A stretch of DNA of 64,000 nt, from positions 34,577,829-34,641,828 of the forward strand of contig OX387187.1 in NCBI GenBank assembly GCA_947561395.2, written 5' to 3'. The stretch comes from Buxus sempervirens. Taxonomy: Eukaryota; Streptophyta; Magnoliopsida; Buxales; Buxaceae. Each line of letters starts with the position of its first letter. Within the stretch, counting starts at the first letter, position 1. The position numbers and the translations under genes were made by a program. The notes under the pieces are model-generated. The model saw only the letters and a program-made list of their open reading frames with translations. It did not search any database and was not told the origin of the DNA. Below, in pieces: positions 1 to 64,000 of the stretch.

Positions 1-440
1 TGAATGTGATATTTGGGAGCACATACTCTACAAGAAAGATTGTGCAAAACCACAAATATAGTGAGCTAGTATTATCTTTTTAAAATGTTTAAAGAAATAA
101 ATTAATTAAGTGTTTTTTCCCCAAATTCCAGGGACAAATCAAGAGGAATTTATAATATTTGCATTTATAACAAACAAACATAAAAGCATGTCAATAGACG
201 ATTTAATGAATGATATTCCAACACTTTGTAATTATAACAAAATTGTAAAAAATACAAAATCTTACATTTTGTTCGGGCCAACCTGAACCCAGTCTGAACT
301 CAAACAATAATGTTTGGGTTGGGTTTGGGTTTAGTGAGTTTGGATTAGGGCGGGTCAATGACGAGTTTGGGCTAGTAAATCCTAGATTGGGTTAAGCCCG
401 AACTCTCATAACCCGACCCAACCGCCCTACTTACACCTCT
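1..440. mobile_element. Possible hAT-type non-autonomous element end (partial)
   Basis: AT-rich DNA without a credible gene. From about 275 to 440 the sequence is full of GGGTTGGGT/ACCCGACCC runs and ends at about 440 with CTTACACCTCT, whose complement AGAGGTGTAAG resembles termini of plant non-autonomous hAT elements. Homology with the duplicated flank near 60953 begins right after this point, which fits an insertion boundary. The other end is outside the window or not recognised, so the class is a guess. Confidence 0.25.
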
Positions 441-2493
441 AAAGCTAACCCCACAAGTAAGGTCAAACAGTAACCATTAAGGAAATTCAAGCCCATGAAA
501 AGCCCAATACCAACTTAGGAACATAAGCCTACTAGTGTTAATGTAGGTGATGAGACAACCAACCTGATCTACAACTAGAAATTTTGAAGGCATTGCAACT
601 TGCAAGAACTTGAAAATACAAAACATAAACCTACTACGTTGGGTGATTGTGGGACCCAAACTAATGCGGATAAGAACCCAATAAATAGAAATTGGAGGCC
701 TGTGTTAAGAAAATCCACAACTGGGTTTTGGGTCAGACTCTCGAATTGGGTGGTCTTTGGGCCCATATTTGTGCAATCTCCAGGCCTGTAGTATTATAAT
801 TCGAATCATGTCTTGGCACCTCCGGATATTGCATATTTAAGAGAGAGGCTCATCTCAAAAACCTCAAAGTCGAAATTTTTTCAGAATTTTGGGTAAAATT
901 CGATGCTTTGCTACTTTTATATAGTCAAGTCAGTTTGGTAAAAAACTGCACACTTAGAACCCGGCAAATACCTAGTTTTGCTAAAAAGAGTCAAATTTGG
1001 CCCAAGGATGCTCAAAATTTTTTCAAATGGACGAATGGATATCATCAATGATTTCAGAAAAGTAAAAATAAACAAGAAAGCTCTCAAACAGAGTCGTATT
1101 CATGACAAAGGTGAGAAATTCCTAAAAAATAAAGGCAATTTTCGACAGTAATCATAAGTCTATGAATTAGATATGTGACTATTAGTAAATAATTAGACAA
1201 TTAGATCAAAGTATATTATCAAAATAGATTATATTTGGAGGATAATCTGATTCTTCAACAGGTCTAATCATAAGACTTCTAATTTTTCAAGAATGAATTC
1301 AAGCCGAAAGAGGAGATATCAAGGAGAATTAAATAGGATATAGCAAATAAGTTGGTGGGGTGGTAACCAACAGTAAGTGACAGCAATGTAAATTAATGGA
1401 CATTTGACATCTGTTCTAAACCCTTCAATGATATATGGAAGATCCATCAAATTAATGTTGCAGAGGTCTTTTTCACCTTGGGGATTCACTCGTCCAATAG
1501 GTCCATGGTAGAGCTGACTTAGGCCATGGAGAAGAAAAGCTTCTTCCCCCAGTGTAAAGAACATATCTTGCATTAGAGCATGTACGACCATTTCCGAAAA
1601 GTATGTATAAAGAAATCAACTACCAAGCTTTTTCTGTCTTTCTCAACTACCAAAACACAAGTGGGTTATTAGCCTTTGCTTTAGAGATTAGGGTGTTATA
1701 AAACTACCCATGTAACCCCACCAATAGTAAAATATTAGCCATTGGATTCTCTATTCCTTTTGATTGCCAAGAAGATAAAATTTTAATAAAACCACCACAG
1801 AAGAGAGAGAAAAGAAGAATACCTAATATGGAAAGTTCTGATTAGATATAAATCCATAGTTCAGCTATGTATGCCGGGTACGTGAAGCCTTGTTGACAAT
1901 GATTGCTTGCCATATTGTTATAAGTTTTGCTTTAAATTATGAGGTTTCATTCCTTGTGTAGCTGTACCTCCAAACCAATAATAGTTGTTCAATAGATTCA
2001 TACACCCAAATGAAAAGAAGGGCATTCAGACCATCCAAATCTTACTTTGTACTATTCTTACATTCCCATACAATTCCAAACGCATTTCCTTTTGAGAAGA
2101 TCTTTCCAACTTTTGTATCATAACTGAATGCTTCCATCACGATATTACATTAAGAAAACAAAGTGACCCCACATGAGATGGGGTATATAAATGCAAGGAA
2201 ATAGAAAGAGTGTATGTCAGTATTAACTGCTTGGCACTCCTTCATCAGTGTTGGCCTTTCCTTATCTCTATATTTTGGTGCATAAACCTTTCATGAGCAT
2301 CTGTTGCTGTTGTAAGAACAATGTGCGGCTCTAGATTTAGAATGGACATAGTTCTCGTTTAGAAAATTAGGCAGAACCGAAAACCCTTTTAAGGAAACCC
2401 TAATCACACATTTGATAGACATATAACTAGTAACAAATATAGTTAGAGCTCCAGTGGCGCTTGCATGCCCTTGTCCTCAAAGGATAGAACCAA
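441..2493. repeat. Duplicated flank, copy C (no gene seen)
   Basis: This stretch matches 60950-63000 in several blocks: 441-560 with about 60953-61050, 600-1050 with 61050-61520, 1140-1300 with 61615-61770, and 1330-1800 with parts of 62345-62950. The block 860-1050 also matches 28140-28310. It contains no convincing coding region; the open frames are short and not conserved between copies. In copy B the same DNA lies just upstream of the lectin pseudogene, so a further lectin copy may lie left of the window. Confidence 0.6.
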
Positions 2494-2498
2494 AGTGG
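2494..2498. repeat. Target site duplication of Element 1 (left)
   Basis: AGTGG directly precedes the left LTR and is repeated exactly at 24874-24878. Five-base duplications are normal for Ty3/gypsy integrases. Confidence 0.95.
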
Positions 2499-4375
2499 TG
2501 TGAGACATGGGAAAAAATCACCGGAGTGAACGTCCCTCCGTCAACACACGGGCTCAACGCAAAAATTGGGAGAGTCGCCACCATTCATTATTTTGGGGTG
2601 AGAATGGACACCAAAAGTTCAAAATAGGCAAAAATAGCCAAAAGACAAATTCTAGGATAAAAATAATCCTACTTGAAAATAAAATCCAGAGATGGGTAAG
2701 GGGATTAGATTATGAACGGGGGAAGGTGTTAGGCACCCCCATTCATCCACACGAAGTGGTTGCCAAGTGTATATTCATGCAAAAAACAAAGTAAGAAAGC
2801 TTGCTAAAAATCATGAGAAACCTTGAAAAAGGAACAATGTATGATATTTTCACATGAAGATCCAAATGGATTTTAGATCTTCTCTTATGTTAATATCACT
2901 TCTGGAATATCTCAAAAGATGGAAATCAAAGCACAAATTGCTCAAAACCAAGTTAAATCAAATTCGGAAAATTTGGTAAAAAGTATACCATTTGCCTTAA
3001 AATCATTCAAATCCAATTCTGAATTGAACCAAACCAAATCCATTTGAAAGATTAGGGTAAATAAGAGTCTCATGCAAAATTTCACTTTATTCCAATGAAA
3101 AATCTAGGAGTTATGCTCCTTTGAAGTTGCTGTTGGGGATTTTTAAAAGTAGTAAGTGGGCAACTTTGGAAAATTGTCTAGGAAAATCCCCTACATAGAA
3201 ATCCACGAAATTTGGTGTGATTGAAGCCTGTATGGCCATCTTTCAACAGAAACTAGCCTCATACAAAAATCCCTTCGGATGTGCCTTGGGTGGTCTCCCG
3301 AACAGGCCCCGAAGATCACAGATTTACCCAGAAAAATGCAAATGAGCAGTTCTGAGTAAATCGGCTACCAATAATTCAAATGGAGTTCAAAAATTATGAA
3401 ATCAACTGGATTTGAAAATAGACTCATAAAGGAGTACTCAGAAACAAAAATCACTCGAATCGGACTTAAAACGAACACATGGCGGTCCGTCGAAGTGACA
3501 AGTTCTGTTCTTGGACCTGAACTGTCCACTCAACTTCGACAGAGATGTGTCAAAAATCGGCTAGATAGAAAATCATGAAATTTGGTGGACATAAACTAGA
3601 CAGCCTCACCTTTCCCATGGTTCTGGAATCGTCCCAAAATTCATCTGGATGATGAAGTTACGGACGTCCGAAGTAGGGGTACAGGTACTGTCAAGCTAAG
3701 CCATTTTTGAGTAAAAACCAAATCCGAAAATTGATAAAAAATGAAATTCGTGTAAGATGAACACAAATACTTCAAAATCATCCGAAAGGCATTCCAGAAT
3801 TGATTGAGGCCATTTATTTGAGATTTATCACAATAAATGCAATAAACCCCAAATATGAGCCTACCCCGCCAAAATAGTGATATGTATGTGCAAGAGTGTA
3901 AAACCAAGCAAGATCAATACAACATGCATATATTCAACAAAATAGGTTCTAGCATAGCCTAGGGTTCCGTTCCATTATCGTTTCCCTCTGTTCTCTTTAA
4001 GATAATCAAGGGTACTTTGAATATGGAACGGTTTACAATCAATCAAAAAGGCCTTACGCTACATAGGTTCTAGCACTAGGGTCAATCCCCAGTCTCGTTT
4101 CTCCTAGATCCGCCTTCACGTTTTACGGCTAGGGGAGTCTTGAGATACTTTGAGCCGGGGAAGGATTTCCACACATACAAACAAGGCTTTACACTACAGA
4201 AAGGTAGAAGAAGAGATCTAGATCTAGGAATGTAAAGACAGAAAATAAAAAGAAAAGTTGAGGCTTACCTGAGTGCTGGAGGCGATTCCACAGCGGTTTC
4301 CTTCTTCTCTTGGAGTTCTTCTTTGCGAGAATTCAAAACAAGAGTTGTGTGCCATTTGCTCAAGGAGGAGGCTCC

Positions 4376-4383
4376 TATTTATA
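4376..4383 (-). promoter_or_regulatory. TATA box in left LTR
   Basis: TATAAATA on the minus strand inside a GC-flanked block. It is conserved in the right LTR (24537-24544) and in both Element 2 LTRs (32294-32301, 52007-52014). In this 3' LTR it would drive transcription outward into the left flank. Confidence 0.6.
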
Positions 4384-4480
4384 GGCAAAGGTTATTTCCG
4401 CGATTTCCCCTCATTTAATGAGGGACATGATGGTAAAAGTGAAAAGCTCTCGGAAAACCCTAATTTTGAGCAAACTTACG

Positions 4481-4622
4481 GTATCCGGTACATCAGACCG
4501 GATAACAAAGGGCCTTAAGGTATCCGGTACATGGTACCGGATACGCTAAGGCTCACACGTATCCGGTATGACTATCCGGATACGGGGAGGAGCACTTATA
4601 TCCGGATTGAGTATCCGGATAC
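4481..4622. repeat. Palindrome array, Element 1 left LTR (4 units, 39-bp period)
   Basis: Four imperfect palindromes of about 26 bp, arms GTATCCGG and CCGGATAC around an 8-10 bp centre, start at 4481, 4520, 4559 and 4598, exactly 39 bp apart. The spacers between units differ. In sense orientation they lie in U3, about 100 bp upstream of the TATA box. The same motif recurs at 5298, 9412, 21001 and 24642 and nowhere else that I noticed in the window. Confidence 0.9.
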
Positions 4623-4712
4623 AGGCAAAAATTTATTTTCTTCAAATTCTGTGCTGGCTTTCCAGGAGATAATGATTTTTTATGATTGTTTGTGCAATTT
4701 GGGGTGTCTACA

Positions 4713-4728
4713 ACTGCCCCTCTTTGCG
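4713..4728 (-). other. Polypurine tract of Element 1
   Basis: The minus strand reads CAAAGAGGGGCAGT immediately before the TGTAGACA start of the 3' LTR. This is the expected place and composition for the plus-strand primer of a Ty3/gypsy element. Element 2 has CAAAGAGGGGGCAGC at the same place. Confidence 0.85.
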
Positions 4729-5107
4729 GGAGCTGCGAAGCAGTGAGCTGCAAAGAGTAGACAAGCCCAAATTGCATTCCCTTGAGCATGATTTGCTCGG
4801 TTCAATTCAATTTTTGTAGAAAACAATTTTTGAGTGGAGATTTGCCAAAAAGGCCCTCACTTTAAGGGGGCATCTCTCCAAGAGTTCTTAAATTCCACTG
4901 AGCCCTTTGTGGCTGTGAAGTGGATTTTAAGCCCAAAAATAGGATTTTTGAAAAACTGATTTTTTTATCAAACCAAGTTGAAAATTGAGTGGATATCATC
5001 CTTTTGACCAGGCACATTTCCCAAGGTTGTCCCAAATTCCACAGAGCTCTTGTGGCTGTGAGGTGGATTTCAAGACAAAAATAGGATTTTTAGAAAATAG
5101 AAATTGT

Positions 5108-5297
5108 AGCACAATTTTGCTCTTCTCTTTTTTCTTTTCTCTTTTTTTTTTCTTTTTTTTTTCTCTTTTTTTTTTTATTTCCTTTTCTTCTTTTTTTTTT
5201 CATTTTTTTCTATTCTTTTTTTCTATTTTTCCCTGTTTTTTTCTCTATTTTTTTCTATTTTTTCTGCTTTTTTCTATTTTTTTTTCTTTTTTCTTTG
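5108..5297. repeat. Pyrimidine-rich low-complexity tract
   Basis: About 190 bp almost entirely C and T on the plus strand, just left of the second palindrome array. The long Phe/Ser/Leu-rich frame through it (4985-5308) is a composition artefact. Confidence 0.7.
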
Positions 5298-5362
5298 GTA
5301 TCCGGTAGGTGTATCCGGATAATGAAGGCTCTGCGGGTATCCGGCCTGAGTATCCGGATCCC
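5298..5362. repeat. Palindrome array upstream of the Element 1 PMD gene (2 units)
   Basis: Units with GTATCCGG arms start at 5298 and 5337, again 39 bp apart. They lie upstream of the probable 5' untranslated exon of the plus-strand PMD gene. Element 2 has its own motif at the matching place (33075-33163). Confidence 0.85.
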
Positions 5363-6522
5363 GCATGTTTACTTAAGTCGCGCGCGACCGCGACTTTTCA
5401 TTTCTTTTCTTCAGTCTCCGACAACTCAGACCGGCCATCTCCTTCTTCTTCTTCACCCGACGACTCGTCCTGCTTCTCCGGCGAGCTCCAGCAACTTCGG
5501 CGACTCCTATTGCTGCCGGCGACGTCCTGCGACTCCGGCGACTTCAGTGATCGGCCATTGACAGCTGCAGTCGAGCCCTAGCTCGATTTCTTCCCATTTT
5601 CGGGGGTTCTCTCAACCCAATATCATTGTCTTTGCTCCGGTGATCTTCTTTGAACTCCGGGAATCCAATTTCACTTTCTCTATTGCCCATCAAACAGTAA
5701 GTGCAACTGGGCATCTTTATGTATTTTCTTGTTCATGCCGAATTGCCACTTGTTCTATGAATTTTCTGTTAATTTCATCTGATCACTTACTTCCCCTAGG
5801 CAAGAAGGATTCAGACCTTTCATTTGCTATTGAATTCTTGGATGAACCATTTTCGGCCTAGTTCTTTGCTGCTGAAACTTTTCAGACTTAATGCCTTGTG
5901 CTTTGCTATGATCATGATTTCTTTCTTCTTTTGTGGTATCCTTGAATTAATGCTATCTCAGAATTTTGGACTATCTGCTGCTGATATGAACTGATGATTT
6001 CCTGTTTCTCGCATGCCAATTTTGTATGTTAGAACAAACTTTGCTTTCCTAATTTGGTGTTGCCACAATTCTTTAGAACTGTTCCTGTGCCAATCCCCAA
6101 TCGGATGGTTCACGGTAGGCTTTTCCAGCCTTGATGCCACATCTGTTTTTCTGGTCTTGCTCCTTCTTGATGTATGTACTAACTGCCAGTGGATTTACAA
6201 GCTTTTGCTTACTCCTCCTTTTGCTATGAATTTTTCTTAATTAACTGTCCAATCTGGATTTCTGCAATTCTGCTTGCTTTTGATGCCTTGACCTTCCCGC
6301 TTCTCATATCCTGGAACCATAACATACAGGAAATGTTAAGTATTGTAGGAATCTTTTAGAAAATGTTTCAAGATTAGAAACAGAAATATTCCTCACTTCA
6401 ACACTTTAGAGGTAACTTAGGTGAGGTAAAATTCCCATAATTTCGAAAAATAATCATGTAAAACTAGATATGCACCATAAGCAAAGCCAACTTTGAAATT
6501 TATAAAACACTTCCCTGTGTAG
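5363..6522 (+). promoter_or_regulatory. Promoter, 5' UTR and 5' UTR intron of the PMD gene
   Basis: A C/T-rich leader with repeated CTCCGGCGA motifs (about 5420-5580) is followed by a donor GTAAGT at 5697 and an acceptor TGTAG ending at 6522, directly before the ATG. The implied 826-bp leader intron has a counterpart in Element 2 (33494-34609), where the acceptor also abuts the ATG. No clear TATA box is visible. Splice sites are inferred by eye. Confidence 0.5.
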
Positions 6523-9204
6523 ATGGCTAGGGGTCGTTCCCGAGTTAGAGAGGAGGTTGACCCAGCTGATCAGCCCTCCAGTTCGCGGGCTCGGACAGAG
6601 GCGAGCTCCAGTGCCACCTTGTCTGAGCCATTGGATGTCTCTCGAGAGAGCTCTGCTGAGGTAGGCTTTCAAAATTTTTTTCTTTCTTTCTTTCTTCCTT
6701 GTACAAATCTTCACGCTGCTCCTTTGCAATTCAGCCCGTGGTTGCACCCGCTCGTGGTCGAGGCCGAGGCAGAGGCCGGGTTCAGGATCAGGCCCCTGAG
6801 GGCGAGAGAGGCCGTGTTAGAGGCCGAGGCAGAGCCAGAGATATGGCTCCGGAGGGGGTTGCTGTAGCCCTTGCAGGAGTTCCTGAGGAGTTGAGGGCCT
6901 CTGTGCATGATACAGAGCTCCTCCATGGCTTGGATAGCCATCCTTCTATGTGCATCCGGGCAGATGTGCCGCTTCCTTATTATTCCTCCCACTTACGAGG
7001 TAGCTGGGGCAGATTTAGTGATCTAGCTCAGTCGCTTTCTCCAGCACTCAGGCGGGAGTTTGGGAGGTGTCATCTGGATCACTTCCTCAGCATTCCATCA
7101 TTCAGAGCCGACCGTCCACTCATCTTTGCCATGATGGAGAGATACTTTCCAGAGACACAGTCGTTCCACCTGCCGGACGTGGAGCTGGGGATCCGCCCCT
7201 CCGATTTTGTGATGATTACTGGCATTCCTCTGACGGGGCGGACCATCGTCTTGGAGCGGCCTTCTGCGGAGGATATGGGACTTCTCCTGGGATATCAGGC
7301 CCTGCCTCCTACTGCTTGGGATGGGCGGAGTGGCCGGCTCTCCATTAGTTGGTTGCGGGAGAGTCTGGCTCGACATTTTGAGGGGAGGCACAGGACTGTG
7401 GCTGTGGATGATGCTGCATTTATTCCTATCTTCCGGCACGTATTCCTGCTGATGCTTGGGAGCTGCTTTTTCCCGGAGGATACGACCGGCGTCAGCCCAC
7501 TTTTCCTGGACGCTTTGAGAGATCTCCATCAGACCCGCCAGCTAGCATGGGGTCGGCTCATTTATGGGACCATCTTGGCCGGGTTGTGCCGGGCAGTTCG
7601 AGGTCTGGCATCCCCGAGAGGCGATGGAGTCAGCAGCCGGTTCTTCTGGCAGATTCTACAGGTATTGCATTCATCTGTCTAGCTTAATTCTTTAGGCTTT
7701 ATCTTTTCTTGACTGATTTTTCTTTTGCTAGGTGTTCATGTACACTTACATGACCTTCTTCCGCCCCTCCCCGGTTCCTGAGGTTGCGGATTTCCCTGTG
7801 GCCCTGCGATGGTCGGCCCAGGTTCGAGATGCCGATAGGAGCCAGCCTCGTACCGCTCGGGTGCACTTAGACCGTGCACGCCGATCTGATGTAAGTCCTC
7901 TATTTTTTTCTTTTATTTTCTTTCCTGTATCTTGACTGTATCTGACCACTTTGCTTCTTTGCAGCTCATTCTATCCCGTCCAGATGACGTGGATGTCGGA
8001 GTTGCCCGTGAGATGGCAGTACAGGATGCTTTTGAGAGAGATCTCCGACGTCAGCCTTACCAGTGCTTCCTTGGGAGGCTTGGTAGGGTGATGTACTTGG
8101 GAGAGCGCCTGTACTACCAGCACACTGGCGCACTTCGCATCCCCGTCCCTCCTCCTGCTATGGGTCCCGACACACTCCTCCCGGGCTTTGATATTGATCA
8201 GTTCGATCACTTCTTGGATGCGGAGGGGCTTACAGTAGCTGGAGATTATGACGAGTGGTTCTAGCGGGTGTCTATCGGATGCTTGATGGATCGACCCACT
8301 CGTGCTGGGGTGACTGAGATTGGCGGGATCCGTATCCGGATCCATGAGGACACGGTAAGCCTTGTACTCTTCCCATTTTTATCCTCTTTTCCTTCCTTAT
8401 GCCTTTCTGACCATGCTTCCGTTCTTATTGGCAGGTACACGAGCTGAACTCCATTCGGGACCGGTTCGAGAGCCAGCGGGCTGCGATCGATGATATGATC
8501 GCGGAGCACGATGCGGTCGTGGCCCAGCGGGATGCCCGGATCAGGGAGCTGGAGGCCCTAGTTGCTGAGCTCCAGTCTAGACAGGTATCTGGCCTTCTCA
8601 TATGTTCATTTCTTTCATTATTTTCCTGTTTCTGCTATTCTGATATGCTTGTTTGACTTGTGCAGGGCCCGGTCCATGATCAGGATGCCTTCTTTGAGCA
8701 TGATTTCCTGATTCCTGACCCATCTCCTGCTCGGGCCTCTGATCCTGTGGATGTCCCAGCTGCTGATCCTGACGAGCCGGATCCCCCTGCTCCTTCTGCA
8801 GACATTCCTGGTATGATCTTCTTTTTATTCTCCTCTTTTATTCTTCCTTATATCTGAATCTTCTGATTTTTCTCTTTTCTGTGGACTCAGCTATTTCTGA
8901 TCCTGGCCCCTCTGCTGCTGATGCTGGGCCTTCTGGAGCTGCGGGAGCAGAGGATGCTTTGGATGAGGGCCCAGTTGGGCCGGTTGCTGCTGAGCCCGAG
9001 GCTTCTTCCCCCGATTCTACTCCTGCTCCTCCCCCGGATCTCGAGGATTATTGCTTGGAGTATCATCTTCAGCAGGTGGTGGATCGGCATCCTCGCCATG
9101 CGGCCGAGCGGATTCTTGCATACTCTAGAGGCCGAGCCCTTTGGGGGAGACGCCGTAGAGGTGGACGCAGCCGAGGACGCGGGGATGATCCTGCACAGGA
9201 GTAG
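6523..9204 (+). CDS. Antisense plant-mobile-domain (PMD) protein, Element 1; premature stop in exon 4
   Basis: Multi-exon gene opposite to gag-pol. Inferred coding exons: 6523-6660, 6735-7661, 7732-7890, 7965-8354, 8435-8584, 8666-8810 and 8891-9204, joined by GT-AG introns of 70-81 nt that keep frame. The design is 740 codons. After an Arg-Gly-rich stretch (about residues 50-85) comes a domain of the PMD family (aminotransferase-like plant mobile domain; MAIN/MAIL1 relatives), with the hallmark FPETQSFHLPD at about 184-194 followed by IRPSDFVMITGIPLTG. Exon 5 encodes a charged coiled coil and the C-terminus is RG-rich and basic. An in-frame TAG at 8262-8264 would end the product at about 507 aa; Element 2 has a sense codon there. 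PMD proteins in the host act in gene silencing and genome stability, and one branch is known to travel with transposons. The role here is unknown; control of the element's own expression is inference. Confidence 0.75.
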
Positions 9205-9411
9205 ATTAGGATTATATTTTTCATTTTCATGTATTTTTATCATCCCTGTACAAAAACTTTCAGATATATATGAAAGAAACTTTTTATTCATTCTATCATG
9301 TCTTGCACATCTTTTGCCTTCCATTCTATGCAATTATGACTTGTAAGCAGGTAAAACAGGTAAAAAATTCGGATTTTTTCATCCTTAGCTCTTTTTTTGC
9401 ATTTTTTCTCG
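9205..9411 (+). other. 3' end of the PMD gene and spacer
   Basis: The short spacer after the PMD stop is T-rich and holds the probable 3' UTR. It leads straight into the palindrome array that precedes the next gene. No terminator motif can be assigned with confidence. Confidence 0.35.
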
Positions 9412-9552
9412 GTATCCGGTCTGACATACCGGATACATGGATTGGTCTTTGTATCCGGTATGTTATACCGGATATTCATGGGATCCTCGTATCCGGTATA
9501 CTTATCCGGATATTACCAAAGCCTTTGTATCCGGTCTGAGTTACCGGATATG
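9412..9552. repeat. Palindrome array upstream of the Element 1 DUF7745-like gene (4 units)
   Basis: Units with GTATCCGG arms start at 9412, 9451, 9489 and 9527 (39, 38, 38 bp apart). The last ends about 12 bp before a plus-strand TATAAAT at 9564-9570. Directly abutting a core promoter is a classic operator-like position. Confidence 0.9.
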
Positions 9553-9563
9553 TTAAAAGATGC

Positions 9564-9570
9564 TATAAAT
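9564..9570 (+). promoter_or_regulatory. TATA box of the DUF7745-like gene, Element 1
   Basis: TATAAAT, followed about 110 bp later by the ATG chosen at 9681. Element 2 has TATATAAA at 37888-37895, about 92 bp before its ATG. Both sit just downstream of the palindrome array. Confidence 0.65.
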
Positions 9571-9680
9571 GCAACCAGTCTCGGGATTTGGGCATTTTTT
9601 ACGAGTTTTTGAGTTTAGAAACCCCCTTTTTCGCCTTTTTCTTCCTCCTTTTGAGTTCTAGCTTGCTCCCGTCAAATCCA

Positions 9681-11329
9681 ATGGAATCCGGATCATCTTC
9701 TGCCCCATTATTGTCTGTCCACACTGCCTCCCCTGCAAAACAGCCTTTTAGATCAAAACCCCCAAATCTCACTAGGTACAACCCTGTGGATTCCTTTTAC
9801 ACAAGGTGGGTTAACTCTATGTCCCTAGATGAGGAGAGGAGATGGGGTACTACCAATCTAGGCCATACCCTGCTCATTCCCAAGGTTCCCTTTAGGTGGG
9901 AGATTATAGAGGCCATGATTGGTCATTGGGTTCCTGATCTCAACTTGTTCCGTTTTGGGACCCATGAGATGACCCCAACCATTGAAGAGGTGGAAACCAT
10001 CCTGGGCCTGAGGTTTGATGAGAAGGTGGTGAATCCACCTCTAAGGCCCAGTTACAAAAAGGAAGCTTTTACTTTTTTGGGCATAGGGAAGAAGGACTTG
10101 GGGGATTCTGACACCCTTTTGACCCTATCTAAGGCTTTTTTGACTGAGAAGCTTTTGAGGGGAGAAGATAAGGAGGCCCGATTCAATGCGTTGACCCTGA
10201 TAGTGGTCAACCAGTTGCTTTTCCCACGGGAGGATGACGAGGTGGACTTGGCCTTGATTTCCGTGATATGCCAGGTTAGGGAGCGGGAGAGGTTGGCCCC
10301 TATGATTTTAGCTGGGATATATCAAGCTTTGACTGATTGCTACAATAGGAAGTCGAAACGCTTCCTAGCATGTGCCCAGATTCTGCAGGTAAAAAGTTTT
10401 TTTTTTTTTTTTTTTATACAATGTGCTGACACCTCTCTCTTTCTTTGCAGCTTTGGCTACTTGATCATTTGAGCCAGATTGAAGAGATCAATCGACACTT
10501 CTTCCCGAGTCTGAAAGTCCCTCTCTTGATGAGCAACAGGGGGTGCCCCGATATTCCAGGGGGCAAACAGGGCTGGTTCACTTTCTTGGGCTCGCTTCAG
10601 GATGACCAGGTGAGATGGCCTGGTACTTATCAGCCTAATGCGGAGACAGTGATTAGCTTCCGAGACCGCAACTTTCTGATTCTGGCGGGCCTGAAGCATG
10701 CAGTGCTGTATCTTCCTCTGCGGGTCCTTCGTCAGTTCCGAGCGACCCAGGGGATTATCATCCCATGTGGATATGAGGATCGTCTTGGGCCCCTTTCTAT
10801 GAAGCTGAATGCCTGGTTGATGAAGGAGTGGTCCTATGTCCGCTTTATGCATGGTCCAGTCTTCTCAGAAGCCCATGTGAAGGATTATCTCTTCTGGATC
10901 AAGGAGCAGATACAGACTCAGGCCCCGGTACCCGAAGATCCTCCTGTAGTCTTGGCTCCCACCTATGAGGACATTCTAGAGTCTGAGCGGGCTTCTCATA
11001 AGCGGCTTCAGCAGATATGGGTACGGGAGGCCCAAGAGCTCAGGATACAGGGCGCTTATCTGGAGAGGCAGCTTGAGGAACAGATCTCCCGCCGTACTGC
11101 CGTGGAAGAGAAGCTGGAGGAGCAGAGGCAGGCCCGTCGCTTTGAGGTCCGTATGATCCGGCAGAAGTACCAGGATACTTTGGCCAGCCTTAGGAGTATG
11201 CGGATCAGGCAGGCCCTTTCAGATGAGGTCATTTCCTTCCTGAGTGATCCCGCTGCAGAGGGGGCTTCAGGAGTCATTGCAGCTCAGGCAGCTCGGATTC
11301 GGGAGCTTGAGGAGCGGCTAGGAGATTAG
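9681..11329 (+). CDS. Antisense DUF7745-like protein with C-terminal coiled coil, Element 1 (intact)
   Basis: Two exons, 9681-10388 and 10451-11329, joined across a 62-nt intron (donor CAG/GTAAAA, poly-T tract, acceptor TTTGCAG) give 528 aa. I chose ATG 9681 because the upstream ATG at 9588 falls only about 18 bp after the TATA box and the Element 2 protein also starts here. Residues about 30-400 resemble the plant DUF7745 family found in transposon-linked proteins, with signatures PTIEEVETILGL and LAGIYQALTDCYNR. From about 411 to the end it is strongly coiled coil (LEEKLEEQRQARRFEV), ending LEERLGD. No catalytic motif is recognised. The reading frame has no lesion, unlike its Element 2 homologue, and most differences between the two are conservative. 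The gene converges on pol, 0.9 kb away. Function is unknown; a nuclear structural or DNA-associated role is conceivable. Confidence 0.75.
10389..10450 (+). other. 62-nt intron of the DUF7745-like gene
   Basis: GTAAAA donor, a run of about 19 T and TTTGCAG acceptor. Removal joins ...ILQ to LWLLDHL in frame. The same junction exists in Element 2 with a 231-nt pyrimidine-filled intron. Confidence 0.75.
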
Positions 11330-12264
11330 CTTTATTTCCTGCACATTTTTCATACCTTTGTACAAAATTGAACTCCAATAGTGGAAAGACAAAGGATTTA
11401 ATTCAAAATAAAAATTTTATATTATTGGCCTCAGAATGCTCAGATGCTTGTAAAAACAAAGGTTTTATGAAAAGTATTTGATTTCTCATCACTGGCCAAA
11501 GTATAATTTTTCTTTTTATATTTTTTTTGTATTTTTGAAATTTGGTCCATGCACTTAATCACCTATAATTAAAGGAATTAAAACCAGGTTAAATAATGAA
11601 AAGGGTAGTCCAGAAAATACTGAGGGATCAGAACCGTCCATCTTAGGACCTTTAGAGTCATCCCCAACTGCCAAAACTGTCCCCATTCTGCTCATGCCGA
11701 TTTTGCTTAAGGCTCAGATCCCCATGATCAACTCAACCTCTGATTTTCTTTCATTTTTCTTATTTTTTCTTTTTGCCTTTTTGCCAATATTGCCCCTAGC
11801 GCCAGTTACGGTTTTCACTAGGGCCGGCTTCTGAATTCCGTCATCACCCATCTTACTCTGATATTTGAATGAACAAGCTAAGATCACCGAGGGCTTAAAA
11901 ATAGGACGAAATAAAGGCTAGGCTCAGTTTATGAAAGAAAGGGTATTAAAGGCCCAAAAATTTTCAAGTGTGGAAATAGGTCAACCGGACTTACAGTCAT
12001 GATGAATTTAACCCTTTTTCCCCGAATTGCATTTTTTGCATCTTTTTTCACACTTGGCTTTCATTTGCCATTTCCATTGCTTTTCCTCTCTTTTTCTTTT
12101 TCTTTCCTTACTTTGCCCCAATTTGTTTTGCTCCAATTTAAGACTGTAAATCCGGTTTGGGTTTATCAAAGAAACGAACCGGCTCAACTTGGCTAGACTA
12201 GGGATTAAAATTTTTGAAGGAAATAAAGAAAAATGGCCTCGGATCATTTCCTAGAAATATTCAC
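11330..12264. other. Convergent spacer between the DUF7745-like gene and pol, Element 1
   Basis: No gene. Long blocks match Element 2 at 39880-40769, for example the stretch around TATTATTGGCCTCAGAAT and around TTACGGTTTTCACTAGGG. Both transcription units end here, so it should hold 3' UTR and polyadenylation signals for both strands. Its conservation is higher than that of other non-coding parts. Confidence 0.5.
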
Positions 12265-15200
12265 TCAAGGAAAATACCTTTTTACCGCATCAGAGTTAAT
12301 GGGCTCAGGAAAATCTGACCCATCCATTTCTGCCAAGATGAGTGCTCCCCCTGACAGGACTTTCTTGACGACATATGGGCCTTCCCAATTGGGCTTGAAC
12401 TTACCACGAGGGTCTTCCAAAAATGGTAGAATTTTCTTTAGCACTAAGTCTCCTTCTTGGAAAGTTCTGGGCCTCACTTTCTTATTGTAAGCCCGGGCCA
12501 TTCTCTTCTGGTACAACTGTCCATGGCAAATTGCTTTCAACCGTTTTTCTTCTATCAGGTTAAGTTGATCATGTCTTGACTGGATCCATTCAGCTTCTTC
12601 TAGTTCTGCTTCTATGAGCACTCGGAGTGAGGGGATCTCTACTTCCACGGGCAAGACTGCCTCCATCCCATAGACTAGGGAGTACGGGGTTGCTCCAGTT
12701 GAAGTCCGGATCGAGGTTCTGTAGGCATGTAGAGCAAGTGGCAGCATTTCATGCCAATCTTTGTAGCTCACTACCATCTTCTGAATAATTTTCTTTATAT
12801 TTTTGTTTGCTGCTTCCACTGCCCCATTCATCTTTGGCCTGTACGGAGCTGACTTATGGTGGATGATCTGAAACTGCTCACACATCTTCTTCATGTCCTT
12901 GTTCTTGATATTTGAAGCATTGTCAGATACTATGGCACTTGGCAGCCCATAGCGACAAATGATATTGTGCTTCAAAAATTTAATAACATGGTTGCTTGTG
13001 ATATTTGCATATGATGCTGCTTCCACCCATTTAGTGAAGTAATCAATTGCCACCAGGATGAATCTGTGCCCATTCGATGCCTTAGGTGAGATCATGCCAA
13101 TAACATCTATGCCCCACATAGAGAAGGGCCAGGGTGATGTCATGTTGTGCAGCTCGCCTGGGGGTGCATGCTTGTTATCTGCATATATCTGGCATTGATG
13201 GCACCTTTTGACATGTATACAGCAATCATGCTCCATGGTCGTCCAGTAGTATCCCAGCCTCAGGATCTTCTTAGCCAACATGTGTCCACTCATATGGGGC
13301 CCACAGACTCCTCCATGTACAGTCTCAATCAGCCTTTCCGATTCAGCCTTGGCAACACATCTTAGCAGAATGTCGTTATGTGACCTCTTGTACACATGTC
13401 CACCACTTAGTAGAAATTGACCAGCCAATCTCTGTATTGTCCTCTTCTCAGTAGCAGTGGCATTTTCTGGCAAACTCCGATTGTTCAAGAAATTTTTGAT
13501 ATCTTGAAACCACGGTGCTTCTTCTTCTTGTGCTCCCTCTAGAACGAGACAGTAAGCCGGTTCATCTCGGACCTCAATTTCCAGCGGTCTGATGTCTACT
13601 CCTTCTGATATGCTGACCATTGAAGCCAAGGTTGCTAGAGCATCTGCAAACTGATTCTTGGCCCTTGGCATATAGTTGAAGGAAATTCGAGTGAAATTTG
13701 TGCTTATTTCTTCCAAATACTGGTGATAGGGGATCAATTTGTGATCCTTGGTTTTCCACTCACCAGTTGTTTGGAAGATGATAAGACTCGAATCCCCGTA
13801 TACGTCAAGTTCCTCTACTCCATGATCCATGGCTGCTTGCAATCCAATTATGCATGCCTCATATTCTGCTATGTTATTGGTGCACTGGAATCTCAGCTTT
13901 ACTGCAATTGGGATATGTGAACCATCTGGTTTAACCAAGACTGCCCCTATTCCGTTCCCATTCATATTGGCGGCCCCATCAAAGAACATCTGCCAAGAAC
14001 TCTCACTGTCCTCCTCTTCAGTGTACAGAATTGCTTCATCTGGGAAGTTGGTCTTCAAGGGTTGATATTCTGGCAAAGGATGTGCAGCCAGGTGATCAGC
14101 TATGGCTTGACCCTTGATCGCCTTCTGGGTGATATATGTGAGGTCAAACTCGGACAGTAGTAGTTGCCACTTTGCCGTCCTGCCAGTCAGTGCCGGTTTC
14201 TCAAATAAATACTTCAGCGGGTCCATCCGGGATATCAATAGTGTGGAGTGACTAAGGAAATAATGCCTTAGCCTCTGAGTGGCCCACACTAGAGCACAGC
14301 AAGTCTTTTCCAATGGTGTGTATTTGGCTTCGTATTCCGTGAATTTTTTACTCAGATAGTAAATTGCCCTTTCTTTTCTACCAGTCTCATCATGCTGTCC
14401 CAAGACACATCCCATCGACGTTTCCAACACTGACAAGTACAGGATCAGCGGTCTTCCTGGAGTTGGTGGCACTAGCACAGGCGGGTTCAGCAAATACCTC
14501 TTTATTGTGTCAAATGCCTGTTGGCAGTCCTCATTCCAGACCGTCGGGTTATCTTTCCTCAAAAGTTTGAAAATTGGTTCACAGATAGCAGTGAACTGTG
14601 CTATGAACCGGCTTATGTATTGAATTCTTCCAAGAAAGCCCCTGACCTCCTTCTCAGTTCTGGGTGCTGGCATTTCAATTATGGCCTTGGCTTTAGCCGG
14701 GTCAATTTCAATTCCCCTTCGGCTCACTATAAACCCCAGTAATTTCCCTGATGTAGCCCCAAAGACGCACTTAGCCGGGTTAAGCCTTAAGCTGTACTTC
14801 CTGAGACGATCAAACACTTTCTTCAGATTGATCAAGTGGTCCTCCTCTTTGCATGATTTGGCAATCATATCATCCACGTAGACCTCCATCTCCTTGTGGA
14901 TCATGTCATGAAATAGTGCAGTCATGGCCCGCTGGTATGTTGCCCCGGCGTTCTTAAGCCCAAATGGCATGACTGTATAGTGAAATGTGCCCCAAGGTGT
15001 GATAAATGCTGTTTTCTCTTGATCCTCCTTAGCCATCTTGATCTGATTATATCCCGAGAAGCCATCCATGAAGGAAAACAGGCTATGTACCGCAGTATTA
15101 TCGACCAGAATGTCGATGTGTGGAAGCGGAAAATCGTCCTTTGGGCTTGCCCTGTTCAAGTCTCTATAGTCCACGCACATTCGGACCTTCCCGTCCTTCT

Positions 15201-15852
15201 TTGGTACCGGCACTATGTTTGCGAGCCACTCTGGGTACGTAGAGACTGCCAAAAATCCGGCTTGAAATTGTTTGACCACTTCATCCTTGACCTTCAAGGT
15301 CCATTCAGGCTTCAATCTTCTCAGCTTCTGCTTAATTGGCTTAACCCCTGGCAAAATTGGCAACTTGTGTACCACCATGTCAGTGTCCAACCCCGGCATG
15401 TCCCGATATGACCAAGCAAACACATCCTTGTAATCTGCCAAGAACAGTGACATTTCATTCTTCTGCACATCAGACAAGCATGACCCGATTTTTACAATTT
15501 TTGGGTCATCTTTGGTCCCAAGATTTATGGATATGGTCTCCTCAATATTAGGTTGGACCCCCTTTTCATGACGTTCCAATTGGTATTCAATTTCTTTTGG
15601 AACGTCTTCTTCTTCGACCTCGGTCTCTTCTTCGACCCCCATGAGATCAAAGTCGAGCTCAAGGTCGAAGTCATATTCAACCTGGTCTAATTCGGTCTGA
15701 TTGTATGGCTCATAAGTGGTTTGGACCTTTTTGAAAAATTTAAATTTTCTAGAAAAAATAGAAAAATCTTTTTGGGTTTTTTGTGGGCCTTCTAAACATA
15801 ATTCCCCTGAAGACGAAGGCCCATTAGAACCTTCAGGGAAATGGCATTCCAC
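12265..15852 (-). CDS. pol: Element 1 pol: RT, RNase H, archaeal-type RNase H, integrase
   Basis: Open frame of 1195 codons. RT lies at about 170-385 (VDYRDLN, PFGLKNAGATYQ, catalytic YVDD at 325-328). A first RNase H lies at about 465-590. A second, archaeal-type RNase H lies at about 618-745 with D625, E663, D687 and D737. The integrase has a zinc finger (H846, H853, C884, C887), catalytic D916, D977 and E1013, and a C-terminal GPY module at 1158-1160. Two RNase H domains are diagnostic of Tat elements. The first codon is a GTG at the frame edge, not a real start: in Element 2 this frame is continuous with the protease/G-patch part. Here an A9 instead of A10 run (15861-15869 as T on plus) puts it one base out of frame with the upstream ORF. 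All catalytic residues are present. Confidence 0.93.
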   Translation of the reverse strand: MECHFPEGSNGPSSSGELCLEGPQKTQKDFSIFSRKFKFFKKVQTTYEPYNQTELDQVEYDFDLELDFDLMGVEEETEVEEEDVPKEIEYQLERHEKGVQPNIEETISINLGTKDDPKIVKIGSCLSDVQKNEMSLFLADYKDVFAWSYRDMPGLDTDMVVHKLPILPGVKPIKQKLRRLKPEWTLKVKDEVVKQFQAGFLAVSTYPEWLANIVPVPKKDGKVRMCVDYRDLNRASPKDDFPLPHIDILVDNTAVHSLFSFMDGFSGYNQIKMAKEDQEKTAFITPWGTFHYTVMPFGLKNAGATYQRAMTALFHDMIHKEMEVYVDDMIAKSCKEEDHLINLKKVFDRLRKYSLRLNPAKCVFGATSGKLLGFIVSRRGIEIDPAKAKAIIEMPAPRTEKEVRGFLGRIQYISRFIAQFTAICEPIFKLLRKDNPTVWNEDCQQAFDTIKRYLLNPPVLVPPTPGRPLILYLSVLETSMGCVLGQHDETGRKERAIYYLSKKFTEYEAKYTPLEKTCCALVWATQRLRHYFLSHSTLLISRMDPLKYLFEKPALTGRTAKWQLLLSEFDLTYITQKAIKGQAIADHLAAHPLPEYQPLKTNFPDEAILYTEEEDSESSWQMFFDGAANMNGNGIGAVLVKPDGSHIPIAVKLRFQCTNNIAEYEACIIGLQAAMDHGVEELDVYGDSSLIIFQTTGEWKTKDHKLIPYHQYLEEISTNFTRISFNYMPRAKNQFADALATLASMVSISEGVDIRPLEIEVRDEPAYCLVLEGAQEEEAPWFQDIKNFLNNRSLPENATATEKRTIQRLAGQFLLSGGHVYKRSHNDILLRCVAKAESERLIETVHGGVCGPHMSGHMLAKKILRLGYYWTTMEHDCCIHVKRCHQCQIYADNKHAPPGELHNMTSPWPFSMWGIDVIGMISPKASNGHRFILVAIDYFTKWVEAASYANITSNHVIKFLKHNIICRYGLPSAIVSDNASNIKNKDMKKMCEQFQIIHHKSAPYRPKMNGAVEAANKNIKKIIQKMVVSYKDWHEMLPLALHAYRTSIRTSTGATPYSLVYGMEAVLPVEVEIPSLRVLIEAELEEAEWIQSRHDQLNLIEEKRLKAICHGQLYQKRMARAYNKKVRPRTFQEGDLVLKKILPFLEDPRGKFKPNWEGPYVVKKVLSGGALILAEMDGSDFPEPINSDAVKRYFP

Positions 15853-18800
15853 TATTGGAGTTTTTTTTTGGAAGCCACGTCAGTTTGCCGAACTAACGCT
15901 GCTTCAAAAGTAAGGGGAGTTTCCTCCCAATTGTTCAGTACAAAATTTTGGGGAGCAGGGGAAATAGGGAAAGCCCGCTCCTCAAGCCCAGCTTCCGATG
16001 CCATCATCACCGGGTGGGTACTGCCCTTTTCTGTTGCAGGGCCCAGTTCAGAAATGACCTTGTCTGGAACCTTTACTGCGGCCCAGTCAATGAATGGTAG
16101 TTCCATGTCTACCCCTGTCTTTTCGCCCTCAATCATGGCGAAGAATGCACCAACATCTTCAGAAAAATCCACCTGCTGCTCGGGCTGTGGTCCAGGCCCA
16201 TCCACTGCTCCCAGTATTGGAGATGGGTTATAGGGTTGTAAGGCCGAAACAGAAGGCTTTTGAAATGGGTTGACATTGTAGTAGGGAGGTTTTGATTGGT
16301 CCATAGGAGGAGAAATTTGGATTATATAAGCGGGTTTAGGGAAACTTTCCCTTAAATGAGGGAGTTTTCCTTTGCTTCTGCTCTCCCCTTCTTCGTGCTT
16401 CATTCTTCTCCAGCCTCTGGGCTTGAAGCCCAACCCTACCTTGGGGATTAGTTTCTTAGCCGTGATTGGCTCCACCATCCCCTGCAGATTGATCCCCAGG
16501 CCTTTCCCTGGGTGAAAGTGGTATTTCTCCATCACTTTCTTGACCATCCTTTCTGCAGTGGTCCCCTTTTCTCTCTTTTTCTCACACCCCCCAGGTATGT
16601 AATTTACCGCCTCAAATTGAAATGAGTGGAATGCAATCTTGTCGACAGTCAAGTCCACATTGATTAATGGTACATCAGGTGACACAATGGGCGGCACCAA
16701 GTTTTCGGCTAGGACTGTTATCACCCTTTGCCCTCTTACATATTTCACCCTTTGGTGGAGCGTGGATGGTATTGCCCTAGCCGAATGTATCCACGGCCTT
16801 CCTAGGAGCAGATTGAAGGCTGCGGGTATATCCATCACCTCAAATGTGATGTTAAAGATATTCGGCCCAATTGTGACCTGCAGTTCAATCTCCCCTAGGG
16901 AGTGGGTCTTGGAGCTATCAAAAGCCCTTACTATCCGCCCATTTTGCTTGATCCTTGACTGGTCCAGACCCAGCTTGGTAAAAGTGATTAACGGGCAAAC
17001 GTTTAACGCTGACCCGTTGTCGATTAAAACCCGTGCAACCATGCAGCCCTTACAAAGCACAGTGATGTGCAAAGGGTCCACATGATAACACCCACCTGGG
17101 CTGATCTCACCCTCTGAGAAACTTATCACATTATGTGACAAGATTTGACCAACCATTTTGCCAAGCTGGTCTGGATCAATGGTCTGGGACACGTGTGCAC
17201 TCTGTAGCACCCTTAACAATGCATCCCTATGCTTTTCAGAATTCAGCAAAAGGCCCAGTATCGAAATCTGGGCCGGGACCTTATTTAGCTGATCCACAAG
17301 ATTGAATTCACTTTTTTTTATTATTTTAATGAGGTCTGCAGCCTCATTTTCTGCACCCTGGGGGGTGTCTTCTCCTACTTTATTTTTTCCTTTCTGTTTT
17401 CTTTTTTCATTTTCTTTTTCTGTTTTTTCTTTTTCTACTTCTGTCTCTTTTTCTTTCTCTTCACCCCCTGCACATCTCCCCGACCTCGTCATGAGGTTCA
17501 CCTCCTCCTGGTTCTGGTTCCTGACCATTGGAACCGTAGCCGTGATTCCCTCGCTGTAATTCCATGGTACAGCGGCCTCAGAATAGGCTAGTTTAGGGAT
17601 GTTAACCACTAATGGCTGGAGTCTGGACCGGGATGTATGGGCCGGTTTAGGGATAGTATGGGCTGGCTGCACATTTACAACCAGGGGTTGAAGTTTGGAT
17701 TTAGTGGGGACAGAAGAAGTGATGGAAGCAGTGGTGGGGTCAAGATTGATGACCAGTGGAGCCTTAGACGGCTTGGATGGGGAACAAGTGGGTGGACTGC
17801 AATTGAAGACCAATGCGGGCCTTGCAGTATTCATCTGGGTCATAAGAGATGAGACCCGGTTCAAAGAGGAACTTATGTCCTCAGCAGCTGTATTATTTTT
17901 TTGGGAGACCATGTTGATCTCCTCTTCTTCCTCTTCTGGGAAAAATCGGACCTGGACCGTGGTCCCCACGGGAGCTATGAGCTGTGATGGGTCAAAGGCC
18001 CTTCTGGTGGTGGATATGGCAGTGATGGAGTTGGATGGGCCTGCCCCATTGTGGTAAGGCAGAGGATTCTGCCCAATATCATTCCCCGACGGGGCGGGTG
18101 CAGCAGTGTTAAAGACCAAAGCCTTCTGGTCCAACAGGTCCTGGACCGCATGCTTCAATACCCAGCAGGTATCTGTAGAATGCCCCGGTGCACCCATGTG
18201 GAAGTCACAGGTGACTGATGTGTCAAAATTTCTCCCCCTGGTGGCATTCGGGTTGGGCTCTTTCAGAGTCAAGTATTCACCCTTTAGCAGGGTTGGCAAT
18301 AGTTGGGAAAGAGATATTGGTAGAGGGGTGAAAACCCGGTTTTTTCTTGCTGCGAACCAGGCATCCCGCTCCTCCTTAGAAAAAGTCCTCCTTGTGTTAG
18401 CTGGCACAGAGGGAGGGAAGTTGACATTCAGCGGGGTCTGGTACGACTGCTGGGCCTGCTGGGCCTGTTGGGGTGCCGAGATGTTCACGTGCAGTGGCTT
18501 CTTGGCTGGAGGAGCCTGGACCAGGTTCACCTCTCCTTCTTTTCGGGCCCCTGTCTTTTTAAACCCGGCCCCTTTCTTCTGGGCCATGGAGGCCGAGGAA
18601 TCAGACTGCCCAGTCAGAGTAGAGTAGTCTATCAGCCTTCCTGACCTGACCCCTTCTTCGATCCGGTCAGCCACCTGCACCAGGGCTGTAAAGTTGGTGG
18701 TGATCTGGCCCACCAGATGGTTGTAAAAGGGCTGCCCTAGTGTGCCCATAAATGTGGAGATCATCTCCGGCTCTTGCATAGGTGGCCTGACCTGGGAGGC

Positions 18801-19559
18801 GGCCTCTCTCCACCTCTTGGCGTATTGCCGCACCGGTTCATCCTTCCCCTTGGTCATCCTCATCATGTCGTACCGGTCCGGCACGATCTCCGAGTTGAAC
18901 TTGTACTGGTCCAAGAAAGCGTCTGCTAGGTCCTTCCACCTCCTAATCCTTCCATGGTCCACTGTAGCGAACCACCGAAGGGCTGACCCGGTCAGACTCC
19001 TCTGGAAGAGCTGGATCAGTATGCCATCATCCCGGCCAAACTGGCACAGGGCCCCGCAGTATAATTTGAGATGGCTCAATGGGCAGCCCGTGCCATCAAA
19101 CTTGTCAAAATCCGGGCACCTGAACTTAGCCGGTAGACAGACGTCCGGGTACATGCACAGGTCCTCGAAGGTGGTGCCTGCATGGCTGCCTCCCCCCTTC
19201 ACCTCTTTCAGCTCTGCCTGGATTCTTTCTATCCTCAGCAGCATTTTCTTTTCCATCTCATCCCTAGCCTTTTCTTTTTCCAGCTCTTTCTCAGACTCCG
19301 CCATATTTTCCCTGATCAGAATGGGTTCAGGGACTGGTTCAGAAATGGGCTCAGGCATGGGCTGAGCCGGAGGCGGAATGTAGGCCTGAGGTGGTGGTGC
19401 CTGATGGGAAGTAGATGCTTGGTTCTGGGCTTGGGCCTGTTGGGCCTGAGCCGCCAGTAGGTCACCCAGCATCTTGGCCAGACCGGCCACTTGCTCCTGC
19501 AGTTGAGTAAAGTCCTGAGCAGGGACAGTAGCTTGGGCTTGGTTCTCTTCAGTATTCAT
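15852..19559 (-). CDS. gag: Element 1 gag, protease and G-patch ORF
   Basis: The frame runs from 19610, but I place the start at ATG 19559 because Element 2 starts at the matching codon. Counting from the frame start, residues about 175-320 are a Retrotrans_gag capsid domain (WKDLADAFL, RPPMQEPEM). A CHHC zinc-knuckle-like motif lies at 468-482 (C468, H471, H477, C482). A Pro-rich linker at 598-671 has four PLVVN-like repeats. An acidic/Lys charged block lies at about 705-750. The aspartic protease has active site DNGSA at 864-868 and LLLGRPW at 934-940. A G-patch follows at about 1020-1062 (HPGKGLGINLQG). The frame ends with TAG at 15852-15854, just after a poly-Lys codon run, because of the one-base shift relative to Element 2. 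Product: virus-like-particle protein plus protease. Confidence 0.9.
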   Translation of the reverse strand: MNTEENQAQATVPAQDFTQLQEQVAGLAKMLGDLLAAQAQQAQAQNQASTSHQAPPPQAYIPPPAQPMPEPISEPVPEPILIRENMAESEKELEKEKARDEMEKKMLLRIERIQAELKEVKGGGSHAGTTFEDLCMYPDVCLPAKFRCPDFDKFDGTGCPLSHLKLYCGALCQFGRDDGILIQLFQRSLTGSALRWFATVDHGRIRRWKDLADAFLDQYKFNSEIVPDRYDMMRMTKGKDEPVRQYAKRWREAASQVRPPMQEPEMISTFMGTLGQPFYNHLVGQITTNFTALVQVADRIEEGVRSGRLIDYSTLTGQSDSSASMAQKKGAGFKKTGARKEGEVNLVQAPPAKKPLHVNISAPQQAQQAQQSYQTPLNVNFPPSVPANTRRTFSKEERDAWFAARKNRVFTPLPISLSQLLPTLLKGEYLTLKEPNPNATRGRNFDTSVTCDFHMGAPGHSTDTCWVLKHAVQDLLDQKALVFNTAAPAPSGNDIGQNPLPYHNGAGPSNSITAISTTRRAFDPSQLIAPVGTTVQVRFFPEEEEEEINMVSQKNNTAAEDISSSLNRVSSLMTQMNTARPALVFNCSPPTCSPSKPSKAPLVINLDPTTASITSSVPTKSKLQPLVVNVQPAHTIPKPAHTSRSRLQPLVVNIPKLAYSEAAVPWNYSEGITATVPMVRNQNQEEVNLMTRSGRCAGGEEKEKETEVEKEKTEKENEKRKQKGKNKVGEDTPQGAENEAADLIKIIKKSEFNLVDQLNKVPAQISILGLLLNSEKHRDALLRVLQSAHVSQTIDPDQLGKMVGQILSHNVISFSEGEISPGGCYHVDPLHITVLCKGCMVARVLIDNGSALNVCPLITFTKLGLDQSRIKQNGRIVRAFDSSKTHSLGEIELQVTIGPNIFNITFEVMDIPAAFNLLLGRPWIHSARAIPSTLHQRVKYVRGQRVITVLAENLVPPIVSPDVPLINVDLTVDKIAFHSFQFEAVNYIPGGCEKKREKGTTAERMVKKVMEKYHFHPGKGLGINLQGMVEPITAKKLIPKVGLGFKPRGWRRMKHEEGESRSKGKLPHLRESFPKPAYIIQISPPMDQSKPPYYNVNPFQKPSVSALQPYNPSPILGAVDGPGPQPEQQVDFSEDVGAFFAMIEGEKTGVDMELPFIDWAAVKVPDKVISELGPATEKGSTHPVMMASEAGLEERAFPISPAPQNFVLNNWEETPLTFEAALVRQTDVASKKKLQ

Positions 19560-19766
19560 GGCTCTTGCTTTGGATCTGGTCACGGGAGCAATGACTGCAA
19601 ATAAGTGCACCTGGGTTAAATGTACCTGGAAAAAAATGAATAGAACATGTTAGCTTCAACTTAACTTGAGTCACACCCCTATATATGTAAACCAGTAGGT
19701 TAGGTGAACACCAGCCAGAAAAAATTTTTTGTTTTTGTTTTTGTTTTTTTTTTTGTTTTGAGTTGG

Positions 19767-20690
19767 AATATTCTAGGGCTTCCAAGGGTCCCAATTTTTT
19801 TTGATTTGATTGATAAAAATAACCAACCAAGGTTTTCATTTTTTTTTTTGATTTGATTGATAAAAATAACCAACCAAAGGTGTCTTGGACTACTCTATCC
19901 AAGTATCCCACAAATGTTTTGATTTGATTGATAAAAATAACCAACCAAAGGTGTCTTGGACTACTCTATCCAAGTATCCCACAAATGTTTTGATTTGATT
20001 GATAAAAATAATCAACCAAAGGTGTCTTGGAATATTCTAGGGCTTCCAAGTATCCCACAAATGTTTTGATTTGATTGATAAAAATAATCAACCAAAGGTG
20101 TCTTGGACTACTCTATCCAAGTATCCCACAAATGTTTTGATTTGATTGATAAAAATAACCAACCAAAGGTGTCTTGGAATATTCTAGGGCTTCCAAGTAT
20201 CCCACAAATGTTTTGATTTGATTGATAAAAATAACCAACCAAAGGTGTCTTGGACTACTCTATCCAAGTATCCCACAAATGTTTTGATTTGATTGATAAA
20301 AATAACCAACCAAAGGTGTCTTGGAATATTCTAGGGCTTCCAAGTATCCTACAAATGTTTTGATTTGATTGATAAAAATAACCAACCAAAGGTGTCTTGG
20401 ACTACTCTATCCAAGTATCCCACAAATGTTTTGATTTGATTGATAAAAATAACCAACCAAAGGTTTTCATTTTTTTTTTGTTTGATTTGATTGATAAAAA
20501 TAACCAACCAAAGGTGTCTTGGACTACTCTATCCAAGTATCCCACAAATGTTTTGATTTGATTGATAAAAATAACCAACCAAAGGTTTTCATTTTTTTTT
20601 GTTTGATTTGATTGATAAAAATAACCAACCAAGGTTTTCATTTTTTTTTGTTTGATTTGATTGATAAAAATAACCAACCAAAGGTTTTTT
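19767..20690. repeat. Leader tandem-repeat block of Element 1 (72-73 bp units)
   Basis: About 14 copies of a unit containing GATTTGATTGATAAAAATAA and CCAACCAAAGGTGTCTTGGA. Full units are 72-73 bp and alternate between two variants: one with the inverted repeat CTTGGA...TCCAAG, the other with TTGGAA...TTCCAA. Shorter derived units with poly-T spacers flank the block. It lies between the leader palindrome array and gag. Element 2 has an unrelated repeat at the same place (48218-49073). Confidence 0.92.
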
Positions 20691-21000
20691 TTTTCTTCAA
20701 ATTTGCTGAATTTTTCTCAGTTTTCAAGTTCCAGAGTCTGATTGACACCTGTTTGAGTTGAGTTGGTGTCAAAAAATATGACACCTTGGTTTCCTCTTTG
20801 ATTTTCACACTTAGGTTAAATCCTGAAAGAATATTTTATTTTATTCTTTTTTTTTTTATTTTTCTTTTTTTTGTATATTTTTTTTTATTTTTGGGAACAT
20901 TTCTTATGTTCTTTTCGGGGTGCCTAAGGATTAACCACAGTGTTTTAGGCATTTTATTTTGAAAATTTGGGCTGAAAAGCCAATTTGTGCATTTTTGAAC
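20691..21000. other. Leader spacer of Element 1
   Basis: AT-rich leader DNA with T-rich runs at 20840-20895. No gene or repeat recognised. Confidence 0.4.
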
Positions 21001-21146
21001 GTATCCGGTATAACATTTCGGATAATAATATGCCTTATTGTATCCGGTTACCATAACCGGATTCACGCATATACCTTTTTATCCGGAAATATATACCGGA
21101 TATGAGCAGGGTTGTTATTAACCGGCCTGAGTTGCCGGTTATTGCC
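21001..21146. repeat. Palindrome array in the Element 1 leader (4 units)
   Basis: Units with TATCCGG / CCGGATA arms start at 21001, 21040, about 21079 and about 21117 (39, 39, 38 bp). The last is degenerate (AACCGG...CCGGTT). It lies about 1.5 kb inside the PBS in sense direction. Confidence 0.85.
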
Positions 21147-21280
21147 GAAATGGCCCTTTTTGACTCATTTTTTTCACCAGATTTGATTCTTTTCATTCCC
21201 GATTGATGTTCACCTTAATTTGACCTTCAAAACTTGCCCCAAATCGGGCTTGGACATCACACTTGCAAAATTCCTCAAAT

Positions 21281-21622
21281 TTAAGAAAAGGACATGGCTT
21301 TACCTTGCCACCTTGTATTACCTTCATTCAATATGGTATTCACATTATACCTTGGCCTGTAAAACATGCAAACGGCCTTCCCACATTTACACCCAATTCC
21401 CCAAACGCAATTGTGTGCTTTTAGCCAAAAACGTGTTTCTCCCCCTTCAAGCGTATGGTTTTTGGGTTTTGGCTTAATTGGCAACTTAGAACTCGAGTCT
21501 AGTGATGCCCGGAATCGAATCACAGATCCCATTGTCATCACATCATTGACCCAAATTCTAAGGTAAATGTTTTCACTTTCGCTTTCCGAAGTCACGACCT
21601 CGGTGCGCCAAGCTACACACAT
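21281..21622 (-). CDS. Leader upstream ORF with conserved start, Element 1
   Basis: An ATG-initiated 113-codon frame in the leader. Its first 22 codons (MCVAWR.EV.TSESESEN...LR) match a 25-codon ORF at the same place in Element 2 (49989-50066). Beyond that the frames differ in length and sequence. It could be a regulatory uORF, or the nucleotide block could be the conserved element (packaging, dimerisation or splicing) with the frame incidental. No known domain. Confidence 0.35.
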   Translation of the reverse strand: MCVAWRTEVVTSESESENIYLRIWVNDVMTMGSVIRFRASLDSSSKLPIKPKPKNHTLEGGETRFWLKAHNCVWGIGCKCGKAVCMFYRPRYNVNTILNEGNTRWQGKAMSFS

Positions 21623-22638
21623 TCATGGTTCAACTTCCTAATAGGAAAAGGGTAGGCTGTGCAAATTGTTTCAAGTGCTCAAGTGCAATTTTAAATTGTG
21701 GTAACATTCACAACGTCCCAGCCCCTTGCCACTCTTTTTTGTAGCCATGCATTCAATTTCAAGCCAAGGTACATATGACAAAAATAATGAAGCTAACTAC
21801 AAGCAAGCAAGAGCCAAAGCAACCAAATATGCACAAAAAATATTACATGCCCAAAAAGTGTTATACAAAACATGTCATTTGTACAAACAACCATTAAATC
21901 ATGTAAGCATGCTTGAAACTCAAAAGCATTCCCTAAAATCCCAGATTTCATGCTTTTTTCATGCTCAAAGTGTACCATTTACCCCAAATTGAAGCCTAAA
22001 ATTTTAGCACTTACTTGGCATGATACAAGAAAGGTTTTGATGATTTAAACATGCTTGAAAACCCCCAAATATGCACTGAAATTTCCAGAATTTTCATGCT
22101 CAAAAGTGCATCCCTTATACCCCAAATTAATGCCTAAAAGTTTAGCTACTACTTGACATGCTATATTGGTGAACATGCTAAAAAATCTACAATGTGCACT
22201 AAAATTCCAGATTTCATGCTCTTGGTTTTCATGCTCAAATCAAATCCCCCTATACCCCAAATCAAAGGCATAGCATAACAAAAAAATTTTTAAGCACAAA
22301 AAAGCATGCTTTACGGGAATCATGTTTGAATACCCCAAAAATTCTGAACTCCTAGATTTCATGCTTCTAATTCTCATGTTCAAACCATGGTATTCAAAAT
22401 CCAAATTAGAGCATGTTATCACCAAATGCATCAAAATCATGCTTCAAGATAGGCTTCTCCTAAATCAATCTTTAGGCAACATTAATCAAAACATACATGA
22501 CTTGATTCATATAAAATTCAAAAGCATCCCAATCTGATTTAGAATACAACATTATGCACAAATAAAACAAACAAAATAGCAAGCATTCAAAAGTGATGAA
22601 AAAGCATGAATATACACAAAATGGCTTAAATCCACAAG
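21623..22638 (-). other. Leader of Element 1 between PBS and uORF, degenerate CATGCT-rich repeats
   Basis: Roughly three degenerate copies of a 120-130 bp unit (about 21890-22270) with TTTCATGCTCAAA, TACCCCAAAT and AACATGCTTGAAA phrases. No protein-coding signal. The Element 2 leader (50067-50591) is also CATGC-rich but not clearly repeated. Confidence 0.5.
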
Positions 22639-22656
22639 TCCCCAGCAGAGTCGCCA
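22639..22656 (-). other. Primer-binding site, tRNA-Arg type, Element 1
   Basis: The minus strand reads TGGCGACTCTGCTGGGGA, two bases inside the 5' LTR. It is complementary to the 3' end of a plant tRNA-Arg including CCA, the primer type known for Ogre/Tat elements. Element 2 has the identical site. Confidence 0.9.
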
Positions 22657-24536
22657 GTTGTGAGACATGGGAAAAAATCACCGGAGTGAACGTCCCTCCG
22701 TCAACACACGGGCTCAACGCAAAAATTGGGAGAGTCGCCACCATTCATTATTTTGGGGTGAGAATGGACACCAAAAGTTCAAAAATAGGCAAAAATAGCC
22801 AAAAGACAAATTCTAGGATAAAAATAATCCTACTTGAAAATAAAATCCAGAGATGGGTAAGGGGATTAGATTATGAACGGGGGAAGGTGTTAGGCACCCC
22901 CATTCATCCACACGAAGTGGTTGCCAAGTGTATATTCATGCAAAAAACAAAGTAAGAAAGCTTGCTAAAAATCATGAGAAACCTTGAAAAAGGAACAATG
23001 TATGATATTTTCACATGAAGATCCAAATGGATTTTAGATCTTCTCTTATGTTAATATCACTTCTGGAATATCTCAAAAGATGGAAATCAAAGCACAAATT
23101 GCTCAAAACCAAGTTAAATCAAATTCGGAAAATTTGGTAAAAAGTATACCATTTGCCTTAAAATCATTCAAATCCAATTCTGAATTGAACCAAACCAAAT
23201 CCATTTGAAAGATTAGGGTAAATAAGAGTCTCATGCAAAATTTCACTTTATTCCAATGAAAAATCTAGGAGTTATGCTCCTTTGAAGTTGCTGTTGGGGA
23301 TTTTTAAAAGTAGTAAGTGGGCAACTTTGGAAAATTGTCTAGGAAAATCCCCTACATAGAAATCCACGAAATTTGGTGTGATTGAAGTCTGTATGGCCAT
23401 CGTTCAACAGAAACTAGCCTCATACAAAAATCCCTTCGGATGTGCCTTGGGTGGTCTCCCGAACAGGCCCCGAAGATCACAGATTTACCCAGAAAAATGC
23501 AAATGAGCAGTTCTGAGTAAATCGGCTACCAATAATTCAAATGGAGTTCAAAAATTATGAAACCAACTGGATTTGAAAATAGACTCATAAAGGAGTACTC
23601 AAAAACAAAAATCACTCGAATCAGACTTAAAACGAACACATGGCGGTCCGTCGAAGTGACAAGTTCTGTTCTTGGACCTGAACTGTCCACTCAACTTCGA
23701 CAGAGATGTGTCAAAAATCGGCTAGATAGAAAATCATGAAATTTGGTGGACATAAACTAGACAGCCTCACCTTTCCCATGGTTCTGGAATCGTCCCAAAA
23801 TTCATCCGGATGATGAAGTTACGGACGTCCGAAGTAGGGGTACAGGTGCTGTCAAGCTAAGCCATTTTTGAGTAAAAACCAAATCCGAAAATTGATAAAA
23901 AATGAAATTCGTGTAAGATGAACACAAATACTTCAAAATCATCCGAAAGGCATTCCAGAATTGATTGAGGCCATTTATTTGAGATTTATCACAATAAATG
24001 CAATAAACCCCAAATATGAGCCTACCCCGCCAAAATAGTGATATGTATGTGCAAGAGTGTAAAACCAAGCAAGATCAATACAACATGCATATATTCAACA
24101 AAATAGGTTCTAGCATAGCCTAGGGTTCCGTTCCATTATCGTTTCCCTCTGTTCTCTTTAAGATAATCAAGGGTACTTTGAATATGGAACGGTTTACAAT
24201 CAATCAAAAAGGCCTTACGCTACATAGGTTCTAGCACTAGGGTCAATCCCCAGTCTCGTTTCTCCTAGATCCGCCTTCACGTTTTACGGCTAGGGGAGTC
24301 TTGAGATACTTTGAGCCGGGGAAGGATTTCCACACATACAAACAAGGCTTTACACTACAGAAAGGTAGAAGAAGAGATCTAGATCTAGGAATGTAAAGAC
24401 AGAAAATAAAAAGAAAAGTTGAGGCTTACCTGAGTGCTGGAGGCGATTCCACAGCGGTTTCCTTCTTCTCTTGGAGTTCTTCTTTGCGAGAATTCAAAAC
24501 AAGAGTTGTGTGCCATTTGCTCAAGGAGGAGGCTCC

Positions 24537-24544
24537 TATTTATA
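24537..24544 (-). promoter_or_regulatory. TATA box of the Element 1 sense promoter
   Basis: Minus-strand TATAAATA in a context shared with Element 2 (CCTATAAATAGAGGC-like). The expected start is about 30 bp to the left. Confidence 0.7.
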
Positions 24545-24641
24545 GGCAAAGGTTATTTCCGCGATTTCCCCTCATTTAATGAGGGACATGATGGTAAAAG
24601 TGAAAAGCTCTCGGAAAACCCTAATTTTGAGCAAACTTACG

Positions 24642-24783
24642 GTATCCGGTACATCAGACCGGATAACGAAGGGCCTTAAGGTATCCGGTACATGGTACCG
24701 GATACGCTAAGGCTCACACGTATCCGGTATGACTATCCGGATACGGGGAGGAGCACTTATATCCGGATTGAGTATCCGGATAC
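24642..24783. repeat. Palindrome array, Element 1 right LTR (4 units)
   Basis: Copy of the left-LTR array, units at 24642, 24681, 24720 and 24759, ending about 98 bp upstream of the sense TATA box. It differs from the left copy by one base. Confidence 0.9.
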
Positions 24784-24873
24784 AGGCAAAAATTTATTTT
24801 CTTCAAATTCTGTGCTGGCTTTCCAGGAGATAATGATTTTTTATGATTGTTTGTGCAATTTGGGGTGTCTACA

Positions 24874-24878
24874 AGTGG
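24874..24878. repeat. Target site duplication of Element 1 (right)
   Basis: AGTGG, identical to 2494-2498. Confidence 0.95.
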
Positions 24879-24920
24879 TGATGGGAAGAAGATATAGACC
24901 TGACTCAAGATTAACTAGTC

Positions 24921-25054
24921 AATACAGCCATAGGAGGATTAGTTTGTGATTAGGTCTGATGATGAGGATAAAGCATATGTAGGTTGTAATACAGCCATAG
25001 GAGGATTAGTTTGCGATAAGGTCCGATGATGAGGATAAAGCATATGTAGGTTGT
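24921..25054. repeat. Two-copy 67-bp tandem duplication
   Basis: AATACAGCCATAGGAGGATT begins at 24921 and again at 24988. The two 67-bp copies differ at a few bases. Confidence 0.85.
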
Positions 25055-25055
25055 T

Positions 25056-25300
25056 ATCAGCAAGGTGGGCATGGAAGTGGATCTCCTTGTCCTCCAATAT
25101 TTGTTCTCATGTGTGATCCCTCCACCGCCACCACAACAAACAGAAGAATTTCAAAATAATAATAATAAATAATGGATTGTAACGTGACACGTACATGCGT
25201 ACAATCTCTACAAACAAGAGTACTGGTGCTTCTGATAGCTATTGGTGGAAGTGAATACGTGGCATGATTTGAATGGCAGCAATGTCAAGCTAAGTGACCC
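25056..25300. repeat. Duplicated segment, first copy
   Basis: Matches 28397-28635 (for example GTGGGCATG.AAGTGGAT and TTTGTTCTCATGTGTG). It marks the boundary of a roughly 3.3 kb tandem unit containing the lectin gene. Confidence 0.7.
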
Positions 25301-26970
25301 TAAAGATGACAGAATTTCTGGCGCGTTGAGGGGTTAAGGGACTTGTCATGTGTCACCGTCCCATGAGAAATGACACTATTATTATCAGGAAAACTATTCA
25401 TTCACGTGTCCATTCCAAAGTGTTCAAGAGAGTATATGTGACTAATGTGAGTTAATGAGGTTTGACTCAAAGAGCAACCCTACGGGAAAATTTCAACCTA
25501 GTCGTGAGTGCCACACATCAAAAGGCACACGAATACCAAGGAAACCAACTCAACCTCAGAATTTATTGAAAGAGACTTTATTGAGCTTGATAGGATAGAG
25601 ACCTCCATCACTCGAACCTTCCAGTAGCGTGATTCCCGTTTTGAGATCCTTAACATAAAAATGAGACTCCGTAAGAATAAAATAGCACTTATCGTTACGA
25701 CAAAGTTGATGCAGTGAAAGTTACAAAAACAAGGATTAATCCTTGAAAACTGGAATCCACCACCAAATAACCTTGAATCCACAAAGAAGACGGGAAAACT
25801 CTGGAAAACAGAACCTTGTTATTAATGATTTGATAAAAATAATAATCCCTACAAAGTAATTCCAACCCTTATATAGGCTCTCCTAGTTCAACCCTAAAAT
25901 ATTAAGAAACAATAAGAAATTACAAAACTAACCCCCAACTCAAACAAGGAAACACCTAACGAGAATAACTCAAAATAGTAACTCGCTAACTGTTGGAAGC
26001 AATGAAGAATAAGATAGAAGTTGAATTGAGAATGAGGGGTGGTTTTGACATCGAACGAGCTAGAGTGGGTAATGAGAAGATCTGGAATGAATGGCAAGGA
26101 GTGGAAAAGGACGATGTCTCAGCTTAGGCCATGTTGGGACGTGATTGCATTTGTTTGGTGGATCACATACGGTTCAAAGTTGAAAACTTAGGAAGGTAAG
26201 AAGTGCTTTCGAAAGGCTTTCTCTGATCGGTGAAGTTACGAGCAATCACGGCAAAACTAGGTGGTTTGGTCTTCTCAGATTGGATTGTCCTTAAAGAAAG
26301 ATCCCATACGATAGAAAGCTCAGATTGGTAGTGAGTAAAATTCATGCAACCATGACATAAAGCAAAGGAAACAAAGACGATAAAGGGATTAAACGAAGGA
26401 TTAAAACTATTATTAACATAGCTGATGGGCTCCTCATTGTCCACGAGTTTCCCCATCGCAGAAAATTGGTCAGCCAAGAGTTTAGTAGAATGAATAAGAT
26501 CGGTGCATGTCTTGATGCCTTGTTACAGGATCAGAAGCTAAGTCTTCAAATGATTGAATCGTGAACGTGTCGAAGACGCGTAGCAGTTTGCCAAGGAAGT
26601 CCATACCTACCGAGCTGTGCAGAGACCATAGCTATGAGAAAGGACAGAATCGTCTAACGTGGCATTCAACCAACTTAAAATAAGCTAGTCCGGCTTCATC
26701 CACAGTGGATAAGCAAGATTGACTTCTTCAGTGTCCTCGCCATCAGGTGAAGGAAGCAACTTCTCTGGGCATGGTTCAAAACCGTTTGCTGCATAAAATA
26801 GGAAGAAATTGGGAAGCGCAATTAAGGTACTTGGTACCGTCGAACTTAACAGAAACAAGCTAGGTGATATTTGGAGGAGTAAAAGTGGCCATGAAAGAAA
26901 ATGGGTGAGAACAAACAAGTGGAAGAAATTTATTCCAGAAGTAGAAGTGAGCCAAAGTACTCTGATACCA
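25301..26970 (-). mobile_element. Degenerate Ty1/copia relic, copy A
   Basis: Matches copy B (54965-59748). Remains of a gag/pre-integrase region lie near 26000-26110 on the minus strand (the THSSSFDVKTTP phrase, interrupted by stops). ACTCTGATACCA at 26959-26970 is the complement of the tRNA-iMet PBS TGGTATCAGAGT typical of copia elements. Reading frames are broken. The zinc-knuckle stretch seen in copy B is missing here. Confidence 0.55.
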
Positions 26971-27240
26971 CGAAAGATAAAATGAGAGAAGGGTTTGCTT
27001 ACTTGCTAAACGCATGTGTCCATTCATAATATATTGTGTGTACAAGAATTTAAAATTTTAAAAATAATAATATATACAACAACCCAATAACCTCGGTAAC
27101 AACAAATCTCTTATTGGTAAGGATGCTGGTAAATTATCTGGTATAACGTTATTGTAACAGTTTAACAAGAAACATATCCAATTAAGTCTATAACATTTCT
27201 TATTTTCACTCTCAATCTGACCTGAACCAGCAAAAATGCT
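26971..27240. other. Spacer left of the lectin gene
   Basis: Probable LTR remnant of the copia relic followed by unique DNA. It matches 59749-60010. No gene seen. Confidence 0.4.
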
Positions 27241-27466
27241 GAACTTAAAATCAAAACACACAAGACCCATGGGAAGCCACACTTATACAACATCACATCT
27301 TATTTAAAGCACTACAGGACTTAAAATCAAAACACACAACCCCATGGGAAGCCACACTTATAAAACATCACGTCTTATTTAAAGCACTACTGAACTTAAA
27401 ACGAAAACACACAAGCCCCATGGGAAGACACACTTAGAAAACATCACATCTGATTTAAAGCACTTT
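27241..27466. repeat. Three-copy ~75-bp tandem repeat at the lectin 3' end
   Basis: Units beginning GAACTTAAAATCAAAACAC at 27241, about 27317 and about 27392. The pseudogene copy has four (60011-60312). The repeat runs to the lectin stop region, so it probably forms the 3' UTR. Confidence 0.85.
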
Positions 27467-27877
27467 TCCCTGTATTGTGTTTGTAGCCCAAAGAGCTCTA
27501 GCACCACCATATATGACCACGTTACCGTCTGTCTGAACGGTAAGACGGTAAGAACCGCGACCACGTCCAGTGTTACTCCTCCACACGATGCGGTTGCGGT
27601 TGCCGGAGACGAGGATGAGGTTCCCATCGGTTCGCAGGATAAGCCTACATGCCGAGCCTCTACCATTGGTTTGAGAGTTCCAAAGATCACGGTTCTGGTT
27701 AACGCACAACACAAGGTTGCAGTCATCTTTCAGTATGAACCTGTAAGGCCCATTTTCCAGGAATTCATTTTTGTTAAGACTCTGCCCGCCAAAGAGCGTG
27801 TCCTTTGCAATTGCACCATTGATGAGTAAAACAGATATGACTAGGAGACATGATATGGGGTTGAAGATATTCGCCAT
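27455..27877 (-). CDS. Bulb-type (GNA-like) mannose-binding lectin, secreted
   Basis: An open frame begins upstream at 27910, but I prefer ATG 27877 (MANIFNP), which begins a clear signal peptide ending near INGAIA. This gives about 140 aa with one B-lectin domain, the usual size for a single-domain GNA/curculin-type lectin without introns. The three QxDxNxVxY sugar sites are recognisable but altered: KDDCNLVLC, RTDGNLILV and QTDGNVVIY. Only the last is close to consensus, so sugar binding may be weak. Conserved Cys pairs are visible. A minus-strand TATATAAG at about 27984-27993 lies roughly 110 bp upstream. Such lectins are secreted and often defence related, and some are sweet or taste-modifying proteins; nothing here shows which. 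A broken paralogue lies at 60343-60716. Confidence 0.85.
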   Translation of the reverse strand: MANIFNPISCLLVISVLLINGAIAKDTLFGGQSLNKNEFLENGPYRFILKDDCNLVLCVNQNRDLWNSQTNGRGSACRLILRTDGNLILVSGNRNRIVWRSNTGRGRGSYRLTVQTDGNVVIYGGARALWATNTIQGKVL

Positions 27878-27983
27878 TGCAATCTCTTTGGAGAAGAGAA
27901 AAGAGAACAAGACAAAGTCAGTAGTAGAAGAACAAGAAGAGGGTAAGTGCTAGGTTGATTTGCAAAGGAATGATTCTAAGCTT

Positions 27984-27994
27984 CTTATATATAA
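27984..27994 (-). promoter_or_regulatory. Probable TATA box of the lectin gene
   Basis: Minus-strand ATTATATATAAG, 107 bp upstream of ATG 27877. It is conserved at about 60822-60833 in the pseudogene copy. Confidence 0.5.
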
Positions 27995-27999
27995 TTGTT

Positions 28000-28396
28000 T
28001 GAGGCCGGAATTCTTATAGGTTTACATAAAAAAATGTATATATAAAGAAGGAAAATTGCTCTAGAGTTACCCTTTGGATGTTAGATGGCCATTGGTCATA
28101 CCTCTCCCATAAAGACAAAATGAATTTAGACATAAAACTTGATAATTTTCCAGAATTTTGGGTAATAATTCTATGCTTTGCTACTTTTATGTAGTCAAGT
28201 AAACTGCACACTTGGAACCCGGAAAATACCTAGTTTTGCTGAAGAGTCAAATTTGGCCCAAGGATGCTCAATATTTTTTCAAATGGACGAATGGATATCA
28301 TCAATGATTTCAGAAAAATAAAAATACACAAGAAAGATCTCCAACACAATTGAAATCATGACAGAGCTGCCTAAAAAAGAAAAGAAAAAAAAAAGA
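28000..28396. other. Lectin upstream region, copy A
   Basis: No gene. 28140-28330 matches 870-1060 and 61335-61540, the DNA lying upstream of the lectin in each copy. Confidence 0.5.
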
Positions 28397-28639
28397 AGCA
28401 ATGTGGGCATGAAAGTGGATGTCCTTGTCCTCCAGATATTTGTTCTCATGTGTGCTCCTTCCACCATCACCACCACCACCAAAAGAATTTAAAAATAATA
28501 ATAATAAATAATGGACTGACACGTACACGCGTACGGTCCTTACAAACAAGAGTGCTAGTGCATCTGACAACTATTGGAGGAAGTGAATACATGGCGTGAT
28601 TTGAATGGTAGCAATGTCAAGCTAAGTGACCCTAAACAC
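28397..28639. repeat. Duplicated segment, second copy, broken at 28640
   Basis: Matches 25056-25303 up to the phrase AAGTGACCCTAAA. The continuation GATGACAGAATTTCTGG found at 25305 reappears only at about 54968. The 26 kb between is therefore inserted DNA, with Element 2 nested inside it. Confidence 0.7.
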
Positions 28640-30706
28640 TAAAAAAAATGCGATTTAGGGGAGTGTTTTTAGAGTCTTTTAGAGCACTAGCCGCAACTTA
28701 CCCTTAAGGCTCCCTATCCTTAAAACAAAGAACCAAAATAGGGATTTTGACAAAAATGATCCTCCATTTGTTTACTTATCCTTATTTCAGTTCCCTAAAT
28801 TTTTAGGAAGTGCTACAGTTACTCCCTAAATTTAGGGAGTCACTGTAGCACTCCCTAAACATGAAAAAGCCTCCTACCAAAGAGAGCTCCAACAAAAAGA
28901 ACGAGCTTTTCTCTTTCTCTCCTTCTCTCTCTTTCTTCAATCTTTGGGCTCCTTTCACCTTTGATGATTTAAAAGTTGATCATGCCTCATCCATGGAAGA
29001 AGACGATCTCTCGATATGTGACAGATCTACGTTCATTGAATCACAGGATCTATGGTCGTTCAAATTGATTTTCTGACCTCTATCGTTGATTTGATCGTGA
29101 AATCACAAGAAATCCCACAAGAACAGGAATCATTTGGAGATCTCCTGTTCGAATTTGGTATCTCATTTTAATTCTCCGAAACCTGTGTTTTTCCCCAATC
29201 CTGTCATTTCTTTTCCCAAAATTAAGAGCCTTGGCTATCAACCTGAAGTAGAAATCAAGAGCCCTGAACGTCAATCCCAAAATTACATGAGAGCATATTT
29301 ACTCCCACTGAAACATTAGTTTTTTTTTCACTTAACCTTATTAAATTGCATACTGCAGGTATTCATGGAAAATTGGCATGGACCGCACCTATAGAATTGG
29401 AGAGTGGATGTTGACAACAGCGATGGGCTAGAATAAATTTTTATCTTTCCGTAATTGGTTCCAGAGAGCTTGATGTTTCATAAATCCTTTCAAGAAGGAT
29501 GAACATCGTTAAAGGCATTGCCGACCTTATTCGAAGGACATCTGGTAGCCAAACCGGAGAATCCGTTCCATTCTCACAGGCTGAGAGGTTCACGGGTCCC
29601 ACTCCTAAAATCCACTTCAGGTACCCCCCTGGCGCTTGCAAGGATCAGCGGTGATACTTGCTTCTCACTATGTTAATCTAGTGGTCGCAAAACCTTATCA
29701 GTGATTATCTTGGTTTCTATTATTCTTGATTGAATTTGATGTTCCTGTTAAGTCTTCTTGATTCTGATTCCTGGGTAGATCGATTTGGATTCTACTTGTG
29801 AGAGAAGGTGGGATTGACGGGTTTAGAGCAAAAGTGGAGAAATTTGTAGAAAGATCATGTTCTTTTGGAAAAACTAATATTTTAATGATATAGGGAAAGA
29901 AAATAGGGAATGTGATGCAAGTGGTTTGTTAAAATGACAATCCCTAAAATAGAAAGAGAATCAAATCCCTTAAAATATGGAATTTAAATAGGAAGCTGCT
30001 GCTATAATGCTCTCCGTAGCGGTCTTTTAATGACGGCCACTAAAAGTCCAATTTTCACCACTATTAAAATAGTATTGAGCCTTCGCCTGTCTTACTTCAG
30101 GAGGATTTTTTATGAGATTGTTTCAGAGCCCTTCAGCAGCGGAAGACTCAACGAGTAATTAGAGGTAGAAGAAGATTTAGGATTTCTATGAAGAAAATGC
30201 TTCATACTTCAGATAAGGATTCTTCAAGGGGGCGGAACGATGTCTTGCTTAGGATTCTGATTGAGCCTCTTCAAGCCGAGATGCTCCTTACATCTATTCG
30301 AACATCTAGGTGCCTTTGGAGAAAATGAGTAAGGATCAGCAGCCGAAGCCTTGGTTCTCCGATGCGATTTCACCGTCTCCGGGGACCTAGCCTCGGTAGA
30401 TGACGACACCAAATCTATCGCAGGCTAGAGAATAGTAAGCTGTAGTAGAACGAACTTTTCATCGGAGAACATCTCATTCGCAGGAAGCATTGTGACCACA
30501 TCTTCGAGTTTGAACACAAAATAACCTACATTCTTGCCAGAAACATTAATTTTCAGACTCATTTGCAGTCCTTTCAAACGAATATGGAGCCTTTCCTACA
30601 GCGATCTTGGACTCTTCATCGGAGAAATCACGGCCGAAGGTGATTCAAGCAAAGTTTGTTGTGCATGCTAAGATGAGTTTTGTTTTCAAATTGCAGGCAT
30701 CTATGA
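28640..30706. other. Inserted DNA left of Element 2, no clear gene
   Basis: It starts CACTAAAAAAAATGCG and has several short ORFs without recognisable domains. 30010-30060 has GCCACTAAAAGTCC motifs like those near 54890. These hint at DNA-transposon ends (CACTA-like), but a matching inverted terminus is not found at the right side. Confidence 0.35.
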
Positions 30707-30760
30707 ATGGGATACTAAAGCATACCTCTGTGACACCACGATCAGAAAACAAAAGGCAAT
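30707..30760 (+). pseudogene. Possible exon of a TPX2/WVD2-like gene, left of Element 2
   Basis: After an acceptor TTGCAG the frame reads ASMNGILKHTSVTPRSENKR, resembling the SVTPRSENKR region that precedes the TPX2 motif in plant WVD2-like microtubule-associated proteins. The matching next exons lie at 52764 onward, beyond Element 2. Short match, so moderate to low confidence. Confidence 0.4.
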
Positions 30761-30896
30761 TTACTTCATAAAATTTATGTGATTCTCTGTGTTGAGAACT
30801 TTTCTGCTCTCAACTTAAGGCTTATTTTTATGATGCAGAACTAAAAATTTGCTCAATTGCTCAGTTTCTAAAGGCAGAACAATGAGAAAGAGATGG

Positions 30897-30901
30897 CAAT
30901 C
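30897..30901. repeat. Target site duplication of Element 2 (left)
   Basis: CAATC directly before the left LTR, repeated at 52423-52427. Confidence 0.95.
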
Positions 30902-31854
30902 TGTGAGACATGGGAAAAAATCAAATCTAATGATTTCCTCAATCATCACACGGGATTAAATTAAACAAAGAGTCGCCACCATTCAATTTAGGTGTGAATG
31001 GACACCAAAATATTAAATAAGCACAAAAGGCAAATTTTAGGGCAAAATATCCCTCCTAAAAAAACAACCAGAGATGGGAAAGGGGATTAAGTTATGAACA
31101 GGGGAAGGTGTTAGGCACCCCTATTCATCCACACAAGGTGGTTGCCAGGTATTGTTCATGTTTAAAATAAAGGAAAAAGCTTGCTATAAAAATCACACAA
31201 AATCACAAAAAAAGAGGAAGATGTATGGTTTTTTCATACGAATAGTCTGTTGATCCAGAACTATCAAATATGATCATACCATTCCTAGGGTTTCATGATC
31301 AAAACAAATTTGAGATAAAATCAAATAAAATCAATTTAAAGTGAAAAATCCAAAAATCTGGCTTCAAGTCAAATTCTAGAAATCTGGAAAAATATGATTT
31401 TTATAAAATATTTCAAAATTGAACTTGAATAGTCCAGGACATAGATAAAGCCTAAATTTCACATTAAATCAGAAAATAAAAACCAAAAATACCTTTATTG
31501 GTAAAAAACACCGAAATGGGAGAATTTAGACCGTAGGGTCTTATCTCAATAATGAAAAACGATTTAAAAACCACATCATGAAACCCTAGAAGTTATTTTC
31601 AGGCTTCTAGATTCAGATCTATCATATTGATCATGATAAATCCAAGATCTTAGCCTAAAATCACAAAAATCACGAAAACAGTGCTGTAGGTGCAAAAGTG
31701 GCAAAAATCCAAATTTTATCAAAAATAGGGGATCTCATGCTATAAACATCATGGATTCATGTATTCATTCAGATTCATCATAAAAAGTATTAAAACATGA
31801 TCAGGATATTTAAAACAGCCATATCTCACAAATTAGAGCACATGGGGGTCTACC

Positions 31855-32105
31855 CTACGGATCCACCTGTTCTCTTTTCCCCTAGTTCTCTCTTCACGTT
31901 TTACGGCTAGAGAGACTCTTGAGGTACTTGGAGATAGGTTTGGTTACACAAACACAATCACAGGCTTTATTCTATGAAAAAAAGAAAAAAAAACAGATAT
32001 AGGGTTCTATTCTAGGGATCCACCTGTTCCCCTTTCCCCTAGTTCTCTCTTCACGTTTTACGGCTAGAGAGACCCTTGAGGTACTTGGAGACAAGTTTAG
32101 GGATA
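31855..32105. repeat. Internal duplication in the Element 2 LTR
   Basis: The block GGATCCACCTGTTC...CCCCTAGTTCTCTC with TTCACGTTTTACGGCTAGAG occurs twice, near 31858 and 32016, about 158 bp apart. It is repeated in the right LTR. Element 1 LTRs have one clear copy of TTCACGTTTTACGGCTAGGG (near 4111) and a diverged partner near 3960. Confidence 0.8.
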
Positions 32106-32516
32106 CAAAATAGATATGGCCTTATTCTACAGCAATAGAGATGATCCTATTACTTCTAGAATTGAAGACAGAAAATAAAAAGGGATAGGGGACTTACCTG
32201 GATTGAGCAGGCAGGCAGCAGGAGTTCTTTCTCTTCTCTTGAAGCTTTTGATTCTTCAAAATTTCGTGGCCCTAAGCTAGAGGAGAGAGCCTCTATTTAT
32301 AGGCAAACACAGGGGTATGGCTGGTCCAGAAGGATATATCCTGATTCTCAGGATAGAGTGAAATACAGAGATGATGCCCATCCATAGCCATCCAAGGTGA
32401 CTTCAGCGAATAAAAGACATAATCCGCTCGTTTAAAGATATATTGGACTTCAAATAAAGCTCGGAAATCGAGAGGAGGACAAAACTTGCACGTGTCTTTA
32501 ATGCCCGTAAATATAC

Positions 32517-32621
32517 TACGGTCCAATGGGGACCGTATAGTTACTACGGACGCGCCTGTCCGTAGATAATTTGCGGGCGCAATGGGCCCGTGAAGCTAAT
32601 ACGGGCAAAGCCTGTTCATTC
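32517..32621. repeat. Palindrome array, Element 2 left LTR (4 units, 28-bp period)
   Basis: Units of about 22 bp with arms of the type TACGGGC / GCCCGTA start at 32517, 32545, 32572 and 32600 (28, 27, 28 bp). Position within U3 matches the Element 1 array. Confidence 0.88.
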
Positions 32622-32709
32622 TATTTTTAGGCCTTTTTGACCTGTTTTAAGCTCTAATTACATGTTTTTATTATTTTCTCATTTGGCAGTGCAATTTGGG
32701 GTGTCTACA

Positions 32710-32725
32710 GCTGCCCCCTCTTTGC
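32710..32725 (-). other. Polypurine tract of Element 2
   Basis: The minus strand reads CAAAGAGGGGGCAGC directly before the 3' LTR. Confidence 0.85.
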
Positions 32726-33074
32726 TGGTAATTGGAACCAATTACAAGCAGAGAGCAAAAAGACCCACCAATTGCACTTTCTGAGATTTTTGTCTAATCA
32801 ATTGCACTTTGCAAGGATTAAAGGGATGATTTTTGAAAAAAAGAATTGATTGTGGAAGATTTGCTAAGAAATCCCTCAGCTTAAGGGCCAAATCCTCCTC
32901 TCTCCTCTCACTGAGCACTTGTGGGCTATGAAGTGAGATTTGAGACAAAATTTTTAAACAAAAGTGGGTAAGGTGGCAATCCTTGCAACTTACAACTAAT
33001 GTGTACATTAATCTTTTGAAAATTGTGAGAAAATAATAAAAAAATGCTGTTTTTGGCTTCGCCCGTATTTGGCT
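32726..33074. other. Spacer inside Element 2 next to the PPT
   Basis: Non-coding, with phrases also present in Element 1 (for example around 4860-4920: CACTGAGC.CTTTGTGGCTGTGAAGTG-like text). No gene. Confidence 0.4.
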
Positions 33075-33162
33075 TACGGACAGACCCTGCCCGTAGAGGT
33101 TTCACGGGTAACTGGGACCGTAGGGGTTTTACGGGCGTCTGAAGCCCGTACTGAGTTTACGG
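33075..33162. repeat. Palindrome array upstream of the Element 2 PMD gene
   Basis: TACGG/CACGG starts at 33075, 33103, 33130 and 33158 (28, 27, 28 bp), with CCGTA/GCCCGTA partners between. Confidence 0.85.
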
Positions 33163-34609
33163 ATTTTACTCTCTTCTTAAGACCGCGAACGCGAATTTTT
33201 CCTTCTCTGCTCGCACTTCTGCCCTAATTTCTCTGCGCCCGTATTTTCTCTTACGGTTCTTTCTCTTCTCCTTCAACAGTCCGACTCCTTCCTCCGGCGA
33301 TTACTGTTCTTCTCCGGCGACCACAGTTCATTCCGGCTACCACCGTTACCTCCGGCGTGTTCTGTTTTCCGGTGATCCTCACTGTTCTCCGGCAACTCTC
33401 TCGACCTGCTCATTCCGGCAACTGTGGACTTTCGTATTTCATTCTGGTGAGGCACAAATTGATCTTCTGAAATCTCCTTCCTTCTGCGAACAGGTATGTT
33501 TCTTTCCAATAGTTAGCATTTCAATGATTGAATGTTTTTGAACGAATCTATACAATGTCTCTGATTTGTAGTTGCATTTGGCTGAAATCTACAAATTTGA
33601 TAAATGCATGATTTTTCTTGTGCCTGATTCGAGAAGAATCCTCCAACTATTTATTTGTGCATTGCAATCGTGAATGTCATGCTGTAATTTCTCTGTTTAT
33701 GCTTGCTTATCCCGACAAATTCCTTGTATTTCACTGTTGGATTGACAAATTCCAAATTCTTTGTATATGCTAAATTGCTGTCTGCTAAACTCTTCTGTTC
33801 TGTCTGATTGCTTACATGATCCTTGAGGTTTTGCATTAAATCCCTAACAAGTATTCATCTTGCTAATAATCCATGCATAAACAAGATTTTGATTGTCCTT
33901 TGATTAAGATGAGCCCTCTGAAATAGAGGTACTGATATCCTTCTTCTGCAATTTTTCTTCTTGAAGCGAACGGACTTGATTGCTATGTTTGCTTCCTTTT
34001 CTTACAGTAATTCTGGAATTGTCTTGTCTATGCCATAGTTCTTTTGAAAACTTTGTTCTTTTGAAAACTTGAACACTCCAAATTCTTTGATAATTCCCTT
34101 TTTTGTGATCCTGAATTCGAACCTTTATATCCAAATTAACTCCCTTTCTTTGCAATCATTGGTATATGTTCTACTTTGGGCATGCTTGTAAATTTATTGC
34201 ATGATCTCTATTTGAAGCTAAACACTTGTAGATTCTGACATGAACCAATTCATGACCCAAATGCTAGTTTTCCAAAATTTGCTCCTTCGTGCCAGTTTAA
34301 GCATGCTTTGATTGTCCTAAAACCAAGTAAAATAAATAATTAGATATCTTTATGAAATACAAAAGATAAACTAATCTTTAGCACACATTTTTTCTTTTCT
34401 TTTTCTTTTCTTCATGTAAAGAGAATATTCAAGAAGCCTATGCTTCTTATGAATTTTATAATATCACAAGATAGGAAAATAAACTCCTTCAGTTATCTTC
34501 TGATTTGATTGGGAGTTTCTGAAGTACTTTCTTTCTTGGTTAAAATAAAGATTAAGCAATTAAAAATTTTAACAAGAATAATTAACCAACTCCCTGATTT
34601 GAACCGTAG
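33163..34609 (+). promoter_or_regulatory. Promoter, 5' UTR and leader intron of the Element 2 PMD gene
   Basis: A C/T-rich leader with TCCGGCGA repeats (33285-33420) ends at donor CAG/GTATGT (33494). The acceptor CCGTAG ends at 34609 next to the ATG, implying a 1116-nt leader intron. The same layout occurs in Element 1. Confidence 0.5.
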
Positions 34610-37528
34610 ATGGCCCGCCTTAGATCGGCTTCCCGAGATCCTGCAGATGAGCCTTCCTCCTCGAGGGTTAGGCGAGATCCTGCTGATGTGGCCTCGTCTT
34701 CGAGGACCGAGAGGGATTCCGATTCTGATATCCCAGATTTCCCTTCTGGGGATTCGCGTGAGGCGACCCCAGAGGTATACTCTAACTTTTCTGCAATTTC
34801 CTATCCTTTCCCAAAATACATCTTCCTGATTCTTCAATTATTTTCTTTTAGCCGGCTGTTGAGGCTTCTGGCAGAGATAGGAGTCGTGGCAGACGCAGAG
34901 CTGGAGGCAGAGATGGAGGCCATGATGAGGGCCATAGAGGAGGCCGCAGAGGGGGCCGTGGCAGAGATGAGGCCAGGACCAGGGTTGAGATCCCTGAGGA
35001 GGTGGCTGCCCAGATTAGGGACACCGATCTTCTGCATGGCTTGAGGACTCATCCCTCAGCATGCGTTAGGGCGGATATCCCTTTGGAGTATCCGATGTCC
35101 CATTATAGAGGGAGCTGGGCCAGCTTTACTAGATTCTTGAGAGCTTGCAGTTCGGCCTATCGTCGGGAGCTAGGATTGTATGGTTTCGGCATGTTTATCA
35201 CTATCCCGGACGTACGCTTAGATCGGGCCCTCATTGCCGCATTGTTGGAGAGGTTTTTCCCAGAGACACTGAGCTTCCACTTCCCAGATATAGAGATTGG
35301 GATCCGGCCTTCTGATTTCACACTCATCACCGGGATTAGGATGATCGGTGATGTTATTACTGAGATGACTATGCCAGAGGCTGATGAGATTGCAGCTTAT
35401 CTTGGATATATTGTGCTGCCTCCTGAGGCATGGGATCGGGGGAGAGCTAGATTGTCTCTGACATGGCTGAGAGAGACTTTCGGGAGGAGGCAGTTTGGCC
35501 AGCTTGCTGCCGGTGACCATGTATTCCCCTTCGCCTTCCGATTCCTCTTTCTATATATGATGGGATCATGCTTCTTTCCAGAGGACACGACCTCAGTTAG
35601 TCTTCACTTCTTGAGTCTTCTGGGAGATCTGCAGCGGGCGAGGAGGTACGCCTGGGGCCCACTCATATTTGGTACTATTCTGGCTGGCCTGCGCCGATCA
35701 GTGAGCGGCCTCTCTACCTCCATAGGGGCTGGAGTTGGGTGAAGGTTCTTCTGGCCCTTCTTGCAGGTGAACTTTATTTCCCTTCTTTTTCTTTTTCTCT
35801 TTCTTTTTATCTCTCCTTTTATATTCTTCTGACTATTTTCTTCTTTCTTGCAGTTTTTTGCTAGGGTTTATATTCCCTATTTCCGCCCTACCTCTACGAT
35901 GCCTGAGGAGACGTATCCTATGGCACTTAGATGGTGTCATGTAGAGCATGACTCTGAAAAGAGTCGTCCCAGGTCCGCCCGGGCCCACTTAGACAGGTTA
36001 TACCGGTCTGAGGTAATCTTCTTTAATTCCTCTACTTCTTCTTTTCTTTTCTTCCTGGATCGCATATCTGATGTCTTGTTTTGTTTTTCAGCTATTTGTC
36101 CCCAGGATGGAGGACATTCATGAGGTGTTGGCCCTGCAGGCAACCAGAGACGACAGAGATACCAGTTCTTTATTGGTCAGCTGGGCAGCATCTGGTATTG
36201 TGGCGAGCGCTTCTTCTTTCAGCATGTGGGAGAGCCGCGGATTCCTGCCATCCCGCCAGATACTACTCCTTCTTATCCTCTTATACCTATTGATCCTGCC
36301 CAGTTCTTAGATTGGACTGAGGCAGATACATTATTAGAGGAGGGTGACTATGATGCCTGGTTCAGGCGAGCTTCTGTTGGGTGCCTCATGTCACCCATGC
36401 CTGTCCGTGGCGGAGTCACGGAGATAGGAGGGGTAGTGATTAGGGCCTACGACACCACGGTATGCCTTCTTCCTTCTCTGATCTTCTATTTCCATTTCAT
36501 TAGCATTTTTTTCTGACTTCTTTCTTTGCTATTTCAGGAGGCTCAGTTGGCAGAGATCAGGTCTCGCTATGCTGATTTAGAGCGCCAGCGTTATGCAGCG
36601 ATCGTTGAGCGGGACGCCCTCTATATCACTATTTCCGATCTCCGGGGGCAGCTAGCCAGAGCCCAGGGCCAGGAGGGTCCATCTGATGTACATGATCAGG
36701 CGGGTCCATCTGATGCACAGGACCAGGCGGGTCCATCCGATACTCAGGTTAATTTATTCTTTTATTTCCATTCTTGCTTTTGTATTTGTTTGTCTTGTTC
36801 TGACTGAATTTTTCTCTTAGTTTCAGGAGTACACAGCTGGCCCCTCTTCACCTGCTTCACCCGTGCCTATGCATTTCCGGGATGAGGTGTTTTCTGTGGC
36901 ACGGGTGGAGTTCGTGACGTCTCCCAGTCCAGTGGAGGTTCCTGCAGCAGAGCCCGAGGTCGAGGCTGATATTGGACCTGCTGCTGAGGAAGTACCAGAG
37001 TCTGCCCCAGTAGCTGAGACTGCTCCTGCTACATCTGCTGGTGCTGATATGGATTCGGCTATGGACGCCGCTGTGGTAGAGCCTATCGTGGAGGCTGCCG
37101 TGATGGAGGAGGCTACAGCTGATCCTGTAGAGCCCGATGTGGGGATGACTGCTACTGAGCCTGTGGAGCCGGAGGTTGATGTACCTGGGACATCTGCTCC
37201 TGCTGGTCCTGTTAGTCCTGATATGGAGGATGCGGAGGTGACACATGCTGCTGTTGATCCTTCTGCGGATTCTTCCCGTACAGAGTCTGATCCCGATTCT
37301 ACGGGATATGTAGATACTTCAGGGTATGTCCCTCCTGATCATCCCACTGCTGGCCTTGTGCCTTTATATATGTGGCATGATATTCAGTCTGTTTTGAGCA
37401 GGATGACGCGTAGCACGGCCCGTAATATTGTGCGGCATGTCTTTGAGCGCAGGCGATCTACAGGCCGTGGTCGAGGCAGAGCACGAGGCCGTGGCCGTAG
37501 GGGCGGACCTGCATGGCCATTAGATTAG
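34610..37528 (+). pseudogene. Antisense PMD protein gene, Element 2 (one stop, one frameshift)
   Basis: Inferred exons 34610-34774, 34852-35766, 35854-36012, 36092-36459, 36538-36747 and 36827-37528, with GT-AG introns of 77-87 nt. Exon order and several exon lengths (159 nt for exon 3) match Element 1. The PMD hallmark is FPETLSFHFPDIEIGIRPSD. The N-terminus is RG-rich and the C-terminus RGRGRARGRGRRGG. The last exon is longer than in Element 1 and encodes an acidic Glu/Ala/Val/Pro-rich tract. Exon 5 carries three GPSD-AQDQ repeats. Lesions: TGA at 35740-35742 in exon 2, and a frame change near 36150-36165 in exon 4 (exon length 368, not a multiple of three). The PMD part is clearly less similar to Element 1 than gag-pol or the DUF7745-like protein is. 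Confidence 0.7.
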
Positions 37529-37747
37529 GATTCTTCCATGTACCTTTGTATTTTTTTTGGCAGAAGTGATGTAAACATTCATATATATAAAAGAAGTTTG
37601 TTTTATTTCCGTTTGTGTTCTTTCTTTTTTATTTACAGTATTTATTATCTAATGAATGTTAAAACAGGGACAGGTGAAGCTTAGGAAAACCAAAGAAATT
37701 AAAAATTCCCATTTTTTTGCATTTTTTCGAAGGAACCGTACTTATAC
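37529..37747 (+). other. 3' end of the Element 2 PMD gene and spacer
   Basis: T-rich DNA after the PMD stop, the probable 3' UTR. It runs into the next palindrome array as in Element 1. Confidence 0.35.
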
Positions 37748-37863
37748 TACGAGCAAGCTGTGCCCGTAAAGTTACCACGGGCGTGCGTTGCCCGTGAACT
37801 TTTCACGGTCAGCTGTGTCCGTAATTTCTATACGGGCGAGCCTTGCCCGTCATATAATTACGG
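37748..37863. repeat. Palindrome array upstream of the Element 2 DUF7745-like gene
   Basis: Starts at 37748 (TACGAG), 37776, 37804, 37831 and 37859 (28, 28, 27, 28 bp), with GCCCGTA or TCCGTAA partners. It ends about 25 bp before TATATAAA. Confidence 0.88.
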
Positions 37864-37887
37864 AATTTACTGTCTTACGATTTTTTC

Positions 37888-37895
37888 TATATAAA
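37888..37895 (+). promoter_or_regulatory. TATA box of the DUF7745-like gene, Element 2
   Basis: TATATAAA directly after the palindrome array and 92 bp before the ATG at 37987. Confidence 0.65.
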
Positions 37896-37986
37896 CTCCT
37901 AGGGAACATCATTGTGACACTTTTATTAATTGAAAAACTCCCTGAGCACGTCTTTTCTCGCTTTCCTTGGCTTCTTTGGCGCTTCC

Positions 37987-39809
37987 ATGGCTTCCCCTAC
38001 GCCGCTTTCTCCTGCCGTTGAATCTCCTCCTACAAGACAACCTGTTAGATCAAAACCTCCTAATCTCACCAGGTACAATATTGTGGATTCCTTTTATGAT
38101 AGATGGGTTAACTCCATGACCCTTGATGAGGAGATTCGTTGGGATTCCATCCACTTAGGGCACATCCTACACCTCCCTAAAATTCCCTTTAAGTGGGAAA
38201 TCATTGAAGCTTTGATAGGCCACTGGGTACCTAAGCTGAATCTCTTCCGTTTTGATGATAAAGAGATGACTCCTACCATAGAAGAGATTGAAACCATCCT
38301 TGGCCTTAGATTTTCTGAAAAAGTTGTGAACCCACCCCTAAAGCTTAGTTATAAAAAAGAGGCTTCCACTTTCTTGGGTATAGGGAAGAAGGACTTAGGA
38401 AATTCTGATGCACTATTGACCTTGTCCAAGACCTTTTTGACTGAAAAACTTCTGAGGAGTAATGACAAGGACTCTAGGTTTAATGCTTTGACCCTGGTAG
38501 TGGTCAATCAGCTGCTTTTTCCACGGGGTGATGACCAGGTTGACTTGGCTCTTATCTCAGTTATCTGTCAGGTTAGGGAACGCGAGAGGTTGGCCCCTAT
38601 GATCCTAGCAGAGATATATCAGGCTCTTACTGATTGTTATTTCAGGAAGAAGAAACGCTTCCTTGCCTGCGCCCCTATCCTACAGGTAAAATATGCATGT
38701 ATTTTTTTTCTTCTATTTTTTTTTTCTTTCTATTCTTCCTTTCCTTTCTTTTTTTTCTCTTTTTTTTTTCTTCTTCTTCTCTTTTTTCTTTCTTCTCTTT
38801 TTTTTCTTTTTCTCTCTCTTTTTCTTCCTTCTTTTTCTTTTTTTCTTTTTTCTTTTTTTTTTCTTTTTCTTTTTTTTCTTTTTGGAAATAAATTAAAATA
38901 CTCCCTTTTTCTGCAGCTTTGGTTGCTTGACCATCTTAGCCAGGTTGAAGAAATAACTCGCCGCTTCTTTCCAAGATTGAAAGTTCCTGTTTTGATGAGC
39001 AATAGGGGATGTCCTAACATCCAAGGTGGCAAGCAAGGCTGGTTCACTTTCTTGGGTACTCTCCAGGATGATCAAGTGAGATGGCCTGGCACTTATCAGC
39101 CCACTCCAGAGACGGTGATCAGCTTTAGAGATAAAAACTTTCTGGCCCTAGCAGGCTTGAAATCTGCTGTTCTCTATCTTCCTTTGAGGGTTCTTCGGCA
39201 ATTTGGAGCGACCCAGGAATTATGATTCCCACAGGTTATGAGAGCTTTATAGGGCCACTTACTTCAGCCACCATGGGGCTAAATGCTCAATTAATGAAAG
39301 AGTGGTCCTATGTTTGCTTTCTGCGGGGTCCAGTCTTTTCTGAGTCCCATGTGAAGGACTATCACTTCTGGATCAAGGAACAGGTGCAGAGTCATGCCCC
39401 AGTACCAGAGGATCCTCCTGCAGTTCTTCCTCCTACTTATGAGGACATTCTGGAGTCAGAAAGGGCAACCCATAAGCGGCTTCAACAAATATGGGTACGG
39501 GAGGCTCAAGAACTTAGGATAAAAGTCCTTGTTCTGGAGAGGAAGATTGAAGAGCAGAAGTCTGGCCGCATTGTCATGGAGAAGAAACTTGAAGAACAAA
39601 GGCAGGCTCGTCGCTTTGAAGTCCGTGTGATGCGGAAGAAGTATCAGGATTCCTTGGCTGACCTTAGGGCGTTGAAGATCAAGCTTTCTTTTTCAGATGA
39701 GGTCATCTCCTTTTTGAGTGATCCTGATGCAGAGGGTGCTTCTGGAATCATTGCAACTCAGGCAGCTAGGATTAGGGAGCTTGAGGAGCAGTTAGGGAGT
39801 AGGGATTAG
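37987..39809 (+). pseudogene. Antisense DUF7745-like protein gene, Element 2 (1-bp deletion in exon 2)
   Basis: Exon 1 is 37987-38685 (233 codons) and exon 2 starts at 38917 after a 231-nt intron filled with a C/T tract. The protein is very similar to Element 1 (VPFRWEII / IPFKWEII, PTIEEIETILGL, LAEIYQALTDCY, and the C-terminal coiled coil). Near 39214-39225 one base is missing relative to Element 1. The frame therefore stops at 39223-39225 and the rest continues in another frame (39222-39809). Otherwise the frame is clean, which suggests recent damage. Confidence 0.75.
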
Positions 39810-40769
39810 ATTCTTTTATCATTTTTTTTTCTTTCTTTTTTTCTTTCTTTCATTTTTTCCATACCTTTTTACAAAAGCAAACTCCATTAGTGGAAAGATA
39901 TTAGATTTAATTCAAAAATAGGTTTTATATTATTGGCCTCAGAATTCTCAGATGCTTATAAAAACAGAAGTTTTATGAAAAAGTATTTGATTTCTCATCA
40001 TTGGCCAAAGTATAGTTTTTTTTTTTTTGAAAGCTGATCCAAAACACTTAATCACATATAATTAAAGGAATTAAAATCAGGTTGAATAATGAAAAGGGTA
40101 GTCCATGCAATAGGGAGAGACCAAATTTGTCTACCCCGTGACCTTTAGAATCATCCCCTAATGATTTTTCCTTCATGATTGGCCTTGCTAATCTGCTCAG
40201 TTTCCAGTGCTCATGCTGATTTGAACCTTAGACCACATGATCAACTCAACCCTTGATTCTTTTTTTTTTTTTTTTTCTTTTTGCCCTTCTTGCCCCTAGT
40301 GCCAATTACGGTTTTCACTAGGGTTGGCCTCTGCATTCTGTCATCACCAATCTTACTCTGAAAGTTGAATGAATATACTAAAATCACCGAGGTCTTAATA
40401 ATAGGACGAAACAAAGGCTAGGTTCGGTTTATGAAAGAAAGGTATTAAAGGCTCAAAATTTTCTAAGTGTGAAAATGGGTCAACTGGACTTACAGTCATG
40501 GTGAATTCAATCCCATTCCTTTTCTTTTGTATTTGGCATTTATTTGCCCCTATTTTTTTCTTCCTCCTTTTTTTTTCTTTTTTTTTTTTTTTCAAAATTT
40601 TCTTTTTGCCCCTATTGGCCTTGCCCTTATTGGCCTTGCCCCAGTATAAGGCTGTAAGTCCAGTTTGGGTTTAACAAAAGAACGAACAGGCTCAAATTGG
40701 TTTGACTAAGGATTCAAATTTTGGGATATAAAGAACAATGGCCTCAGATCATTTCCTAGTAATATTCAT
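39810..40769. other. Convergent spacer, Element 2
   Basis: Non-coding, T-rich in places, with long blocks matching Element 1 11380-12264. It is the expected 3' region of both convergent transcription units. Confidence 0.5.
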
Positions 40770-43700
40770 TCATGGAAAATATCTCTTTACTGCATCAGAG
40801 TTGATTGACTCAGGAAAATCCTTCCCATCCATTTCTGTTAAGATGAGAGCACTCCCTGATAGGACTTTCTTGACCACATAAGGTCCTTCCCAATTTGGTT
40901 TGAACTTTCCACGAGGATCTTCCAAAAAGGGTAAAATCTTTTTTAATACCAAATTTCCTTCTTGGAAAGTTCTGGGCTTCACCTTTTTATTGTAATCCCT
41001 AGCCATCCTCTTCCGATATAATTGGCCATGACTAAGTGCCTTCAAACGCTTTTCTTCAATTAAATTGAGTTGATCATGTCTAGACTGTATCCATTCAGCT
41101 TCTTCTAATTCTGCTTCCATTAGCACTCTTAGTGAAGGTATTTCCACTTCCACTGGTAAAACTGCTTCCATTCCATAGACTAAGGAGTATGGGGTTGCCC
41201 CTGTAGAAGTCCGAATTGAGGTTCTGTAAGCATGTAGAGCAAGTGGCAGCATTTCATGCCAATCTTTAAAACTCACCACCATCTTTTGAATAATATTCTT
41301 TATATTCTTATTCGCTGCTTCTACTGCCCCATTCATCTTTGGTCTGTAAGGCGCTGACTTGTGGTGGGTAATCTGAAATTGTTCACACATCTTCCTCATG
41401 TCTTTGTTCTTAAGGTTTGAAGCATTGTCTGTTACTATGGCACTTGGCAAACCATAGCGTCAAATGATGTTGTGCTTCAAAAACTTAAGAACATGGCTAC
41501 TCGTAATGTTTGCATAAGAAGCCGCTTCTACCCACTTGGTAAAATAATCGATTGCTACAAGTATAAACCTGTGTCCATTTGATGCCTTTGGAGAGATCAT
41601 TCCAATGACATCTATACCCCACATAGAAAAAGGCCACGGAGATGTCATACTGTGTAATTCACTTGGGGGTGCATTCTTGTTATCTGCGTACACTTGGCAT
41701 AAATGACACCTTTTAACGTGCATATAGCAGTCATGCTCCATTGTTGACCAGTAATATCCCAATCGCAGAATCTTCTTGGCAAGCATATGCCCATTCATAT
41801 GGGGTCCACACACTCCTCCATGTACCGTTTCAACTATCCTTTCTGACTCAGTTTTTGCAACACATCTAAGTAGTATATCATTGTGTGATCTTTTGTACAA
41901 CTGCCCACCACTTAGTAAGAACTGTCCTGCCAGCCTCTGTATTGTTCTTTTCTCTGTAGAGGTGACATTTTCTGGTAAAGTTCGATCCTTTAGGAAATTC
42001 TTCATGTCTTGAAACCATGGCACTTCTTCTTCTGGGGTTTCTTCTAGAACAAGGTAGTAAGCTGGTTCATCCCTGACTTCAATTTCCAATGGTCTAATAT
42101 CAACCCCTTCTGGCATACTGACCATTGAAGCCAATGTTGCCAGAGCATCTGCAAACTGGTTTTTGGCCCTTGGCATATAATTGAAGGAAATTCGAGTAAA
42201 CTTGGTGCTTATTTCTTCCAAATACTGGTGATAGGGGATCAATTTGTGATCCTTGGTTTTCCATTCACCAGTTGTTTGGAAGATGATAAGACTCGAATCC
42301 CCATATACGTCAAGTTCCTCTACTTCATGGTCTAAGGCTGCTTGTAACCCAATTATGCGTGCTTCATACTCTGCTATATTGTTCATGCATTGGAACCTTA
42401 ACTTCACTGCGATCGGGATATGTGCCCCATCTGGCTTGATCAATACAGCCCCTATTCCATTTCCATTCATATTGGCGGCCCCATCAAAAAACATTTGCCA
42501 TGAGCTTTCATTTTCTTCCTCTTCAGCAAACAGGATTGCCTCATCAGGGAAGTTGGTCTTTAAGGGTTGGTATTCTGGTAAAGGGTGTGCAGCCAAGTGA
42601 TCTGCAATGGCTTGACCCTTAATGGCCTTTTGTGTGATATAGGTGAGGTCAAATTCAGAGAGTAACAACTGCCACTTTGCTGTTCTGCCAGTTAAAGCTG
42701 GTTTCTCAAATAGATACTTCAAAGGGTCCATGCGGGATATCAATAAGGTGGAATGACTAAGGAAATAGTGCCTTAGTCTCTGAGTTGCCCATACTAAAGC
42801 ACAACAAGTCTTTTCCAAAGGGGAATACTTTGCTTCATATTCTGTAAATTTCTTACTCAGGTAGTAAATCGCCTTCTCCTTTCTGCCTGTATCGTCATGC
42901 TGTCCTAAGACACACCCCATTGATGTCTCCAAAACTGACAAGTATAGGATTAATGGCCTTCCTGGAGTGGGTGGTACTAGCACAGGTGGGTTCAATAAAT
43001 ACTCCTTTATTGTGTCAAAGGCTTCTTGGCAATCATCATTCCAGACTGTCGGGTTATTCTTTCTTAGAAGTTTGAAAATTGGTTCACAGATAGCGGTGAG
43101 CTGTGCTATGAACCGGCTTATGTACTGAATCCTTCCAAGAAAGCCCCGAACTTCCCTCTCGGTTCTAGGTGATGGCATTTCAATGATGGCTTTAGCTTTA
43201 GCTTGGTCAATCTCAATTCCCCTTCTGCTTACTATAAAGCCCAACAATTTTCCTGATGTAGCCCCAAAGACACACTTCGCAGGGTTAAGCCTTAGACTGT
43301 ATTTCCTAAGCCGGTCAAATACCTTCTTCAAATTGATCAAGTGGTCTTCTTCCTCACATGATTTGGCTATCATATCATCCACATAAACCTCCATCTCCTT
43401 ATGGATCATATCATGGAATAAGGCTGTCATGGCCCTCTGGTAGGTTGCCCCAGCATTCTTAAGTCCAAATGGCATGACAGTGTAGTGGAAGGTACCCCAC
43501 GGGGTGATAAAGGCTGTCTTCTCTTGATCTTCCTTAGCCATCTTAATCTGATTATACCCAGAAAACCCATCCATGAATGAGAATAGACTATGTACAGCGG
43601 TGTTATCCACCAAGATGTCTATGTGTGGAAGTGGAAAATCATCCTTTGGACTTGCCTTATTCAAATCTCTATAATCTACGCACATTCTGACCTTTCCATC

Positions 43701-44633
43701 CTTCTTTGGTACTGGCACTATATTTGCAAGCCATTCGGGGTATGTGGACACTGCTAAGAATCCAGCTTGGAATTGCTTAACCACTTCATCTTTAACCTTC
43801 AATGTCCATTCAGGTTTTAACCTTCTCAGTTTCTGCTTAACTGGCTTAGAGTCTGGTAGAATGGGTAGCCTGTGCACCACCATATCTGTGTCTAACCCCG
43901 GCATATCCCGATATGACCATGCAAACACATCTTCATAATTAGCCAAAAATCGTATCATTTCATCCCGCTGTACCTCAGATAGACATACCCCAATCTTCAC
44001 TATTTTTGGGTCATCTTCGGTCCCTAGGTTGATTGATATGGTCTCTTCGATATTGGGTTGGACCCCCTTTTCATGACGCTCTAATTGATATGTGATTTCT
44101 ATTGGAACGTCGTTTTCTTCGTCCTCGGTCTCTTCTTCAACCCCCATTAGGTCAAAGTCGAGCTCAAGGTCGAAGTCATACTCATCCTGATCCAATTCCG
44201 TTTGCTTATATGGTTCATAAATGGTTTGGACCTTTTTGAAAACTTTATCTTTTCTAGAAAAAACTGAAAAATCTTTTTGTGTTATTTGAGAGCCTTCTAC
44301 AAAACCTTTCCCTGAAGACGAAGGCTCATTAAAGCCTTTAGGAAAAGGGCATTCCACTAATGGAGTTTTTTTTTTGGAAGCCATGTCTGTTTGCCAAACA
44401 AACGCGGCTTCAAAAGTAAGGGGAGTTTCCTCCCAATTATTCAGAATGAAAGAATCTGGGGCAGGGATACAAGCCTGCTCCTCGAGCTCATGGTCTGCAT
44501 CTGAGATCACCAGTACTGAGTGAGTTGCATTGCCTGCTTCTTCGGTAGGGCCAGTTCCAGATGGAACTTCTACTGCAGCCCAATCAATAAAAGGTAGCTC
44601 CTCTGCTACTTTTTCTTGGTTACCTTCTGTCAT
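40770..44633 (-). pseudogene. pol: Element 2 pol with one in-frame stop in the integrase
   Basis: The frame is open to 41460 and then continues in the same frame to 40770. It has RT with YVDD, RNase H, archaeal-type RNase H (FFDGAA, AEYEA, YGDSSL, FADALA) and integrase, as in Element 1. The single lesion is TGA at 41460-41462 in place of the TGT (Cys) codon of Element 1, between the first and second catalytic Asp of the integrase. At its N-terminal side the frame is continuous through the A10 run at about 44366-44375, where Element 1 is shifted. The protein start shown is the first ATG after the gag stop; real expression probably depends on the upstream gag frame. Confidence 0.88.
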
Positions 44634-44756
44634 GGCAAAGAATGCCCCTACATCCTCAGCAAAGTCCTGCTCCTGTTCTGCCTGTGGCCCAGGCCCACCA
44701 GATGCTTGTGTAGGTGGAGGTGGAACATATGGTTGTATGGTGGAGGGTTTGGGTTT

Positions 44757-47700
44757 CTAGAATGGGTTGATATTGTAGTATGGAGGTTTGGACTGATCAT
44801 CAGGAGGAGACAGCTGAATCATGTGAGACAGCTTAGGAAAAGTTTCCCTGATGTGCGGGAATTTCATAGCTTCTATCTGTCCCTGACTTTTCCATTTCCT
44901 TGGTTTGGACCCCAATCCTGCTCTGTGAACCATCTTCTTAACCTGTACTGGTTCTATCCTTCCTTGTAGGTTAACCCCCAGTCCTTTTCCAGGGTGAAAA
45001 TGGTACTTTTCTAATACATTTTTGACCATTCTCTCAGCACAGGTCAACTTTCCTTCTTTTTCCTGATACCCCCCAGGTATATAATTCACAGCTTCAAATT
45101 GAAAAGAGTGATATGTCAACTTATCTGCAGTCATTTCCATGCTAATACAGGGTACATCAGGGGACCACATGGGGGGAACCAAGTTTTCGGCCAGGACGGT
45201 AATCACCTTTTGCCCTCTAATGTATTTGACTCTCTGGTGGAGGGTAGATGGTATGGCCCTAGCCGTATGAATCCACGGCCTTCCTAGGAGTAGGTTGAAA
45301 GCCGCAGGTATATCCATCACTTCAAATGTGATGTTGAAAATATACGGTCCAATTGTGACCGGCAGTTCAACCTCCCCTAGAGAGTGTGTTTTAGAGCTGT
45401 CAAATGCTCTTATAATTCTTCCATTTTGTTTTATTTTGTTTCGCTCCAGATTGAGCTTAACAAAGGTTACTAAAGGGCAGACATTGAGGGCTGACCCATT
45501 ATCAATCAAGACCCGGGCTATCATGCAGCCCTTACTGAGCACAGCAATGTGCAAAGGATCCACATGATGGTACCCTGCTGGACTGATTTCAGTTTCAGAA
45601 AAGGTTATGACATTATGGGATAATATTTGCCCAACCATCCGGCCTAGTTGGTCTGGTTCAATGTTTTTAGGCACATGGGCCCCCTGGAGTATCCTTAACA
45701 AGGAGTCCCTATGTTTTTCTGAATTTAACAATAGGCCCAGTATTGAGATCTGGGCAGGGACTTTGTTCAATTGCTCGAGGACATTGAACTCACTCTTTTT
45801 TATTACCTTCATGAGGTCAGCAGCCTCACTGTTAGTTACCTGAGGGGCCTCTTCCCCTACTTTGGCCTTGCCTTTATTTCTTTCTTCTTCTTTATCCTTC
45901 TCTGTTTCTTTCTGTTTTTCTTCCACCCCTACACACTTTCCTGACCTCATCATAAGGTTTACTTCTTCCTTGCTTTCAACTGCAGGGCATGTAGTGGTAA
46001 ATGCTTCACTGTAGTTCCATGGTACCGCCGATTCAATGTAGGAAGGCTTAGGGACATTCACCACCAATGGGGGAAGTTTGGACTTAGCGATGGAAGTCTG
46101 AGTAATAGGAACATTAACAACCAATGGAGGAAGTTGTTTTGGTTGGGGGTTTGCAGAAGTGACTAAGGCACTAAAGGGGTCACAATTTATGACCAATGGT
46201 GGCTTAGACCGAACGGGCGGAGTAAAAGTGGATGGATGGCAATTGATGACCAAAGGTGGCTTGGTGATGTTCATCTGGGCCATGAGGGATGAGACCCGGT
46301 CCAAAGATGAGCTAATGTTCTTTGCAGCACTATCATTCCCCTTTGAAATCATATTTATTTCTTTGCCTTCACCTCTCCTGTCAAAATATACTTTGACCGT
46401 TGTCCCTATGGGAGCAATTAATTGAGATGGGTCAAAGGTTATTTTGTCAAAAGAGATGACTCCTATGACATTAGATGGGCCTGCCCCGTGATGTTGGGGC
46501 AGTGAGTTTTGTCCAATATCTGTTCTTGGAGGATTGGAAGCCCCTGTATTGAAAGACAGGGTATTCTGGTCTAGTAAGTCCTGAATGGCATGTTTTAAAG
46601 GCCAGCACTTGTCTGTAGGGTGCCCAGGTGCACCCATATGGTAATCACAAGTGGTGGAGGGGTCAAAATTTCTCCCCTTAGATGCATTCGGATTAGGTTC
46701 TCTTAAGGTGATATACGCTCCTTGCAATAAAGTGGGCAGCAATTGAGAGGGAGTCATTGGAATAGGGGTGAAAACCCTATTTCTCCTTGCTGCAAAATAG
46801 GCGTCCTTTTCCTCTTTGGTAAAAACCCTTTTTTGGTCTGAAGATGCTGTTGGAACATTAACCCTCATAGGGGCCTGGGTAGGTGGAGATGGAGTAGGAA
46901 AATGAGCGGGTACGTTGATTTGTATGGGCTTATTAGGGCCAGATGGTGGCTGTACCATGTTTACCTCACCCTCCTTCTTGTTCCCATTCTTTTTTGTCCC
47001 GCTTCCTTTCTTTAGGTTGGGGTCCTGCTGGCTAACCATGGCAGAGTGGTCAAAAATCTTACCTGACCTTATTCCATCCTCAATTCGGTCAGCCACTTGA
47101 ACCAAAGCTGCAAAATTAGTGGTGGTCTGACCCACCAAGTGACTGTAGAATGGTTGACCCAAAGTGCTTATGAAGGTAGAAATCATTTCCTGTTCTAGCA
47201 TGGGTGGCCTGACCTGAGAGGCTGTCTCCCTCCATCTCTTGGCATATTGCCTTACAGTCTCTTCCCTTCCTTTGCTCATTCTCATAACGTCGTACCTATC
47301 TGGCATGATCTCTGAATTGAACCGGTATTGAGCCAGGAAGGCATCGGCTAGGTCCTTCCATCTTTTGATCTTCCCATGGTCCAGAGTGGCGAACCATCTT
47401 AATGCGGTTCCTGTCAGGCTCCTTTGGAAAAGTTGGATCAAGATACCCTCATCCTGCCCGAACTGGCATAGGGCACCACAGTATAACTTTAGGTGGCTCA
47501 TGGGGCAACCAGTGCCATCATACTTGTCCAAGTCTGGGCACTTAAACTTGGCCGGCAGGTTAACATTGGGGTATAGGCACAGGTCTTCAAAATTGGTGCC
47601 TCCAAAGTTGTTTACCCCTTTGACTTCCCTTAGTTCATCTTGGATCATTTCTAGCTTATGCATGAACTTTCTTTCAACCTCTTCCCTTATCCTTTCCTTT

Positions 47701-47990
47701 TCCTTAGCCTTGTTTGATTCAGCTGTCTCATCCCTGGTTAGTATAGGTTCAGGGGTGGGTTCATAGACGGGTTCAGGAGTTGGTTGCACTGGAGGTGGAA
47801 CGTTGACTTGGGGTGGAGGTGCAGGGTTGGATGTGGATGCCTGGTTCTGGGCCTGCATTTGTTGGGCTTGCACTTGTTGGGCCTGTACTGACAGTATGTT
47901 CTCTAGCATTCGGGCTAGTCCTGCCACTTGTTCTTGGAGTAGAACAACATCTGGATGAGGAGCATCAACTTCATCTTCAATGGGATTCAT
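44757..47990 (-). CDS. gag: Element 2 gag and protease/G-patch ORF, ended by TAG
   Basis: 1077 codons from ATG 47990. Capsid domain at about 155-310; CHHC zinc-knuckle-like motif C448, H451, H457, C462; linker with four PLVVN-like repeats at about 579-650; protease DNGSA at 830-834; G-patch at about 985-1025 (HPGKGLGVNLQG). The frame ends at TAG 44757-44759 where Element 1 has a CAA codon. Downstream sequence continues in the same frame into pol, so a single C-to-T-type change may have split an originally continuous gag-pol frame. Alternatively the TAG is a read-through site; Element 1 argues against a conserved one. Confidence 0.9.
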   Translation of the reverse strand: MNPIEDEVDAPHPDVVLLQEQVAGLARMLENILSVQAQQVQAQQMQAQNQASTSNPAPPPQVNVPPPVQPTPEPVYEPTPEPILTRDETAESNKAKEKERIREEVERKFMHKLEMIQDELREVKGVNNFGGTNFEDLCLYPNVNLPAKFKCPDLDKYDGTGCPMSHLKLYCGALCQFGQDEGILIQLFQRSLTGTALRWFATLDHGKIKRWKDLADAFLAQYRFNSEIMPDRYDVMRMSKGREETVRQYAKRWRETASQVRPPMLEQEMISTFISTLGQPFYSHLVGQTTTNFAALVQVADRIEDGIRSGKIFDHSAMVSQQDPNLKKGSGTKKNGNKKEGEVNMVQPPSGPNKPIQINVPAHFPTPSPPTQAPMRVNVPTASSDQKRVFTKEEKDAYFAARRNRVFTPIPMTPSQLLPTLLQGAYITLREPNPNASKGRNFDPSTTCDYHMGAPGHPTDKCWPLKHAIQDLLDQNTLSFNTGASNPPRTDIGQNSLPQHHGAGPSNVIGVISFDKITFDPSQLIAPIGTTVKVYFDRRGEGKEINMISKGNDSAAKNISSSLDRVSSLMAQMNITKPPLVINCHPSTFTPPVRSKPPLVINCDPFSALVTSANPQPKQLPPLVVNVPITQTSIAKSKLPPLVVNVPKPSYIESAVPWNYSEAFTTTCPAVESKEEVNLMMRSGKCVGVEEKQKETEKDKEEERNKGKAKVGEEAPQVTNSEAADLMKVIKKSEFNVLEQLNKVPAQISILGLLLNSEKHRDSLLRILQGAHVPKNIEPDQLGRMVGQILSHNVITFSETEISPAGYHHVDPLHIAVLSKGCMIARVLIDNGSALNVCPLVTFVKLNLERNKIKQNGRIIRAFDSSKTHSLGEVELPVTIGPYIFNITFEVMDIPAAFNLLLGRPWIHTARAIPSTLHQRVKYIRGQKVITVLAENLVPPMWSPDVPCISMEMTADKLTYHSFQFEAVNYIPGGYQEKEGKLTCAERMVKNVLEKYHFHPGKGLGVNLQGRIEPVQVKKMVHRAGLGSKPRKWKSQGQIEAMKFPHIRETFPKLSHMIQLSPPDDQSKPPYYNINPF

Positions 47991-48034
47991 GGCTCGAGCT
48001 CTTGATCTGGTTACAGGAGCTATGATTGCGAGTG

Positions 48035-48217
48035 TATTAGTACCTGTATAAATAAAGAGAAAATATCAGTGCCAATTTAATCTCATTCACATGCCTATGA
48101 ATGCCTATGTGCAAGCTGGGTGAACACGAGTTTGGATTTGTTTCTTTTCTTTATTTGCTTCCTTTCTTTTTTTCTTTTTTTTTCTTTTTTTTTTTTTTAT
48201 ATTTTGGATTGAATTGT
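48035..48217. other. Spacer upstream of Element 2 gag
   Basis: Low-complexity T-rich DNA (48160-48200) between gag and the leader repeats. No gene. Confidence 0.4.
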
Positions 48218-49073
48218 TGGAATATTCTAGGGCTTCCAACAGGTCCCACAAAAGAGAGAAAGGTCTGAAATTCAGAGGCTTTCAGAGGCCCGGGGGGTTT
48301 TTTTTTTTTTTTGAAAAAGGTCTGAAATTCAAAGGCTTTCAGAGGCCCAGGGATATTTTTGGAAAAGGTCTGAAATTCAGAGGCTTTCAGAGGCCCGGGG
48401 ATTTTTGATAAAAGTCTGAAATTCAAAGGCTTTCAGAGGCCCAGGGTTTTTTTTTTTTTTGATAAAAGTCTGAAATTCAAAGGCTTTCAGAGGCCCAAAA
48501 GAAAAAGGTCTGAAATTCAAAGGCTTCCAGAGGCCCAAAAGTTCTGAAATTCAAAGGCTTTCAGAGGCCCAAAAGAAAAAGGTCTGAAATTCAAAGGCTT
48601 CCAGAGGCCCAAAAGTTCTGAAATTCAAAGGCTTTCAGAGGCCCAAAAGAAAAAGGTCTGAAATTCAAAGGCTTTCAGAGGCCCAAAAGTTCTGAAATTC
48701 AAAGGCTTTCAGAGGCCCAAAAGAAAAAGGTCTGAAATTCAAAGGCTTCCAGAGGCCCCAAAAGTTCTGAAATTCAAAGGCTTTCAGAAGCCCAAAAGAT
48801 CTGAAATTCAAAGGCTTTCAGAGGCCCGGAGTTTTTTGAGAAAAAGTCTGAAATTCAAAGGCTTTCAGAGGCCCAGGGTTTTTTGAGAAAAAGTCTGAAA
48901 TTCAAAGGCTTTCAGAGGCCCAGGATTTTTTTTTTTTGAGAAAAAGTCTGAAATTCAAAGGCTTTCAGAGGCCCAGGATTTTTTTGAAAAATCTGAAATT
49001 CAAAGGCTTTCAGAGGCCCAAGAGTTTTGAAAAAGTCTGAAATTCAAAGGCTTTCAGAAGCCCAAGGAACCTT
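48218..49073. repeat. Leader tandem-repeat block of Element 2 (about 19 units)
   Basis: The core TCTGAAATTCAAAGGCTTTC plus AGAGGCCCA is repeated about 19 times with variable spacers (AAAAGAAAAAGG, poly-T, GGGGATTTTT), giving periods of about 33-55 bp. Each core contains the inverted repeat CTGAAA...TTTCAG. At its left edge is the TTGGAA...TTCCAA inverted repeat also found in the Element 1 block. The unit sequence itself is unrelated to Element 1. Confidence 0.92.
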
Positions 49074-49265
49074 TCTCTATTTTTTTTTCCTTTTTAATTA
49101 TTTTGTTTGTTTTTTTTTTTTTTTTTTGTTTTTTTGTTTTTTTGTTTTTTTTTTGAAGCATTTTATTCAAACTTGTTTCCCTTTATCATTATTTAAAGGT
49201 TAAAAGAATATTTTAGTGGGAAAAACTGATTAAAGTTGAATATTCCGAGAAAACCGTATACACAG

Positions 49266-49390
49266 TACGGTCCAGCCCTGCCCGTATTCAAATTACGAGC
49301 AAGCCGTGACCGTATGTAATTCACGGGCGAGCCTAGCCCGTATAACCAATACGGGCAAGCCCAGCCCGTGTACTAAATGTGGTTTTACGG
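49266..49390. repeat. Palindrome array in the Element 2 leader
   Basis: TACGG/TACGAG/CACGGG/TACGGG starts at 49266, 49294, 49322 and 49350 (28-bp period), with GCCCGTA-type partners, plus a trailing half-site at 49386. Confidence 0.87.
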
Positions 49391-49988
49391 AACCCTGTTA
49401 TATTTTTCCAGTTTTTACATGGTTTGATCACTTTCATTGTTCATCCAAACGTACGGTTCACCCATTGCAGAGCTTCTAAACTGTCCCAAAGTGGACTTTG
49501 GCCTTTTTGCTAAAACACATGCTTGGGAGGGCACATGTACCCTCCAAATTAACATCATACTCAAGAATTTGATACCCTTTTGTTGCCTCTTGTGTGTACA
49601 TAGGGTAGAATTGATTCTAAACAGAGTTAGAAACTCTTCCTATGGGCTGCACCAACTTTTAGAACATATGCATATTTTGGGACCAATTTTATCCCAAACC
49701 CATGGGTACCATGACACCCCTATGACATGAAAATAATGCAAAACAATAGGATTACCTTGTTACCTTGTTTACCTTGAATATAGCATCCGCATTATGCCCT
49801 GGTTTGTAAGCCATGCACACGGCCTTCCCACAATCATACAACCCCATATTCCCACGTAATTGTGTAATTTAGCCAAAAACGTGTAACTCCACCTTCAAGC
49901 GTAGGGGTTTTGGGTTTTGGCTTAATGGCAACTTAGCACTCAAGCCTAGTGATGACCAGAATCCCAGATCCACATTATCATCACATCA

Positions 49989-50066
49989 TTAGCTCAAAGT
50001 TCTAAGGTGAATGTTTTCACTTTCGCTTTCCGAAGTATCGACCTCGTTGCGCCAAGCTACACACAT
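49989..50066 (-). CDS. Leader uORF, Element 2 (25 codons)
   Basis: ATG at 50066, stop TAA at 49989-49991. It encodes MCVAWRNEVDTSESESEN then IHLRTLS, matching the start of the Element 1 frame at 21622. It may regulate translation of gag, or simply mark a conserved RNA element. Confidence 0.35.
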   Translation of the reverse strand: MCVAWRNEVDTSESESENIHLRTLS

Positions 50067-50591
50067 TCGGGTTCAACTTCCTATAGGTTAAGGGTAGGCT
50101 GTGTAAAAACAAAAGGTGCATAGTGCATTGTAAAAATAGGGTGCATTCACAATGTCCCAAACCCTTGCCACTCTTTTCGCAGCCATGCATAAACAAACCA
50201 AGGCATAATAGGAAAGCATATTTAAAATAAACAAATAAATAAAGCAATCCTATAGCACCCAAAACATGCTCATAAAAAAAATCATCTATCATGCAAACAT
50301 ATGATCATGTTATACACCCAAAATCATCATGGAGATCATGCTGCAAATTAAAACATGCTATCCTAAAAATATAGCAAGAAACAAGCATATTTCAGCAAAA
50401 CGGACCTCCCCTACGCATGTTTGTAGAAACAATCCTATAAATCCAAATTAAGCATGTTTCTACCCCCATGAATTCTTAAGCAATAATTCATATTTAAAAC
50501 ATACTCAACATGCTTAAGAACACAAAATAGCAAGCAAATCAAAAAATATAAAAAAATGAACTAAAACACCAAAAAGGCTCAAATCCACAAG
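50067..50591 (-). other. Leader of Element 2 next to the PBS
   Basis: Non-coding, rich in CATGC and AAACATGCT phrases as in Element 1. No gene. Confidence 0.4.
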
Positions 50592-50609
50592 TCCCCAGCA
50601 GAGTCGCCA
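50592..50609 (-). other. Primer-binding site, tRNA-Arg type, Element 2
   Basis: Minus strand TGGCGACTCTGCTGGGGA, identical to Element 1, two bases from the LTR. Confidence 0.9.
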
Positions 50610-52006
50610 GTTGTGAGACATGGGAAAAAAATCAATCTAATGATTTCCTCAATCATCACACGGGATTAAATTAAACAAAGAGTCGCCACCATTCAATTTA
50701 GGTGTGAATGGACACCAAAATATTAAATAAGCACAAAAGGCAAATTTTAGGGCAAAATATCCCTCCTAAAAAAAACAACCAGAGATGGGAAAGGGGATTA
50801 AGTTATGAACAGGGGAAGGTGTTAGGCACCCCTATTCATCCACACAAGGTGGTTGCCAGGTATTGTTCATGTTTAAAATAAAGGAAAAAGCTTGCTATAA
50901 AAATCACACAAAATCACAAAAAAAGAGGAAGATGTATGGTTTTTTCATACGAATAGTCTGATTGATCCAGAACTATCAAATATGATCATACCATTCCTAG
51001 GGTTTCATGATCAAAACAAATTTGAGATAAAATCAAATAAAATCAATTTAAAGTGAAAAATCCAAAAATCTGGCTTCAAGTCAAATTCTAGAAATCTGGA
51101 AAAATATGATTTTTATAAAATATTTCAAAATTGAACTTGAATAGTCCAGGACATAGATAAAGCCTAAATTTCACATTAAATCAGAAAATAAAAACCAAAA
51201 ATACCTTTATTGGTAAAAAACACCGAAATGGGAGAATTTAGACCGTAGGGTCTTATCTCAATAATGAAAAACGATTTAAAAACCACATCATGAAACCCTA
51301 GAAGTTATTTTCAGGCTTCTAGATTCAGATCTATCATATTGATCATGATAAATCCAAGATCTTAGCCTAAAATCACAAAAATCACGAAAACAGTGCTGTA
51401 GGTGCAAAAGTGGCAAAAATCCAAATTTTATCAAAAATAGGGGATCTCATGCTATAAACATCATGGATTCATGTATTCATTCAGATTCATCATAAAAAGT
51501 ATTAAAACATGATCAGGATATTTAAAACAGCCATATCTCACAAATTAGAGCACATGGGGGTCTACCCTACGGACCCACCTGTTCTCTTTTCCCCTAGTTC
51601 TCTCTTCACGTTTTACGGCTAGAGAGACTCTTGAGGTACTTGGAGATAGGTTTGGTTACACAAACACAATCACAGGCTTTATTCTATGAAAAAAAGAAAA
51701 AAAAAACAGATATAGGGTTCTATTCTAGGGATCCACCTGTTCCCCTTTCCCCTAGTTCTCTCTTCACGTTTTACGGCTAGAGAGACCCTTGAGGTACTTG
51801 GAGACAAGTTTAGGGATACAAAATAGATATGGCCTTATTCTACAGCAATAGAGATGATCCTATTACTTCTAGAATTGAAGACAGAAAATAAAAAGGGATA
51901 GGGGACTTACCTGGATTGAGCAGGCAGGCAGCAGGAGTTCTTTCTCTTCTCTTGAAGCTTTTGATTCTTCAAAATTTCGTGGCCCTAAGCTAGAGGAGAG
52001 AGCCTC

Positions 52007-52014
52007 TATTTATA
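52007..52014 (-). promoter_or_regulatory. TATA box of the Element 2 sense promoter
   Basis: Minus-strand TATAAATA, same context as Element 1. Confidence 0.7.
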
Positions 52015-52229
52015 GGCAAACACAGGGGTATGGCTGGTCCAGAAGGATATATCCTGATTCTCAGGATAGAGTGAAATACAGAGATGATGCCCATCCATAG
52101 CCATCCAAGGTGACTTCAGCGAATAAAAGACATAATCCGCTCGTTTAAAGATATATTGGACTTCAAATAAAGCTCGGAAATCGAGAGGAGGACAAAACTT
52201 GCACGTGTCTTTAATGCCCGTAAATATAC

Positions 52230-52334
52230 TACGGTCCAATGGGGACCGTATAGTTACTACGGACGCGCCTGTCCGTAGATAATTTGCGGGCGCAATGGGC
52301 CCGTGAAGCTAATACGGGCAAAGCCTGTTCATTC
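52230..52334. repeat. Palindrome array, Element 2 right LTR
   Basis: Units at 52230, 52258, 52285 and 52313, a copy of the left-LTR array. It lies about 215 bp upstream of the sense TATA. Confidence 0.88.
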
Positions 52335-52422
52335 TATTTTTAGGCCTTTTTGACCTGTTTTAAGCTCTAATTACATGTTTTTATTATTTTCTCATTTGGC
52401 AGTGCAATTTGGGGTGTCTACA

Positions 52423-52427
52423 CAATC
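52423..52427. repeat. Target site duplication of Element 2 (right)
   Basis: CAATC, identical to 30897-30901. Confidence 0.95.
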
Positions 52428-52763
52428 ACTCTCTATTGAGTAAGAAGTTCGATAACTTGTCTCTCAGCTTTATAATTCATATCCTTTGAAATATGGAGTT
52501 ATTATATAAATTAAAAACCTGGAAGTCAATGGTGCTTGTCAGCTTTGAAAATTCAAGGGCTCTTTCAACTTTCAAGCATTGTTTGATGTGGAATGTAGTA
52601 GATCTGTCGATACTTCCACTAACTTGGAAGGAGTTTGAATACATAGTATCACTAAAATATCAAAAACAAAAGCCATATGAAAATATATTTTGAGTCCCTG
52701 CGTTCTGTATTTCTACATTATTGGGGAAACTCACATGTGTTTGATAATTGCGTATGTCTGCAG

Positions 52764-53062
52764 TCGTTCAAAGCCCTCTAGTGCTTTTGGGAGCAAATTA
52801 CCATCTCCAACTGTAGTTTCTCCTTTTCCCTTCAGGAGTGATGAAAGAGCTGAAAAATGGAAGGAGGCAAAGCCCTGTAACTCTTTCCTCGCATTTCTTC
52901 CATTTATTTCTTCTCTAGTATGTTTATTCCAGATTTCTAGACGTGAGGTGATTCAATTTGTCATCTAATTTTGTTTTTGCATTTTCATACTTTCATCAGA
53001 GGCTACAAAAGAAATTCAATGCCCAGGAGACTCAAAAAATGCAGCCACAAACAAAATCTAAG
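52764..53062 (+). pseudogene. TPX2/WVD2-like gene fragment (two exons)
   Basis: After acceptor CTGCAG (52763) a frame reads RSKPSSAFGSKLPSPTVV then PFPFRSDERAEKWKE. After an intron, acceptor CATCAG leads into RLQKKFNAQETQKMQPQTKSK (53000-53062, donor GTAATT). FRSDERAEKRKEF...LEEKF.A.E..K..LQ.K.KE is the TPX2 motif of plant WVD2-like microtubule-binding proteins. The first exon would need a GC donor (AAGGAG/GCAAAG). This looks like a decayed or captured fragment, interrupted upstream by Element 2. Confidence 0.5.
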
Positions 53063-53756
53063 GTAATTTTGTCATTTTGAAGCTCCGTTTGAGTGATAAG
53101 CTTTAACATAGTATGGATTGGTTATGCATTGCCATTAGCTATCATTTCTATCATGCTAAGTTACATCAAGTGGTTCTCCAACTAGAAAAGTTGACTTGAA
53201 TAGGATGAAAGAACACCATGATCACTGCAACTTTTGTCACAATAGTTGTGTTGATTTGACCAAGTAGTTACAGATTGCCTAAGATGAGATGGAATCTCAA
53301 CCTTCACTGAGATGATTCGTTAACTTGTCAATGCAGATGCATATTGAAGCAAAAGGGGAAGCCTTATACTGCTTATGTATTTTTTTTTCTCCAATTTCTT
53401 ATTTTTGTTTTCCCTTATTTTATGAAAATAAATTTCCAATATTCTATCATCTTAAACAATTTAAAAAAAAAAATCATCTTAAACAAAGTGCAGATTGTCT
53501 TGACTTTGATTTTTCTTTCTATACATATTGTAGATTTTGGTTGCTACTCTATGCTATGAAGAAATTACAAATGAAAAGTTTGCAAGTTAAAGTTAAACGT
53601 AAAATGAGGTAATGGGTCCTTTCCAGTATTATTTTGATATGCTCCTTAATTTTGAGCATTAGTAGCAGTACCCGTACTTTTTTTCTCTGAACTTGTGGTG
53701 GATGTGTTGTAAGCTAGAAGGCTGTACAATCTAATCTAGTTCCATGAATGGACTGC
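53063..53756. other. Intron-like or intergenic DNA
   Basis: AT-rich sequence with short ORFs only. No recognised feature. Confidence 0.35.
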
Positions 53757-54549
53757 AGCCACTGGTGCCTACCTGGGTTAATGAAATGTGGGTTGAAGAT
53801 GTTGTGGGTTACCCTAGACTAGTTGAAAAAACTGAAACTGCTCAAGATAAAGCTAAATGTTTGGAGAAAGAAATTGCTTCATAACCTTTAATTTCAGATT
53901 CATGAGAGGAGGGCAGAGTTGTTAGTGTCAGGTGAGGCTCCTAATTCCTTGCTTCTATAGTTGATTGTTGTGTAAAAGAGCATCTAACAATGTTCTGTGT
54001 ATACGTGAAGAGAATGGATCTAAAATTCTAGATCCTAAGAAGACTGCTTGTCTTTTTGGTTTTCAGCAGCAAGTGATATCAATTCTCAACAATGCAATTG
54101 CTTCTTGTGCTGAAGAAATAGACTGCCACAAAGGAAAACTTGCAATTAAAGAAGCACCAAGAGCTGTGAGTGCCATTGAAGCCTAGTACACTAAAATAGA
54201 AATTTTAACTTGCAGTTAAAGAAACATCAATTCTCTCTTACTTATGGATGATATCTTCTTATCAAATTTTTTTTAAGGATAAATGAAGTAGAAAACCTCA
54301 TCACATCATTTATAAGTACCCATTGAAGCCTAGTACACTAAAATAGAAATTTTATTTTGTTTTATTTCTGTTGCTGAGTTGATTATATATATGTTGGTTC
54401 AGGTGAACGAACGAGATGATAAACTATTGCCTAGATACATGGAAGAACCATGGAAGGAAGTTAGTGGTGATGAAAGTAGTGAAGAAGAGGAAGATACAGG
54501 AATGAGTAAAATTGATTTTGAAAACACGACTTCTGGGATAACAAAGTAG
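53757..54549 (+). pseudogene. Exon-like fragments of unknown gene
   Basis: Several short frames bounded by splice-like sites: about 53757-53883 (ends EKEIAS, stop), about 53897-53931, about 53988-54163 (GSKILDPKKTACLFGFQQ..., donor GTGAGT), and about 54402-54549 (RYMEEPWKEVSGDESSEEE, stop TAG). They could be the 3' part of the TPX2-like gene or a second captured gene. I do not recognise a domain. Confidence 0.3.
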
Positions 54550-54964
54550 AATGAGATGGGATCATTCCTTCCTCTCTCTTTTTTCCTCTTTCTATTAAAG
54601 AAAATTTTCTTTTTGTCTCGGTTCACTCTTCATGCTTTAGATGTATGTATAGAACTAATTTCTATGTATTTTTTCATTTTGCACTTTCTGATCATGTCAA
54701 TTTATTGCCCATATATTTTTGTCATTAAGCCCTTTCTAATTTGTAGATTTTTGTATGCAAGGCAGGCCTTGCTGGGGAGGGGGTAGGGGCAACGGACGCG
54801 GGATATGGGACAAGCTAATAATTTTATTTTAAAAGACGCAATATTTAGCGACAAGACTTTTTGTGGCTGATAAGTGTCGGGTCCCGGAACTTTTAGTGGC
54901 GGTTTTTATGGCTTTACCGGCAATTTTTGACGCTAGTAAAGGTATGAATTTTTGCTCCGAAAGA
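54550..54964. other. Right part of the inserted DNA
   Basis: It includes TTAGCGACAAGACTTTTTGTGGC and TTTTAGTGGCGG motifs typical of subterminal regions of DNA transposons. Homology to copy A resumes at about 54968. Confidence 0.3.
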
Positions 54965-56703
54965 TGATGACAGAATTTCTGGCATGTGCGTTAAGAGGTT
55001 AAGGGACCTGTCATGCGTCACCGTCCTTGGGACAATATTATCAAGAAAACCATTTATTCACGTGTCCACTCTTAACCGTTCAAGAGAGGAGTTGAAATTG
55101 TCTACCATGCCCTCCTGAATTGCTCCTTGACGTGGCCGTGAGATGCTCCACATTGTTTTTTTAATGTGGGGCCCACTTGATACATTTATAGCAACAAAAA
55201 AACATTAGTCGTGAGATGCTCCACATGGCAGCATCTCACGGCCATTGTTGGTGCCAATTTAGGCAAGGATGACAAAATATTTTATTCCGATAGAGAGTAC
55301 GCGTGAGTTAATGAGGTTTGACTCAACAAGCAACCTTACAGGAAAATTTCAACCTAGTTGTGGATGCCATACATCAGAAGGCACACGAATACCAAGGAAA
55401 GAAACTCGACCTCGGAGTTTATTGAAAGAAACTTTATTGGGCTTGATAGGATAAAGACCTCCATCACTCGAACCTTCTAGTAGTGTGATTCCTGTTTAGA
55501 GATCCTTAACATAAAAATGAGACTCTGTAAGAATAAAATAGCACTTATTGTCACGACAAAATTGACGCAATGAAAGTTACGAAAACAAGAATTAATTTCC
55601 ATTAATCCTAGAAAAATGGAATCCACCACCAAATAACTTTGAATCCCCAAGGAAGATGAGAAAACTCTCAGAAATAGAACCTTGTTTTTAATGATTTGAT
55701 AAAAATAGTAATCCCTACAGAGTAATTCCTACGCCTTATATAGGCTTTCCAAGTTCAACCCGAAACATTAAGAAACAATAAGAAATTACAAAACTAACCC
55801 CCAACTTAAGTAAGAAAACACCTAACGAGAATAACTCAAAATAGTAACTCACTAATTGCTGGAAGCGTTAATTTTAAAACAGAAATAAAACTCAAACGTG
55901 TTAGTTATTGGTTTTCTTCATGTCCTGTTGCTCCAAATACATCAATGCTAAATGTTCTACCTCAAAAATTGATTAATGGAAAGTAAATTAGCCATACCTC
56001 TAGGACAATGAAGAACACGATAGAAGTTGAATTGAGAATGGGGTGGTTTTGACATCAAAAGAGTTAGAGTGGGTAATGAGAAGATCTGTACCATTCCCGA
56101 CTGCAACCGAATCATCACCTCTAACTTGTTCTTGGACCGTGAGGTTGGAAATATCATTTGTGATATGCATATTGGCCCCACTATCTGCAAGCCATGTCCC
56201 TTCCTCATGAACAGCATTGGATCAAGCAACCATAGCTGCTAGTTGTGTGGGTGGATGACGATCTTGAAAACTATAGTCCATACGATGAAAGCAGTCCAAA
56301 GCCTAGTGGTTGGTTTTGCCACAGATTTGCCATGAAGGGCGCGAAGTGGAAAAGGACGATGTCCCAACTTGGGCCATGTTGGGATGTGATTGCTTTTGTT
56401 TGGTGGATGGCATATGGTTCAAAGTAGAAAACTTAGGAAGGTAAGAAGTGCTTTCGGAAGGCTTTCTCTGATTCGTGACGTTAAGAGCAATCATGGCGGA
56501 ACTAGGTGGTTCGGTCTTCCTTCAAGTAAGATCCCATACGATAGAAAGCTCAGATTGGTAGTGATTAAAATTCATGCTACCATACTGTAAAGCAAAGGAA
56601 ACAGAGACAATAAAGGGATTAAATGAAGGATTCAAACCATTTTTAACATAGTTGATGAGCTCCTCATCGTCCACGAGTTTGCCCACTGCAGCAAGTTGGT
56701 CAG
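54965..56703 (-). mobile_element. Degenerate Ty1/copia relic, copy B (left part)
   Basis: Minus strand, broken frames. A zinc-knuckle phrase CGKTNH followed by ALDCF lies near 56290-56350. A gag-pre-integrase phrase TWLADSGA..HITNDISNL lies near 56100-56210, with VGNGTDLLITH near 56070-56100. These are copia-type retroelement signatures. The relic continues at 59237 after the solo LTR insertion and ends at a tRNA-iMet PBS (59737-59748). Confidence 0.6.
56699..56703. repeat. Target site duplication of the solo LTR (left)
   Basis: GTCAG, repeated at 59237-59241. Copy A carries the uninterrupted site TTGGTCAGCCAAGAG near 26470. Confidence 0.9.
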
Positions 56704-59236
56704 TGTAAGGACCTGGTCAAACATACCAAATTAATGCCAGTAAGACTTTGACCAAGACTATGAGTCCTCAATATTACAAATTTCTATTGGTTGTGTATAG
56801 TTGTATTTGTAGATGCACACACACCGTATCATATTTATCATATTGAGATTGAAAGGAAATCAATGGTTAAGATCTATTCTCTTTTAATGAAGGGAATTAG
56901 GGTTGAATTAAGAAGAGGAAGAGTCCCAATAACCTATTTTCGTTTTTGGGAGAAACCAGCCATTTTGGGGAAGGGTTTGAGAAGAAAAGTGCTAAAAAAA
57001 CCTTGGATTTGTTGATTTTGATCGAAGCTTGATTGAAGGTAAGTGGTTTTAATCCTTTCTTTATGCTTATAATGCTTAATCTCTCTTATTATCATCATTG
57101 ATTTGTTTTTGTATGAATCTGGATTTTTTTGGAAAAGCTCTTGATGTGTTAATATGAATCTAAGAGAGGAATATTATATTTTATTAATTATAAACAGGGT
57201 AGTAATTAACATCATGTGTAAAGAGGAATCTGAAGTTTTTATTTTATTATATGATTGAATGTATGTTATTGCTAATTGACATTTTGTGAATTGAAGAACC
57301 GTAGAAACATAATAGAAGTGGGGTTTTCATTGACCGTACCATACTTCATATTATAATACCTGAAATTTCTAATTCAAATAGTCCATTCAGTTGATGAAAG
57401 AACGATGATTGGTCAAGAATGGGGCACTGTAGTTGTTTCGGATGATTGGTAAAACATGAACGATTTAGAGAGGGACTAAAATTCAATTAGTTTGGTTTTA
57501 AATAATCAAAAGAATGAACTAGATTTCAGATTTCAATTCGTCCTGTTAACATTGGGTTGAACTAGATTTCAATTAGTTTTATGGTAAACAGTCGAACAGT
57601 CGATTTGGGTTGAACTAGATTTCAATTAGTTTTATGGTAAACAGTCGAACAGTCGATTTTTGAGTTGAAATCATTGTCTTTATTCTGGTTATTCTTTTGA
57701 AGTTAAACCTTATTTGTAATTACTTTACACTTCCACTTTTTGATTGAACCTAAAATTTGGTTACTTTACTTTTCATTCGTCTGTAACTTTTTGACGAACC
57801 TCATTTTTAATTTAATTTACTTTTCATTCATGGGCAGCTTTTTGGTTGAACCTCATTTTTAATTATCTTACTTTCATCCGTGTGTTATGAGTTATTGTGA
57901 GATTTCCGTGAGATTACGGAATGACATGGAAATACTCTGTTGTGAACTTTGTGATATTTTATTTTGAAATCTGTTTCTTGAGATGGGTGTACTGCTAGAG
58001 GGAAAAACTGCTAGTTCAATACCCAGTAAGAGTATTGCTGGGATGATTTTGTACTGCTAGTTAACACACTAGTTCAATACCCACCGTGAATAAACGTTGG
58101 GGGATTTATGAATTTGTACTGCTAGTTAAAACACTAGTACAGTACCTACCGTGAATAAATGTTGGGAGATTTATGATGATTGTACTGCTAGTTGAGATAC
58201 TAGTTCAATACCCAATTGGGAACACTTGTGGGATGGTATTTGATGTACTTCTAGTATTTGCCACATACTAGTTAAGTACCCACAAGGATTACCGATGGGA
58301 GGATCGTACTCCTAGTGCATTACCTAGTTGAGTATCCAGTGAGGGACGCCTACTAGGATATAAATATTGATGAGTACTCCTGGCTTATAGTGCTGGTATG
58401 AGTACCTGGTGTGACTTCGGGTCTACTGGGAAATGTGGCTATGCGATACTCCTAGTGTAAATTACTAGTCAGAGTACCCAGTGACCGAATGGTTTATTGG
58501 GAAGTTGAGATATGGTATTCTAATCTTATTGTGGACTGGTTTAATTAATCTTTTAAATTCTTATTTCATTTATTGTTATTTTTATTGTTGTTTAGCAAGT
58601 AAATGGTTCATTGTCATGGTGAATTTTATTCTTAACATATTCAGTTAAATTCCTTTGATGTAAATTGTTAAATTAATCGTTGATTTGATAGAGAGCATGA
58701 TCCCTTGTATTTAAGATTTATGTATATGGTATATATATTGACTATAAATGAACATAGGAAACACATGCATGAGTACAGTTTATTATATATATACATATAT
58801 AATATTGATTGTATTTATATTAAGTAAAGTGGAAATTTAGCATGTAATCATATGGAGTGCATTAACTCCACTTACTGAGTTTTATGTAAACTCACCCCTT
58901 ATTATTTTACAAGAAACTATCATAACCGTGGAGACGAGAAGAAATGAGAAGTTATTGAATTTAAGATGTTTAGTGAATCTTATGAACAAGTACTATTTAG
59001 GATTTGAACTTTTGGTGTTATGTTTGGCTTCGTGTAATAGCTAGGTGGTTTAAGCTTGGTTTGGATTGATATTTTATTTATGAAATTCCGCTATAACTCT
59101 GATCATTAAGTTTATTAATGAGAATTTCATGTTTCGAGACGAAATAAATTTATAGGTTGTATTCGCTTACGAGCAGGGTTACGTCCAGACCCACATGCGT
59201 ATATTTATACGTGATATGTGGTTTCAGGGCGTGACA
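56704..59236. mobile_element. Solo LTR, 2.5 kb, gypsy-like
   Basis: Begins TGTAAGGACCTGG and ends CAGGGCGTGACA, flanked by a GTCAG duplication. Comparison with copy A shows exactly this segment is extra. TGTAAGGACC...GGGCGTGACA termini are common in plant Ty3/gypsy chromovirus LTRs. No internal coding region, so it is a recombination product. The frame at 56791-57015 is not conserved coding. Confidence 0.85.
57985..58500. repeat. Degenerate ~60-bp repeats inside the solo LTR
   Basis: About eight diverged copies of a unit with TACTGCTAGTT, CACTAGTTCAATACCCA and GTTGGGAGATTTATGA phrases. Confidence 0.75.
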
Positions 59237-59748
59237 GTCAGCCAAGAGTTTAGCATAATGAATAAGATCGGTGCATGTCTTGCTGCCTTGTTGAAGATTT
59301 TGAAACTAAGTCTTCAAATGATTGAATCATGAACGTGACAAAGACGCGTAACAGTTTTCCAACGAAGTCCATACCTACAGAGCTGTGGAGAGACCATAGC
59401 TATGAGAAAGGACAGAATCGGCTAGTGTGGCATTCAACCAACTTAAAACAAACTGGTCCTTCTTCATCCATAGTAGATAAGTAGGATTGACGTCTTTTGT
59501 GTCCTCGTGCATCAGGTGAAGGAAGAACCTTCTCTGGGCATGGTTCTGAACCGTCCACAAAACCCAAGAGGTCATTGCTGCATAAAATAGGAAACGCAAT
59601 TAAGGCACTTGTTATTGTCGAGCTTAACCGAAACAAGCTGGGCGATATTTGGAGGAGTAAAATTGGCCATGAAAGAAAATGGATGAGAACAAATAAACGG
59701 AAGATATTTATCCCAGAGGTATAAGTGAGCCAAAGTACTCTGATACCA
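59237..59748 (-). mobile_element. Copia relic, copy B (right part) with PBS
   Basis: Continuation of the relic, matching 26473-26970. ACTCTGATACCA at 59737-59748 is the complement of TGGTATCAGAGT, the tRNA-iMet primer site. Confidence 0.55.
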
Positions 59749-60010
59749 TGAAAGATAATATGAGAGAAGGGTTTGCTTAGTTGCTAAACCCATGTGTCCA
59801 TTATAGTGTGTACAAGAATTTGAAATTTGAAAAATAACAATATATACAATAACCCAATAACCTTTGTAACAACAAATCTCTTCTTGATAAGGATGCTGGT
59901 AAGTTATCTCGTATAACGTTATTATAACTGTTTAACAAGAAACGTATCCAATTAAGTCTAGAACATTTCTTATTTACACTCTCAATGTGACCTGAACCAG
60001 CAAAAACACT
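59749..60010. other. Spacer left of the lectin pseudogene
   Basis: Matches 26971-27240. No gene. Confidence 0.4.
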
Positions 60011-60312
60011 GAACTTAAAATCAAAACACACAAGCCCCATGGGAAGCCACGCTTATAAAACATCACATCTTATTTAAAGCACTATTGAACTTAACATCAA
60101 AACACATAAGACCATGGGAAGCCATACTTATACAACATCACATCTTATTTAAAGCACTACTGGACTTAAAATCTACATACACAAGCCCCATGGGAAGCCA
60201 CACTTATAAAACATCACATCTTATTTAAAGCACCACTGAACTTAAAATCAAAACATACAAGCCCCGTGGGAAGCCATACTTAGAAAACATCACATCTGAC
60301 TTTAAGCACTTT
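60011..60312. repeat. Four-copy ~75-bp tandem repeat at the lectin pseudogene 3' end
   Basis: Units start near 60011, 60087, 60162 and 60238. One more copy than at the intact lectin. Confidence 0.85.
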
Positions 60313-60342
60313 TCTCTGTATTGTATTTGTAGCCTAGAGAGC

Positions 60343-60716
60343 TCAAGCACCATCGTATATGACCACGTTGCCATCGGTCTGAACAATAAGACAGTAAAAA
60401 TTGGGACGGCGTGCAGTGTTACTCATCCACATGGTGAGGGAGGCGGAGAAGATGACGAGGTTCTCGTTGTTTTGTAGGGTAACCCTACATGCCGAGCCTC
60501 TGCCATTGGTTTGAGGGGACCAAAGTTCGCGGTTCTTGTTAACGTACAACACAAGGTTGCATTCTTGTTGCATTATGAACCTGTAGGGCCCATTTTCGAG
60601 GAATTCATTTGTGTTTAGACTCTGCCCGCTAAAAAGCGTGTCCTTTGCAATTGCACCATTGATGAGTAAGACAGATATGACTACGAGACATGATATGGGG
60701 TGAAGATATTCGCCAT
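60343..60716 (-). pseudogene. Bulb-type lectin pseudogene (copy B)
   Basis: Paralogue of the lectin at 27455-27877. The ATG is present at 60716, but a one-base deletion after codon 5 (CACCCC against CAACCCC) breaks the signal-peptide frame. A TGA replaces AGA after YDGA near the C-terminus (60343-60345). The central domain remains readable (ECNLVLYVNKNRELW, QTDGNVVIYDG). The first and third sugar-site motifs are closer to consensus in parts than in the intact copy, which suggests both derive from a functional ancestor. Confidence 0.8.
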
Positions 60717-63007
60717 TGTAGTCCCTTTGGAGAAGAGAAAAGAGACCAGGATAAAGTTAGTAGTAGAAGAACAAGAAGAGAATAAGTGCTAGGTTGATCT
60801 GCAAAGGAATGATTCTAAGCTTCTTATATATAATGATTTGAGGCCAGAAGTCTTAAAGGATTACTTAGAGTACCTTATTTGACCAACGTGATTCGTTGAC
60901 CAATTCGTTGACCAATCAAATTCTTGAGAAAGTGATGTCATCGAATTATTTGGCTAACCCCACAAGTAATGTCAAACAGTAACCATTAAGGAAGTTCAAG
61001 CCCATGAAAAGCCCAATTACAATTTAGGAACATAAGCCTGTTAGTGTCAATGAGAACTTGCAAGAACTTGAAAATACAAAACATAAACTTACTACGTTGG
61101 GTGGTTGTGGGGCCCAAGCTAATGCTGATAAGTACCCAATAAATAAAAATTGGAGGCCTGTGTTCCAAATCCACAACTAGATTTTGGGTCAGACACTCGC
61201 ATTTTGTGGTCTTTGGGACCCATATTTGTGCAATCTCCAGGTCTGTAATATTATAATTCGAATCATGTCTTGGCATCTCGGGATATTGTATTTTTAAGAG
61301 AGATGTTGACACACCTCATAGTAGATCTCAAACTCGCAAATTTTCCAGAATTTTGGGTAAAAATTCGATACTTTGCTACCTTTATGTAGTCATGTCAGTT
61401 CGGTAAAAAATTGCACGCTTAGAACCCGGAAAATACCTAGTTTTGCTAAAAAGAGTCAAATTTGGTCTGATGATACTCAATATTTTTTTTAAATGGTCTA
61501 ATGGATATCATCAATGATTTCAGAAAAGTAAAAATACACAAGAAAGCTCTCCAACACAGTCGAAATCATGACAGAGGTTAGAACTGCCTAAAAAAGAAAA
61601 AAAGAAGAAGCAATTTTCGACAGTAATCATAAGTCTATTAATTAGATATGTAAATATTAGTAAATAATTAGACTATTAGAGCAAAGTATATAATCAAATT
61701 AGATTATATTTGGAGGATAATCGGATTCTTCAACAAGTCTAATCATAAGACTTCTAATTATTCAAGAATAGGGGCGGAGCCAGAAAATTAGCTCAGGAGG
61801 GGCAAACAGTGAATCAAAATAAATTCAACTACATAGACATTCAAATGATTTAGAAACATTACTTGGAAAAATGGAAAAATCATTAAAAAAAAGGGGTCGC
61901 TTTTGACCGGTATATATAAAAATAGGTCATCAAGAAACTTCTTTCCATAAAAGGGTCACTTTAAAAATAAAAAAAAATCTGAACCATGGGATGACTTTGT
62001 TGTAGCTATGTACAATACAAGCACAACCTAGGGACATGAGCACATTATGCGTGGGATACGAGCGTATGATGCGCTCATGTCCCCATATAGGAGTCGTTCA
62101 TGGCTCGATTAGGATGCACTTTTATCCCACGTACAATACGCTCATGTCCCAAATAGACAGCACTCATACCTTACTTAACTACAATAAAGTGAGATTACTT
62201 TTTAAGTTTTGTTTTTCTTTTCAAAATTAACCTTAAAATTTAATTATTTTGAAAAGTGCTTTTTTTTGTAAATAAGATTTTTGATAGATAGTTCTTATAT
62301 AGACAAGCCCAAGAGTGATAATTTTTCTTTTTTTCTTTTTTTTTAAGTTGGTGGGGGTGGTCACCAACAGTAAGTGACAGCAATGTAAACAGAGAAATCA
62401 TAGAAAATTGAGGGCTGAATGCAATATATGTAAGGTGAGAAAAAGAAGGTCATGAAGGATACTAGTGTGAGACTTTTTGTATTCTTTTTTTTTTTTTTTT
62501 TTTTGATAAGGAGACTTTTTGTATTCAGGTCTTTCTTCTTTCTAGTTAGCACATAAATGGCAAGGGCTTGCAACATAGACCTCCCTTATGTAAATATCTT
62601 TTTGGAATACAATTGTACCTACATTACCTAAAAAAAAAGAAGGATAAAAGATAAAAAGTCTAATGGTAAGAACATTGTAGGGATTATGCTACATGATTGA
62701 TGCAAATTAATGGGCATTTGACATGTGTTCTAACCCCTTCACTAATATATGGAAGATCCATCAAATTAATGTTGAGGAGGTCTTTGCTTTAGAGATTAGG
62801 GTATTATGATTCCTTCAATGAAAAATAATGGTAGAAGGTAGGAGGACCCACCAATACTATGACCCATGTAACTCCACCAATAGTAAAATATTAGACATTG
62901 GATTCTCTATTCCTTTTGATTTGCAAGGCTACAAAATTTTATTAAAACCACCACAGAAGAATGAGAAAAGAAGAATACCTAATGGATGGTTTTGATTAAA
63001 TATACAC
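60717..63007. repeat. Duplicated flank, copy B (lectin upstream), with small insertions
   Basis: Blocks match copy C (441-1860) and copy A (28140-28330). Compared with copy C there are extra segments at about 61768-62344 (starting GGGGCGGAGCCAG, a terminus seen in many small plant transposons) and about 62390-62700. No gene seen. Confidence 0.55.
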
Positions 63008-64000
63008 AAGGGCGGCTCAAACTTTTTGGGGGCCTTAAGCAAGGTCATAAAAATGAGGCCTTTTAATTAAAAAATTAATATTAAAACATAAATTTATTTC
63101 TTGCCTTTTTAGATGCAAAATTATTAATTACACTTTTGTATTCAAGTTTAGCCAATAAATCATTTTCAATAGATAAAATTGCTAAACCGTTTAATCTATC
63201 TTGACACATGGTTGTTCGTAAATAATTTTTTATAATCTTTAATTTTGAAAAACTTTTTTTTGCTGATGCAACTGTAACAGGTATAGTAAGTAATAGTCTA
63301 TATACAATAAAACAATTGGGAAAACAATCAAGTTCTTTTATTAGATTAAGTATTTCAATTGGAGTATTAATTTCTATTTTTGTAACTTCTTTTAAAACCT
63401 TTAATTCCGAAAACAAATCCAAACCATCAATATCATAATGCATTTCATGCTTAAGAAAATTTTCAAGATCAAAAAATTGAAATTGAAAACAACAAATAAT
63501 GAAATCTAATATGTGAAAGAAAAAGAACTTATCAATCTGAAATCGAGACAAAGCTTTCAAGCTTTTGTGCTTAAAGCGATTAGTGCCCCCTATTGGTACT
63601 TTGCCTCATCAATAGTCGGAGACCTCTTCCAGTAAGTCGGTAACGTAAACTCGAATACAGGTCTAAAAGCAAACTCAATAGCATTGTCACTCAATCACTC
63701 TTTGATTTCAAAAACAAATAAGAAGAAAAGATTAGCAATATCACTCTTTGATTTTAGAACAAATAAAAAGAGAACATAGGTGTGAGAAGATGAGTGTTTT
63801 GTTTTTCATAAAACATAAACCCTTAGCCCCTTTTCCCTTTTTAAAAAACGAGAGTGAGAGAGAGAGGGTATTCCACGATTCTTTTTTGGGTGCTCTAAAA
63901 TGTAATTTTCTTTTTTGGGACATGAGTAGATCCATAGAATCAAACCTCTCTTAAATCTTAACCGTTAAGTGAGGCCTTTATAGAATCAACCTTCAATTTT
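63008..64000 (-). mobile_element. hAT-type transposon fragment, left end and C-terminal part
   Basis: Homology to copy C stops near 63005, where CAAGGGCGGCTCAAAC begins, a plausible hAT terminus. The transposase remains lie inside. The right end is outside the window. Confidence 0.5.
63081..63560 (-). pseudogene. hAT transposase C-terminal (dimerisation) region
   Basis: A 159-codon frame without a credible start. It contains ASAKKSFSKLKIIKNYLRTT and DRLNGLAILSIEND, the hAT family C-terminal dimerisation domain as found in plant TTF-type zinc-finger/ZMYM-like hAT transposases. The N-terminal zinc finger and catalytic core are not readable upstream in the window (63561-64000), so it is a fragment or has introns or damage. 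Confidence 0.75.

Follow-up and report, generated by a model that had tools for sequence, protein, structure and literature searches.

Candidate lineage-private operator arrays in Ogre-like LTR retrotransposons

Two LTR retrotransposons in the window, the 64,000-nucleotide stretch of DNA analysed here as a whole, carry arrays of short inverted half-sites at corresponding places, each with its own motif. This layout raises the question of what reads such arrays, and whether the reader is encoded by the element or by its host.

Two elements with matched arrays

Ogre-type elements rank among the largest retrotransposons of plants. The window contains two complete Ty3/gypsy elements of this Tat/Ogre-like kind (hereinafter E1 and E2). 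Pfam matches on the minus strand of both run RVT_1, RT_RNaseH, RVT_3 and rve, the Ty3/gypsy order, and gag, RT, RNase H, the extra RNase H-like domain and integrase follow one another as in Tat/Ogre elements. The extra PMD ORF of Ogre is likewise present, with PF10536 scoring above cut-off in E1 and E2. A scan of viral contigs for pol relatives yielded 7 pattern matches, none of them confirmed, and a search of plasmid DNA gave no match. The features of both elements are as follows (arrays carry no strand).

E1, 2499–4713, minus strand: 3′ LTR (self-BLAST pair at 99.6%; TGTAGAC...CTCACA ends; 5-bp duplication CCACT)
E1, 4481–4622: U3 array of the 3′ LTR, 4 units of TATCCGG-N9-CCGGATA, period 39
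E1, 5298–5362: array upstream of the PMD gene, just 2 units, followed by a putative 5′UTR exon and intron
E1, 6523–9204, plus strand: antisense PMD gene, coding exons 6523–6660, 6735–7661, 7732–7890 and from 7965 on
E1, 9412–9552: array upstream of the DUF7745 gene, 4 units, period 38–39; TATA at 9564
E1, 9681–11329, plus strand: antisense DUF7745 gene, exons 9681–10388 and 10451–11329, open
E1, 12265–19649, minus strand: gag-pro and pol frames (RT, RNase H, RVT_3, integrase; Pfam)
E1, 21001–21146: leader array, 4 units, the last being TAACCGG...CCGGTTA
E1, 22659–24874, minus strand: 5′ LTR (self-BLAST LTR pair; ends and duplication)
E1, 24642–24783: U3 array of the 5′ LTR, twin of 4481–4622
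E2, 30902–32709, minus strand: 3′ LTR (LTR pair at 99.7%; duplication GATTG)
E2, 32503–32606: U3 array of the 3′ LTR, CCGTA-N7-TACGG dimers, half-sites every 14 bp
E2, 33061–33164: array upstream of the PMD gene (half-site scan)
E2, 34610–37528, plus strand: antisense PMD gene; exon 2 has an in-frame stop close to its end
E2, 37734–37865: array upstream of the DUF7745 gene; TATA at 37889
E2, 37987–39809, plus strand: antisense DUF7745 gene, exons 37987–38685 and 38917–39809, frame of exon 2 broken
E2, 40770–48065, minus strand: gag-pro and pol frames, pol split by a stop within integrase
E2, 49252–49392: leader array (half-site scan)
E2, 50612–52422, minus strand: 5′ LTR (LTR pair; duplication)
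E2, 52216–52319: U3 array of the 5′ LTR, twin of 32503–32606

Exon 4 of the E1 PMD gene contains an in-frame stop, and its later exons and gene end were placed by eye, as was the coiled-coil-like appearance of the E1 DUF7745 C-terminus judged.

All ten inverted-half-site arrays claimed in the first-pass annotation are present, close to where it had placed them, and they occupy the same four slots in both elements (LTR U3, PMD-gene promoter, DUF7745-gene promoter and leader) with the motif exchanged between families, as it had also proposed. Its count of five locations per element shrinks to four independent sites, because the 5′ and 3′ LTR arrays are near-identical twins (LTRs 99.6–99.7% identical). 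The E1 unit is TATCCGG-N9-CCGGATA with a period of 38–39 bp. The E2 arrays, which had been described as 22-bp TACGGGC palindromes, extend slightly further, and their natural unit is CCGTA-N7-TACGG, since each array starts with a minus half-site and ends with a plus half-site. These half-sites alternate in 14-bp steps, the exceptions being two 13-bp steps, one half-site missed by the scan and the last leader half-site (22). Against an expectation of 0.86 from shuffles, the window holds 20 matches to the E1 unit at up to 3 mismatches, and E1 arrays account for 18 of these; for the E2 unit at up to 2 mismatches the expectation is 6.47 and the count 26, with 21 in E2 arrays. Exact palindromes with 7-base arms number 134 in the window versus 41–59 in 20 simulations, a way of counting that misses some arrays.

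The distance between the U3 array and the LTR TATA box is 97 bp in E1 (TATA on the minus strand, 4376–4383) and about 200 bp in E2, and the leader arrays lie 1.2–1.5 kb downstream of the LTR. Left of the DUF7745 array, 37712–37728 of E2 equals 9392–9408 of E1 at 17 of 17 positions; among the eight array flanks compared between the elements, those to the right of the DUF7745 and PMD arrays align no better than shuffles, and one other is low-complexity.

Motif classes and conservation of the arms

Among 110 fetched DUF7745 regions, 71 have an array upstream of the gene (73 of 112 counting E1 and E2), and in 69 of the 71 it sits 306–332 bp upstream. The array loci fall into six motif classes, designated A, A′, B, B′, C and D, and an inverted CCG-N11-CGG pair, its CCG and CGG 14 bp apart, is common to all of them; the flanking bases and the period (28 or 38–39 bp) vary by lineage and this geometry stays constant. 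The pair occurs at least twice in 62 of 69 array loci, and in none of 69 shuffles or 39 array-less loci. Copies lacking arrays, which the first-pass annotation had named as evidence against its proposal, thus do exist (39 of 110 regions), and the five of them placed on the tree fall outside the array clade. The DUF7745 profile match begins at or before position 11 in 37 of the 39 array-less loci, and at position 18 or later in the 71 array loci.

Motif class follows the DUF7745 tree of the element. The six classes require 5 changes, the minimum, versus a mean of 27.2 in shuffles, on a poorly resolved tree (49 of 66 inner branches unresolved) in which near-copies inflate the locus counts and about six lineages count as independent, three of which are represented by a single locus. 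Since it follows DUF7745 rather than PMD, this phylogeny cannot tell which of the two genes would be the reader.

Across the source genome the class A unit occurs 28,399 times versus 5 for a reversed control pattern, and class A′, which differs by one base per half-site (TATCCGG to TATCCGA, the latter in 7 of 8 half-sites of the A′ locus L073), 8,452 times versus 2. The figure for class C, 19,195 versus 1,691, is an over-count, since class A elements contribute their odd leader units to it. As to how frequent the motifs are outside the elements, the first 90 of the 28,399 class A places cluster in 39-bp steps. The prediction of one private motif per element is borne out at all four slots in E1, in E2 and in three further class A copies. 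A class B′ element has its own motif at three slots and a degenerate array at the PMD slot; CCG-N11-CGG occurs once in its U3 and is absent at the PMD slot, where the sites have decayed. The only mixing of motifs seen within an element is the odd leader unit, which in the E1 form TAACCGG...CCGGTTA is also present in 3 other aligned copies. At the slots checked in class A′ (L131, L132) and at the B′ leader (L134) other sequence is found, probably from nested insertions.

The arms of the arrays are conserved, and the loops and spacers are not. E1 units depart from consensus at 5 of 196 arm positions versus 55 of 126 loop positions, and the pairwise difference among 20 class A arrays is 1.8% in arms, 22.5% in loops, 20.0% in spacers and 13.9% in flanks. 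With arms marked roughly by pattern, the values for arms, loops and flank are 0.119, 0.233 and 0.146 in class B (28 loci) and 0.046, 0.136 and 0.082 in class C (37 loci). The observed-to-expected CpG ratio is 0.97–1.53 in arrays versus 0.49 in the window, the flanks giving 0–0.93 except for 1.27–1.29 directly downstream of the PMD arrays. Selection on the arms is supported by these comparisons. It had been argued that the fixed spacing speaks for a protein lattice rather than tandem duplication, but these are not true alternatives: a TGAGT loop recurs in the final unit of every E1 array, so the arrays look duplicated from a single ancestral array and later maintained by selection on the arms.

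Known systems with similar arrays

The RM boxes of Sireviruses are a published precedent, and the present arrays are a variant on that theme. The portions of PMC2829016 that deal with RM boxes describe element-specific palindromes with a CGG-CCG core, clustered in U3 just before the TATA box, and a second cluster upstream of the accessory gene ENV, the clusters being CpG-rich; the AATCCGGCTWRCCGGATT of a Citrus Sirevirus element is close to the TATCCGG...CCGGATA of E1. E1 and E2 also have CGG-CCG-core palindrome clusters upstream of the LTR TATA. However, Sireviruses are Ty1/copia elements, whereas E1 and E2, with integrase after RT/RNase H, are Ty3/gypsy, and two sites with ENV as the accessory gene contrast with four sites and antisense PMD and DUF7745 genes. 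Those portions of PMC2829016 contain no fixed CCG-N11-CGG geometry, strict 39- or 28-bp period or link of class to phylogeny for RM boxes.

A precedent for the proposed mechanism comes from the VANDAL DNA transposons, for which the sections consulted of PMC5735166 report that VANC21 binds dense YAGTATTAY arrays and VANC6 other motifs, the reader, a DUF1985 protein, being demonstrated by ChIP-seq and EMSA (PMC5735166, PMC10398659). Short family-private motifs, dense non-coding arrays and a motif switch between related families are found in E1 and E2 as well, and the VANDAL arrays, upstream of genes and in introns, resemble the E1/E2 layout (same sections). The VANDAL motif has one orientation, whereas the retrotransposon arrays consist of inverted half-sites, and no DUF1985 match was found in four E1/E2 protein pieces at E values up to 10, a search in which HMMER filters may drop weak matches. 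Related Tat elements carry extra genes, as E1 and E2 do: the parts of PMC6317226 and PMC11963269 that concern them report PMD in 57% of Ogre elements and, in Retand, the antisense gene TRP28, for which a regulatory role was suggested earlier, and describe no promoter arrays or private operators. The literature searched, in which subscription papers are thinly represented, nowhere describes arrays of this kind in Tat/Ogre elements or uses the term 'DUF7745'. At Gal4-type sites a dimer of a fungal zinc-cluster protein recognises a pair of inverted CGG triplets set a constant distance apart; these sites (CGG-N11-CCG) have the opposite orientation to CCG-N11-CGG, and no zinc-cluster protein was seen in E1 or E2.

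Candidate readers of the arrays

We put at roughly 0.5 the probability that the arrays are operators of a protein, dimeric (or polymerising), which binds DNA sequence-specifically, is probably element-encoded and activates or un-silences the element. The reader would belong to one homologous protein family, with fixed core contacts to CCG and CGG 14 bp apart and flank contacts that drift by lineage. It would be bound in rows at U3, the genomic-RNA promoter, and also on both accessory-gene promoters, which would provide self-activation, and in the leader. Once bound, it would activate the element or lift its silencing, as VANC proteins do on VANDAL elements, and with the motif changing in step across slots each lineage would answer only its own factor.

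The reader would probably be the product of one of the two antisense genes. PMD is the fastest-diverging protein of the element by dN (0.44–0.59 over four exon pieces, versus 0.045 for pol, 0.21 for gag-pro and 0.085–0.151 for DUF7745), and we know of no assigned role for the PMD and DUF7745 genes of Ogre-type elements. Pfam describes neither as DNA-binding, which counts against an element-encoded reader. The AlphaFold models failed (mean pLDDT 44.4 for E1 PMD exon 2 and 43.6 for the DUF7745 homologue P0002), so that a DNA-binding fold was not seen in them; a PDB search with E1 DUF7745 exon 1 gave none up to E 1, and protein homologue searches gave 2, 0 and 0 matches.

The main rival is a host factor, which we consider possible. 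Host transcription factors with a CCG core, for which the AP2/ERF- and MYB-like families are candidates, would read the arrays, each lineage having been captured by a different family member and thereby given tissue- or stress-specific expression. The CCG core common to six classes and the resemblance of AACCG to a MYB site suit this explanation, and a host reader would gain weight if Sireviruses, in which we know of no PMD or DUF7745 gene, lack both. According to the portions of PMC2829016 cited above, RM boxes from distantly related monocots and dicots have the CGG-CCG core in common, and they matched PLACE sites linked to stress. A host reader sits poorly with the one-base shift in step along whole A′ arrays, 14-bp geometry unchanged, with motif classes that are lineage-private on the tree, and with arrays at the element's own accessory-gene promoters and in its leader.

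Explanations that dispense with a dedicated protein fare worse. That the palindromes work chiefly as nucleic-acid hairpins (siRNA triggers or decoys, or replication or recombination structures), protein recognition being secondary, is improbable. In its favour, small RNAs are reported to be attracted to palindrome clusters in maize Sirevirus LTRs (Bousios 2016, cited in the pertinent part of PMC10760457), a full-length sense RNA would hold the leader array, the 3′ U3 array and the arrays of both accessory genes, and one loop of the class A copy L013 reads as the precise reverse complement of the homologous loop, as expected from arm-to-arm recombination. But for a hairpin, complementarity of the arms would suffice, and identity of the 7 letters across 14 units and four sites would not be needed; partner arms in E2 differ at the N position (such as TACGGAC with GCCCGTA), and the slots coincide with promoters, not transcript regions. 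We give very little credence to functionless seeds of ordinary tandem repeats or satellites, of the sort that the hypervariable 3′ regions of Tat elements contain: TRF calls two arrays tandem repeats and the shared TGAGT loop indicates that array duplication probably occurred, yet neutral repeats would be expected neither to show so large a gap between arms and loops or spacers nor to keep CpG-bearing arms, and 69 of the 71 array loci use one fixed slot. Equally implausible as a full account are boundary or methylation-sensing sites, in which rows of CCG/CGG, each in CG and CHG context, would be recognised by a factor whose binding is confined to unmethylated DNA and which holds the promoter open. 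Retention of CCG and CGG in six classes and the local CpG-rich islands formed by the arrays agree with this, but it does not by itself explain the lineage-specific flanks; methylation sensing may be an added property of the operators.

Under the operator reading, the antisense PMD- or DUF7745-superfamily proteins of Ogre-type elements would be new sequence-specific DNA-binding activators or anti-silencers with a fixed CCG-N11-CGG core, lineage-evolving flank specificity and a private operator code per lineage, a tentative proposal to which we grant slightly less than even odds. If the reader is element-encoded, retrotransposons too would run private activation or anti-silencing codes, as shown for VANDAL DNA transposons. 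With CCG-N11-CGG constant and the flanks varying, the six classes would amount to a natural set of specificity variants within what is presumed to be a single protein family, and the arrays may bear on why the host PMD proteins MAIN and MAIL1 take part in silencing, as published abstracts describe.

Two elements and their palindrome arrays

Two complete Ty3/gypsy elements, the Tat/Ogre-like E1 and E2, lie on the minus strand of the window with the following boundaries.

2499-4713 and 22659-24874, minus strand: E1 LTRs, 99.6% identical, 5-bp duplication CCACT
30902-32709 and 50612-52422, minus strand: E2 LTRs, 99.7% identical, duplication GATTG

Each has frames for gag-pro and pol, and its opposite strand encodes two further genes, one PMD and one DUF7745/PMD. 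The DUF7745 gene has a single intron at a conserved position (ILQ|LW), and the PMD gene has several, its coding part starting directly after a putative 5′UTR intron. The E1 DUF7745 frame is open. An in-frame stop interrupts the PMD gene of both elements; in E2, the DUF7745 frame is also broken and pol has a stop within integrase. Judged by sequence, the two elements are related but diverged long ago: dS between them is ~0.9 or more (saturated in three PMD pieces), so that unconstrained non-coding DNA is expected not to align, and dN is 0.44-0.59 for PMD, 0.21 for gag-pro, 0.085-0.151 for DUF7745 and 0.045 for pol. Other features of the window are listed here.

19846-20694 (E1) and 48256-49068 (E2): different long tandem repeats in the same place between leader array and gag, with 71-bp and about 34-47-bp units, respectively
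5128-5296: long pyrimidine (T/C) tract upstream of the E1 PMD array
17379-17462: long pyrimidine tract within the E1 gag-pro frame region
38702-38883: long pyrimidine tract in the E2 DUF7745 intron
25059-28636 and 54966-61769: element-flanking stretches about 80-88% alike, apparently a diverged local duplication
27455-27949: B_lectin-like fragment in the former stretch

One motif occupies four slots (LTR U3, PMD promoter, DUF7745 promoter and leader) in each of E1, E2 and three genomic copies of the E1 motif class (class A). The E1 unit consists of TATCCGG and, 16 bp later, CCGGATA, with 38-39 bp to the next unit (4 units in U3, 2 at PMD, 4 at DUF7745 and 4 in the leader), and off-majority letters among these 14 units number 5/196 in arms vs 55/126 in loops (Fisher 5e-21). 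E2 half-sites alternate minus and plus in 14-bp steps, minus first and plus last in 4/4 arrays, the last half-site of the leader array lying 8 bp out of register. The outermost half-sites of the E2 DUF7745 and leader arrays (37734, 37859, 49252 and 49386) keep CCGTA/TACGG and have lost the outer GC; CCGTA-N7-TACGG was therefore taken as the E2 unit, and the outer GC letters are suggested to serve contacts between neighbouring dimers.

In three slots the array immediately precedes a promoter: that in U3 lies 97 bp (E1) or about 200 bp (E2) before the LTR TATA, that of DUF7745 about 12 and 24 bp before its TATA, and that of PMD before the putative 5′UTR exon. The leader array follows the 5′ LTR at a distance of 1.2-1.5 kb. 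Since the 5′ LTRs have a splice donor consensus (CAG|GTAAG, minus strand, near 24429 and 51910) downstream of their TATA, the leader and the array in it may be intronic. E1-E2 flank alignments better than shuffles, which anchor the arrays to matching slots, were obtained at the LTR end (21/21 letters), immediately left of the DUF7745 array (17/17), between the array and R in U3, left of PMD and right of the leader. To the right of the DUF7745 and PMD arrays, no alignment exceeded shuffles.

Motif classes across the genome

Within the 676.5-Mb assembly containing the window, TATCCGG-N9-CCGGATA occurs at 28,399 places vs 5 for a reversed control. Among the first 90 distinct places listed, 48 of 58 within-cluster steps are exactly 39 bp, and one and the same order recurs in five groups, namely LTR, leader (+3.7-3.9 kb), DUF7745 (+14.9-15.6 kb), PMD (+19.5-19.8 kb, 3/5 groups) and second LTR (+20.1-20.7 kb), with slot names assigned by distance; pieces of 3/5 groups have class A arrays at 4/4 slots. 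Over 20 aligned arrays (E1 plus fetched copies; pairs non-independent), letters differ between pairs in 38/2128 arm, 308/1368 loop, 346/1726 spacer and 239/1715 flank comparisons. The last leader unit, TAACCGG, is a steady exception. In one fetched region (L013, G000 C1:4233800-4234700), the loop of the fourth U3 unit matches the homologous loops exactly when reverse-complemented, with arms unchanged, as if flipped by arm-to-arm recombination, so loop letters and direction seem to be without importance.

Upstream DNA was examined for 110 of the 118 best Pfam DUF7745 matches scored, drawn from 5,750 first-look candidates, so that class shares are uninformative on abundance. A k-mer scan supplied with no motif found new-motif arrays in the DUF7745 slot, scoring at least 6 at 61/71 loci later classed as array-bearing, 4/39 others and 3/110 shuffles; of the 71, 54 have their best cluster beginning within the slot (700-899) and 17 elsewhere. 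Including E1 and E2, 73/112 loci bear arrays by thresholds set from a single simulated sequence for each locus, and these fall into six classes named after inspection.

Motif classes: motif; unit; loci among 73; loci with CCG-to-CGG distance 14 at least twice
A: TATCCGG; TAT[CCG]G..C[CGG]ATA; 2; 0/1
A′: TATCCGA (7/8 half-sites in locus L073); TAT[CCG]A..T[CGG]ATA; 1; 1/1
B: CCGTA; [CCG]TA..TA[CGG]; 31; 26/28
B′: CCGCA; [CCG]CA..TG[CGG]; 1; 0/1
C: AACCG-N11-CGGTT; AA[CCG]..[CGG]TT; 37; 34/37
D: AACCGA-N9-TCGGTT; AA[CCG]A..T[CGG]TT; 1; 1/1

A′ is no rare variant (8,452 genome places vs 2 for control; 19/21 close steps among its first 50 places are multiples of 39). In 69/71 fetched array loci, 306-332 bp separate the start of the last dimer from the domain match downstream of it; the distance is greater in L084 and L111. 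Array loci match the domain profile from position 18 or later and 37/39 array-less loci from position 11 or before; the 39 array-less loci (among L021-L078), in many of which one long frame spans about 480-500 residues, may represent another element type or host genes.

A shared geometry, with classes that follow lineage

Every class, written as a unit, is CCG-N11-CGG. The corresponding distance of 14 occurs 2-4 times in each of the 8 window arrays and is the commonest in all four E2 arrays; in E1, repeat-step distances of 39-40 are as common or commoner. Of the 69 array loci other than E1, E2, L084 and L111, 62 contain it two or more times, vs 0/69 letter shuffles and 0/39 array-less loci. 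Although the motifs were found by k-mer rather than distance, this test is partly circular for classified loci, since the classes were defined with CCG-bearing motifs. Decay probably explains why the lone A and B′ loci show this distance just once each. The weight of the geometry argument lies in the agreement of six separately read motifs on 14.

Mapped onto a DUF7745 tree built from gene pieces (73 rows, 134 columns), the six classes require 5 changes, the minimum, against a shuffle mean of 27.2 (0/200 as low), although near-copies ease such clustering and the true sample is about six lineages. A single branch splits each of classes C, B and A from the rest (support 96, 93 and 89, respectively); strong support is limited to 2 of the 66 inner branches, and 49 are open. 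Period (28 vs 38-39) needs 2 changes. In a separate DUF7745 tree, A′ is sister to A, and the five array-less loci included there fall outside the array-bearing clade. In the B′ element, CCGCA dimers number 4 in U3 (0-2 mismatches) and 5 at DUF7745, with degenerate ones at the PMD slot; distance 14 occurs once in its U3 and is absent at PMD. Class C is known by its genomic places, for example a DUF7745-like cluster at C1:6683839 followed by four dimers 5.1 kb on.

A proposed reader that changes with its motif

That arms are conserved and loops free, at a fixed distance and in constant slots, points to the arrays as sites of protein recognition, and the constant core with variable flanks points to a single protein family with drifting contacts. 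PMD genes in Ogre were already known (PMC6317226). The literature searched yielded no four-slot layout in gypsy elements, no CCG-N11-CGG rule, no single genome with six or more private classes and no match of class to element lineage.

The closest system by mechanism is VANC/VANDAL, and the closest cis precedent is the Sirevirus RM box, which has the same triplets in another superfamily (PMC2829016). The latter lends some weight to reading of the arrays by a host protein, an alternative we regard as possible but less probable. Whole arrays and readable slots shift in step, suggesting that the reader changes alongside the motif, for which a reader carried by the element itself would be the easiest route. 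The candidates for such an element-encoded reader would be the PMD protein, the faster-diverging of the two by dN, and the DUF7745 protein, whose tail, coiled-coil-like by eye, would suit dimers.
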